This document shows, one piece after another, positions 1 through 64,000 of a stretch of DNA of 64,000 nt. The DNA is from Globomyces pollinis-pini (taxonomy: Eukaryota > Chytridiomycota > Chytridiomycetes > Rhizophydiales > Globomycetaceae), in the NCBI GenBank assembly GCA_025399215.1, contig MU621133.1, positions 1-64,000 on the forward strand, in the 5' to 3' direction. Positions within the stretch are counted from its first letter, which is position 1, and each line of letters begins with the position of its first letter. Position numbers and translations under genes: made by a program. Under the pieces are notes generated by a model. That model did not search any database, was not told the origin of the DNA, and saw only the letters and a list, made by a program, of their open reading frames with translations.

Positions 1-1742
1 TCTGACAGTAATCCACTGACTTCAACCACCTTCTGTAGTTTGTCTTCATCCAATGGAAGATTGAACAAAATATTCTTTTCAATACTGCCACTCATAATCC
101 ATGCCAATTGGGAGCAATAAGCCACCTTTCCATAAATCGTAACCTGTATGTTAGTTGGCACGTTATCAGTTACCTCTCCAGAAACCTGGATTGATTCTCC
201 AATCAAGCCTGAGAAGAAGGAAGACTTTCCAGATCCAGTAGCACCAACAATACCAATCAGTTGACCTTTTGGAATAACTGCATTGAAGTTTCGTAGATGA
301 AATGCATCGGGAGTTTTCAATTCTTCATTCGCTTTTTTTTCGTCCTCTACTTTTGGTGTGTCTTCAGCAATAGGCTCTTCCCATCTCCAGGTGACCTTTT
401 CTAAAGTCAGAGCACTGGTACTGTCAGATGCATCCCTTCGGATAATACTATCTATCAGTTCTTCACTGGATAAGTAATCTTCAATACGCTTCAAGGAGAT
501 AAATGCTTGAGGGATATCAGATACTAACCAACTAAGCATCATGAGTGGCGCAAGAAGCATGGCAAAATAGTTCAATGCCGGAAAGATAATTGATGCCTTC
601 ATTGGATTGGATTGGGAGTAGATAACGAAAGAAATGGTACTGAGCAAAACGGGAGCTAGCATACCTAACCCTTGAGAAATACCCATTATCACCCCAAACT
701 TATTCAAGCTATCTTCTTGCAATTGTCTTGCCGCCATGATTTTCTCCTTGAAATAGTCTTGCATAGTTTGGTATTTCACGACTTTCATATTCATCAACAT
801 TTCTCTAATGATCCCAATACGTGCATCTGCACCTTGGAACCATCCTTGAAGTGCTGCACCAGAATAGGGACCAAATAAAGTGGTAATACCAGTAAAAACT
901 CCCAACGTAATGGCACCAGCCCAGATTGAATTTCCAAGTAATCGGTAGAGAAAGTAAATGGAGAGAAAGATCTGTAATGGAATCTGCCATAAAGCCACTA
1001 AACTAGTTGGTGCCTTTATCAAATTCACAGTGTCCTGATTGACCAAATTCATAACTTTTCCCTCAGTAAATAGCTATAGAGAGTTTAGATTGACTGTTAA
1101 TATTACCATTTGAGACTTTGGAGCCAATCGCAATGATTTCTCATAGATGGCACCTATAATTGCTGATCGGAGAACTTGTGAAATTCTTCTTTTGATACTT
1201 TGCTCCACAGCAGCGATTGTGGTTGCTACCAATTGTAATCCAAACAATAATGAACCAATCAAAATGCCGCTATTATATAGGAACTCAGTGTTTTGTGTTG
1301 GATCCACAAAAATAATTAACTGACAATTTAGTAGTTGGTACAATTACCTGTTGTAACACATAGGGAGAATACAAGCCAACACCCAAAGCACTAGCTGCCA
1401 ACAAGTTGATGGCAATTCTATAGAGGTGAGTTTTAGGAAATGGATTACATTTGCAATGAGAGAATGCTGAACAAACTTCGTGCAAGACTTGGTTTTGGCT
1501 TTGAAGAATCATCAAAATGCTCTTTCAACTGCTTCCAATACGGATCAAATTTGACATTGATTGCTTCTGCTTTATCTTTATCTGCTAGTTCTGGTAAATC
1601 CTCCTCAACCAGTGCATTTTTCTTGCCTACAAGTAACACTGGAGTCTTTCGTTTAAATATATTCAAAGGAATTACATACCAACCAACTAAGCGTGATGTA
1701 ACTGAGTGGATTCGGGGTTATTTGAGTTTTTTTGGAGACCAT
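1..1742 (-). CDS. ABC transporter, subfamily C (MRP-like), N-terminal part, truncated by the window edge
   Basis: ATP-driven membrane exporter of the ABCC/MRP group; the substrate cannot be told. I start it at the ATG at 1740-1742, which has an in-frame stop just upstream. The first exon ends NPLSYITLSWL and a 34-nt intron (1646-1679) joins it to TPVLLVGKKNALVEEDLPEL, the classic ABCC entry segment before transmembrane domain 1. Further introns of 31 nt (1418-1448), 28 nt and 33 nt follow, each restoring frame. The hydrophobic TMD1 leads into the first nucleotide-binding domain with Walker A GATGSGKSS (about 211-252) and the Q-loop region CSQLAWIMSGSIEKNILF near 85-140. The gene continues beyond base 1, so signature motif, TMD2 and NBD2 are not visible. 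Family assignment is firm; the exact orthologue is not. Confidence 0.9.
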
Positions 1743-2948
1743 AAATTAAAAGGGCGCATCCCATCCATTTTTATATCCTTGAATTATTCATGCCACTTGC
1801 ATGTGTTTTCCAAAAGAGTTGTGTAACCAAATGTGCTTTCGAGGCGACCAAGCACAAAGCGTTACAGATCGTTTAGATTTAGTCCATGTTCTTGATTGTT
1901 ATTAATTGAATGTGTGGTTTTTCAAAGGCAAATAAGCTTGAAAACTTTTGTCACGGTCTTCCAAAATGGATTATTTTGAACTATATGTTTCATCCCAAGT
2001 GCAATGTAACCTGAAGAAACTTACAATTTAACTTGTAGATCATAAAGCAACATATTATATGATTATCCTACTCATCTCAATCAGATCCAGCTGTAGAGCA
2101 CACCTTTAAGAAACAATTTTTATGCTTTTTTCATTAAATTGCCCAGAGGTACTAGGTCACACATGGTTCCGTGTTCCGATTCAACTGCAAGGAGATTGCT
2201 GTGTAGTTCCCTGTATCAGATGATGACTTTGGGACGTTTCAAGGCCAAGAGTATTTTTATGGAGGATGTGGCGGCCTTTACTTTAGTTTATAGACTGCGA
2301 TTGGTAATGTTAAGGTGTGTGTCTTATACGGTATGGAAACTACTGAAGACACATACTCTAAATTCTGAAATCGCATTCGAGATTAACCTAATTATACTAA
2401 AAAAAGCGTACAATGAAGTTTCACAATTGGAGCACAACACGAGTCCTCGCAAAAAGTATTTTTAATTCAAGGTTGTTGTTTTGAGTCTGAATTATTTTGA
2501 TATGAATTTTAATGTGTCAGACTGTAATTGTAATAGAATTAAAACGAATTTATTGAGAACCCACACATGAATGGTGTCACTTTCCTTCGTCTTACATTTA
2601 ATGAAAATTCTAAATTGATACCTTTTCTGACTAATTTGACACCCTTCTTTGATTTGTGTTTTCATTAGTATTTTGGTATGAAATTGTGTATTCTTAATGG
2701 TAGTGTTCTTTTAACAGACATAAGATTTACTTGACTGTGAAAGATTCCGGGTGGGTTTGGTTGTCGAGGTTGTTGAGGAGGTCGGAGGAATATTCGGATG
2801 GTAGTGATGTTGTTAGTGGTAGTGATTGTGAATCTGATAGATCCGAGTAGTAATTTGCCATGTGTTTTTCTATCTATAATACGAGATATCCAGATATTGA
2901 ATTTGTGGGTATTGCGAATGATGTTGGGGATAATAAATTCTTTTTGCA
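1743..2948. other. Gene-poor 1.2-kb stretch with coding-like fragments
   Basis: I find no confident gene here. Two pieces on the + strand look faintly coding. Around 2150-2350 one frame reads SDDDFGTFQGQEYFYGGCGG and later VCVLYGMETTEDTYSKF, but stops interrupt it and no intron repairs them. Around 2560-2853 a frame reads NEFIENPHMNGVTFL, then WYEIV, a good 30-nt GT...AG intron (about 2688-2717) and HKIYLTVKDSGWVWLSRLLR ending at a stop after a Ser/Asp/Glu-rich tail. This could be a decayed gene or a real small gene I could not model. The 5' flank of the ABC transporter and the promoter of the SppA-like gene must also lie here. Confidence 0.35.
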
Positions 2949-5116
2949 ATGTTCAGTAGAACATCACATTTAGCAAGGAGATTGAATATCAAACACTTTT
3001 CATCAAACCAAGGAGATCATTCAAAGGAGAGAGGTTCATGGTCAATAGGTAGAAGTCTTTTGAGAGGAGCAAAATATGTTGTTGTAAGTGGAGGGGTCAT
3101 TTTAGCAACCGCCAGTATCTATCGTTATTATGTATTCAAAGCTGAGATCAATAAAAGAATGAGTATTGAAAACAATACTATTGTTTATTGGAAGTTGAAT
3201 CAGGTTTTAGTTTGGTTATTAATCCTAAGCATTCCATAACAGAAACGAAACCGAACATTCATCAATTATGGGATGTTGTAGGCAATAGAAGTTTGAATTC
3301 TATAACTTTCTTGGAGTTGTTAAAATACTTGAAGATGATCGAAGAGGATAATCGAGTAACTGGTACTTGAAATTTAAATACTTATTATTTGTAGGTTTGT
3401 ATCTAGATTTGAGCACCGGAATAAAACAAACTTCTTTGGGATTTGCGCAATTGCAAGAACTCTATGTACGGATTCAAATGTTGAAACAAGCTAAAAGGTC
3501 TAATCCGCTTACCAAAGACTTTAAGGCCATTGCATTTACTGATACATTTAACTCTCAAGCTCATTATTATTTGGCAACTGCTTTCGATGAAATACATATG
3601 GAACAAACGGGATCTTTGCCATTAACTGGATTCTCAAGCTCTCAACCTGTATCTTTATCCGTATCACTGACGTTAGTTTTTCAAAACTCTATTAACAAAG
3701 TTGGGCTTGGAAGTACAAGCACATGCTGAAGGGGATTACAAGTCAATGATATCACCAATGACAAAAGATGAATGGCCTAAAAAACAACTCGAGAACATGA
3801 TGAACTTGTTTTCATCCTTGAACACACAATTGAAAACTAGAATTAGCCATTTTAGAAATGATCAAAATGTTAAAGATAGTAATTGTCATTTCTCTATCTA
3901 ACCTTGCAAAGGGATCAATCCAACAGAGCTTGAGACTATTTCTTTACCCAACAACGGTCTGGTAAACCCCCAAAGAAATTTTAACATTCTAGGCAAGTGT
4001 GCAAGATATTATGCATCTCGCGCCAATATCGGCAGTTGAGAGTTTACAACAAAAACTGGTTACACATATATCTTATAAACGAAATTTTATTCCAATCGAT
4101 GATAAGTTTACAAATGCAGCTGGAAATCGGGTAATGGAACTTCGCAAGTATAAACAAACTCGTTGTGAAGAATTGGAAAAAGAAAAATCCACCACTTTAC
4201 CATTGATTGCCATCGTGTATTTGGTGGGAACAATTACCAGAGGGGATAATGTCAATCAAGCTGGAGCGATAAGCAAAGCCCTTTTAACGGCGGCACATGA
4301 CAAAAATGTTGTTGGTATTGTTCTTCGAGTTGGTAATTTCACTTTATTCGTTAAATTTGAATAGATTCGGGTGGTGGTGATGCAATTGCAAGTGATAGTA
4401 TCTGGGAAACAGTTCACCATATTTCAAAAGAATTAAAGAAACCTGTGGTTGCAAGCTATGGGAATGTATCAGCTTCTGGTGGTGTATATGCTTCCAGCGC
4501 TTGTGATAGAATCTTATGTTCGCCTGGTACAATAACTGGTTCTATAGGTGTAGCACAAATTAAACCTATTATTCCTGAAGAAACTCTAAAAAGCTATGGG
4601 ATTAATATGAATGAAATCCATTTTTCAGAAGGCAGCAAGAATAGTTCTTTTTTACGTAAATTGGAGGGTGTATATTGGGAAAGGTTAAAGATTCAATCTC
4701 AAAATATGTATAATCTGTTCAAAAAACGAGTGGCAGATGGCAGAAATTTAGACCTAGACTACATTCAGTCAGTTGCACAAGGTCAAGTATGGACGGGCGT
4801 CCAAGCACGAGAAAATAAATTGGTAGATAAGCTAGGTAATAGTTTATCAGTATTCATTATAGGTGGGTTTGACGAGGCGATAGTTGAAGTCAAGAAATTA
4901 GCACTTCAAAATGCACTTGCTGAAGCAGAGACTATAGTGTTTCCTAAACGTTTAAGTTGGTGGGAGCAATTAGTTGATGCAGGAAATCCAGATAAAGTGG
5001 CATCTTATATGAAAGGTATCATTTCTGTAATGATACAATCAACCCGATCGGATTTTGAAACAAAATCTTCAGCTGATCTAAAAATGGAGTTGGACCAAGA
5101 CGTAGTACTTAAATAA
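2949..5116 (+). CDS. SppA-family serine protease (protease IV-like), probably mitochondrial, copy 1
   Basis: Membrane-associated serine protease of the signal-peptide-peptidase A family, which uses a Ser/Lys dyad. The N terminus MFSRTSHLARRLNIKHFSS is basic, Ser-rich and acid-free, as in mitochondrial presequences, and is followed by a membrane segment (YVVVSGGVILATASIYRYYV). The N domain has the family block YYLATAFDEIHMEQTGSLPLTG; the likely catalytic Lys lies in GDYKSMISP, aligning with the E. coli K209 region. The C domain has DSGGGDAIASDS, the nucleophile Ser in SASGGVYASSACD, and TGSIGV. Tiny introns include 26 nt (3204-3229), 32 nt (3363-3394) and a 27-nt in-frame one (4836-4862). Its 3' end lies 20 nt from the convergent Yih1 gene. 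A paralogue is at 28680-30741. Family sure; location inferred. Confidence 0.88.
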
Positions 5117-5136
5117 ATTTATTAAAACAAATATCA

Positions 5137-6013
5137 TTAATTTATGAATTGCTTTTCAACCAATAGGTCTCTAGCACAATTGTTTATGTATTTGAATCGG
5201 CTAGGTCCCAATTGAACACCACCATACCTAAAATTAAACTACCAGTAAAACTAACCATCTGGACACCACAACGTAAACATTTTCGGCGTTTGCTAATTGA
5301 AGTAAATGTAAGAGACGTGCACCAGCAGCAGTTTCACCATCATCATCACCATCTTGCCTTACAACTCCATTTGGTTCTACAATTCGATAAGCGGCAATAT
5401 TATGAGTCGCTCTGGAAATTTTACTACGATTAAACTATATAAACAATTACGTGTTGGACAATAACGTTTTTCGAACCAATTTTATCTCTTTAAGTGTCAT
5501 CACTTTTGCAACATGTGCAATAAATATACTCTTTTTTTCTATGGTTGGTTCTGATGAATGGTATATTGTTGGGCAATTGGGAATAATCCAATAACCATTC
5601 TCATCATATGGGTATTGTACAGTATTTGGTAATTGAACAGCTTGCAATTCCTCAATGAGTTCTGATTCATTAATCTTATTGTATTTGCTTTGCTCCAGGT
5701 AGTCTTTCAACCATTCAATCCATTCAAATAATACAACTTCACCAGGTTGAAAAAGTCTATGGAAATTATCCTGTATGTCTTCCATACATTCTCTTTCCAA
5801 CTGCTTGGACGAATCAATGGTAGACTGATTGATATATGGAAATTTAATTGTGAATTCGGGTATTTCCATTGGATAACTAGGCAGAAATTTGAAATTGATT
5901 TGAACTTCACCATGGTGCAATGGGATAATAAATGGATTGTTTAACAAATTGCATTCATATATGGATTCAATTGCTAGTATCTCTTGCTCTAAATCTTCAC
6001 TGATGGATCCCAT
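5137..6013 (-). CDS. YIH1: Yih1/IMPACT homologue (RWD domain plus UPF0029 domain)
   Basis: Yih1/IMPACT proteins bind Gcn1 through an RWD domain and damp activation of the eIF2-alpha kinase Gcn2, so this is a probable translation and amino-acid-stress regulator in the cytosol. The start is the ATG at 6011-6013 (MGSISEDLEQEILAIESIYE), a typical RWD opening; the in-frame codon further upstream is only TTG. The C-terminal UPF0029 block reads SRATHNIAAYRI, ETAAGARLLHLLQLANAENV and YGGVQLGPSRFKYINNCARD, very like IMPACT. Two introns of 27 and 28 nt split this block; without removing them the protein would end early. It converges on the SppA-like gene with a 20-nt gap, so the two 3' UTRs probably overlap. 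Assignment is strong. Confidence 0.88.
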
Positions 6014-6160
6014 AAAAATTATTGGCAAAGAGAAATTGTCATCGAATTTACCATAAATTTGGACAGACTATTACCATTACCGTAATGGTATCTGGTTTCT
6101 ACTTTTCACCATAGAGATTTAACCAATTCAACTTGAATAAATCCAACCATTTATTAATAA

Positions 6161-7291
6161 TCAAGTTTCCAAAGGAAACTCTTTCAAAATCGTCACAAGT
6201 GATTTATACTTTGACTGCCTAATTAATCTATTGATATACTTGTCCAGTTGTTCATCTCGTCCAGCATCTTTCATCAATCCTTTTATGGCATCTTCATATT
6301 CGTTATCAACCATTAGTTTGAATACATCTTTGATCAAGTCTTTTCCAACAACAATCCTATCATCCAATACTAATAGGCGAACAATTTCGTGAAATTCATC
6401 TTTTAACGCAAGCCTTAACATCTGATTGTCCTCAGTGATAGGATCCACCCTTTCATCTGTAAGTAGCAGCTGTACTATTTCACTATGTCCACCTGATGCA
6501 GCACTTCGGATCGCATAGTTATTATCACCTGAAGGATCTGTTCGATCATCTTTCATCAAAAGCTTTACAATTTCATAATGTCCATTCAAAGAAGCAAAAC
6601 AAATAGCATAATTGTCATCATCAGATGGATCTGCTCTTCCATCTTCCAGCAAAAGTTCCACAACTTCAAGATGTCCATTTTCTGATGCAAGCCGTAGAGC
6701 TTGACTATCATCTTCGGTTGGATCTATACGATCATCTTGAAGTAAAAGTTTTATCACTTCAGCATGTCCATTCTCCCCAGCTGGTCCGATACAACCTTCT
6801 AACTCTACGTCTTCATTTTTTAACAGCTTTTGAACAACTTCAATTGTTCCACTTGTACATGCCGTTATGATCGCGAAATTATCATCATCAGTAGGATCAA
6901 TGTCCTCATCTTCTAACATTGCCAATACAAGATTGGTAGATATAGGATCTAATGCTTTTAAAAACATTTCTTGTTTAAATCTCTTCGAAAATTTGTTTCG
7001 ACCTAAAATTCTAATTGGTTCCAATTCGTAGGATTTCTCGATCATGTAGATCAATAAATCTTTACTAACGTGTGATGGTTTCAAGCTGATAAATGCAGTC
7101 AAATCCATTCGTCGTAGAGTTGAGATACTACTAAGGAAATCTAGTGAAATTTCAAAGGCATCCCTCCTTAGAACTGGCAAATTGTTGAGATAGACCAATC
7201 GGCAAGATAATCGAAGAGAATGATACTCTACTACATCCAAATATGATACTATTTCCATGATCAACTCTTGAGGTAAATTCCACAAACTCAT
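6161..7291 (-). CDS. F-box protein with DxRxDP-type ankyrin repeats
   Basis: Intronless 376-residue protein. The N terminus (LWNLPQELIMEIVSYLDVVE, then SLRLSCRLVY) is an F-box, expected to contact Skp1 in an SCF ubiquitin ligase. Residues about 130-310 hold five or more ankyrin repeats of a distinctive type in which each unit ends in D-D/E-R-x-D-P followed by an Asp-rich linker (DDRTDPSGDNNYAIRSAASG; DERVDPITEDNQMLRLALKD). These would form the substrate-binding surface. I start at the ATG at 7289-7291; the codon before it in frame is TTG. Repeats of this DPS/DNxAI style are common in giant-virus and amoebozoan ankyrin proteins as well as in some fungi, so a transferred or rapidly expanding family is possible. 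The target is unknown. Confidence 0.85.
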   Translation of the reverse strand: MSLWNLPQELIMEIVSYLDVVEYHSLRLSCRLVYLNNLPVLRRDAFEISLDFLSSISTLRRMDLTAFISLKPSHVSKDLLIYMIEKSYELEPIRILGRNKFSKRFKQEMFLKALDPISTNLVLAMLEDEDIDPTDDDNFAIITACTSGTIEVVQKLLKNEDVELEGCIGPAGENGHAEVIKLLLQDDRIDPTEDDSQALRLASENGHLEVVELLLEDGRADPSDDDNYAICFASLNGHYEIVKLLMKDDRTDPSGDNNYAIRSAASGGHSEIVQLLLTDERVDPITEDNQMLRLALKDEFHEIVRLLVLDDRIVVGKDLIKDVFKLMVDNEYEDAIKGLMKDAGRDEQLDKYINRLIRQSKYKSLVTILKEFPLET

Positions 7292-7376
7292 CAAAAACGT
7301 AAAAGATTTAATTCAACCAAGTGAACAAAGATACGAAATAAATGTCAAGTAATCGTAAAATAAAATGTTTTAATAT

Positions 7377-8074
7377 TTAAACAGGAATGATATGACAACC
7401 CAACAATCCTCTACCAGACCAAGGACTGGGAGTGACAACCAAAACCTTGGTAATACCATCTCGAACAACTCGAATTCGAATAGGTTTCTAAGGTTAGGTC
7501 AAATCAATCTTACGTATTCATGAGATAATACTGTTTGTTGTATTTTCAGAATTGGTTCGACGGTAGATTTATCTACTTCTCCAAATCTATCAGGGTGAGT
7601 GATTATAATTCTACTTTAAAATAAGATCATTTCTTAAAAGTCCTGCTTGATTGGCAGGAGAAGTAGGCGCAACTCCATCAACTTTAGCAAATGGGACTAA
7701 TGGAGCAATTTTAATAGGATCCATATGTTCTGTTTTACCCAAGGCATGCACTTCAATGAGTGATTTTTGAATTTCGTTCATTTTGGTTTCCAAATCATTG
7801 TACAATGCTACCCATTTAATCCAAAATGCTTACGAACAAGAGCAGCTCTTGTATTTCTGATGGTATACACATCAATATCAGATCTAGGAAATCCATCTTC
7901 ATCAATCAATGGAGTTTTCATTCCAACGTTTGCCTACCATTCAACTATCAAATCACTCATTACACTCCTTAATATAGATTCCAGATCTTGTATTTTTGAT
8001 TCTATTTTATCTTTTTCGGTCATTAACAGCTGCACTTCAGCAACTCTTTGGGGTAATTGTGCATTATTTGTCAT
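7377..8074 (-). CDS. NAS2: 26S proteasome assembly chaperone Nas2/PSMD9 (p27), PDZ protein
   Basis: Nas2/p27 binds the Rpt5 ATPase and helps build the proteasome base; it is not part of the finished particle. The start ATG is at 8072-8074 (MTNNAQLPQRVAEVQLLMTE) followed by a helical coiled-coil segment. The centre holds NVGMKTPLIDEDGFPRSDID, a hallmark of the family, and the C-terminal half is a PDZ domain (PFAKVDGVAPTSPANQAGLL ... GRGLLGCHIIPV at the end). Introns of about 30, 26, 28 and 28 nt are needed: an in-frame TAG after exon 1 sits inside the first of them. The joins are supported by frame and by family conservation. It lies 85 nt downstream of the F-box gene start, on the same strand. 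High confidence. Confidence 0.87.
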
Positions 8075-8193
8075 TTGGTGTGTGAAAAAACGAAAACCAA
8101 AATTGAAAGTTAAAGCCAATAAAAAACATAAATAATTTCAATAGAAACATTCTCAATAATTCAAAACCAAATCGATGAATGAATTCCGTGTAT

Positions 8194-9867
8194 TCAAATC
8201 TCGGCCAATTTGTTTGATCCCAATAATGGCGGTGGAAGACGGACAAAATAATCTGGTGTTAAGATTCAATAAAAATTCATTACCTCCATTCTGCGTAATG
8301 TATCTGACCCAAGGAAATGCTTGATACCCACTCTTATCAACTACTTTAAGGTATCGCACCTGAATTCCACTGACTGTAAAGTATGGAATTTCAAATTTCA
8401 CTGTAATTGGTGGTTTTTTATCAGGATCCTCTTTATCATTGTTATCTAAACGGAATTCTTACCATTTTTAACCGAAGGTAGTCCAAAATGAGCGCGACAA
8501 AGATATTCCTTTCCTCCCGCAAATGATTTGATTTTCCAGACAAATGCACATTTTTCTGGTACATATTCAACATAGCCCATATTAGTCTTGAATTTTGGAG
8601 TATCTGCATCTTCAGGAACTGGGACTATAATTTCAACATTATTGGCTGTAGAACGCCGTTTAAATTGTGCTTTCGCCTAAAATCAGTAAACGTGAAAGTC
8701 AAATAATAACTAATCAGAATCCAGAAAAAGTATAATGTTAATTTACCTTCAACATGTATTCAATTCGAGACCCTGGATGCTGTTCAACAACTATTTCTGT
8801 CCAAATTAAAGGTTTAACCTCTGTATTTAATCGGTAGGACATCAACTCAAATTCACCATCTGGAGGAATAAAAGAAATAGTTCGGTCATTTTCGAATCTG
8901 GATAATCGTACACATTGATGGAATTTCACATCTTCCATTTCTACTGCTTTTCCTTTACCAGCGGCTATATAATTTAGCTTCATGCCTTATACCTCTTCCA
9001 GTATTTTCAAACATAAGCTTATCATTTAGGCCCAAACGGACATCTGGCATTCCAGTGAGGAAGCAACGCATTTTAATTGCCCCTAAAATTTCACTTCGTA
9101 CAACATTTCCATTTGCATTCACCTATGAGGGTAAAATAACGAAATTCATACGACCAAGTTGATTGATTCAATCACATCTAAGAAAACTTCGTTCTTCCTG
9201 TATTTGATGCCTTCTGATCGCCAACTAACTGCATTTGTAACTGCCATTGGTGGTCGTACTTGTTTTTCAAGTTTGTAAGACTCTTGGGTGATGTATCTAA
9301 CGAGAATCATTAACATTTTTTGAAAACTAACTCTTGTAAAATTTTGGTTTCTGTGGTTTGAGGGTATCCAAAATCCATCATTTCATCCAGCAATTCATAA
9401 ATGATAACAAAATTATCACGAATCGATTCCTCTTCCAATTCTTTAAAGTAATCTGTGAAAACACTGCAGAGTTTATGTAAAAACAAAAGGATCATAGCAG
9501 CATTAGAATTCTTCTTGGTCATAGCAACCACTATTGAATGAAACAATAATTTAAATACAGAAAAGATTGTTGTGTCTAATATACAAAAAATTGATGCCTT
9601 CTTGAGTGGTTACAATTGGAGTAGGTGTTACTTCCTCTTCCTCCACTAAAATATTAGAATAAACTACCAATATATGGAATTGAGAATATGGAATCAGTTA
9701 AAATAAAGATTATGGAACTCACCTTGCAAGATTAAAGGCATGAATTTATCAATTGCTGGCATTGGTATGTCACCCCTATAATTTCTTGATATCAATACCT
9801 GATAATCAGATTATAAGATCATTACTTTCCCCTTTAGGTCTAGAATAAACACTGCGCTGGCAACCAT
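8194..9867 (-). CDS. APM1: AP-1 clathrin adaptor, mu subunit
   Basis: Medium subunit of the AP-1 complex that sorts cargo at the trans-Golgi and endosomes; the C-terminal domain reads tyrosine-based sorting signals. The start ATG is 9865-9867 (MVASAVFILDLKGK), then a 27-nt intron and VLISRNYRGDIPMPAIDKF, the standard adaptin N terminus. Later blocks FLHKLCSVFTDYFKELEEES, KAVEMEDVKFHQCVRLSRFE, ISFIPPDGEFELMSYRLNT and KFEIPYFTVSGIQVRYLKVV are AP-1-type rather than AP-2-type. The final exon, after a 31-nt intron, gives DYFVRLPPPLLG and a stop at 8194-8196. One intron is longer, near 77 nt, before VEEEEVTPTPIVTTQEGINF. Orthology to AP-1 mu is strong. Confidence 0.9.
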
Positions 9868-9889
9868 GTCGAAAAAACAGAAAAAGGGA

Positions 9890-10390
9890 CAAGATTGAAG
9901 AGGTCTTCAAGATACCTATAAGATGCCCATAAGATGCCATTCTTAGATGGTCAATTTAAATTGTACTATATGCAGATGATTTGCTTTGGGTTTCATCGGA
10001 ATCAGATTCAATATTGTTCAAGATAACTTTGTAAAACAATTAAAGGATACTTGGAATCACTACAATGATGCTAATCAGATTAATTTCTATAGCACAGTTC
10101 AACATAGATTGCAAATAAAGAACCCGCTTTTATGAACGTGTTGAAGATACAGAAACTCATGTAAGGTTCATGGACTAATACAAACATTATTAATAAAGCT
10201 CTTGCAATAACTACATTCAAGACTAATCTGATCTTGATTTTAAAGCTGATATTTACTTCGACAAAGAAAAAATAACGCGAATGATCATTGTCAGAATTTT
10301 TGATGCTTTATACGATAGTCAATTCAGAAATCTCTAAAAACGAGTATTCTATGAAGGAAATGCTATGCGTCTTGAATGAGAATTGTCAGT
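9890..10390 (+). pseudogene. Degraded reverse-transcriptase fragment (non-LTR-like retroelement relic)
   Basis: Between AP-1 mu and the acyl-CoA synthetases lies a stretch with coding-like pieces in all three + frames but no intact ORF. One piece reads VLYADDLLWVSSESDS, with Y-A-D-D at 9969-9980, the catalytic box of reverse transcriptases. Nearby frames give NFVKQLKDTWNHYNDANQIN and, further on, INKALAITTFKTNLILI and IYFDKEKITRMIIVRIFDAL, which could be later parts of the same polyprotein after frameshifts. I see no terminal repeats, poly-A tail or target-site duplication. Non-LTR origin is a guess from the layout. A chance YADD in random sequence cannot be excluded, but its hydrophobic context fits the family. 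Confidence 0.5.
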
Positions 10391-10437
10391 TCAAAAATAG
10401 GTACTTATAAAAATATATTGAAATGAGAGGCAATCAT

Positions 10438-12495
10438 CTAATTTTTTCCGTACAACCTATCAACTTCAGTGGCATACTTCTGCATGATAGGTTTTCGATT
10501 CAGTTTCTGTGCGGCAGTGAGTAATCCATTGTCTGGTGTCCATTCATCGTTGGTAACGTATATAGCCTTCAGGATTTCTGCACCTTTGAAATTGGCTACT
10601 CGTGCACATACAGCGAAATCTTTCACCATCGCTTCCAAAATCTTTGGGTTATTCAAATCAGATGCATCAACTCCTAATGTTTTGGCCAATTTCCCAACTT
10701 CAACTTCATTGGCGACCACAATGGCAATGATATAAGATTGAAGTGGGTCGGCATAAACGACCATGTTCGCAACATATCTTGATGTTTTGTATTGTGATTC
10801 TAATTTTTCGATTGCAACATATTCACCATGAGAGAGTTTGACCAAGTTCTTGACCCGATCAATGATAATCAAGTTTCCGTCCGGTTTCCATTCACCAACA
10901 TCACCAGTCTTCAACCAGCCATCTTCAGTTAATACCTCTGCTGTGAGTTCAGGTTGCTTGTAGTATCCTTGCATGACATTAGTACCACGAACCCACACTT
11001 CTCCTTGCGGGTTGGAACCATCGGTAGGGTTTGGGTTGTAATTGGTGGTTTTGACCAGCTTGATTTCGGCGTGAGGAAATGGTCCACCACAAACACCATA
11101 GTTACCTCTCATTTTTGGACTCTGTACTGCAGTTGAGCCGCAAGTTTCGGTCATACCATAACCTTGAATAACATGAAACAATACCATTGTTAAAAATTCT
11201 TGAGTCTCTGGTGCCATTGGAGCTCCACCACTGAGTGCAAGCTTTAAGTTTCCTCCAGTAGCTTCTTGAATCTTTTTGAATACAGTACGATCAACAAACC
11301 CAGTACTGGCATTCATTTTGTAGAGCTTTTTCTTCAACTGGTATGCTTTGTTGAAGATATATTTTTCAGGGGTACTGGCGTTGTCCAATTTTGCAATGAT
11401 TCCTTTTCTAATTGTTTCCCAAACCGATGGAACACCAACCATCATGACTGGCTTTAGTTCGCCGAGATCACCTTTACAGTTACGGACGCTTGTGTCTGTA
11501 AGGGTTCGAGGAGTGCCATATCCAATTTGTATTCCACCAAAGACACATAGATTTTGAACTAAAAATTCCAGGACGTGGGCTAAAGGAAGGTAACCAAGAT
11601 AGGATCCACCTGCGTCAAAATAGTCACCAAGAGCTGTATAAGCACCACCAACAGCACCAACAATATTTGAATGAGAAATCATTACCCCTTTTGGTTTTCC
11701 AGTTGAGCCAGAGGTATACATAATGCAGGACAAGTCTTCAGGAGAAGGTGGTGTAGGTTCTACCGGATTTTGGCGACCTAGCTTTTGTACTTCAGCGAGC
11801 GAATGGAATTCCAAGCTAGGGCAAGAATCTTGAACTTCTTTTAAATTTTCGGTCGATACAGTTCCACTGTAAATGATATGTTTCAAGGTCGAAACTTTAT
11901 CACCAATTTGTTTTACAACAGATAACAAGGTGCTCTGCGTGAAAAGGATGGACACTTCACATTCATTCAGAGAATAAGTCAGTGCATCAACACCTAGGTT
12001 ATCGTACGCAGTAGTAATAGTGATCGTTTGGGAATAACAAGCTTGTGCAAATATCATCCATTCTTTACTAGAATATCAATTGATTAGTATTTACCTGGTA
12101 GAATGGAAGATGGTCAGTTTGTCTTTTGGTTGTAAACCAAGTTTGATCAATCCTGAACCAATCTGTTTGGCCATTTCATAAACTTCTGAATAAGTAACCC
12201 AAGAGAAGGGAGATAATTCAGGAAACTTCCAAATTTTAGTTTCAGTCTTTGTCTCTGCACCAATAGTTTTAGTTACTTCCTTCGCTTCTTCCACAATACG
12301 TAGCGTCTCCCTACTTCCAAACAATGGTCGATCAGCTCCATAGGTACGTACACCATAAAGCAATACATCATATAAAGTCTTGATGGAAGGATGAGGAGTA
12401 GATACTAGAGGTTGATCTTTTGGTGATAAACCATATCTATGGGGTCTTCCAGCATCAGCGGTTGGATGGTCAATTTCGTAACTTGCAAAGTTCAT
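10438..12495 (-). CDS. Long-chain acyl-CoA synthetase, tandem copy A
   Basis: Activates long-chain fatty acids to acyl-CoA with ATP, feeding beta-oxidation, lipid synthesis and protein acylation. Exon 1 starts at the ATG at 12493-12495 (MNFASYEIDHPTADAGRPHR); a 27-nt intron follows FHSTR and exon 2 resumes with KEWMIFAQACYSQ. Total is about 676 residues, usual for Faa/ACSL. Signatures: AMP-binding loop YTSGSTGKPKGVMISH, GYGMTETCG, and [19 protein letters not shown] with [20 protein letters not shown]. No signal peptide is obvious. The downstream copy B at 12992-15058 has the same structure and a largely identical 3' half. A TATAAATA box lies 34-41 nt upstream of the ATG. Substrate chain length is not readable from sequence. 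Confidence 0.93.
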
Positions 12496-12991
12496 CAGAA
12501 TGATTGTATTTTCCCATTATTCCTTGAATATTTATACTATTTGGGGTACTGTTTGTGAAACAACTGGCTAGTTAGTTCGGTGTAAATATTAGAATCACGA
12601 AAAATATCCCATTCATCAAATCAATTTCTGGTAGATTGAACCATGGAATCCTAATAGAGTAAATGGTTGATTGAACTAAAACTCTACAGTTGATTTAGGG
12701 CTCTGCTGCAAGTTAAATGGGGTTACTCACACAGTGCCTTTAAGTTACAGACAGTGCCTTGAAGTGACCTACAAATCAAATCTGGAATAATCCAGTAAGC
12801 ATTTGGACAAATGGGTCGCTTATATTCACATTCAATTGAGATGTGACTTTAGATATTTGCCATCTTAGTAGACCTTCAACTTGACCTGGAAATCATAATC
12901 ATTTCTAATCTGAGTTTCTGTTCAAAAATGTAAACTGTCTCGTTTCTAATTTTATAAAATATATATTTAGAAATCCAAAAGATTGATACAT
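12496..12991. other. Spacer between tandem acyl-CoA synthetases
   Basis: About 500 nt holding the promoter of copy A and the 3' end of copy B. Besides the TATA-like box near 12529 I see a short repeated phrase, acagtgccttyaagt, at about 12729-12765 present twice, and nothing that looks coding. Confidence 0.5.
12529..12536 (-). promoter_or_regulatory. TATA box of acyl-CoA synthetase copy A
   Basis: The minus strand reads TATAAATA 34-41 nt upstream of the ATG at 12495. Copy B has the same octamer at almost the same distance, followed in both by a TTTGGG-like element, so the core promoter was kept after duplication. Confidence 0.55.
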
Positions 12992-15058
12992 CTAATTTTT
13001 ACCATACAACTTATCAACTTCAGTGGAATATTTCTGCATGATTGGTTTTCGATTCAGTTTCTGTGCGGCAGTGAGCAATCCATTGTCAGTTGTCCATTCC
13101 TCGTTGGTAACATATATAGCCTTCAGGATTTCTGCACCCTTGAAATTGGCTACTCGTGCACATACAGCGAAATCTTTCACCATCGCTTCCAAAATCTTTG
13201 GGTTATTCAAATCAGATGCATCAACTCCTAATGTTTTGGCCAATTTCCCAACTTCAACTTCATTGGCGACCACAATAGCAATGATATAAGATTGAAGTGG
13301 GTCGGCATAGACGACCATGTTCGCAACATATCTTGATGTTTTGTATTGTGATTCTAATTTTTCGATTGCAACATATTCACCATGAGAGAGTTTGACCAAG
13401 TTCTTGACCCGATCAATGATAATCAAGTTTCCATCCGGTTTCCATTCACCAACATCACCAGTCTTCAACCAGCCATCTTCAGTTAATACCTCTGCTGTGA
13501 GTTCAGGTTGCTTGTAGTATCCTTGCATGACATTAGTACCACGAATCCAGACTTCTCCTTGAGGGTTGGAACCATCGGTAGGGTTTGGGTTGTAATTGGT
13601 GGTTTTGACTAGCTTGATTTCGGCGTGAGGAAATGGTCCACCACACACACCATAAACACCTCGCATGTTTGGACTCTGTACTGCAATTGCACCACAAGTT
13701 TCGGTCATACCATAACCTTGAATAACATGAAACAATACCATTGTTAAAAATTCTTGAGTCTCTGGTGCCATTGGAGCTCCACCACTGAGTGCAAGCTTTA
13801 AGTTTCCTCCAGTAGCTTCTTGAATCTTTTTGAATACAGTACGATCAACAAACCCATGGTTAGCATTCATTTTATGCAATCTTTTCTTCAATTGGTATGC
13901 TTTGTTGAATACATATTTTTCCGATGAGCTGGCATTGTCTAATTTTGCAACAATACCTTTACGGATAGTCTCCCACACTGCTGGAACACCAACCATGAAA
14001 AGAGGTTTTAATTCACCAAGATCACCCTTACAGTTACGGACGGAGGCATCGGTCAAAGTACGTGGAGTACCATATCCCACTTGAATACCGCTGAATACAC
14101 AAAGATTTTGTACGATGAATTCAAGAACGTGGGCTAAAGGAAGATATGCAAGATAGGATCCGCCATCAGTCAAGTGCTCCTTCAATACTGTATAAGCACC
14201 ACCAACAGCACCAACCATGTTTGAGTGAGAAAGCATGACACCCTTTGGGTTTCCAGTAGAACCAGATGTGTACATAATACAACACAAATCTTCAGGAGAT
14301 GGAGGATTAGGAGCAGCAGGGTTCAATCGCCCTAATTCTTGAACTTGAATGAGTGAGTGGAATTCCAAGTTTGGGCAGGCAGCTTGAACTTCTTTAAGAG
14401 TCTCGTTGGTAACAGTTCCACTGTAAATGACGTGTTTTAGAGTTGGCACCTTGTCGCCAACTTGCTTTACAACGGAAAGTAAGTCACTCTGAGTGAAAAG
14501 GATTGATACTTCACATTCATTCAGAGAATAAGTCAATGCATCAACACCCAAGTTGTCGTAAGCAGTAGTGATGGTAAAATTTTGTGAATAACACGCTTGA
14601 GCGACAGTCATCCATTCTTTACTAAGAAAGGTTAGCTTTTTATAATGGATTTAATACCTGGTAGAATGAAAGATGGTCAGTTTCTCTTTTGGTTTCAAAC
14701 CCAGTTTGACTAATCCAGAACCAATTTGGTTCACTGATTCATATACTTGCATATAAGTAACCCAAGAATATGGAGATAATTCTGGAAACTTCCAGGTTTT
14801 AGTTTCGGTCTTGGTAACTCCAGCAACAGTCTTTGAGACTTCCTTTGATTCTTCTACAATACGTAGAGTTTGTCTAAAGCCAAACAAAGGGCGGGTTGCT
14901 TCATAAGTACGGACACCATAAAGCAGTACATCATATAAAGTCTTGATTGTAGGATGAGGAGAAGATACTAGAGGTTGGCCCTTTGGGGATAAAGCATATC
15001 TACGTGGTCTTCCGGCATATTCGGTAGGTTGGTCAACTTCGTAACTAGCAAAGTTCAT
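12992..15058 (-). CDS. Long-chain acyl-CoA synthetase, tandem copy B
   Basis: Same enzyme family as copy A and also about 676 residues. It starts at the ATG at 15056-15058 (MNFASYEVDQPTEYAGRPRR) and has one 36-nt intron at exactly the position used in copy A, after FHSTR and before KEWMTVAQACYSQ. Motifs: [25 protein letters not shown] and [14 protein letters not shown]. Exon 1 and the first part of exon 2 differ from copy A at many positions, whereas the 3' half is almost the same at nucleotide level, including a 162-nt identical block (13695-13856 against 11141-11302). The shared intron site proves tandem duplication; the block of identity suggests later gene conversion. Both copies keep all catalytic motifs. 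Confidence 0.93.
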
Positions 15059-16157
15059 CAGAATATTTTAATCCCATCTGTGCTTTTCTTCATATTTATA
15101 CAAACTTTGGGCGGCTCTATTCTGAAACAAGTGAGGTGATTTGATCTCCCGAGTTCCCTTCGAAACACTATGTTTGTCCTTGTATCACTTGGCGGTGAAA
15201 CTTCAGATTGGACAAAGGAGATTCATTGCTGTATTGAGGATCAAAACCAACGGAGGTTTGTAAAGAGTCCATCAAAAGTGCCCTTTGGTTGTTGTGTATT
15301 TAAGGGCTTTGTCTGTTAATTGCACCACATAAAAGGGCACACATGACGGTTCTGTCAAGTGTCTTGTTTCTTGGTTGTGTTCAATCGCTTACTGGGCCCT
15401 TTTTGACAATGAATCTTGATTCTTGTTTTTTAGTTCCGCTGAACAGATTTAGAACCATATGCCAGTAATGGCAACATTTGTTACTTTCATATTCCCATTC
15501 ATTGAGTGCTTATCCACTGTTACTGATACAATCCCATGTTGTGAATTTAAGGATGTCAAGTACTATCAATCCATCCTCTTTTGTACTTCGATTTCCCCTG
15601 CACTATCGCACAAATCCTTCACCCCTTTTTCATCATTTCCGAATTTGGTACCCAAGAAATATGCATGGTGTAATCAAATACGATATTCATTATGAGTATG
15701 TGGGTTTCGGCTATTGGTGATGGTTTGAGCCTATTGAACTAAAATTAAAGGGGTCTATAGTTCTTACAAATAAATAAAACAATTCCTGTTTTTAAACGTG
15801 TTTCACTGTACAGGATGGGTTTAAGAATCGTATGTCGGATAGAAATAGCATAGTTGATCGATTGACAAAAGTGTACATTTCTTTTCGATGTTTTAGGCTC
15901 GTCATATGCAAGTGAATTCCCAGAATAAGTAGTGGCTATTGGTTGAAATTAAAGATTATGCAAGTTATTTCGATTAAGTAAATGAATTGAACCTTTGGGT
16001 TATATAACTATAGGGACTTTGGGGTTAATTACCTATAGTTACTATAGAAAAGTTTAATATTGGGTAACTTTGTTAACTTTATAGAAATGTTAAATGTCAA
16101 CCTTAACTGTCAGTTTTGAAGATATAACCGCTAAATCATTTTAATTTTCACTTATAT
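15059..16157. other. Intergenic region, 1.1 kb, no gene recognised
   Basis: Contains the upstream region of acyl-CoA synthetase B and of the RBR-like gene. Open frames exist near 15459-15720 but have no start context, family resemblance or splice structure. From about 15990 to 16090 the short phrase actatag and its variants recur several times, together with ttaactt-like words; this may be promoter sequence for the downstream + strand gene. Confidence 0.45.
15093..15100 (-). promoter_or_regulatory. TATA box of acyl-CoA synthetase copy B
   Basis: TATAAATA on the minus strand, 35-42 nt before the ATG at 15058, matching the element before copy A in sequence and spacing. Confidence 0.55.
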
Positions 16158-17242
16158 ATGACGGATTCATCATTTAATAGTCAATTAGTGAAAGATTACA
16201 CGTTAACCATCAAGATAAGTTTATCTGACATTGATGATTCAAGCATCTGTGACGAATCAGACCCTAAGGACTTCATTTATGCTGTTAATTTATGGCAACA
16301 AGATTTGAAGGTATGGGATCAAGATTTCAGATTGCAACAGCTATTGCCAGGAATGACACAATTCCACACGAATTGTACGCCCGCCTACAAACTCAGGATG
16401 AACTGGAGCGACTGGATAGGGAGTATGCCCATAGTGCTTCAAAAAATGACGTGGAGAAAATGAACGATTTAGCAAAACAGATAGCCAGTTTATCGTTTGC
16501 ATCAATCCCCCAAAGCCCCTCAACTGACACGTTTTTTTGCACTACAAACTCAGAACAATGTTCTTCAAATATTGACAAGTGGTCAGATTGTATCTCCTGT
16601 TTTAAAAAAACTAAGCAAAAAGTACTCTGTGGACATTATTATTGTGATCCATGTGTACGACAAGTGTGTTTGACAGCTATGAATGATATTAGTTACTTTC
16701 CCGCTAGATGCTGTAAACGCGAAATAGTTCAAGAGCTGATTGAAAAATCATTAAAAACGGATGAATTTAATCGTTACAAAGAATTACAAACAAGCCTTTC
16801 ATCTGTTACAATTAAGAACTTGGATCCAGAATTTAGGGAAATGGTTATTAGCCACGGCTGGAAAATATGTGGACAGTGTGGAGCTGGAATTGAAAGGAGT
16901 GAAGATTGCAATCATATGACCTGCGCTGTTTGTAAATATGAATTCTGTTACGTTTGTGGTGATGGGTGGATTCCCAGAACATGCAATTGTGCATTATGGA
17001 ATCCAGTAGAGTTGGAAATCATATTGAATGAACGAGCTCCTGATGCAAACGTGATCGAACGAGAAAGGCTACGACAGATTTATCAAACACATGATATCCA
17101 TGTGCATTCGTGGGAAAAACTTGTTATTACGAGTAGGAATAAGAAGTGCAATTCATGTGGATGGATATGCAATATGTGGTACTGGAGATGTAATGATTGT
17201 GCTACAAATAGTTGTGGAAAATGCGCCTTTAACCAACGTTAA
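16158..17242 (+). CDS. RBR-like E3 ubiquitin ligase lacking the IBR domain
   Basis: The model starts at the ATG at 16158 and needs a 20-nt intron (16311-16330, GTATGG...TTTCAG) to pass from DFIYAVNLWQQDLK into IATAIARNDTIPHELYARLQ, giving about 354 residues. RING1 is at residues 138-180 (CISCFKKTKQKVLCGHYYCD through PARCC). A RING2/Rcat follows at 231-270 (CGQCGAGIERSEDCNHMTC, FCYVCG), with C244 as the expected ubiquitin-thioester cysteine, then a Cys pair cluster at the C terminus (KKCNSCGW, CNDCATNSCGKC). In normal RBR proteins an IBR zinc domain lies between the two RINGs; here the roughly 50-residue linker has no cysteine. Substrate is unknown. If the short intron is wrong the N terminus would change, not the zinc domains. 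Confidence 0.85.
16311..16330 (+). other. 20-nt intron in the RBR-like gene
   Basis: GTATGGGATC AAGATTTCAG sits between two frames of one continuous protein and is the only GT...AG segment here that restores frame neatly. It is shorter than other introns in the window (24-37 nt) and lacks a clear TAAY branch motif, so it is less certain than the rest. Confidence 0.6.
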
Positions 17243-17311
17243 TAAACAGAATCTTGCTTTTTAATCATGAATTTTACGGTACGAATAAAAAATGGGCATA
17301 TTGTGAATAGT

Positions 17312-18297
17312 TTATAATTTAGTAAATTCATTCCAATAGATTTCAAAATTCCATGGCATATGGTACTCTCCTCCATATTCGGTTATTAACTGATCACTAG
17401 GAATATGATCCTGTGGTGTTTGTGAATCTCTGGAGTTCAGATAAACCAACTGGATCTTTTTTCGAGTGATTGGATCCATAAAGGGTGTCACCATCCTTAG
17501 AAATACAGATACGTACCAAGAGGGATTCACTACTAATGCACTATGAAGTATTTCTGGGTAATGATCTATGGTCAGCATTTAGATTTTGATACTTTGAAAA
17601 ATATCCAAAAATTTTCTACTTGTTGATAATGGTGTCGCGTTTGCCAGACTCAAGTGTTCATAATCGACTAAAATAACTATTGAATGCACTCCATCAGGCA
17701 TGATTCTAAATTAAGCGATTTAAATATTACTTTAATGCCTTTTCTATGTTGTACACTGCAAATCTAATCTGTCTAAAGAATCAGTGATCATTCAAAAGAT
17801 TGATTTAAAAATGAAGCATGACACTATTTAAAATTTGGGTTCGTACCTATCATATGTTTTGGTGTTCTCTCGTTGAGGTAATAAATAAATTACAGGGCAA
17901 GCATCCTTATTAAACCCTATATCCGTTGGTAATAAGTCAAAATACCAGTAACAAATGACTTTCCTGTCAATGCTTCAGGTTCAACTTCTTCCGGTGTAAT
18001 TTCGTCTGGTTGGTATTCTCGTCTCCACAACAGTGTACTTTCAAGTCGTTTCTTTGCTGCATCCACATCCCAGGAAGTTGCTTTCAAATATCGAACTAAG
18101 CACCTCTCACTGCACCAAACCTTCTCTTTGTTTGTGAATTCGAAATCAGAAGACAGTAATTTTGATTGGAGTTCAACGATTGTTTCCAATTGGTTAGTAG
18201 TCAGACCAGTTCTATAATGTTTATAACTGATATTTGAATGGTTCTGGGGCAGCTTCAGAATCGGTAACTCTTCTACTTTGACAGCTGTACTTGGCAT
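17312..18297 (-). CDS. Sec14-like CRAL-TRIO lipid-transfer protein
   Basis: Cytosolic phospholipid-binding and exchange protein of the Sec14 superfamily. It starts at the ATG at 18295-18297 (MPSTAVKVEELPILKLPQNH); the codon just upstream in frame is GTG. The CRAL-TRIO N-terminal helices (CLVRYLKATSWDVDAAKKRL, STLLWRREYQ) are followed by the lipid pocket: FNKDACPVIYLLPQRENT, IMPDGVHSIVILVDYEHL, ILHSALVVNPSWYVSVFLRM and DQLITEYGGE near the end. Introns of about 29, 74, 25 and 27 nt separate these pieces. It is arranged head-to-head with Prp31, with 186 nt between start codons. Family certain; which phospholipid it carries cannot be told. Confidence 0.88.
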
Positions 18298-18483
18298 CAC
18301 CCAAAATTAAATAAAAAGGAAAGATGTTCAATAAAACTGAATTATTCGCACGATCCTTAAACCAGTCAATTTATTTGTTCCTCTTTGATAACAATTCAAG
18401 CATTAGATCCCAATGCATTTGTCGAACCTTGCAAGTTTTTAGATGCGTTGGTCTGTAAAAAAATTCACAAATTTAAATTAGAA

Positions 18484-20127
18484 ATGGATGAAGATTTACT
18501 GGCAGATTTAGAAGATTTGGGAGAAAGTGCAGACGAAGATATCAATCTAGAAGAAACAGAAGTGGAGCAACCAGAGTTCACTTTACTTGGTCAAGGTGAC
18601 CAATCTATTCAGGGATTAACTCCTACTTACCATTCAAAACAAATGCAACAGACACTATCAGTAAGTTGAAATCCTAATTAAATACAGAAAATTGAGGAGT
18701 ATATGAAAGAAGGCAACCGATTTTATACTTCAGGGAGAGTGGAGCAAGACCAAGAATATCCAGTGATTGTGCAATCAAATTTGATTACCGTAGAAATCTC
18801 CCATGAAATCGATCAAATTATTAAAGTACATTCATATCATTATTGACGAAATAGTTAATCAAAGACAAATATGCTGTTAGATTTCCAGAATTGGAATCAT
18901 TAATCTTAAATCCAATTGACTTTGCTAAAATTGTTAAAATAATCGGAAACGAAACTGTAATAATTTATGATTAAATCGACAGGACTTGACTAAATTGGAC
19001 TTGAAGGCTTTGTTACCATCAGCAACAGTGATGGCAATTACTATTACAGCAACTACTACCAACGGTAACATTTTATCACAGACAGAACTTGAGACTATTT
19101 TTGATGCATGTGATTTGGTGGTGGATATGGATCAGAAGAAAACAAGACTTTTGAACTATGTTCAATCAAGAATGAATATGCTGGCACCAAACTTGACAGC
19201 ATTGTTGGGTCCTGAAATTGCTGCAAAATTAATGGGGATAGCAGGTAAATATTGGCTATCCATTGAGTAAATCTTAGGTTTATCTATTTTGTATTTATCT
19301 AAGGTGGTTTGACAGCATTAGCAGCCATTCCTGCTTGTAATATTTTAATTCTTGGGGCACAAAAGAAAGCAATGATTGGATTCTCAAGCATAGCCATGAA
19401 TAAGCATCAAGGAGTGATCTATGAAGCTGATTTAGTTGCTCGTGTTCCTAACACTCCAACCAATGTACGTCGAAAAGCTGCTAGACTACTATCTGCGAAG
19501 TACGTTTTGTTTTTAACCAACATTTTAGATGTGCTCTTGCTTGTCGAGTGGATCTAGCAAGGGAATATTCCAATGGTTCAATGGGAAAAGAATTTCGTGA
19601 TGACGTTCAGAAAAAAATCGATCTTCTATTACAACCTCCACCAGCAAAGAAAGTGAAAGCATTACCATTACCAATCGAATTTAAAAAGCGTCGTGGTGGT
19701 AGACGGTATTATTGTATGGTTCTCAATAGTTTTATAGTGCTCGAATGGCTAAAGAACGAAATGCAGGTTCAGAATTATCAAAAGCTGCCAATCGAGTTGC
19801 GTTTGGGGAGGCAGAGATTGAAATAGGACACTCAAATGGTGATGTATTAGGACTAGGATTACTTGGTGGGTCAACTGGAAAAATTCGATCAGTCAAAACA
19901 AATACTAAATATAAATGTAAATTACTGTTTTTGTTTAACCATATTTAGTACAACTATCAAAGCGACAGAAACAGATGCAAAATTTCTCTACAAATACGAA
20001 TGGATTGGCTACGTCCGTTGCATTTACACCTGTTCAAGGTATTGAATTGGTGGATCCAGGAATGGTTGCTCGACGTGTCAAAGAAGCAAATGATAAATAT
20101 TTTGGTAATACGACTAAAAAATCTTAA
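18484..20127 (+). CDS. PRP31: Pre-mRNA splicing factor Prp31
   Basis: Component of the U4/U6.U5 tri-snRNP; its Nop domain binds the U4 5' stem-loop with Snu13. The first exon (MDEDLLADLEDLGESADEDI) starts at the ATG at 18484. Conserved segments in order: YAVRFPELESLILNPIDFAK, LLPSATVMAITITATTTNG, the Nop domain with LNYVQSRMNMLAPNLTALLG, LAAIPACNILILGAQKKAMI and GVIYEADLVARVPNTPTNVR, then the C-terminal KKRRGGR, RVAFGE and TPVQGIELVDP. At least eight introns of about 25-40 nt are needed, most very small. A tri-snRNP protein here fits a genome that must splice tiny introns constantly, though it is present in nearly all eukaryotes. High confidence. Confidence 0.92.
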
Positions 20128-20248
20128 TAAAGCACATTCATTTTGTAATCCACTTGGATATCTGAACAGAGGAAATTTTGTTTAGGAATTTATATTTTTT
20201 AAAGTCAACGTAAGAAGAATATCAAATAGCAGTGAAAATATGAATCAA

Positions 20249-23200
20249 TTATTTCTTTTTCTTTGAAGCAGAAGATTTACTATCTTCCGGTGGGTTTTTT
20301 CGTTTACGATAATCAACATCAGTAATCCCAAATTCTTTCTCAATCAACATCACTAACGTGTTACAACGCCTTTGGATTTCCTACAAAATCAGGTTTAAAC
20401 AGTATTACAAGTGAATTTCTTGATTTAAAAAACCAATCAAATCGGAATAAAGGTGATTTTTTGATTTCAGCACGGATTTTATCATAGGTATCATCATTGC
20501 CATATGAATACTTCTGCAGCATAACCAACTTATTGTTAGTGTTCAAAACTATTTACCAAAAATCGATCTTCCTCTTCTGTGTATGTTTTTCCTTTGTTTT
20601 GTCCATACACAAACTTAATTTGTTGTAATGGGCATTTATATCGCGATATCTTCTCTGTTATAGCCATGTTGGTTTCAATAAACTTTGCTAAACGTGCTTC
20701 AGCTCTTTCAATAGATTGTGTAATCTTCTCATGGTCCGGTAATTCTTTGTATCTTTGCCAGAATACATCAGAATAAGCTTTTACTTCTTTGAGAGACTTT
20801 CCTTCGATTTCATTGGCGACTGCCTCCAAATGGTTGCTTGACCTAATATAAGTAATTCTTAAAGAATACGATCCATGCTTTTCCTGAGCCTTTATGAAAG
20901 CATTGAAGTCACGTTTATTCCAATTTTCAAATCCTTGTGTACTTAAAAGTTCCTTTTCGGCGATTTCTTCTTCGGTTAATGGAACAGCTAAAATATTAGT
21001 CAGATTTGTCTACCGTTATCAATAAGAAGCTGCTCGGCTGCAAGCCATTCGTCAAAAGTCTCGGGAGTAGGACAATCATTTACAGTTAATTGTGTGGAAT
21101 TGGCTTTCTATATATATGTTAGTATATCAAGTATTACCCAAAAAGCATACTTTTCCTTTTCCTGTAAAACCGATAAACGAAGAGGATAAAATTGATGTTC
21201 AGCACTTTGCCTGTCAACTAAAAAAATAAATTACATCAAGATGCTCTTTGGTTTTGGTGCCTTTTCCCTTCTTTGCACAGCAGCAGCAGGATTGGTATTA
21301 TTAGGGCCCCGTCCTTGTGTGAAATTGAGGGAGTCATAATTGGATTTCCTTTCACGTTTGGAAGGCCCCAACCAGCTCATACCGCCACCTTTTTTCTACC
21401 ATATTAAACATCAGACACGAACCTTTTGGAAATCTTGTCCTTCCCATTGATAAGCATTGAAGCTAGTAGATTGATCAGTGGTGAACTGCTGTAGATCGTC
21501 CAGTCCCATCTCCTTATACTTGTCTTCTAATTCCTTACTTTTCTTTTCAGAACGGGATAAAATTTCATCAATATCATCAGTTGCAATAGTACTGCATAAT
21601 TTAACTGGAGAATTACTACCTGTCGGTCGATTGAAAAATGCTGTCAGCTCCATATTGAATCATGGAAACTAAATCATCTTTAGTATTGGTTTTGGCATGT
21701 GCTTGTTGTCTCCCTTGTTGAATGACCAATGTATCTAATCGAAGTTTTTGTGTTGCACGATCAATGACCTTTTCTTCAATGGCATTCTATAAAATTAATG
21801 ATTCCATCATAATTTACTTCAGTAATAAATCTGAAAATCACTACTTGTTTCTTTTGGCCAATACGATGGGCTCGATCCTCAGCTGGATATTAAAGATAAA
21901 GAAAATGTACCTTGCAGATCCACTTGTGGATTCCAATCATTATCATACATAATCACAGTGTCAGCAGTGGCTAAGTTAATCCCCAAACCTCCAGCACGTG
22001 TAGTCAACAAAAATATAAACTTTTCACTCCCTTCACGGTTGAATTCATCAATCATAGATATTCTATCCGTGTGTGCTGTTTGACCATCTAAACGGCAGTA
22101 ATGGTAACCTTTCCAAACACAATAATCTTCCACTACCAATTAAATTCGAAGGTAACATACAAATGTCAATCATTCTACTCATTTGGGAAAACAAGAGTAC
22201 TCTGGATCCTTGAGCTTTTAATCGAGTCAAAAGCTTATCCAGGATGACAAATTTACCAGCATTATCAACCAAGTGCTGATCGGTAGTATATGGAGGCCCA
22301 GGTTCAGCACCATCGAACAGATATGGGTGGTTACAGCATTTACGTAATTGCATCACAATATTTTGCAATCTCTTTGTTGCACCAGTTTTTTCAACGGCAC
22401 CTATGGATAAGCAAATCAATCAACTACCGTTTAAAGCACTAATATCTTTTTCCAGCAGCTTTTTGTACCAAGTTCGCTGCATAGTACTCATACCCACATA
22501 TAAATCAATTCTTTTTTTGGGTAGTAGAGACTTTTCCACATCAGATTTAATTCTTCTAAGCAAGAAAGGTCGCAATACACGATGTAATTGTTGAACAACT
22601 TTATCTTGGTCTCCTCCCTGTTCGACATTAAACCAAGTATCGAAATCATCAGAAGAACTGAAAATATCTGGGAGAAGGAAATTCAATAATGCCCAAAGTT
22701 CATGCAAGTCATTCTAAAATATTGTTAATCAAGACTAGAGTACTTGAAGAGGGGTACCAGTAATAAGCAAACGGTTACGGCATGGAATGATTCGAACAAT
22801 TTGAGACAGAGCAGAATTCTCATTTTTAATACGATGTGCTTCATCAATGACAATATATGCCCAAGATATTTTTTTCAAAGCTGATTTCTCCAATAAACAC
22901 ATTTCATAAGATGTAACACATACTTCCCAATCGCCATCATGCAGTTGTTCTTTAATAATAGTGGCCTAATACTAAGTTGAATCACTCCATACCCTTTCAT
23001 CTTTAGTTCCATGGAATAAGAGTGGTTTCAGCGATGGAACCCAACGTGACACTTCTTTCATCCAATTATGTAAAGTTGACTTTGGTACAATGATCAGATG
23101 TGGGCCATTAATGTTTTCATGGTGCTTCAAGTATCCAAGTAACGATATCGTTTGTAATGTTTTACCAAGACCCTACGACTATTACAATTCATAGTGCAAT

Positions 23201-23786
23201 ACCATTTCATCTGCTAAAATACCATTGATACCATTTTCGTAAAGAGAAATCAACCAATTAAGACCTTGAATTTGGTAGTCTCTCATCGTCCCACCAGTTA
23301 CAACTACGATTAAATTAACTATCTTACAAGGTGGTGACTCTTCAAACGTATAACTATCTTCATTCTGTTGTGCATCTGCCTCCTGGAGTAATTCTTCATC
23401 TTCTTCCTTTTCGGATTTCCTAGTTCTACCTGTTTTAGAACTACACAGAATTAATTGTATGATGGATCAGTACCTTTTCTTTGATTCCACGGGGGTAAAA
23501 TCAGCGAACTGAGTCTTATCTGCTGATTTCATTTTGGCAACATTGATGAAATGGGCTAAGAGTATGAGAATTAAATAATATAGTACCAAAGATTTCAGTT
23601 TGGCCCAACAGATAAGCATAACGCTTTTTGGCATCAGCAGCCTAAGTAATAGTTGGAATATAGATAGATTACTCTGTTAACTTGCAATGCACTTGACCGA
23701 ACAATCAAACCTTCCTTCTTTTCTTTCTTTGTTTGACGGTATTCGTCGTCCTTTCGTTCAATGATTTGTGATCATACCTTCTCCAT
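20249..23786 (-). CDS. ISWI: ISWI-type chromatin-remodelling ATPase
   Basis: SNF2-family motor that slides and spaces nucleosomes. Helicase motifs are in order: ILADEM plus [17 protein letters not shown] (Walker A, split by a 29-nt intron near 23180-23210), [11 protein letters not shown] (DEAH box near 22840), then the second lobe with [30 protein letters not shown] and [20 protein letters not shown]. After this come the HAND region, the SANT domain ([21 protein letters not shown] is its core) and SLIDE ([20 protein letters not shown]), ending in a Lys-rich tail and TAA at 20249-20251. More than ten short introns. The start is uncertain: the ATG at 23784-23786 lies in [16 protein letters not shown], and an upstream non-coding or extra coding exon near 23900 is possible. 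Confidence 0.9.
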
Positions 23787-24346
23787 TGATGTTGAAACTA
23801 GAAAAAAAAACACCAACGTTGTTCGAATGCTGAACGTTTTAATCATATTCATTTCAAGTAAAAAAACTCATAGGATATGCATGCTTAACGTTGTGCTGAA
23901 CTTGTGATTGGTTCAGATCTCCAGTAAACATTCCCTGTGTCTTTGTAAGGAATTACTTGGATTTAATCAACAGTTTCAATGGCAGAACTTTGTAAAGATG
24001 AAATTAATCATAATAATATATTTTAATTCCGACCTATAAACGCGTAAACGCAATTGCTGGATAGTGGATTTGATTTTACCAAGATGCGAGTTTGGATTAA
24101 TAATCATAACCACAAAATGCTATTGTCCATTATAAATTAATATTTAAACCAGATCTGTCGGTGATGATTGCACAGTTTGTTCAAATATTGGCCATCTCTA
24201 TATTGACAACAGGTATTCAAAATAATGTGAATCCATTGCAAATCATTCCGACATATAACTCTAGTCAATCTTAGGATTTCATTCATTCACTGTTTTTCGT
24301 TCATGAACTGCAAGAATTTTCAATTTCTTTTTCAATTTCATTTTCG
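23787..24346. other. Divergent promoter region between ISWI and Nsp1-like genes
   Basis: Shared 5' flank. The minus strand near 23905-23955 reads MFTGDLNQSQVQHN from an ATG, which could be an extra first exon of ISWI, but no phase-compatible donor joins it to the next exon. A long T-rich run followed by CTAG just upstream of the ISWI ATG looks like a 3' splice site, so a 5'-UTR intron is likely. Confidence 0.4.
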
Positions 24347-26205
24347 ATGGGTAAAAGACTCAATTATTAAACTCGATAGAGGGATTTAAGTTTGGAGCTC
24401 AGAATACAACTGGAAATAATCAGCAAGGTACCCAACCGATATTTGGATCTAATTCTAATCCATCTACAGGAACTCCTACTCCTTCGTTTTCTTTTGGTAA
24501 TACTACTTCAACACCTGGAGCTGGATCTGGAACTGCACCATCGTTTTCCTTCGGGAATAAACCAACTACTGCACCAGGTGCTGCACCATCATTTTCTTTT
24601 GGAAGTTCAAATACTCCAGCAGCACCAACACCAACATTGTTTGGAAATAGTAATACCACCACTACAAAACCAGCCGAACCAGCTGCAGCACCATCCTTTT
24701 CATTTGGAGCCGCTAAGCCAGCTACTGGAGGTCAGCAAAGTTTGTTCGGAAATACAACTACAACACCTGCAGCAACAAACGCACCATCATCATTTTCATT
24801 CGGAGCAACACCTGCAGCACCAGCTGCGACTTCTTCAGTCTCATTCGGTGCAACACCTGCAGCACCAGCTGCCACTCCATCACTTTCATTTGGAGCAGCA
24901 GCAACTGCACCAACTACTAAGCCAACGCTTTCATTTGGAGCAGCAGCTACAGCGCCAACTACTACACCATCACTTTCCTTTGGAGCAGCAGCAGCAGCAC
25001 CAACCACCACCACAACACCTTCATTTGGGGCAACTGCAGCACCAACCACCACAAGCTCGTTCTCCTTTGGAGCAGCTAATCCTGCAAACACACCTGCTGC
25101 TGGTGCAACCACAACAACCGCGAATAAACCACTTTCCTTTGGTACTACGGCTAGCAATGCTGCAACTCCCTCGGCTACTACCAATCCTTCTGGTAGTTTA
25201 TTCAATACTCCTGCAAAGCCTGCAAATGCCACTAATCCAGTAAATCCTATAACCCCAGGACCACTTAAACTTACTGATTTGGGAGCCAAAACACCGAACC
25301 CAGCCAGTATCACTACCAATGCTAGTAACCCTCTTTCAACCACCGCAAGCAACACCGCCAACAACGCTGCGAGTATCAACCAGACATCAGTTCCAGCTGC
25401 AAATCCATCCACTGCCCCAACCTCTTCTTTACCTAAAACCGGATCTATATCTGGGCTGTAAGATGTTTTTTATAACTCCTCTAGAAAAAATAAGTCAATC
25501 GAAGATATTGTCAATAAATGGAATCACGAACTAGACACATATACACGTCAATTCAATAACCAAGCGCAAGATATCCATAATTGGGATAAAAAGCTAGTTA
25601 CGAATGGTTATAAGGTAGTTTGTCTAATATTATTCTAATTAGTTATATATAGATTACTGAAATGTTTAAGGAATTACAAGAGACAGAAGCTTGCGAACGT
25701 GATATTGATCAAAATTTAGATTATATTGAATCACAACAAAATGAATTGGAAGCTGCATTAGACAAATATACCTCTCAAATGGATGAATTGCTAGCGAAAG
25801 AGAATCCGACAACAAACTCCCGATTTGGGTAAAATACTTTAAGGTTTCTAATCAAAGTAATGCTGATGAAGACCGCGAGCGTGCATATACACTTGCCGAG
25901 CATTTAAATTCAAAATTGGGTAAGAATATTAGTTTATTAAGTTCATAGATGACATGACCAACTCCTTATCAACCGTCATTAATGAGTTGAATCAATCACG
26001 AAAGCAAACTAATGGAGAATCAATTGAAGAATCTCCTATCGCTTCCATCATTGATATTTTAAACTCACATCTGTCCTCTCTTGAATGGATCGAACGATCG
26101 CACCAAGAACTTCAATCGAAAGTCGATAAATTGAATTTACTTGCCAAGCATGTTCATGCCAATGCAGATCGTGATGGACAATTACATCGAAAGTTGAATC
26201 GTTAA
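24347..26205 (+). CDS. NSP1: FG nucleoporin Nsp1/Nup62
   Basis: Central-channel nucleoporin. Exon 1 holds only ATG G (24347-24350); a 29-nt intron (24351-24379) joins it to GGATTTAAGTTT, giving MEGFKFGAQNTTGN. The first 350 or so residues are low-complexity Ala/Thr/Pro/Ser with many FSFG and SLSFGA repeats, the docking sites for transport receptors. After a 27-nt intron at about 25458 the C-terminal coiled coil begins (NKSIEDIVNKWNHELDTYTR, WDKKLVTNGYKITEMFKELQ) and continues to LHRKLNR before the stop. This half anchors the Nup62/Nsp1 subcomplex to the pore scaffold. Strong open frames exist in other phases across the FG part but are by-products of the repeat. High confidence. Confidence 0.9.
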
Positions 26206-26661
26206 ACAACCCATTTGTATTGACTTTTGAATCTAATATAATGAAACTTTTCAAGCACTATTACAAAATTTAAATTCTGATTCACAGACTCAAAAACACT
26301 CCTTACCATGAATTGTAGCAACAAATTGCCTTTTTATATTAGAAAAATTAAATACTACAGCAATGATCTTCATCCAATTAGTGCCTTTTTACTAGAGTTT
26401 CCGATTTTGTCCCGCTATTCAATTTTCGTTGATAATTTCCAACTTCAATCCTTTGAAATTTCGAGTTGTTCCATAAATCACAGAACTGAGCAAAAAGAAT
26501 ATTGTTATTCATGTTTTTCTTGTTTGGTAATGAACGTAGTTCAAAGATTTTTAAAGAATTGGTGGTGAATCATTCACGTCATAGCTCACAGTATAAACCC
26601 ATGACAAATTTCATGAGTCATGACATTTGGTAAATTAGTTTTGAGTTGATGAAAGATTATA
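26206..26661. other. Convergent intergenic region, no gene recognised
   Basis: The two flanking genes converge here, so it holds two 3' flanks. An open frame at about 26308-26568 on the + strand has no family resemblance and its start has no support. Nothing else was seen. Confidence 0.4.
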
Positions 26662-28420
26662 TTAAAACCTTCTACCTAAATAAAATCCACAAGTGAAGAT
26701 AGCAAACAGTAGCAAAATCTTACGAATCCCTCCTAATCGATTTAGGATTGAATTTAGAATGAGAATAAAGTCAGAAGGAATGCCTTGTTGAACAGCAAAC
26801 TTGACAATTTTGAAAGCAAAAGATTTAGCATTTCCAGATACATTCACATATCTTAGAGTGTTGGCATGATCATGGGCCACTGTTCTAATTAAGATCGATT
26901 GCTCTCTCGTAAATGTATTGAATGAGTTCGCTCCATGATATGAACCTAATCCAGATGATCCTACTCCCTACGAATTAACTACATAATCCACCATACCCCA
27001 AATGGAATGTCATCACACCCGACATGAATGACTACATCATTGGCCACTGCTCCTCCGGCATTCACCTGCGGATTATTAGCGTTTCAAAGTATGTTAACTT
27101 CAGCAAAAACTTCCTCGATAACTGATCTTACACGCGAAAAACAATAGACTGCCAATGGATTGGGGTGATTCTTTTTAGCGTAATCGATACCTTAAATGAG
27201 AGCGATTTTCAAATACCCTGTTTGATGTTTTCAATCTCAATAATTGGTAGAATTGGACCAAACAATTCCTCAGACATGATTGGATTTTCTGCTGCATCAG
27301 TGCTGATACCAGTAAGAATAGTAGGATGAATAAACAAATCAGAAGCATCTGATTGTCCTCCGTATGCTACTTTTGTTCCTGGAACAGCCAATTGTGCGTT
27401 CAATAATTTTTCCAATCTCTTAAAATGGTTTGAGGACACAATTCTTCCATAACTAGAGCTTGTTTGAGGTGTGTTTCCAATCATCTCAATTATTGCTAAC
27501 TTGAGCTCTTTTACAAAATGTGGTGCAATTGATTTTTCAACTAGGACTAATATTGGTTAGCATTATAACATTTATACTGTAATCTGGGGCCACACATGTT
27601 TGTCCACAATTGTTTAATTTTCCCCATGCAATTCTACGCGCAGCGATGGCAGGATCCACTGTTGAATCGATTATGACTGGACATTTTCCTCCCAATTCAA
27701 GCACTACTGGTACGATATGTTTGACAGCAGCTTGCATTACTATTCTTCCAACATTTGTGTTCCCAGTATAGAAAAGGAGATCGAACTTTTGTTGGAGTAA
27801 TAATGTCGATTCAGGTATAGCACCTAGAACAACACGAACAACTCGCTCGTCCAAATATTTTGGAATGATTTGTGCTAGAGCTGCCGAAGTATGTGGGGCA
27901 ATTTCAGACAACTTGCACATTTTAGTATCACTTTTGGTATACCTTTAAAACACTGGTATTTCCACCACCGATTGCACTAATAAAATGAGTTGAATTAAAA
28001 AGTATACCCAACCAATGGAACGAGTGACAAGCAGATTGGATAATTCCATGGCACGATGATCAACACAACACCTAATGGCACCTACTAATTAACATAAGAT
28101 CTACTTACCCTTCGAACTTCACAAACATCTCCAGCAAGTGCTAAAGGTTTATGTGCTATTCTTGGATTCATGAATTCTTCAAGATTCAAGATCATATCAG
28201 CAATAGCATTTTTAGTCGGGATCAATTCAGTAATAACGCATTCTGTATAAGGTTTACGTAAATCTTTATAGAGAGCTTTTGTAATCACCGTTTCTTCTTT
28301 CTCCAACATCTCATTCAATGCTCTCAATTGTGAGATGCGAAACTTCAAAGTCCTGGTTAATCCTGATTCATAGCTAGATCGTAACTCGTCAACAATCCCT
28401 GGTATTTCTGTTAAACTCAT
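26662..28420 (-). CDS. Fatty aldehyde dehydrogenase, ALDH3 class, C-terminal membrane anchor
   Basis: NAD(P)-dependent oxidation of long-chain aldehydes to fatty acids. It begins at the ATG at 28418-28420 (MSLTEIPGIVDELRSSYESG). Conserved ALDH3 features: LRKPYTECVITELIPTKNAI, VPWNYP, FYTGNTNVGRIVMQAAVKHI, the catalytic Glu in LELGGKCPVIID and the nucleophile Cys in NNCGQTCVAPDY, then EELFGPILPIIEIE and PFGGYGGVGSSGLGSYHG. The C terminus ends ILLLFAIFTCGFYLGRRF, a hydrophobic tail with basic end like the membrane-anchored ALDH3A2, so it probably sits on the ER or peroxisome. Several 25-50 nt introns interrupt it. It could supply fatty acid to the nearby acyl-CoA synthetases, but that link is only by biochemical logic. 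Confidence 0.9.
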
Positions 28421-28679
28421 ATGAATGGATTTTGAAAGAATTGTGAACCAGAAAAGTTGTGTAAGCTCAAGGTCACACACATGACTGAATTCCTATTCCA
28501 TTTCCGATCACTGAAGTAATAATTGAACAAGGGGAAATCAGAAACAGAGAATTGTACAAATCAGAGTTGATTTCATCTTAACGATGAGTGTTTTCAATTC
28601 TAGTTGGTATTTTTGTACCTGACAATTTCGTTAAAAAAGTGACAATGAATGAATGAATAAGAGAGGATATTGGTAGTGT

Positions 28680-30741
28680 TTATTTCAGCTTAAATTGCTG
28701 TTCTTGTGTAAGATTGACTTTGTTCGTTTGACTCGTAAGATTGGCAAACCATTGCGAGATAACATGACTGAAAGAGTTGACAAAGAACGACGCTTGGACT
28801 TGACTGCTTCCTCCGCCCATCATTTGAGCAATTATGGATTCTTTTTTAGGAAATGTAGCCAAGTATGGATTGGCCTTGTTAGTATTAGGGTATGCGAGTC
28901 TCATCGCATCATTGATAGCATCATTAAATCCACCTAAGTGTATTAGAATGTTTCAGTTAGTACCTAATTCATCTATCAATTTTCGTTCCAATGCTTGTTC
29001 GCCAGTCCACACTTGGCCTTGAGCAACAGATTCCATATCTTCAACTAAACCCTTTCGCCCCTTTGAGACCTTATCTTTAAATCCAGCATAAACATTATCT
29101 ACGTACGCTTGGGTACGAACTTTATCATTCTCTGTTTTGGCCTCAAAATATGATGCATTTTTTGATCCTTCTGAAAAATGAACTTCTTCAATATCAATCC
29201 CAAGTTTGGCGAAAGAGTCTTTCTGAACATTTGGCTTAACGGTAAATACACCAATAGAGCCGGTAATTGATCCTCGGGACGCATATATTTTGGATGCTGA
29301 CACAGAGGATAATACACCTCCAGAAGCGGAAATATTTCCATAACTGGCTATAACTGGCTTTTTCAAATCTCGGATAATGTACTCGATCGCTTCTCTAATA
29401 CTATCACTTGCCATTCCATCTCCACCACCAGAATCTACGAGCAATAAGCCAAATTTAAATGATTACCAACACGAAATACGATTGCTTTCACATTTTCATC
29501 ATTGGCTGCAGCCAATAGTGCTCTTACGACAGTATTAGAACCATATTGACCATCACCACGAAAAATGTTTCCAATTAGATATACTATTCCAATTGTTGGC
29601 ACCGAAGGGTCCAAATTCAACATTAATTCATTTGATTTAGCTTTTCGGTAGGCTTTCAAGGACATCACTGGATGGCTATCAATTTTGGACTTTTTATCGA
29701 TTGGTACAAAGGGCCGTTTATATGCTAGCTTCGACACTAAATTAAAAAGAAGTGATTCTTTTGCGTATATTGGAGACATATTCATTATATCTTTAACTGA
29801 GACCTCCTAAAAGAAAATAAGCAATTAACTTTTTACCTTTCCTCCTTTTTTGTTAGATTGCACTAATAATCAATATGAATATGGATACATACATCTATCT
29901 GCCGTAATATCAGAGATAAGCTGACTGTTTAATCCTTGGTAAACGTCAATCATATTTTTTCTCACAGCATCAGGCCAGGTTCTTGATGTGAATGTAGAAC
30001 TACCACCCTTAAATTTCCCAGCATGAGTTTCTTGAACATTAATTCCCAACTTTTCCAATACATTTTTCAAAAACTATAAATAAGTCACAAATGTGTTGTT
30101 ACTGGTTGAAACATTGAAAATCCTTCTAGATTAATGAAACCAAATTCTTCCATTTGGATAGTATTAAATGAGGTTGCCAGATAGTATTGATTTTGAGATA
30201 TAAAGGTATCTGTAAATGCCACAGATTTAAAGCTACCTTTTCCAAATCTTGCCTCTTTAGCTCTGTTGATTGATTTAATCGAATCTCTTAATTCTTGCAT
30301 TTGAGCAAAATCTAATTCTGGAATGTTGCTCCCTGTACTAAAATCGGCATAGATTCCTTACAATTTAATTAAACTGATTGATTACCTTCGATACGATCAT
30401 CGTTTTCAATCCATTTGAGGGTAGTTAAGATTTCCAGAAATGTGGGTGGTGCTAGACCACCTTTCAAGTCTTGAATTCCTTTGATTTGCTTTGGTCCTTC
30501 AATAATTGGTTCCTATACGATAAATAATCCATCAAAATACCCCATTCAATTTCCAGTAGATAACAGTTGAATTCTTGATTTTTTTATTGAAAAGCAAGTT
30601 GAATGTTTTGTTGTAAACTGAGAATGCAGTTTCCTTCAAATATAATGAATCCACTATCGATTTGGTTGAAAACCGATGATTCATCTGATAGGTTCTTCTG
30701 ATTCGTAATTGTTTTGTGCTCGCTAATTTTATGAGATTCAT
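28680..30741 (-). CDS. SppA-family serine protease (protease IV-like), probably mitochondrial, copy 2
   Basis: Paralogue of the protease at 2949-5116. It starts at the ATG at 30739-30741. The N terminus (MNLIKLASTKQLRIRRTYQM, then NHRFSTKS) is basic and acid-free, again like a mitochondrial presequence, but I see no clear membrane helix after it, unlike copy 1. The shared block STVIYWKLNG is followed by YYLATSFNTIQMEEFGFINL and GKFKGGSSTFTSRTW, which holds the likely catalytic Lys. The C domain has VDSGGGDGMASDS, nucleophile Ser in ISASGGVLSS, GSITGSIGV and VAQGQVWTGEQALERKLIDE. Introns of about 26-55 nt separate the pieces. The two copies have diverged strongly and have different intron positions in places, so the duplication is not recent. 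Confidence 0.87.
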
Positions 30742-31094
30742 ACTTTAATTTTTGCAAAGTCGCGTTTTTAAATTCTTATTGAACTTACCAAAAAAAAAAG
30801 CATTTTGCGGTCAATGGATATTTGGGAGCTGAAGTTAGAATTGGGTATGATATGGATTTAATTTACCCGATCAACCTTACAGCATGATGCTTTACTTCAG
30901 AATCAATCATCTCCTTGCCGTCTAACTAAAATGTCCTTAAAAAAACTGAAAAACAGTCATACATTTTTTGTACTTGTTACCAACGGTCACCATTAAATGA
31001 GTACAAAGTAAAGGGGATTGCATGCATGCAGTAGACTACAAACTACGATTGGAAAATAAAAAGAAATCTCCGATTAAATTTCTTACATCATATA
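30742..31094. other. Divergent promoter region of SppA copy 2 and the IQ protein
   Basis: About 350 nt between two head-to-head start codons. It contains A-runs and a gcatgcatgca palindromic phrase near 31020. No gene is seen. Confidence 0.4.
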
Positions 31095-33003
31095 ATGAGT
31101 AGACTAACAACGGCAAAGTCGAATGCAGAAACAGAGCAGTTTATAGTCAATCCATTATGGGGATTTGATCCATTAGATTTACTAGCAAAGACAGAATTCC
31201 CAAATGACCATAATGAATATAAAATTAGACATTCACAAGAAGCGCGACGTGTAAATTGATTCAATATACTAAAGGTATAGAATGCAATTCGAAGAATTCC
31301 TCTAGAAACATTGGATGAAGTTCGTACGTTGAAGACAGTGTATATATCAGAGCCTGGAAAACAAGGAGCAGAACAAAATATTGAAAAGGAACAGGAAAAA
31401 TTATTGAAGAGTAAAATCCAACAGGATCAGTTGGCCAGATCAGCCGCTTGTCTAATGATCCAAGCGTGTTTTAGAGGATGGTCAACGAGAAGACGATATA
31501 TTGTCATCATCAATGCAATCATCTCCACCAAAACTCATCGTGATGGTGCATTACTTGATCCATTACTCCCAAACGTTCGAGATTTACGAATACAAGTAAA
31601 CATAGACTGATATTCATTTGAATAGGAAAAATTACGACGAAGATATCTACATTGGTGTATGTTATTTGATCGTAAATATCATTAATGTATTTTAAATGTT
31701 AGGAGCAAGTATTATCCCACCAGAATATTCTCAGTATTGTGCTGCCATCATTCAAGCCAATTGGAAACGATTTCTAATCCGTAGAGCCTACAAGAAATAC
31801 ATGACTGTAAAATACAATATATGATAACATGAATAGAAAATGAAAGTTGGACCTACCAAACCTAAATCGAGGGAAGGTATGGAAAAACAAGAAGCTTTAG
31901 ATTTTCTAAAGTACGTGGCAAATAAACCTGCCCAACATGAACAAAATCGAAATTGTGCAGCTTTGATAATACAACGTGCATGGAAAAGATACTATAACAC
32001 AAGGATTTATTATTTCTATCGAGATTTGATTAAAATCCGTGAAAATGGACATCCGAAACAAATGCTAAAGTTCATCAACCCCAAGGAAGCTGATTTAATT
32101 GATCGTGGAATGGCTGTTCATGTTCGATTTCGATTAGGTGGAGTAAATACTCAAAAATCAAATTTATCTTGATAGGTTCAATTCCCACCTATGATTTTCT
32201 ATAAAATATTTGCACATAAAAGTTTAATTGATATGAATTCATTTGCACCTAAAGATTATACTGCCCAAGAATCTAAACAAATGTTACCAAGAACACTATT
32301 TTTAAACGATAAACCATTACCAGTTAAAGACGCTAAAGGTGATTTTGTATGACTAATGGTGTAGATGAATGGTACCAAAGATTTGAAGGCAATGATTGGA
32401 GACCAGTGATTGAAACAGTACACTCCCATTAAAACTGATATTGTAGTTTACAGGTCCATTCGCATCAAATTCTATTCATCAAACTGAATTACAAAAAAAT
32501 CTGTTTCATTATTCTAAACTAACACGACATCAAGATGTCATGAAAAAGAGGAAAAATAAACAATTACAGTGGATGCGTAAACTATACTCACTTGGTAACA
32601 AACTTCAATCAACAATGGAAGAGTCTAGTAAAAGCGAGAAACCAAGAGTAGGATGGTTAGATTTACAAAAAGGAATGCAAGTGGAAGCCGATCCAATGTT
32701 GATCCCAGTGAAATCCAAACCAATTCCGAAACGTGAAACTAAAGATCAAGAACTTGATCGTATCATTAAAGAAATTGAAGTACAAGAAATGGAAATGAAA
32801 CTTATTGGATGGACTAGTAAATCACTATAACTAACGATACAGAGGGACTTAACTTCCAAGATTATCATGATAACTGGTTGAACTTGGCGGCCACTGCACC
32901 AAGTGATAAGGGTAATTCAGATTGGGGTAATGTTAGATCCGAGACATCATATCGGTATGCTAGAAACAGAGCATATACACCATTACTTGGAATCTCCAGA
33001 TGA
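31095..33003 (+). CDS. IQ-motif protein of the C11orf65 (MFI) type
   Basis: Starts at the ATG at 31095 (MSRLTTAKSNAETEQFIVNP). Three IQ-like calmodulin-binding segments are visible: AACLMIQACFRGWSTRRRYI, CAAIIQANWKRFLIRRAYKK and NCAALIIQRAWKRYYNTRIY. Downstream blocks match the vertebrate C11orf65 family: FINPKEADLIDRGMAVHVRF, RLGG then VQFPPMIFYKIFAHKSLID, GNDWRPVIET, KLTRHQDVMKKRKNKQLQWM and LNFQDYHDNWLNLAATAPS. About eight introns of 25-46 nt were removed. C11orf65 is found mainly in animals and flagellated protists and is linked to mitochondrial fission regulation and possibly cilia; its role here is unknown. The last exon is joined through a 26-nt intron near 32825-32850. Confidence 0.8.
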
Positions 33004-33217
33004 GTATCAGTTACAGATAGATACAGAGTCATGCCAAGCTTTGAAATCGGAAACGGCAGAGTTGGAATTGTTGGATAATCAGGCTTTGTAAAGTTTGATA
33101 GTTGTACATTAAAATGATTTGAAAATATATGGTTTGATCAAGTATTGAGCTTTTACAGTTTAAAATGTATCAGAATATAAAATAAAACAGTATATATTAG
33201 CAATTGTGGATAACTTT

Positions 33218-34498
33218 TTAATCCCAACCATCCCACTCTTCTTCCGCATTATCATCTACTGAAACAACACCAAAATCATTTGTCGAAGTAGATTCTTGTT
33301 TGTCAAGCATATCAAAACTAGATCGATCGTCCAGATTTTGACTGCTTTCACTAGGATCGGTTTTTGGAGTTGGTTTTGGGCTAGGTGCCTGTGTTGTATT
33401 AACTTGTTTATTTGGCGGTGGTTTTGCAGGTTCACCATTAACTTTGATTTCAACTTGGGGTTCTATGATAGGGGTGGATTCTGCTGGTGAAGCAGAATCG
33501 TTGGCAGGTTGTACTTCACCAGTAAGATCTTGGTCAGTAGCATTTTCACTGGATTTATCAACAGGACTCTTTGCTACAATATCACTAGGAGCATCAATAT
33601 TCTGTTCATCATCATCTTCGTCCGAAGACCATTTAACTTCATCATCATCGATATTTTCTGGATTTTCATTTGACTGTACCAATCGAGCTCTAGTAGCTTG
33701 TGCTAATTCTAATTCGGAGATTCTAAAATAGTACCGTACCCAAAACTGATCTTCGGATACTTTAACGGGAACTAAAATATAAGTTAACAAATCCATTTAC
33801 TCAAGGACTTCATCAACAATTTGATTTCTGGTTGCTCATCCAGTAGTCGAGCAATTTTCCCAGCATGACCGATCTGATCAAAAGTTTCTGAAAAGTTTTT
33901 GAATCGAATAGCTTCATTTTCATTTTGTAATGGATCTACAATAAAGGTATTTTCATCTAATCCTGCAGCCTGTATTTGTGATAGAGTTCTGTCAAAACTA
34001 ATCATAAATTAGTGTTAAAGTTGCAATACTAAAAGACGTTAGTTGATGGTCTATGTTACCATAGTGGAACTTTTATTGGTAGTGTAAGTTGGACTAAGTT
34101 GTTTTGTTGCGTTGAACAAGGTTCCAAGTCCAGTTGTAATTCCTAATCCTAACTTTGAAATTCCAGTAAAGGCCAACTGTTCAGCTTTTTCAGCATAATC
34201 ATCAATTGTTTGTAGTGTTTCGTTTACGATCCCGGTATCAATAGACTGACCATCAGTAGTAGCAGTTTCTGTTTGAGTATCATCATCGTCTTCTAGTAAA
34301 GCACTAGCTTGATGAGCAATTTCGGCCAAGTCTTTCTTTCCAGTTTCAATGATAAATTCGGACTGATTGTTAGTAAATAACTAGTACCGTTTTCTTTAAA
34401 GAACCCAAGAAATTACCCCAAGAAGTAGTCCATTCTGGAGCAGGTTCATTATTGGATTCTAGTTCTTCACTCACAATTGCTTCATGCTCATAAAACAT
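33218..34498 (-). CDS. BSD-domain protein (BSDC1/SYAP1-like)
   Basis: Starts at the ATG at 34496-34498 (MFYEHEAIVSEELESNNEPA); a 25-nt intron (34363-34387) leads into TSEFIIETGKKDLAEIAHQA. The BSD domain follows in two exons: FDRTLSQIQAAGLDENTFIV, then VPVKVSEDQFWVRYYFRISE, with the conserved F-W-x-R-Y-F core. The C-terminal half is acidic and disordered, and the final residues EEEWDGWD are a typical end for this family. BSD proteins of this group are soluble and poorly understood; some link to membrane trafficking or TORC2/Akt signalling. No function is inferred beyond the domain. High confidence in the gene, moderate in the family name. Confidence 0.82.
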
Positions 34499-35724
34499 TC
34501 AGAAAAGGTGAAAATTTGAACTTGACAGCAAGGCAAAGAGAGCATGAAGCTGACTAAAGGGAATAGCTTTCATGCAATGCAATAAAATGAATTGCTTGGA
34601 TGTGCTCAAATTACCACACTCAGTGGATCTCACTTGTAACTTATGCGTTTAGCCATCTGTAAATAAACAATCAAACATTGTATCTTCATTACAGTACTGG
34701 GTTCTACTTGAGTAATTAGTATCTTTCAAATAAATCTACTGAATACTGTATTGTAGTGAATATGAAATACTGAATTCAACAGATGTAATGGTAGTGAATT
34801 GAATACCAAATCCAGAAGTGTATCCATCCAGCATCTGGTAGTTGAAAGTAATGTATTCCCACAAGATAGTGTGTGATTGCAATCATACAAAAGCGAGTAG
34901 AATGACGGATGGCTACTGAATTTGAGACGACACAATTCCAAGTGATATGAAAGCAGTAATATTAAAACCATAAACGGATAATTCCATACCAATTTCAGAA
35001 AATGAATACAAACAGGGTTTGAATGAAATTATTAAAAACCCCGTAACATAGAAACCTAAAAAATAAAACTCGATATCAAGAATCCAAGTGAGGAATAAAA
35101 GGAGATTAAGTTTTTAAAATTCATGACAATTAAAAGTTGGTTCAAATCGTGAAAATTGAGCCCGATTGAATTCATCCAAAGTCACATGTCAGGTGGCTCT
35201 AGATGATGATGGATATGGTGAATATGATCGATTATATTTAAATTGTATCATTTATATTGTTAATGTCTGCCATATAAATGTTAATCATAGGGTAAGAAAC
35301 GCGTATTATTGGTAAATACCCCTGTCACTCACTACTAGTAGCATTGTACCCATCATCACATTTCTTTCTTTTATGGCGGTGATATGTTGATTGTGATAGA
35401 GTTCAACAAGTAAACACAACAACCTCACAAATATACATCGACCAAATGTGTGAAACCGCGAATGCCAAAGTAGGAAACTAGAACCTAGTCTGAGGCTGAG
35501 TGTTACGCCGATAAGACAAAATACTGAAATATGAAAATGCAAGGGAATAAATACGAAATCAACGTGATGAACGAGGTATTACTCCATTGTCGTATAAAAA
35601 TAAAACCCTTAAAGGTCCAGTGACCTGGGTTACTTTTCGATTTCTGTGTTCACATTTGAAACTGAAGTGGAGTGGCGTTCTTGTTTATAAACTAGTCGCA
35701 AAGCGCATCTTTTACTTTATCCTC
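34499..35724. other. Long divergent intergenic region, no gene recognised
   Basis: Over 1.2 kb between the BSD gene and acyl-CoA synthetase C. Short open frames occur on the minus strand near 34726-34992 and 35306-35542 but lack family resemblance or splice structure. A local near-repeat of the words gaatactg and gtagtgaat lies at about 34738-34800. The TATAAAAA box near 35593 belongs to the synthetase. The region may hold regulatory elements or an unrecognised non-coding RNA. Confidence 0.4.
35593..35600 (+). promoter_or_regulatory. TATA-like box upstream of acyl-CoA synthetase C
   Basis: TATAAAAA about 125 nt before the ATG at 35725. The distance is much larger than in the two tandem copies, so this gene has either a longer leader or another start that I did not select. 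Confidence 0.4.
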
Positions 35725-37860
35725 ATGGTTCTTTCTCGATCTTACGAAGTTGGCGAATCCACTCCAGAACATGGAAAAGCTAGACGCTCTTATTTACTAC
35801 CAAAGGGCGATGATTTGATTAAGGGCCCTAAATTACACAACCAACCTGACCCTAATGTTAAAACTATTCACGACATTCTACTACAGGGTGAACGTCTCTA
35901 CAAAAATAACCCTTGCTTTGGGTCAAGAACTCTGCTCGATACCATCAAGGAAGAAAAAGAAGTTAAGAAGGTTGTTGGTGGCGTAGAAACTGTGGAAAAG
36001 AAAACTTGGACGTTCTCTAAATTGTCTGGCTATGAATGGGGTAATGCATCATTTCTAACCTCCCAGTTACCTATGGCGATGTCCACAAGGAAGCCATTGA
36101 ATTAGGAGCCGGTCTCATCCAATTGGGTCTCAAGAAACATGACAATATCAATATCTTTGCCACCACTAGGTATCTATTGCCTAAAAGCTAACCATCAGTA
36201 AAAACTGGATGACTATGACACACGCCTGTTATTCCCAAGGCTGTACCATTAGTACCTCTTATGATAACTTGGGTGCCGACGGTTTAGCTTACGCTTTAAA
36301 CCAAGGTGAAGTCACCACCGTCTTTACCCAACCTGATTTGTTTAAAGTCATGAAAGAAGTCGCACCACTTGTCCCAACTTTAAAGAACATCATATACACT
36401 GGAGTTGCAAAAGACTCTGAATTAAAATCTCTTACCGATGCTGCTCCAACCTTGAAAATTATCTCCCAATCTGATTTGCAAAAATTGGGTGCTGCTAATC
36501 CATGTCCTACCAACCCTCCACAACCTGAAGACTTGTGTTGCATCATGTATACCTCTGGTTCCACTGGTAACCCTAAAGGAGTCATGCTTACTCACTCCAA
36601 TATCATTGCTGGCGGTAATGTTTTCTGTTATCTAATTGTTTAGTGGGTGGTGCTCATCAATATCTACAACACCTCATTCAAACTGATGATGTTTACTTGG
36701 CTTACTTACCATTAGCTCACGTTTTGGAGTTCATTGTTGAAAACACTGTTACCTTCTTTGGTGCCCGTCTTGGTTATGGTAACCCACGTACTTTGACCGA
36801 TGCTTCGGTACGTGACTGTTTGGGTGATATCAAAGAATTGAAACCTACCTTCATGGCTGGTGTTCCGGCTGTTTGGGAAACTATCCGTAAAGGTGTTTTG
36901 GCAAAGATTGCTTTAGCATCTCCTGTAGCCCAATTTGCCTTCAAGCAAGCTTTCAATTTGAAAAGGTCTTTAATTCATGCTGGATTGCCACATTCTTTTA
37001 TGGACAAGACTATCTTTAAAGCTATCCAAGAAGGTACTGGTGGTCGATTAAAGTTTGCTTTGTCCGGTGGTGCTCCATTGGCTTCCGAAACTCAAGAGTT
37101 TTTGACTGTTGCCCTCGCCCATGTTATTCAAGGATACGGTATGACTGAATCTTCTGGTGCCATTTGCCTACAATCTTTAATGCTCGATAAGGGTATTGTT
37201 GGAACTGTAGGAAGTCCATTCCCATGTTGTGAAGTCAAGTTGGTTGCTGTCAATAACTACAACCCTAACCCTACTGATGGATCTCGACCACAGGGTGAAA
37301 TCTGGGCCCGTGGTGCACAAATTACCAAGGGATACTACAAGAACCCAACTGTCACTGCTGAAACCATTACCGAAGACGGTTGGTTAAAAACTGGTGATGT
37401 TGGTGAATGGAGATCCGATGGTTCTTTGGGAATTATTGATCGTGTCAAGAATTTGGTCAAATTGTCTCATGGTGAGTATGTTGCACTTGAGAAACTTGAA
37501 GCACAATACAAAACCTCAAAGTATGTTCTCAACATGTGTGTACATGCCGATCCTATCGAATCCCACATTGTTGGTTTAATCATCCCTAACCCAGTTGAAA
37601 TCGCCAACTTAGCCAAATCTATTAACATTCAACCTGAAGATTTGACCAATCCGGAATTAGTCAAACTCGTAGCAGCAGATCTTCTGGAATGTGCTAACCG
37701 TGGAAGCTTTAAAGGAGCCGAAATTATCAAAGTTATATCACTATTACCAGGAGAATGGACACCTGAAAACGGTATGTTGACGGCTGCTCAAAAAATCAAA
37801 CGTAAAGAAATCATTGCAAAATACTCTAAAGAAGTTAATGCTATGTACGGAAGAAAGTAG
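35725..37860 (+). CDS. Long-chain acyl-CoA synthetase, dispersed copy C
   Basis: Third Faa/ACSL-type enzyme in this window, about 683 residues. The start ATG at 35725 ([20 protein letters not shown]) is chosen by alignment with copies A and B; an upstream in-frame extension exists but starts from no ATG. Three introns of 26, 29 and 29 nt occur: after SGYEW, after FATTR/S, and after IIAGG. The second one matches the single intron of copies A and B, while the first and third are unique. Motifs: [52 protein letters not shown] and [20 protein letters not shown]. Codon choice is noticeably richer in C-ending codons than in neighbours, suggesting high expression. AATAAA signals lie at 37904 and 37922. 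Confidence 0.93.
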
Positions 37861-37903
37861 ATGGCAAAAAATTAGATTACGCTTGAACACTTTTTACTTT
37901 TCT

Positions 37904-37927
37904 AATAAACATGTTTTTTTCAATAAA
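37904..37927 (+). terminator. Candidate polyadenylation signals of acyl-CoA synthetase C
   Basis: Two AATAAA hexamers at 37904-37909 and 37922-37927, 44-67 nt after the stop codon and just before the convergent arrestin gene ends at 37985. Confidence 0.5.
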
Positions 37928-37984
37928 TCATATACTCATTTGTGAAACAGTAATAATCGTATGTAACAATGATATATTGAAGAG

Positions 37985-39686
37985 TTAATTCAAAAAAACA
38001 GTATTGTGATGATGTTGATGATGAACGTGGATTTGATCCACAACCACCATAGCTACTGACCTTTCCATTGGATCCAAACCACTTGATTTTTTTCTACTAA
38101 ACTGGGATTCCAACTGAGCCTGTTGTTTAGCAGCCAATTCAAACTGCAATTGTTCAAGTTGTTCCGATTGGATTTCTTCCAATGCTTGAGATATAGCTAT
38201 ATTACATAATGTTTCTACTTGAAATGTAAACTGAGTGGGAGTTTGAGATCTACATATTGGGTCTATAATATTTGGTTTTTGTAATTCAATCTCAGGCTGA
38301 TGAGGTTTGATAATGTCATCTTGGATGGGTACTGATTGTTGTGATTGAACGGTTAATGAAGAAGTTAAAGTTGGTAAATTTTCATGTTCATGATCCTCCA
38401 TTGATTCAGTAATAAGTGGCAAGGAGCGCATATTGGTTGAAGATGCTGATGATAAAGATGATTGACTATGGTTGTAACTTTCACTAGCACTATCAAATTC
38501 GATGCGATCTTCGGTAGGTACTGATGAATTGGTGACCCATTCGTCGTTATTGACTGTTGAATCAACTATGGTTGATGGTACGTAACGTGGTAATGTATCA
38601 ACAGATCGTCGTAACATTGAATCTTCAAATAGTAAAAATGGGAATCCTGCTACAACGATTGGAATTTGCATTTTGATGACTGATGAAAATCGAGCCATGG
38701 ATTGGATTTTGAAATCCACAACATGGGTGACTTTTAATATATTGGTATCGATATCAGGATCCATTATGGATGAGGGTGGAATTGGGAATTGTATAAGTCT
38801 GTTGATTTCTCGTAATGCAGGTGGGAAGTTTTCGGCATAATTCAATTGATGGATTCGTTCTGTTCGAGGTCCACGAGTTCTATTCAATAAAATAAATGGT
38901 GTACTTACCGATCTACTGTAATATATGTCACTTTTTGTTTTAAAGATATACTCTGCAATATGATTCCATGATTGGAATGATTGATAATCTCCAATGCGAT
39001 GGGTGCAATTTCCTCTAAAAATGAATTGATATTTTCATCAATTACCACTTGCAAATGCTTTTTTTGGTATCGATACTATAACATCAAAATGACCCGATTT
39101 CCACCAAAATGATCCAGAGTAGCCATTTTTTTCAATAGATACTGGTTCTTGTAATTCGGGATCTAATACATCACGCGTAGAGGGTACAGTGATAGGCATT
39201 TCAATGATTTGTTTTTGATAGTTTGGAATGCATACCACAGCCGTTACAATATAACTAATACTTCCAAAAGGACCCTAAGAAATCAGTTAGAGTGATCCAA
39301 AAATTTACTTTGAAAGATGCAGGTAAATTTGTAGCAGGTAATCTGAATTCAAACGGAAAGACATCTAATGTTAGGTAGTTTAGTGGCATACGATCACCAG
39401 CAGGAATATTATGCAATCCATACGAAGCACCATCACCCACCAAGTTCGTGAAGTCCTTGAACATGGTAATAGAAGAATGTTCTGTATTTAATTGAGTGAC
39501 ATCGTCATTCTTTTGCAAATGGGTGACTACTTTCCCATGAAATCGAGCTCTGATTAAGGTAACATTCAATGGTTTTTTCAAGTTCAATGCAATGTAACCT
39601 TCCACTTTCTGAGAAGGTAAAAACAGGGTCCTACTGTTGTCTAAATGCAATTCAAACTGCCTTATTGATGGATGAGTTATAGGCAT
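37985..39686 (-). CDS. Alpha-arrestin (ART/Rim8-like trafficking adaptor)
   Basis: Alpha-arrestins recruit Nedd4/Rsp5-type ubiquitin ligases to plasma-membrane transporters and drive their endocytosis. The gene starts at the ATG at 39684-39686 (MPITHPSIRQFELHLDNSRT). The arrestin N domain follows: FLPSQKVEGYIALNLKKPLN, RARFHGKV and FPFEFRLPATNLPASFK, then after an intron GPFGSISYIVTAVVCIP. The arrestin C domain includes SGSFWWKSGHFDVIVSIPKK and LEIINHSNHGIILQSISLKQ. The remaining C-terminal 250 residues are Ser/Gln-rich and disordered. I found no clear PPxY motif in what I read, so the ligase contact may use another element. Introns are about 29-57 nt. Family firm, cargo unknown. Confidence 0.84.
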
Positions 39687-40037
39687 ATGAAGTAAAACAA
39701 TTCAGTTTCATCAGTCCCTAAATCTTCCCTTTGTTGCGTAACGTTTCACTTTTCAATTACAGAATTTTCAATGTTTATGAATTTTGGTTTTATTAAGAAT
39801 TGATCCATTGGATCTAAATCGTTGGATTTAAATCATTTGATTGTTGGAATTAAATCATTTGATTGTTGTTGTGTTTTTTGGTATGTTTTTTTAAAAAGAA
39901 ATCATTGATTTCATTGTTCAACAACATTAACCTTTTTTTCATTAACCCTTTGAATCTTTAATGTTCATGTGTGTGTTTTGTTAAATGTTTACATTTTCTT
40001 TAAGGCTTAAAAAGAATCTTAATTTCTCTGGCGTTTA
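39687..40037. other. Divergent promoter with a short imperfect tandem repeat
   Basis: Between the arrestin and Munc13-like start codons. At about 39820-39870 the unit ttaaatcatttgattgttg occurs twice in tandem, preceded by a related taaatcgttggat copy. Poly-T tracts follow. No gene is seen. Confidence 0.5.
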
Positions 40038-43000
40038 ATGCTTCGAGAATTAAACGAAGAGATATTAGAAAAAGTTATTAAATTAGTAATCAATGAATTC
40101 AATCCTCCTCAAAAATTGGTATCCGATAATATTAAAACAATACGTTGGAAGGTTTATGAATTCATATCGCCTTTAACGGACATAAATCCTTCTATCATCA
40201 GAACTCCTTCTTGTATTTCACCAGAATCAAGACAATTGCTTCAAACTATTCAATGCGCATTCGATTTGGATCCATTAAACTTCTATCCTATTGTTCAGAA
40301 AGTAGTTCAAACACTCACCAGTGACTCGATTTCAAATGATATTACAATGTACAAATACTTTATTCAAAAAAATTGGATTTGGAGTCAGGGATTTAATTCA
40401 AATGAATTAATGATGGGTTGGTTGAAATTAGAAGATTATTGGGTAGAAAAGTATATTCGAGAACATAATCTTCAAAATATTTCAATAGCATATTCTCGAC
40501 TTGATAGAACTAGAGATCCAATCATGATTGAAATTGCCAAAGCATCTGATCTGATACCAAAAGACACAAATTCAACAAATAATCCTTATGTATTAATCCG
40601 ATATCTTGGAAGCACTTGGATAAGTCCAATATCACAACCTACTCTAAATCCAAAGTTTGATTTCCATGTTGGCTTGTACTTATACAACTAAATACTTATT
40701 GCTAGGCTGTTACTCGACGTAGATGAACCAATAACAATTAGCATATGGAATCGCTCATCTAGCAACCTTAGATCAGATACTAGTAACACAAAGGATGCAT
40801 TTTTAGGATGTGTACGATTACCGAGACGGGAAATCAATAAAATCATTGATACCGGAATTATATCAAGACCATTAACTAAAAGGTCGAAAAAAAGTCATGT
40901 ATCAGGCATCATCACATTTCAGATCAATCGTATGTCATTAGAATCCACAGATAATGACTCCATTGTTGCATATTCATTCCAACATATCCCTTCCAATCCC
41001 ATAAACAGTTTTAGAACCCTACTTCAAACACTATACGAATGGGATTTTGTTCGAATGCATCAAGGGAAACGTGAGCCATCTCCGTCTACAGAAAAAATCT
41101 TGAGTTGCGCGTTTGAATTTTGGAGAATCCGTCCGATTTTTCGCTCCATTTGGTAAATCCGACATAACTGACAATTAGTAAATTAGAAACACTTATTTCT
41201 ATTTTTTCTCGTGGGTTTATTAATATTGATTCGATTTATCCTGTGTTTTTAAACGTTTTAGAAATGGTTTCTGAAATAGATCTACCTACTGCTAACGAGG
41301 TGCAGCAAATTATTGTAACAATTAGGTGGTATATTTTATTGAAACCAGTCAGAGGCTACTGACTCTTTTAAATGCTCGTTTAAGAGAATTTTTTGTATTG
41401 GTGTCTTCTGAATCACCATCCCATCAATCCAAGAAGATATCTAGCACTCAATTAGATGCTATTGTTAATATTACCGCCTCAATATATGCTTGTCCTATTT
41501 TTGTCCGTCGTGGTCTATCCGTTGATATTCTAAAACACATCCAAGTTGAGTTATTAGTATTGATCTATTTCATTCATGGTTAGGAATCACTTCAGTCACG
41601 ATATCATGGTCATGTTGGTATTTCAACTACAAAAAATGGGCCTGCTGATGTGGCCTTGATTACATTGACAGATTTGATATGTAAAGATTTAATGATATAT
41701 CATACAGAATTTGATATTTTACTTCATGGGTATATATTTGGCATTATTTTCATACCTTTCTAGGGCTATTCATATTCCTACATTAGCAGCTTGGGCATTT
41801 TATAAACCACTCTCAATTCAATTAGACGAATTTTCAAGAACGTTCAAAGCCCTCTCCTCAGATATGTCGATTGTCTTTGATTTATACAAATCGGTACGAA
41901 AATTACAAAAAGTGTGTGAGCAAATCGATTTCAAGTAATTTATTATAATTATTGAATGCAGATTGGCTGATCAGTTTCCAATGGTAGAATGGTTTATCCA
42001 TTTTGTCACCGAATGGCTTTCCTATACTGGTAACCATTTCCAAACGTAACCGTTAGAGACAAAAGTATGCGATTGGGTCAAAGCAGCACTTGATCATGAT
42101 AATTATGAAAAGTTATCCGCTTTCGCTTTACATTCTTCATCCGTTTTAGATCTTTTTACTTCCTTTCAACAACTTATTGATTTTATCAAAGAACTTGATT
42201 GGCCAAATGAATCTGAATCAAGACGATTCTATTTTGAAATTTTTTATGATATTACAAATGCGATTGATCGATATGCGGGCTTGAGTAAAGATTTCATGGT
42301 CAAAGAGTTAGCATTGAAGAAATCATTACAACCTCCTCGTAATTTACTATAATTTTGATTTCTATTAGCTCCACCGAAAAAGGCACAATTTGGTAAAATC
42401 AAAGTTACAATTCCAAAACGTATTCGTAAAAAACAGCCAATTGCCAACCCTGAAGAGACTCGGATTTCAACCAAGGTGAATTGGTTATTTATTTGATGAT
42501 AGGCGTGTGTGATGTTGCTCAATATTCGCGCGATCCCTGAACGATTGAGAGCACTCTCTTCACAGGTACCCAATATAAATGATCCTGTCAACATAAATGT
42601 GGTTGATAAGAGATTATTTGGTTCAAATAGATTTCTATACACATTATCTATCCTTAATGCAAACCTTCAACCAATTCGACCTTGGAATACCAAATTATCT
42701 ATTCGCGTTTCAAATAAGGTAGGTAAGGATTTAGGGTCAACCGAACCTATTCTTCAAGGAACCGATATTGCATGGAATTCTAAACTTTATGGAATATCTC
42801 ACTATACTATCAATTCATTGGTAGTCTCGTTAGTACATCACCTAGAGGGACAGTCACCTAGTCTTTTCGCCATGGGTACCTTATCACTACTTCCATTGCA
42901 ACGGAATGGAATACATGAAGAAAATGTTCAATTGGCACAATATGGATTTGTCAAGATACGATTACAGGTGTTAGATTATGATATGAACCATTTCAATGAA

Positions 43001-43697
43001 CTTACTGAACTTTATACTGGAATTGCAGAAAAGAAACTGATTGGATTAATGGTTGATCAAGTAATTCAATGAACTCTAAGTTTTTTTAGTTATCATTTGA
43101 TTTTCGAGAACGTATACATCCACTTGCATTAAAATACAAAACCAATGGAGTTAAAAAGTTTTTTAAAGAATTGGATAATAACTTGACAGCATCGGAAGTA
43201 TCTGATATTGAGGATCATCTAGAACCATTATTTGATTTTCTAAATTCGAATCTTGAAGTTATGATGGCAACGCTAGGTGAAACTATAGCATTTGAAGTTG
43301 TTTTGGGAGTTTGGAATCAACTTGTAGATCATGCCGAAGCTATGATTGTACCATCTTTAGGAGATGATCCAAAAGATAGGAAACAATGGGATATACGAAG
43401 ATTTAACTTCTTTCTCAAATTTATGGAAGTAATTATTGATATTATGTTTATCTATAGATTGCTACTGAATTTTTTGTCGTTGATGGGGAAGGTTTGGATG
43501 TGGAAACATTGGAAACTCCATCATATCAATCATTAAAGTCTATCATGGAAAATTACTTTAAAACTAAATCAGAATTACAAGAAGAATATCTTGCACTAGA
43601 AGATCGTAGTGATGCTAATTGGATGTTGAAGTTAATTAAAATGAAGGGAGGGAAGGATTTTGTAGATGATATGTTACGAACACTTATTCAAACATAA
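40038..43697 (+). CDS. Munc13/Ync13-like protein with C2 and MUN domains
   Basis: Large protein assembled from about a dozen exons separated by very short introns, starting at the ATG at 40038. An early C2 domain is recognisable (IMIEIAKASDLIP, NPYVLIRYLGSTWISPISQP, TLNPKFDF). The MUN region follows, with MHD1-type helices RAIHIPTLAAWAFYKPLSIQ and DWVKAALDHDNYEKL. A second C2 domain (FLYTLSILNANLQPI, IAWNSKLYGISHY, MGTLSLLPLQRN) leads to an MHD2-type helical end (FKELDNNLTASEVSDIEDHL, KMKGGKDFVDDMLRTLIQ). This MHD1-C2-MHD2 layout is that of fungal Munc13 relatives such as fission yeast Ync13, which helps vesicle exocytosis and septation. SNARE-related function here is inferred. Exon joins in the middle (41160-42060) are the least certain. 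Confidence 0.82.
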
Positions 43698-43782
43698 ATT
43701 GAAATGATCAAATAAATGAAATTAGTTTAATGCAACCATGTAATTTAAATAATGGTACGAGTTGACAGTTAAATTCATTATA

Positions 43783-44747
43783 TTAAATATCTTGTACAGC
43801 TTCGATCTTGGCCAATGCTAATTCTACCAAATGCCTTTGATTGTTTATGTCCAGTATTTCAAAACATGAATAGTCCAATGATACTTCGTACAAGTATACA
43901 ATGATTGTTTCATATATAGAGAGTTTCTGATTTGCTAGAATTGTGATGCAATTGCATACCCTTGCAATAGCCTCCCGTTCAATTGACGAAATATCCTATT
44001 CATAAATAAAATTAGTGACAGTACCTCATTTTCATTTGAATATAATCCTTCAGGTTGATTTGCCATTTCAGGGGAGATGTAAACTAATATAAGAAAAGTG
44101 CACGTACCATGTTTAGAGCACCAGATATAACCATTTAACCCTAAAACAACATCAACTCCACAGGGCAATGTGATAAAATGAGACTTTGATCGCTTAACCA
44201 ATGCGGATGGAACTGTCACCAAACAACCATTACGTAGCTTTCCATATTTAATATTTCTGGTATGAATAGATACACTTCCGTCCGAGTGAAAGGCCTGTAC
44301 TTCTGCAGACAACAAATCACCCTCTGAAAAAAATGTTCGCATTTCCAATTCATCAGATTCAGTTTTTCTCCTCTGTCATTAGAGTAATCAAAGTTGTACC
44401 TGAACCCCTCCCGGTAAATTAATGGAAGATAAAAGTAAGGACGCATCATGGCGACCCTTAATATCAACCTTCCACTTCCTTTGTTGTAATTCAATAATAC
44501 GTCCGACTACTACATCTCCGATCTCACCATTAAATCTGGTTTTCAATGGTTTAACAGATAATAGCTTATTGACTCGCTGCAGAGTACCAGCGACTGAAGC
44601 TACCAAACTGTCATTCAAAGTAAATGTTCCATGACCGCGCATAAATGCTAAATCCTTCGTCAACGACTGTCCTGGAGTCACTATCGAAGCGTCTGAATCT
44701 ACAGCCATCGGTTCATGTCGCTCTAGGGGAATGATTGTCAAAGTCAT
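43783..44747 (-). CDS. RRP4: Exosome cap subunit Rrp4
   Basis: RNA-binding cap protein of the RNA exosome, which trims and degrades nuclear and cytoplasmic RNAs. The ATG is at 44745-44747. N-terminal domain: RGHGTFTLNDSLVASVAGTL; S1 domain: VKPLKTRFNGEIGDVVVGRI, then LLLSSINLPGGVQ, a 27-nt intron and RRKTESDELEMRTFFSEGD; GSVSIHTRNIKYGKLRNGCL; KH domain: LGLNGYIWCSKHV and ISPEMANQPEGLYS. A 24-nt intron (44084-44107) and a 29-nt one split the C-terminal part, which ends ALAKIEAVQDI at the stop 43783-43785. It faces AIF head-to-head with about 40 nt between start codons. Very strong match. Confidence 0.93.
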
Positions 44748-44787
44748 ACAAAAAAATAAAAAAGTTCAAAAAAGTTTCCAGAAATCA

Positions 44788-46690
44788 ATGAATTCAATTC
44801 GCAGAATCCTCAAGCAGAAACCCATGCTACGCAATGCAAGATTGCACACAGAACGAAAGAAGAGTGGATCTCCAGTTACCGCTTTAGTATTAGTAGGGAC
44901 GTTGTTGGCACTTGGTCCTGCTGTACGTTCTTACTTCTAATTCTTAGTACTCTTTATGGTCAAAATACGAAGATAAACCTGTTAAAAAACCATCACCAAT
45001 TACTACTGTTTCTGTTCCAAAGAGCGTGACTGGCCCAGATGTAGATTATATTTTGATCGGTGGAGGTACCGCTTCTTTCAGTGCAATGCAGGTATCTATT
45101 GCTGAAATTTGATTTTAGGCCATACGTGAAGTCAATCCTACTGCTAAAGTGTTGATTATTTCAGAAGAGGAATTCTTTCCATATCAACGACCACCTCTAT
45201 CAAAAGAATTATGGAACTCTTCTGCCAACTTGACTGATTTGACCTTTGTCGATTGGCAGAACAAAAAATCAAGGTATAAATGCGTATTACTAAGGTTACA
45301 GTATCTTTTATGCCCCTTCAAGTATGCTGATCCATTTAATCGTTAACGATAGATTACTTCAATGTTATTGATCCTAAAAATGACATTGTAGCTCAATTGA
45401 CCAAGAATACTACAAAAGTAAATTATTTGCCAAAAACCAGTGTTCTCAGATTAGATACTGATTCAAAATCGGTGATTTTGAATAATGGTATATTCTTTGA
45501 AATTTTATCATCCAGCTACTATTACTTATTCTAAAGTTTTAATTGCAACTGGTGGAACTCCTAAGAAGTTACAAGTTGCGGAGAAATTGTCTGAACAAAT
45601 GAGAAAGAAAGTCACAACTTTCAGAAATGTGGACGACTTTAAAGCGCTCGATAAAGTAACAGATAAAGCCAAAACAGTTGTAGTTATTGGTGGCGGCTTT
45701 TTGGGATCTGAATTATCCAGTGCATTAGGTACTAGTATAAAATCACTAAACTTTTGTAGCCACTAAAGGTTTGTGTTTGAATGTTTATGTTTCTAGCAAA
45801 AAAATCTAAGATAAAGGTACACTTTTTTTTTTGGTTTATTTAGTTAGGTTATCCAAGTATTCCCAGAAGAAGGGAATCTATCAAACGTTTTCCCAAAATA
45901 CTTGACTGCTTGGACGACTAGTAAATTGGAAAAGGGTATGCTTTGATGATTCATTCTGATTTTTAGAGGGTGTGATTGTTAAACCAAAATGCTCAGTGAC
46001 TGATGTTTCCGAAAAGGATTCAAGAATTGAACTCAAGTTGAACAATGGAGAGACTGTTACCGCTGTAAACCTTTCCATCTGATATTTCCATAGGATCATG
46101 TAGTTGTCGCTATGGGATTATCTCCTAATGTGGCTATCGCACATAAATCTGGAATTGAAGTGGATCCTGTCTTGGGTGGAATTCTTGTGAATGCCGAATT
46201 AGAAGCTCGATCTGACGTTTATGCTGCTGGAGATGTGTCTTCATACCACGATATTGCATTGGGCAGACGCAGAGTGGAGCATTACGATCATGCTGTCAAT
46301 AGTGGTCGAGTGGTATTGAATCCTCTTTAATGGCTAGGCTGGACTAAACATGGCTGGAGTTAAAAAACCATACACCCATCAATCTATGTACTGGAGTAGC
46401 ATTGGCTCTAATGTTAATTTTGAGGCTATTGGTTTGACTGATCCTAAACTAAAGACTATCTCTGTTTGGAGTCAACCGACCTCCCAAAACCCAGATAAGC
46501 ATCACAAAGGAGCTGTATACTACATGAGAGATGCAAAAGTTGTTGGTGTGTTGCTTTGGAATTTGCACGACAAGGTAATGTTAATTTAATTGACTAGTTG
46601 CAGCTGGAATTAGCCAGAAATCTTATTGCTGATGCAAAAACCATCAATGATCCTAATTCTTTGGCTTCAGCAATTAACGTTCATCAATAA
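44788..46690 (+). CDS. AIFM1: Apoptosis-inducing factor (AIFM1-type) mitochondrial flavoprotein
   Basis: FAD oxidoreductase of the mitochondrial intermembrane space. The ATG at 44788 gives MNSIRRILKQKPMLRNARLH, a classic presequence, followed by a membrane segment ALVLVGTLLALGPA. An earlier in-frame ATG at 44731 would add 19 residues and overlap Rrp4. FAD-binding motif: YILIGGGTASFSAMQAI; NAD motif: VVVIGGGFLGSELSSAL; AIF marks PYQRPPLSKELWN, IATGGTPKKL, VYAAGDVSSYHD and MYWSSIGSNVNFEAIGL. Ten or so introns of 25-36 nt. Around 45729-45847 the frame only closes if a 9-nt exon (45760-45768) and a 20-nt exon (45797-45816) are spliced in, giving SALATKAKKSKIKVIQVF, which aligns well with animal AIF. 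Strong identification. Confidence 0.9.
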
Positions 46691-46762
46691 AGATTTCTAA
46701 TACTTGAATTTTTTTTTTGAAATATTTAGTTTTTTATTGTAACTTTATTGACTGCATCAAAA

Positions 46763-48250
46763 TTACATTGGCATTGTGTAAATGATAGAGCTCTTCTTAA
46801 AGCCATTGCTAGAAAATATTAAACCAAAATAAAACTTACAAGCATGATGCAGCAGACATAGTATATGCACCCATTCGGTCAACGACGAGCCAATCACCAA
46901 TTCTCATTTCTGGTAAAGTGACATCCCTGCTGATCAAATCAATCGAGTCACAAGTTGGACCCCAGATTGAGCAGGCATATTCTGGAAGTGCCAAAGGTTG
47001 TTCATAGCAAAACTTTCCACCCCGATAGAGAGGCTTTGCTTTGATCACAATGTGGTCAAAGGTAATGCAATTGAAACTACCATACATACCATCATTGATG
47101 TAATCTAAAGTTATAAACAAGACTCTTACACATAAAGGATGGATGCTCATCAGAAGAAACGTTTTCCATTGGTGTATCCAATTGATTTCTATTGTCATAG
47201 AAAGCAGAGTAGGCTTCCATTGTGGTGTCCCTAGGTACTGTTCTTCTGGCAACAATGTTTACAGCGAGAGTATATGCTGATGATACAAAGTAACGACCTG
47301 GTTCGGAAATAACTCGAATATGTGGAGGGAATAGTCTATCAATGGCTGGTCCCAAGGCTTTTGCTACATCCACAAACTGTAGACCATCAGGACTATTGCC
47401 AGGGAATCCACCACCAATATCAAGAAGCGAGAAATTAAACCCAAGAGCTGCACCAATATCGAACGCTTGACGGGCCAATTCAACTGCATCGGTAAAGGAC
47501 GAAGCGTCAAAGCAGCCACTTCCAACATGGAAACTGATTCCTATAACATTCAAATTCAATTTCTTGGCAGTTTGTAGCAAAATTGGCACAAGAGTCATCT
47601 TGGCACCGAATTTGACACCAAAGCGACACACAGACTTAGAGTCATCAGTTAGAATTCTCAGCACCAAATCAGATTTAGGGGCAATGGATTGGATCTTGTA
47701 CAATTCATCGACGTTGTCAAAAGTCATCACATTGACTTGTTTAGATGTGGCGAACTTTATGTGGGAAGCTTGCTTACATGGGTTGGCATAAATAATGCGG
47801 CTTGGGTCAACACCTTGGTCTAACACCAATTGTACTTCACCCTAAAGTTTGTTAAGGAATGATTATATACCTTGCTCGCACAATCAAAACCGGTACCACA
47901 TTTGGCTAGTACTTTTAAAACCATTGGGTCTGGGTTGCATTTTACAGCTGAAAAAGTAAGTCACGAAAAATTTTACCATAAAAAGGCTGCACACGAGGGA
48001 GCAACTGTTGCCATTTTTTGTATTGACGGACAACTTCGCTCAAATCCGCAACATAAAACGGATCTTGTTCTTCAATATCATGTTTGGAGACACCGTCTCG
48101 TAGAATCGAGGATACTGACCGATGCAAAATTGCAGGGGCAGTAGGAGTAATAATTTCAGTTTTTGATGGTATTTTTTTAAGACTTGGAGGGGCCAAAGTT
48201 TGACTTCCAAAGTCCAAGTGACTTGCGAGAAATGTTTGAGTTTCTTTCAT
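46763..48250 (-). CDS. ODC1: Ornithine decarboxylase
   Basis: PLP enzyme that makes putrescine, the first and usually rate-limiting step of polyamine synthesis. It starts at the ATG at 48248-48250 ([15 protein letters not shown]). Active-site features: PLP lysine in the split block QPFY-intron-[46 protein letters not shown], and the second-subunit Cys in [10 protein letters not shown]. The true C terminus needs a 31-nt intron after SAASC and then reads [15 protein letters not shown], stop 46763-46765. A 27-nt intron-like element lies in its 5' leader at 48298-48324. The long leader fits the translational control known for ODC in other eukaryotes, but no uORF was proved. High confidence. Confidence 0.93.
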
Positions 48251-48297
48251 TGTAATAGAGTGTAGTTAGGCAAATTTAAAATCCAGCCAAGGGGGGT

Positions 48298-48324
48298 CTG
48301 CGAAATTAACGCAAAAAAACATAC
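48298..48324 (-). other. Probable 5'-UTR intron of ornithine decarboxylase
   Basis: The minus strand has GTATGT at its 5' end, GTTAAT as a branch-like word and CGCAG at its 3' end, 27 nt in total, ending about 50 nt before the start codon. This is the same size and shape as the confirmed coding introns of this window. It would be checked by cDNA. Confidence 0.6.
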
Positions 48325-48636
48325 CAGATAGGATCCCGTAGTGGATCTTTGAGAAAAGCTTTTGGTTTGTAAACGACGTGGTAGGCCGGGCAACTCCTTA
48401 TACAGTGAGAAACGGCTCAAAGATAGATGAACAAAAGACAAAAAAAGCAGATGTAACGAATGCAAACCTACCTGGGATTTCCCGAAGTGCTGATTGATAA
48501 TAGAAGCGAGTGGAGTACTCTGAAAGGAAACCGATAAGACTTGGTTTCTGTTGTTGCTGTGAGAGATTGAAAAACCTTGAGCTTTTCAAATGGGGGAGGG
48601 AGAAAAAAAAAATCAGTAGATTTTTAAAGAAAAAGT

Positions 48637-48657
48637 TCCGACCGCATGACGGTCGGA
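48637..48657. repeat. Perfect inverted repeat, 8-bp stem, 5-nt loop
   Basis: TCCGACCG, loop CATGA, then CGGTCGGA. It is GC-rich in an AT-rich setting and lies between ODC and the LRRC51-like gene. It could be a transcription-factor palindrome or an RNA hairpin if transcribed in the long ODC leader. Confidence 0.6.
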
Positions 48658-48954
48658 CCCATGGTAAACAACAAGTTGGACCACATATTTGTTGGTTCCA
48701 GTGGAACCAATCTCTGCCAGTCAGTGGTCAGTGGTCCTGTCAATTTGACGCGTTCTGATGAGCAAATAATCTGTAAACATTGATGACTCACCAATTGCAA
48801 ACTATTAATAATTTATTGGTGTTCATATCCACCCTAAGCTATAAGAACTTGTCCTGGACCAGTGGCCACCTGGGTCCACTGTCTCCTTTGATTATTGTAT
48901 GAGATTCCAATCTGTATCTGTGTCACAATAAAAAAAAACACGCATTTTTCCATT

Positions 48955-49636
48955 ATGACTTCCAAAGCAGTAAACTCTTATTACTTAGTGTAGATATCCA
49001 GTCGATACCCACAACTAGATCCACCCTTAGATTTTTCATTCCGAGACATTATTCACCTAGCTGGTATTGTGGAAGTGGCTAATTTCATTGTAGATGTACT
49101 TATCGTAGACACCGAAAATGACCAGAGTAATCCCCTGCCTGAGATTCCTCGTGTAATAACTAATGTACTAAGTAAGTTCTTAGACCAGCAGCAGAACATC
49201 AGTTCGATTCTGCAACAATCGGTTAGAAAACACTCTGGATTTTCCAAAAATATTAACTCATTACAATATGGATGCAAACAATATATCTTGGATTGATGTT
49301 TCCTTCAATAATCTTACGAAAATTGATGAGGTAAGAAACCATATTAATGTCAATAGACTTTTTTGTCTTGTCCAAACCTGAAAGTTTTGTACTTACATGC
49401 AAATAAAATATCTGCTACAAATGATATTGATAAATTGAAGAATTTGGTAAAGTCTTTCCTTTAATCTATAGACAAAACTAAAAAACTTAACTCTTCATGG
49501 GAACCCAGTTGAATCTGTCAAAGGATACAGATTCATGGTGATTTCTAAAATTCCACAACTGAATCATTTAGATTTCTGTGCAATCACAAAATCTGATCGT
49601 GTAATTGCTAGAACTCCGTTCCTCAAACATCACTAA
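48955..49636 (+). CDS. LRRC51: LRRC51-like leucine-rich-repeat protein
   Basis: Small LRR protein whose relatives occur mainly in organisms with cilia or flagella. The model begins at the ATG at 48955: MTSKA, a 24-nt intron (48970-48993), then ISSRYPQLDPPLDFSFRDII. Further introns of 30, 31, 26 and 25 nt follow. Diagnostic blocks are PLDFSFRDI, the LRR core VRFCNNRLENTLDFPKILTH, ISWIDVSFNNLTKIDE, CPNLKVLYLHANKI, LKNLTLHGNPVESVKGYRFM and IPQLNHLDFCAITKSDRVIA, matching LRRC51 in order and spacing. The whole protein is about 180 residues, near the usual length. A ciliary or flagellar role is inferred from where homologues occur, not from the sequence itself. Confidence 0.83.
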
Positions 49637-49827
49637 ATCTCCTTGTAATTTGTATTCTTGTCCAAATAAAACGAATTAAAATGTTATATTTCAGAATCTA
49701 GCTTGAAATATTAATAGTTTGTAATATGGTTCTACATCTCGCCAACATCGTGCTTAATGCAACATGTCTGAATTCATACAAACATATTATGTACTTATTA
49801 GATTTCATATATTAAGTTCAATTACAA

Positions 49828-52743
<2,916 letters not shown>

Positions 52744-52856
52744 TTATGAAGAAAAGAAATGAGAAATGGTGGACAAAAACAGTGTGACGGGACTGGACAA
52801 ACTGAACATTACAAAAGATGGTAATTGATTTTATTCTTATAAAAGGATTGAATATT

Positions 52857-55800
52857 TCAACTGTTCAACCTGGTGATCATAACGCTACCGAATTGTGCAC
52901 TTTTTACTAAATTAAAATCATCATTATGATCATTGACTCCCAAAACTTCTTTCCAGGCATTTAATATTTTTCGAAGCAGCTGTTGATTCGCCCTGAAGTT
53001 TAGAATATTATATATACCAAGTCTCTGCAAACACCTAATTGTTAAGAGGACGTGAATCACTTACAAACTTTCTATAGGAATTAAACATATTTCGGCGATA
53101 TGCGTTCCTCCACGATTTAAAGAATTTGATGACAGTTTTTCGATTATGATAAATGGCACGTAACTTTCGAGTTTTTTTATAGCGCCATGTTGTGATGCTT
53201 GACCTCAACAAAGAGTTATTGTATATTCTATTCTCAAATACTATAATTAAGAGTAAAAACCTTACATTTACATGTCGAGTGTTTGTTTAACCAAACAAGG
53301 AAATATTTTCTACGTAACAATCTCTGAGAAGATACGAATTTGGCAACCTAGTTTTAATTTCAATCAATTAACTTCATTTCTGGTCGAGTTTACCCAATGA
53401 TGAAAAGTACAACTTTTCAATTTTGAAAGTGAATGGTTCTCGGCAATAGTTCCCCTTGTTTGCCATATGAACAAAAGCTGATTCCATTTGAAAAATGAGC
53501 GGTGTAACCTTCTCTTTTCAAGTTCTTTACGCTTCACTAAAAGGCAAACCATTTTAAACCAAGATGCAAAATGAGATAGTGCAAGCTTTTTATCATACTG
53601 ATTACAAGCTCGCTTTGTATACCGCTCAATGTTTTGCTAAAATTAGTAAAGCAACGTAATCAACATACTTGGCGTGATGCCCACGTTGTAAAGTTGGAGG
53701 CTCTTACTCGATTCTGCCAAAAAGATTTAGCCAACAGATAACCATCGGCCTTTCTTTTCCATTTCAAAAACTTTGGCTGTATTAACTTTAGATTCTTGGA
53801 ATTTCTGAAAGTTCGGGCTATTGCCAACTGTCTCCAAACTACGGTGAGTTAAAAAAGATACCTTGAAAATACTTTGCTTTCTTTTTGGTAAAATGTAACT
53901 TTACAGATATCTTCAATTGCTTAAAATGGGACTTCTCATAACGCTTATTGTGTAGTCGATAGATCCAATGGCTAAAGAAATACCTTTCCGATTGGAAGCG
54001 GGAAAACTGCCGTGCCCATCGAAGCAGCATTTTCTGCTTCCAGGCCAAAAAGAAGGTCGTGATCTGTGAATGATTTGCCAAAATTCCAGCTTGACTTAGT
54101 GCGATCCGCTGATTTGACTGGAATCGAGTACTAATTTTCCAAAATGAAAAGATTGATTGTAACCGCGGTTTACTAAATTGAACATAAATAAGCTTTTCAA
54201 TCATTGCTTTTTGCCTCCAATAAAGAAAACATCTAGATTTCAGACGATTAACTCTGGCCATGGTAGCGACTTTTTCTAAGTGATTATTTTGGAAGGTTAT
54301 CACATATCGCTTCTTCCTCCATATCCAAAAATATTGCCTATATATTTGAATTAAGCGTTCCTCTCTCACGGCAACATCTAATGATCGATAATATGACGCC
54401 TGCGACCTCCATTTATGCAACGCTTTTTTAAGTACATGATTAACGTGTCTTTTTGCTGCTACTTCGTTAAACTTGGCAATTTTTTCATGAATAATTTTCC
54501 AGTGTTGAAACATACTTCCCTTCTTTCGGAAAGCAAATGTTAATGACGCCCATTTCCCTGTAGCTATTTGTCTTTCTAGGCGTATATTCCAATACCGAAG
54601 CACTTTTTGTGTCGACCGAAACGAACAAACGTACATTGCTCGTTGATATCGGCGAATTTTTGTAAACAGCCGCTTTCTCCATATTCGATACGCCAAAGTT
54701 TTTAGCCTTTCAGTATACCAACTGATTGCAATTTCAATTAAATCATTTGGACGAGGGTATGACACACTGGCTTCCCCTTCTGCTAAATGCAGAGTCACAA
54801 ATGGGCGCGGTTTACTTGCACCACGCTGATAGAATATATCTGCGTCTAGACTATGGAGTTTGTAGTATCTTCTTCTCCACATGAAAAAAAAGTGCTGCAA
54901 TTGAAAACGTTTAGAAACTTCAGTAGCATTTCCATAGTCCATTCGATGCTTGTATGCTTTTCGAAGAGCATAAAATACCTTCCACTTCTTGTATCGGTTA
55001 GCTTGTTTGCCCTAAAGTTAGCTGGTCGATCTTACCCGTCTGGCGTTTCTCCATGCAATAAAAAACTCTTTCCATATGGTCCATTGCCTTTCGTTAAAAT
55101 GCTCATCTGCAATTTTCCATGCATGCTGTCTAATTCGCTTTGTCTTCCATTTGCTAAAGACTTTTTTCAAAAGACGAGCAGAAGAATTAAGTTGATTCCC
55201 ATGGTATCGGTTCATCAAGAGTTTCCATTTTGAAAAGCAGTGTTTGATGATAGCAGCTAGCGTTAAACAGCATCGTCTTACTTTCTCCGACAGCAGTTCC
55301 ACTATTTTCCATTAATAAATTACTGGTATATATTAATTTCCATAGCCTAAATAGTTAATTCATTGAATATTACTTAAAATGCCGTTGAAGTGTGTTCTTT
55401 CGCAAGGTATTGCGAATAATTCTATTTTGTTCCATCCTTGTGACCCATGTTAACAGTATACGTAAAATTCTGATCTTATTTCTTTTTGCAATAAAACGTT
55501 GATAAAATAGTTCATGTTGCCAATTTTTGAACGTCCGTTTTAGTCGAAGAATTGTATGTGAGTCAACCTGCGGTTCGTTATAGAAATTCTGGTATTAGAT
55601 TCATGCATTATTACCATTGCTTGGTTATGCATGGTTGTATATCGTCTTAGTGCAAGTTTCCAGGTTAAGAAACATCTTTTTACCACAGCAGCCTGGATAT
55701 TGTTACAATACACTAATCGAGTTAGAATCAGTAATATCAATTACTTTGTGATATTGCGCTTAATTTCCATTTCTTAAAACACAATTGAACACACGACTTC

Positions 55801-58239
55801 CGTTTACGATTTTGAAAATTGGTGACATTGAAAGAAACCCTCCATTTATTCAACCATCCTTTCAAGAAAAATCTTTTACCCACAGTCTCTTGAGCCTAAA
55901 CATCAGTCATTTATGATCGAACTTTTAAAATAGAAACCTTTCGATCCCATTTACTGAATACTTCAACAAGCAAACGGTCATTGTTTGGTTCCAATTGATT
56001 CAGAGTGATTATTTTTCGGATCTGCTTATTACAAGAAATAATTTTACTTTCTGTTTGATCAATGGTATCTGTAATGTAAACTTAAGTCTCGCTTGACCAT
56101 TGACAAACAGAATTAACCATTTGCGGAAGTATAACCTTTTTCTATTGTGTCTTTGTAAGGTTGTGTGCAAGTTTAAATTTCCTTTTAATCTCTATCATAA
56201 ATCATGTCAAAGTATGTACATACATTAACCCTGTGCAGAAATGACCTCCACTGACTGAATTTATTCCAGACAAGATGATTAGATGCTGCCTTTAACTGCG
56301 TCTTTGTAATACTACAATTAAATAAACACCATTACTATTTCTTCTTCCATTTTCTAAAACAATTTCGATTCTTATTCATGCGACTGTTAGTTCTTGATAT
56401 GTATGAATTCTCAATCATTTTAAGCTGCCAGTAGCGGAATTGACGTTTTAATAGTCGCTGAGAACTTATTCGTTGCATCACCAAACAATTGTTTCGGCGC
56501 TCTATACATTTCGCAGTACTGAAATTAAGCGGCAATCAATACCTGCTCTTCCATTTCAAAAATGCTTGTTTGACATTGCCAATTGTTTGTCTCAAATTAC
56601 ACAGTTCTATTGCCATTTTGCTCAAAATTGTACCTTCATAGCTAGATGATTTAGAATCCAATTACTTACACTCGTTTCCAAGACAAAAAACATCTTTGAA
56701 GTAAAACCGACTCCTTTTTGTATTCCAAGTCATAACACTGTGTCAAAACAACCATGATGCTTTTATATCTAAGAGTTTAAATAGTTAGTTTTGCTAAGAA
56801 TACCTTGATTTCCAAACTCTAAACTTCGATTCAACAATTTTATCATCCTTTATATACTCCCAACGCCTATATCTTTGAGACAACAAACAGTTTCGCTTCC
56901 AAATCAAGAATGATTTACCCAATCGAAACCCCAGGACTTTTGATTGATTAATACGAGCAATTAATCTTTTCTTGGCCTCCAATTTCCATATCTAATATAA
57001 AAAATGACGAAACCATTATACTCTAAAAACCTTTTTGGTAATATCTTTGCGTTTCTTGATTAAAACTGTCTGAATAGCAAATTCTGAATGTTTTCTAAAT
57101 TCGTATTTGTTTTTCCAAACATCAAAATGTGTTCGTTTCATATATTTAATTTGAAACTGACGACATGCATTGATTTGATATACTACTGATTCATTTGCGT
57201 GATTTTTCAAAGATTTAAACGCAATCTGTTTTAGCCAAAGTACTCTAGACTTCTACACCTGTTATAAATCACGAATTACTCTTCTACTGGAGGAAGTTGC
57301 GTATAAAGCAGCAAAATATTTCACTTGAAGGTTTTGATTGCGAAAATACCAAGCATTTTGTTGTAATACTGCTGATTTTAACCAGTATTTGAATGATCGT
57401 TTCAATAATGAGTTGCTCCAAAACCGAGTCGCAGCCATCCATTCCTATATTGAGCTATTGTTTCTTACTTGCATAATCCATTGTTTATTAGATTTCAATT
57501 TTTTGATTGAACTAGAGTTAAGTGCTTTGTTAAACCTTTTCCACGATGATAACATCTCTGCGAGCTCGTAATTGGTGTGATGTAGAATATCCGAAGGATT
57601 CATCATACTATCTGTGGATGATTCCACTGAGAATGAATCTAACTGATAGTTTGGATTGGTCGTATGGTTGAATGCAGCAGAGTGTGTTTCCTCTGGTTGA
57701 ATGGAACCAGAAATCGCACTGAATTTCATAGGCACTAAATGCTGCTGATGATGCAGACAATAAGGTGCAGTGCTATTTATATCAGAAATATTTGAGAATT
57801 CTTGATTGATGAATGAATATTTATCATGTTGTTGAAAACTTGAATGTATTTCTGGTACTGATTGCGATTTCAGTGGTAATCGATCGAGTATTTGATGATT
57901 GTTGAAGGTATTCTGAGCCTCTTGTGCAGCGTTTGTTTGTACTAGATTTGCCAATAGTTTAATTCGTTGATTCCAGGAGTGATTAGGTAACAATCGATTC
58001 AGGATAATCAAAGTCGTATCGATTAACTGAGCTTGATGATGAGATATATTATTGGCTTCATTCGAAAACACCACTCTGATAGCCTCTCTCAAGTATTCCA
58101 ATGAAATGGATTGATGACGATTAAGCTTACTCTGAACTAAATAGACCAAATCCTTGATCAGAGTGACTTCTACATCAGGTTAATATTTATTCTGAAATCT
58201 ACCTTCTTCTCTAACCATCAACCACCAATTCTTTGTCAT
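52857..58239 (-). CDS. Sfi1-like centrin-binding repeat protein
   Basis: Long repeat protein starting at the ATG at 58237-58239: MTKNWWLMVREE, a 32-nt intron, then EVTLIKDLVYLVQSKLNRHQ. The N-terminal 240 residues are non-repetitive. From about 57550 down to 52860 the protein is a chain of helical repeats of roughly 23-40 residues, each with a Phe/Trp core and basic flank: FLYWRQKAMIEKLIYVQF, FFLAWKQKMLLRWARQF, FSHWIYRLHNKRYEKSH, FHHWVNSTRNEV. This is the Sfi1 pattern, in which each repeat binds one centrin along a filament at the spindle pole or centriole. Many introns of 25-60 nt cut it; some internal joins, notably 55300-57300, are provisional. The carboxy end is VMITRLNS. Confidence 0.78.
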
Positions 58240-58521
58240 TTGTGAAAAACAGTTCCTGATAAAACACCAAACAAATTGAAATTTAATGATTCAAAGGGTA
58301 CGTGATCAATGTCAACAATAAGAAAACTTGATGGATGATCGGTTGATCAGCTAGCGTATTAGTTGTAGAGTTCGGACAAATAGAAATACCCTTCAGGATG
58401 CTAAGGACTCATCATATAAATGACTGCTACTTAAAATAGTTTATTACTGTTCTAGTTGAAGTATCAATCAATTGACTCTCAGAAGTGGTTTTGAACGTCT
58501 ACAGATAGTTTTTACTTTTTT

Positions 58522-61500
58522 ATGAGTAAATTCGTGGACAAAGTCTGGATTCTACAGCAAACAGACAAGGATTTAACAGAAGCAGAAGAGATTTTAAAAA
58601 GCATCCCAAATCCTTCCTTGGGTGACTTGCAGTCAAACATGCCTCACTGGTGCGTGTCCAAAAGAGCACAGATTATCAGCGTATTTCTTAGTGTGTTCAT
58701 TATAGATTCTTTCAATTCCAACAGACTCAAATCCATTTTACCTGCTTGAAATATCAGATTCAAAGCATTTTTGTATTGCATCCATAACCGAATCGGTAGT
58801 TAACCAGTAATAATTGGTTCTTAACTTTTTCTTAGAATGAACCTATCCAAAGCTCTTACTTCTTATAGCGGAGCATGTATAATCATTCTCAAATTCCGAT
58901 ATCAGTTTAGAAAAACGAAGTTGAACAAATATAGGTTTGTCCTATTGTCTAAAAATATCTATAGCGCCATGATATGTATTGATAGCATGAAAATAGTTGG
59001 TTCAGAAGGTATATCCGTAGTGGGGAAGCCATATTCTGTCTGTGACGTTGATCAAATTGCCAATAAGTTGAATTTCATCCAGGAATAGTAATGAATGGTG
59101 CCTTAACCTTAAGTATTGAAGAGAATGGATCGAAGAATCTCAGTATGGAAAACCAGCAGTAAAATTTAACTTTTTTATCATTAGATCCAATGGAACACCG
59201 CCAAAGAATATTCCACATGCCGCTTGGGGGGTTTGCGTATTTACATTTTAATCTCAGGATTTTACTTTAATGAATATGGACTGCAAAAGCAATTTTGATA
59301 CCAAAGAAAGCGATGTATATCCTGTAGAAGTGGTCGATAATGACACCAATACCAGGTAGCATTTTAGTTTTTAAAAAATTAAGCAGAGTCAATGAAGAAG
59401 AACATAAAATCTCAGAAAACACCACTGCGGGCGAAATTCCAGCAGATAAAGGAACAATTGTAGACGATTTGGATGAATTGTACCTTTTGAACGAATCAAG
59501 CCAAATCCAATTTATGGAAGAATCCGAGGAAGATGAACAAAACGCAACATCATCCTCTCCGATGCACAGTCAAAAAGAACGATCCGAAAGACTCGACGAC
59601 TACTTGATGGAGCCAGATGACACCGACTTCGATACTGTAAACACTATAACACAAATTGAGGGTGCAGTTGAGGATTTATCACCAATTTCATTTCATAATC
59701 GTAGTGATAATGGAAATTCTTCTGGTGTTATCAAAGAAAATACCGAACCACCCCAACCAGTTGAACCACTACCGGATGAAAACAGTCAGAAGTCGAACTC
59801 GGAAGCAGAAAGAGAAAAATCAAATGCTGTATCCGATCATCAGCCTGCCGATACTACTTTCTTGAATCCGCAATTAGAACAAAGCCAATCTCACGATAAG
59901 GAGTCAGATGATGAAGACTTTGATATGCACTCGCAATATAGCATCGAAAATTATCATATGAATCGAAAAGAAGAACTCCTCTTTACGCAAACTGTTCCCA
60001 CTCAGTTATCAGATACGGATGATAACGAATACCCGATTGGAACAAAGCTACCAGAAATTATTGCATTAGAGACGCAGTATTATCCTCTAGATCATGAAGA
60101 GTTTGATACACAACCAAATCAGTTGGAAAATTCAAACTTGAATCAAAAGGAGATTGACCCAGAGAGTCATTCACATGATATGCTATGTACACAATTGGAA
60201 CAAGAAACATATGGTGAAGACTATTGGAAAGGAGACAGGTCGGATTTTTCTGATGAATCAAGAGCAAAACTTCCAGAATAGTAATGCATTTTTAATTTAA
60301 TCTATAGTGATAATGATCTATCTGATGAGTCGTATATTCAAATTACAACACCTGCTTATAAGCGTATGACAGAATCATTGGAAAATGCACACAATGAAGC
60401 AACAGATGAGATTGTAGACATGGACTTGGATGATCAAGATTCACAATCCAGCCTACGAGGTAATTCTGTCCTATTTTTAACTGTCAAACAGAGGCGAATA
60501 TTCATACTTTACAATCAGATTATCCCATTTTCGATGTAGAATCAAACTCACAGGATTCTGATGGCGACCGTGAAATTGATAAATTCTTTTCCATTTTTGC
60601 ACACTTAAACGACAGTGCAAGCGAAAGTTCGAGTTATAGTGAACCAGATACAGAACAAGAAGCATTACAGGATGTGATTGAGCCTATACAAGAATTTTCA
60701 AAGAAAGATTATATTGATGATGATCATGATTCAGAAGTCGATGAACTGGAATCGGCGATATTGAAGAGACATTCAGATATGAGAAAATCGATTTCTTCGG
60801 TGGTGAATGATGAAGAAAATGATGAAGATGAAGAAGTTTTGATCCCTGAAGAAAATGGAACAGAACAATCACATATATCTGTCGATGATGATGATAGGCA
60901 GGCTGATAAATCAAAAATTGATATTGAGGAGGATAGCAATTCAATTAACTCTAATAATAGATTTGAAAGAAATAGCAATTACGAAGAGGTGGAGTGTTGT
61001 AATGAAGATAAGTCTATCTATACTAGAGGGTTAAATGTGATTGAAGAGTATCCATGTGTTTTGTTGGCAAATAGTACAGCAGATTCTGTTAGTCATCATA
61101 CACACTCAGAAGAGTCTGAGAATTCCATGACTCCAACATTGAAGCGAATTTGGTCTAAAAATGCAAAGGATATTGCGGTTTTAGACGAGAAAATACAACA
61201 TGGGTGCTGGACAAATTTAAGGAAGAGTTGGTCGCAATACATTATCCCAGATCACGAGAGTGAATCTGTAATAGCTGATGATTATCATGAGAGTTCAGAA
61301 GTCGAAGTTCATCAAGCCAACGACTTCTCTGTGGATAAAGCTGGTGAGGAGATTGATTCCCATTGGGCCCCTGCTGGTGATGAAAGTAAGCATATATTGT
61401 TGACTCTTATAGTTGAAGATCAGTATCAAATGATTGATGTAGAAGATACCCAACAAGATGAACCGCTACATCTGAACGATTTAGAGGGCTATGAGGACAA

Positions 61501-62039
61501 TGGCAATCAAATTGAAGAAGAAGACTATAGTGAATTAGGTATTCATAATATGGTTAATGAATTAAGAAATCAATTTGGAATTAGAGTCTGAGGACTTTGG
61601 ATGTTATTCAAACATAGATATGGTTTCGAATCAACGGGAAAGAAACATGCAGTCTTCATCAAATGAAATTGGTAAAGTGTTGCTGCTAAACATAGATGAA
61701 GAGGAATCAGCTGATAGTGATAAAAGAGTAAGTTTGGACGAATTGAAAGATGAGATGTCACCACCAAGGACAATTATGGAAAGTATCAGACGTTCAATCA
61801 CACCAAGAAATGTAACTCTTTCTCCAGCTACTGGAGGCAAAGAGACTTCTTTATCGTTTGGTTGTAGTTCAAGTCTTGGTGGCAAGTATATTACTCCCCC
61901 CTCTAAAACATCAAAGAAACGCGGGAGATTCTGGGAAGAGATGAGACAAAGTATTGGAGTATCTAATGAACGTAAAAAGCAGACCAGAGATCTGAATGAA
62001 GACAATCGACCCATTAAAGTAGTCAAAGTAGAACAGTAG
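58522..62039 (+). CDS. Large acidic nuclear-type protein rich in S/T-Q motifs, possible N-terminal FHA-like fold
   Basis: I do not recognise an orthologue. The exon chain starts at the ATG at 58522 (MSKFVDKVWILQQTDKDLTE) and is joined by introns of 25, 29, 26, 26, 27, 31, 27, 32 and 28 nt, all GT...AG and frame-restoring. The first 230 residues include FVLLSKNIYSAMICIDSMKI, IVGSEGISVVGKPYSV and YIEENGSKNLSMENQQ, vaguely like the S-K-N turn of FHA domains. The long centre is strongly acidic with several Ser/Thr-Gln sites (TITQIE, FTQTVPTQL, ETQYYPL, DTQPNQ, LCTQLEQE), a layout seen in ATM/ATR targets such as DNA-damage mediators. The end is basic (SKKRGRFWEEMRQSIG). Gene structure fairly sure; function open. 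Confidence 0.75.
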
Positions 62040-62174
62040 ACCAAACATTGATAATTATGTTTGGTTCATTTACAGATCCAATCGACCACTGTTTTTTAAT
62101 ATGTTTATAATAAAGATCAAGCAAAGCAAGAGTTCAATATTTTTCACTTTTTCACCTTTGTATCTTGACAAAAA

Positions 62175-63595
62175 ATGGTGAAAAGAGCGGTTGTGAATGA
62201 CAATGAAAGTAAAGACCAAATCAAAGAACAGATTGGTGCAAATAGTTCATTGAAAGGTTTGCCAGATCGGTCATTAATTCCTTAGCCTTGAAAGAAGATG
62301 TTAGTCACCCAGTTAAAAAACCAAAAACCCACAGTCCAAAAGTTGATGAACAGTATAAGGAAGTCACTTGCTCGGCTCCTGTTAATATCGCAGTTGTAAA
62401 GTACTGGGGAAAAAGAGATACGAAACTGATCTTGCCAACCAATTCATCATTGTCCGCAACTCTCTCACAAAATGATCTACAATCAACTACCACCGTTCGT
62501 TGTTCAAAATCATTAAAGTCGGATTTACTCTTTTTGAATGGAAAGCAAGAAAGTGTAGAAGCTAAACGATTTCAGACCGTTTTATCTCAAGCTAGAGAGT
62601 GTAGAAAGAAAATGGAAGACGAAGATCCAAAGTTAGCAGATATGTCTACTTGGAAAGTGGTTATCGCTTCCGTGAATAACTTTCCTACCGCTGCTGGCTT
62701 GGCATCATCCGCCTCTGGGTTTGCTTGTTTAGCTTACTGTTTATTTCAACTTTATGAATTACCTCTAAGTATTTCTGAATTATCTCGACTAGCTCGTGTT
62801 GGTTCTGGATCAGCTTGTCGGTCTTTATTTGGTGGGTTTGTAAAATGGGAAATGGGACTTAAAGCTGACGGTTCTGACTCGTTAGCTGTACAAGTGTGTG
62901 ATGAAAATGCCTGGAAAGACATGGAAGCTTTGATTTTGGTTGTTTCTGATGCAAAAAAAGATGTTGGATCTACTGAAGGTATGCAAGATACTGTAAATTC
63001 CTCCGATCTATTAAAGCATCGTATTGAATCGGTTGTTCCAGAAAGAATGAAGAATATGGAACATGCTATCAAGACTCATGACTTTGATGCATTTGCTGAA
63101 TTGACCATGATTGATTCTAATCAATTCCATGCCGTTTGCTTAGATACTTATCCACCAATTTTCTACATGAACGATGTTTCAAGACAAATTATCCGATTTG
63201 TTACTGCTTATAACAAAGTCTTTTTGAAGAAGGATGCTCATGGTAAACAAAGAGGATACCGTGCAGCGTACACTTTCGATGCAGGTCCAAATGCAGTTCT
63301 TTACCTCAATAAGAAGCATGTTGCTGAAGTTATTGGGCTAGTGAATCATTTCTTTCCTACAACCACTTCTGAATCTGACAAGACCCTCTATTATGGACGT
63401 GGAATTAATTACCTGAACGATATCAAAACCAAAGATATTGAGCTTTTAATCAAAAAAATCGGGCTGAAACCATATCCAATCGATTCTCTCAGTCGCATCA
63501 TCAGTACTTCTGTGGGAGGAGGACCAAGATTATTGTCCAACGAATATGATTCATCAGAATCACTCTTGAATTTGAAAAATGAACCTAAGCATTGA
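62175..63595 (+). CDS. MVD1: Mevalonate diphosphate decarboxylase
   Basis: GHMP-family enzyme converting mevalonate diphosphate to isopentenyl diphosphate for sterol and isoprenoid synthesis. It begins at the ATG at 62175; a 29-nt intron near 62250-62280 joins the first exon (MVKRAVVNDNESKDQIKEQI) to the main exon. Motifs: SAPVNIAVVKYWGKRDTKLI, PTNSSLSATLSQNDL, the ATP-binding Ser/Gly loop FPTAAGLASSASGFACLAYC, SGSACRSLFGGFVKWEMG and the catalytic Asp region AYTFDAGPNAVLYLN. About 463 residues, some 45 longer at the N terminus than the yeast enzyme, with a basic KKPKTHSPK patch. Assignment is very strong; the function of the extension is unknown. Confidence 0.94.
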
Positions 63596-63682
63596 ATAAA
63601 TCAATATAACTTTCTGAAAACGCAAATTTCTTTCCTATTGGACTAATATCCTAAGATTCACTATATTATTTATAAGTTTCAT

Positions 63683-64000
63683 TTAAATTATGTAGTAGCA
63701 ATATAAAACCAGCATCATTAGGCAACTAGTTACGCCAATCAGCAGATATGTAGATAATGAAGGTAATATAACTAGCAAAGTAGAAAACACCACAACAATA
63801 ACAGCCGAGCTAATATAGTACCATTTAGCAACCCACACAGTCTTGATCATACAATATGTTGACATATGCTTACTAACCAAACTAAAGCATGAATAATGGT
63901 TATTGATGAGAGCAAGTTTCGAACATTCCGTTATATTTGATTCCAAAACCCGTAAATCTTTCAAAAGTAGTTGAACAACCAGATGATGACCATTTATACA
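63683..64000 (-). CDS. Ankyrin-repeat membrane protein, C-terminal part, truncated by the window edge
   Basis: An open minus frame runs from the right edge to a stop at 63683. The visible start, NGHHLVVQLLLKDLRVLESN, has the ankyrin consensus NGH-x-x-V-V-x-L-L-L and resembles repeats of the F-box/ankyrin gene at 6161-7291. A second, weaker repeat follows (ALINNHYSCFSLVSKHM). Then come two hydrophobic segments, ISSAVIVVVFSTLLVIL and LLIGVTSCLMMLVLYCYY, ending at the stop. It may be a membrane-anchored relative of that family. The N-terminal part lies outside the window. Confidence 0.65.
   Translation of the reverse strand, partial: CINGHHLVVQLLLKDLRVLESNITECSKLALINNHYSCFSLVSKHMSTYCMIKTVWVAKWYYISSAVIVVVFSTLLVILPSLSTYLLIGVTSCLMMLVLYCYYII

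Follow-up and report, generated by a model that had tools for sequence, protein, structure and literature searches.

The question raised by this locus, a 64-kb window (the whole stretch of DNA analysed) of the 18.5-Mb draft assembly of the chytrid fungus Globomyces, is whether the segments of 24–37 nt that interrupt its genes are genuine spliceosomal introns, and how far they typify the genome. In trained gene models of the window 129 of 133 introns are 24–37 nt long and 119 are 25–33 nt, with a median of 29 nt, in line with the original prediction, and decoy controls agree. Introns are present in 26 of the 29 gene models, so that the statement that nearly every gene carries them holds for the window; it holds less well for the whole sample, in which 125 of 164 models have introns.

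Intron lengths and splice signals

Statements about the genome as a whole rest on a sample of 26 stretches, amounting to 313 kb of 18.5 Mb (1.7%), of which one was picked for Prp8 and one for SF1. A first pass over 264 kb, in which the splice sites were untrained and no prior was set on length, found 74 GT-AG introns of 25–33 nt. In the same pass and length range, decoy pairs gave 7 (GC-AG), 9 (GA-AG), 11 (TG-GA), 8 (CT-AC), 14 (GT-AC), 12 (CA-AG) and 10 (AT-AC). The GT-AG count is above chance (74 against 7–14 for the seven decoys), and the AT-AC run, whose ends resemble those of U12-type introns, shows no excess.

A later pass with a trained gene finder and a learned intron-length prior gave 548 introns in the 313 kb, at a density of ∼2.65 per kb of coding sequence. 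Their median length is 29 nt (interquartile range 27–31) and 527 are 24–37 nt long, a narrow distribution well under 40 nt. In five held-out stretches (49 kb, outside the training set) 77 of 85 introns are 25–33 nt. Part of the intron statistics derives from models trained with the length prior; with trained splice sites and no such prior only 165 of 279 calls are 25–33 nt and 85 exceed 60 nt, which counts against the interpretation favoured below. Stop-free introns with a length divisible by three may be scarce: 53 were expected, 9 were called and ∼10–15 are estimated to have been missed, the correction for finder bias being rough.

Only 14 of the 548 final calls exceed 40 nt, and errors have been demonstrated for some of these, not all. 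Calls of 299, 115, 102 and 76 nt in Prp8 are replaced, under the learned prior, by introns of 27–32 nt separated by exons; a 154-nt call in stretch L010 holds what we read as helicase-like coding sequence. Nested introns (stwintrons) were considered and rejected: three of five introns of 45–76 nt can be split, but so can 103–177 of 200 shuffles of those three. A 59-nt intron of a Prp31-like gene and a 56-nt intron in the L010 helicase gene divide neatly into halves of 26–33 nt, as their shuffled versions do about half the time.

The introns share a GTA donor, a YTNAY branch site and an acceptor that is mostly TAG. The expectation of a branch-point motif was borne out in the untrained set, where a YTNAY word with its A 6–11 nt from the 3′ end is found in 56 of 74 introns, compared with a mean of 19 and a maximum of 29 in 300 shuffles. 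De novo motif search gave a log-likelihood gain of 244, against 3.6–20 in 12 shuffled sets. The motif could be placed in 474 of 534 introns. The branch A lies 6–11 nt from the 3′ end in 378 of the 474, and in 353 of them it sits 17–22 nt from the 5′ end, so that some room is left on the donor side, where almost none had been supposed.

Introns in individual genes

Three genes allow the introns to be compared with homologues outside the genus, and 39 of 45 called junctions in Prp8, MCM6 and ISWI align without gaps. All 14 junctions of Prp8 do so, as do 11 of 12 in MCM6 (49828–52743, minus strand), where the called introns are 25–29 nt long (49948–49975, 50225–50249, 50421–50449, 50642–50668, 50873–50901, 51233–51258, 51401–51425, 51690–51718, 52014–52040, 52204–52231, 52385–52410 and 52561–52588). 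The public MCM6 protein of G. pollinis-pini P0121 is identical to our model at 847 of 847 aligned residues, with two gaps of 5 and 10 residues, and matches 11 of the 12 called introns; one acceptor differs by 15 nt between the two models. The 10 residues encoded by 50545–50574 (minus strand) are missing from P0121, and this 30-nt, in-frame, stop-free segment is an extra intron that the gene finder read through. Homology revealed three further introns, of 27–33 nt, beyond the finder's calls.

The ISWI-type chromatin remodeller gene (20249–23786, minus strand) has 19 called introns of 24–33 nt, at 20381–20408, 20529–20556, 20988–21013, 21108–21137, 21211–21234, 21396–21422, 21592–21616, 21787–21817, 21883–21910, 22133–22160, 22401–22427, 22714–22743, 22966–22992, 23173–23202, 23304–23327, 23441–23473, 23556–23586, 23642–23672 and 23751–23777. 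Fourteen of these junctions align without gaps; among the remaining five, some have probably been placed slightly wrongly. The 27-nt segment 20843–20869 (minus strand), in-frame, stop-free and read through by the finder, is a probable additional intron, its residues being missing from the Batrachochytrium homologue; it may instead run for 33 nt from the same starting point. The public ISWI protein of Globomyces sp. JEL0801 contains eight additional residues, which correspond to read-through of a 24-nt intron, and is missing 40 residues in a row that our model and the Batrachochytrium homologue both have. Annotated proteins of relatives were also tried as a test of intron sharing; they did not discriminate, and in ISWI they pointed to errors in our own model.

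Elsewhere in the window, Pfam domain matches extend across the junctions. In the Prp31-like gene (18484–20127, plus strand; introns 18661–18687, 18826–18854, 18957–18982, 19245–19303, the 59-nt intron mentioned above, 19500–19528, 19706–19737 and 19917–19948) the Nop and Prp31_C matches cross six of seven junctions. The Pyr_redox_2 match (residues 66–398 on positions 2–291 of 291) crosses several junctions in an AIF-like oxidoreductase gene (44824–46690, plus strand) with 12 called introns of 25–31 nt, in which the calls of very short exons around 45.8 kb are doubtful. Two junctions are crossed by Orn_Arg_deC_N (71–304 on 2–247 of 247) in an ornithine-decarboxylase-like gene (46763–48250, minus strand; introns 46809–46839, 47105–47129, 47842–47870 and 47948–47976), and four by Aldedh (24–363 on 49–386) in an aldehyde-dehydrogenase-like gene (27209–28420, minus strand; introns 27547–27577, 27912–27942, 27977–28007 and 28082–28108). 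UPF0029 (160–266 on 1–107 of 107) spans both junctions of an RWD/UPF0029 gene (5137–6013, minus strand; introns 5228–5255 and 5424–5450), and Arrestin_N and Arrestin_C span all three of an arrestin-like gene (37985–39686, minus strand; introns 38880–38908, 39015–39045 and 39275–39308). Nsp1_C (350–459) crosses two junctions of an Nsp1-like nucleoporin gene (24347–26205, plus strand; introns 24351–24379, 25458–25484, 25618–25652, 25829–25857 and 25920–25948).

Three of the five introns singled out in the original prediction were reproduced. The 24-nt intron of the Rrp4-like exosome gene (43783–44747, minus strand; introns 43996–44024, 44084–44107 and 44373–44399) is 44084–44107; it adjoins the end of the KH match, and the RRP4_S1 match (71–142 on positions 1–72 of 73) crosses the 27-nt intron. 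The 28-nt example, 1320–1347, belongs to an ABC transporter gene truncated where the window begins (3–1742, minus strand; other introns 1074–1106, 1418–1448 and 1646–1679), in which ABC_membrane (90–358 on 4–274 of 274) crosses two junctions. The 25-nt example, 34363–34387, lies in a BSD-domain region of two gene models (33218–34498, minus strand); the BSD match (47–93) crosses the 29-nt intron 33772–33800, and the 25-nt intron sits in the neighbouring model. The other two examples were not recovered. Copy 1 of an SppA-like peptidase gene (2949–5116, plus strand), known by its Peptidase_S49 match and otherwise from the gene model, has introns of 32, 32, 28, 33, 31 and 32 nt (3163–3194, 3363–3394, 3649–3676, 3879–3911, 3962–3992 and 4333–4364) and none of 26 nt, and no LRRC51-like gene, the supposed site of a second 24-nt intron, was identified in the window.

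The remaining genes are known from gene models. SppA-like copy 2 (28680–30684, minus strand) has introns 28934–28963, 29435–29466, 29807–29836, 29863–29892, 30074–30102, 30357–30385 and 30513–30540. Two copies of a long-chain acyl-CoA synthetase-like gene, so named from our reading of the sequence, share a junction residue (134) at introns that differ in length and sequence: 27 nt in copy 1 (10438–12495, minus strand; 12068–12094) and 36 nt in copy 2 (12992–15058, minus strand; 14622–14657). A third copy (35725–37860, plus strand) has introns 36041–36066, 36170–36198 and 36615–36643. In a mevalonate diphosphate decarboxylase-like gene (62175–63595, plus strand; intron 62257–62285) the MVD-like_N and MDD_C domains both lie downstream of the intron. 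Two unnamed models have 11 introns of 26–38 nt (40038–43697, plus strand) and introns 55012–55035 (24 nt), 55257–55281 and 55347–55373 (53839–55435, minus strand).

Spliceosome components and intron recognition

The genome contains U2 RNA, with its branch-pairing region intact, and genes for Prp8, SF1 (recognised by its domains), U2AF65 (recognised by exons), Prp18 and Prp31, the Prp31-like gene being a spliceosome gene inside the window itself. A survey for changes in Prp8 and other spliceosome proteins had been suggested; Prp8 is ordinary: it departs from 11 of 1212 near-invariant columns, within the range of 5–46 seen in eight other species, and the idea of an unusual Prp8 was rejected. The parts open to test give no sign of redesign. 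No match for U1 or U6 RNA came from Rfam models or from patterns built on the U6 core, and a Pfam family search gave no candidate for Slu7, which may yet be present; these searches, made without a positive control, count against the interpretation favoured below. A follow-up Slu7 motif pattern gave four one-mismatch matches against two for its control; the motif was a poor choice, since the residue differs in a second SLU7 chain from the PDB.

Each intron may be recognised as a single unit, across the intron. U6 would pair with the donor and U2 with the branch site in the usual way, so that only a short linker stays unpaired, and the AG ∼6–11 nt past the branch A would serve as acceptor. Since a footprint of 79–125 nt of RNA is reported for human A complexes, U1 and U2 are unlikely to sit side by side, and the handover from U1 to U6 probably comes before U2 settles or while it does so. 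Retained introns would probably be removed by translation-coupled decay.

Alternative explanations and known short-intron systems

We put at about 0.93 the probability that nearly all introns of protein-coding genes in the Globomyces nuclear genome are ordinary U2-type spliceosomal introns of ∼29 nt, compressed to near-minimal size. The evidence comes from DNA: intron lengths, signals and spacing, together with genes for Prp8, SF1, U2AF65, Prp18 and Prp31 and a U2 RNA. The short-intron peak could instead be largely an artefact, produced either by assembly indel errors or by the gene finder, whose learned length prior favours short introns and some of whose exon edges are wrong. The peak, however, precedes any prior or splice training and is absent from the decoys, the untrained set already carries the branch motif, introns found by homology fall in the same length class, and the species' own public MCM6 protein is in agreement; we consider such an artefact very improbable. 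Removal by non-spliceosomal means, or bypassing in translation, has nothing found in its favour and is hardly credible given the GT-AG ends, the branch motif at fixed spacing and the spliceosome genes, one within the window. Decoys, homologue alignments, the same-species protein and the untrained branch motif support the predicted ultra-short spliceosomal introns in a fungus.

If the introns are real, their size class may still be an old trait that Globomyces shares with many other chytrids, such as those of the order Rhizophydiales, and no peculiarity of its own. This is a quite possible reading: the literature searched says little on chytrid intron lengths and a number of further chytrids have closely similar proteins, while nothing direct speaks against it, indels near intron positions in relatives' annotated proteins being uninformative. 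It seems unlikely that the fungus evolved a fixed-size format independently, in parallel with ciliates, with a spliceosome tuned to it. That reading would join the ∼17–22 nt donor-to-branch and ∼6–11 nt branch-to-end distances with early U1-to-U6 handover, relaxed use of +5 at the 5′ site and possibly Slu7 loss.

Introns of the same size range as those of Globomyces occur in microsporidia, fungal relatives that are parasites with few introns. They are also found in the Bigelowiella natans nucleomorph, with a cited example of 18 nt (PMC12316389); this is a relict nucleus. Globomyces combines such introns with an 18.5-Mb genome and the density given above. Among species of Paramecium, introns have a mode of 25 nt in P. 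tetraurelia (PMC5014332) and a median of ∼24 nt in P. bursaria, where the intronic part of the 5′ consensus is weak (PMC12862383). As in Paramecium, nearly all Globomyces introns fall in one narrow size class with GT-AG ends, stop-free in-frame introns may be under-represented, and the weak consensus of P. bursaria may be counted as a further likeness; Globomyces differs in being a fungus, in its mode of 29 nt, in its clear YTNAY motif and in a 5′ site that keeps a strong preference for A at +3 and for A or T at +4. Its introns are probably best read as a fungal parallel to those of Paramecium. Stentor coeruleus likewise has uniform tiny introns and an otherwise recognisable spliceosome, but its introns, at 15–16 nt, are about half as long, with nucleotide 10 or 11 as the branch A and no strong consensus; Slu7 and Prp18 are both unlisted for it, whereas Globomyces has Prp18 and gave no Slu7 in a search without positive control (PMC9505925). 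The short end of the fungal surveys consulted is marked by means of 56–63 nt: Cryptococcus neoformans, also an intron-rich fungus with short introns, averages 56 nt, with the largest share under 60 nt among the fungi studied (PMC11913375), or 63 nt (PMC8476143), about twice the length in Globomyces.

A search of largely open-access papers brought up no account of ultra-short chytrid introns; genome-portal statistics may already show chytrid intron length. Gene catalogues are affected, as the read-through-like residues and missing stretch of the JEL0801 ISWI protein illustrate. A tiny-intron format of ciliate style is now seen in an intron-rich fungus whose SF1, U2AF65 and branch motif can be recognised, and the lower size limit of intron recognition thus becomes testable beside the well-known yeast and human spliceosomes.

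Intron lengths in the genome and the window

The genome draft comprises 18,547,825 bases in 459 contigs, and Globomyces is placed by taxonomy in the order Rhizophydiales of the Chytridiomycota. The fungal identity assumed in the original prediction is borne out by Prp8, which, as assembled from the genome, lies nearest to chytrid fungi among the 120 matches listed, with Boothiomyces the best of these (88% identity). The MCM6 protein encoded in the window (49828..52743, minus strand) is identical to the public G. pollinis-pini protein P0121 at 847/847 aligned residues, with gaps of 5 and 10 residues, and that of an ISWI-type chromatin remodeller (20249..23786, minus strand) matches Globomyces sp. 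JEL0801 at 934/939 aligned residues, with several gaps. The genome is assigned to a Globomyces, with G. pollinis-pini or a strain near it the most likely source.

Introns were called with a purpose-built gene finder whose coding statistics were taken from long open frames. Its first pass defined splice sites by two dinucleotides only and treated all lengths from 15 to 300 nt as equally likely. Applied to 264 kb, made up of the window plus 20 further stretches of 10 kb, this gave 194 GT-AG introns, 74 of them at 25–33 nt, whereas each of seven decoy dinucleotide pairs gave 118–183 introns with only 7–14 in that range. When splice-site weights were learned without a length prior, 165/279 introns fell at 25–33 nt and 85/279 exceeded 60 nt; with the length prior learned as well, the former class rose to 411/463, and it accounted for 77/85 introns in five stretches outside training (49 kb). 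The full sample of 313 kb contains 548 introns with a median length of 29 nt (IQR 27–31), 527 at 24–37 nt and 14 above 40 nt; they occur in 125/164 gene models at 2.65 per kb of coding sequence. The original prediction for the window was of dozens of introns of about 24–37 nt, spread over nearly all its genes, with GT(A/T) donors, AG acceptors and a branch-like word ahead of the AG; of the 133 introns called there, 129 are 24–37 nt long.

Splice junctions in conserved genes

A junction was counted as supported where the 11 residues around it aligned ungapped, at ≥50% identity, with one or more homologues from other genera. This holds for all 14 called introns of Prp8 (27–32 nt), 11/12 of MCM6 (25–29 nt) and 14/19 of ISWI (24–33 nt); the remaining five in ISWI and one in MCM6 lack such support. 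Each model also carries an insertion that contains an in-frame, stop-free GT-AG segment: 33 nt in Prp8, where the insertion is missing from homologues; 30 nt in MCM6, where it is missing from P0121; and 27 nt in ISWI, where it is missing from the Batrachochytrium homologue. Together with these three segments the called introns would come to about 48 in the three genes, the longest being 33 nt. Many junctions in the window are crossed by Pfam matches; UPF0029 crosses two introns residue for residue (107 on 107), and the Nop and Prp31_C matches together cross six.

Three acyl-CoA-synthetase-like genes are present in the window (10438-15058 and 35725-37860), the two in tandem having very similar C-terminal halves. 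Both genes of this tandem pair carry an intron at an identical residue position, 27 nt long in one copy and 36 nt in the other. A 59-nt intron of the Prp31-like gene (19245-19303) was considered as two back-to-back introns of 33 and 26 nt, a reading rejected on the grounds that shuffled sequences split likewise about half the time.

Some exon edges of the gene models are probably misplaced. One MCM6 acceptor lies 15 nt apart from that of the public model. The five residues that follow MCM6 intron 51690-51718 are missing from the public G. pollinis-pini protein and partly retained in other chytrids, reflecting either use of an alternative acceptor or a misannotation. The public JEL0801 ISWI protein has 8 extra residues, matching read-through of a 24-nt intron, and lacks stretches of 5, 6, 9 and 40 residues present in our model.

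Splice signals and in-frame introns

Signal statistics were drawn from 534 called introns of 20–40 nt from the trained models. At the donor, 90% have A at +3 and 87% A or T at +4, with little information at +5 (0.15 bits); exonic A at −2 and exonic G at −1 are each present in about 50%, and the acceptor has T at −3 in 79%. Of the 74 introns of the untrained first pass, 86% have A at +3, 78% have T at −3 and just 22% have G at +5. In P. bursaria, the exonic −2/−1 consensus is reportedly kept and the intronic consensus absent (PMC12862383).

The motif returned by a position-blind search, YTNAY, raised the log-likelihood by 244, compared with 3.6–20 in 12 mononucleotide-shuffled sets, and was placed at posterior >0.5 in 474/534 introns. 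Its putative branch A lies 17–22 nt downstream of the first G of the intron in 353 of these 474 and 6–11 nt upstream of the last G in 378. Because the trained acceptor weights extend into the branch region, the untrained set provides the fairer test: here YTNAY with its A 6–11 nt from the end is found in 56/74 introns (300 shuffles: mean 19, maximum 29). With a simple rule for calling the motif, which covers 485 introns, about 4 nt separate it from the TAG, and T content is alike on its two sides (44% before, 45% after), so that hardly any space remains for a distinct polypyrimidine tract.

Stop-free introns of a multiple of three nucleotides look under-represented in the window and other loci, chiefly in phase 1. 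Judged from the in-frame introns that contain a stop, 53 without one would be expected, and nine were called; an excess of intron-like in-frame segments within predicted exons suggests that about 10–15 more were missed. Multiples of three are scarce in phase 1 (37 vs 71 and 74), mixed in phase 2 (35 vs 50 and 34) and not scarce in phase 0 (73 vs 83 and 72), where a TAG acceptor can itself supply the stop. On this rough correction, the shortage would fit the selection, acting by way of translation-coupled decay, that PMC5014332 describes in ciliates.

Spliceosome components and a possible recognition mechanism

Prp8 shows no unusual departures, differing at 11 of 1212 near-invariant columns compared with 5–46 in eight other species. 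U2 RNA was found with its branch-pairing region intact, SF1 has its helix-hairpin, KH and zinc-knuckle domains, and Prp18 is present in the genome and Prp31 in the window. U2AF65-like exons on one contig (C16) cover positions 191–508 of model TIGR01642, with no lone exon reaching the whole-protein cut-off; the gene model, which has a gap, places one RRM above cut-off. U1 and U6 RNAs were not found by Rfam models in the possibly incomplete draft, a search with no eukaryotic positive control, and three core patterns for U6 also gave nothing in the whole genome, though U2 was detected. Either the draft lacks these RNAs, introns interrupt them or the search overlooked them. The Slu7 family (PF11708) likewise gave no candidate in the possibly incomplete draft, with no eukaryotic positive control, though Prp18 was detected; we treat this as a lead and not a result. 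In yeast, second-step factors have been linked to long branch-to-3′ distances: loss of Fyv6 had little effect at 9–15 nt (PMC11651659), and Brys and Schwer 1996, to judge by their title as listed in PMC5728500, reportedly draw the same link for SLU7.

These are most likely normal U2-type introns near the smallest workable size, and recognition probably spans each intron. For human A complexes a span of 79–125 nt of RNA is reported (PMC11913375, PMC12862383), so that U1 and U2 could hardly sit side by side on introns of this length. Our preferred, hypothetical reading is that U1 would hand over early to U6, which the weak +5 position would fit.

Introns of the same size class are known from ciliates and one nucleomorph, and microsporidia have introns of this size too. 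In the fungal studies consulted, the short end lies at mean intron lengths of 56–63 nt (PMC11913375, PMC8476143). The open-access literature searched, which does not include this species' genome paper, yielded no account of ultra-short introns from chytrids. Globomyces appears to be a fungal addition to the known ultra-short-intron systems, a placement that is well supported at the DNA level.
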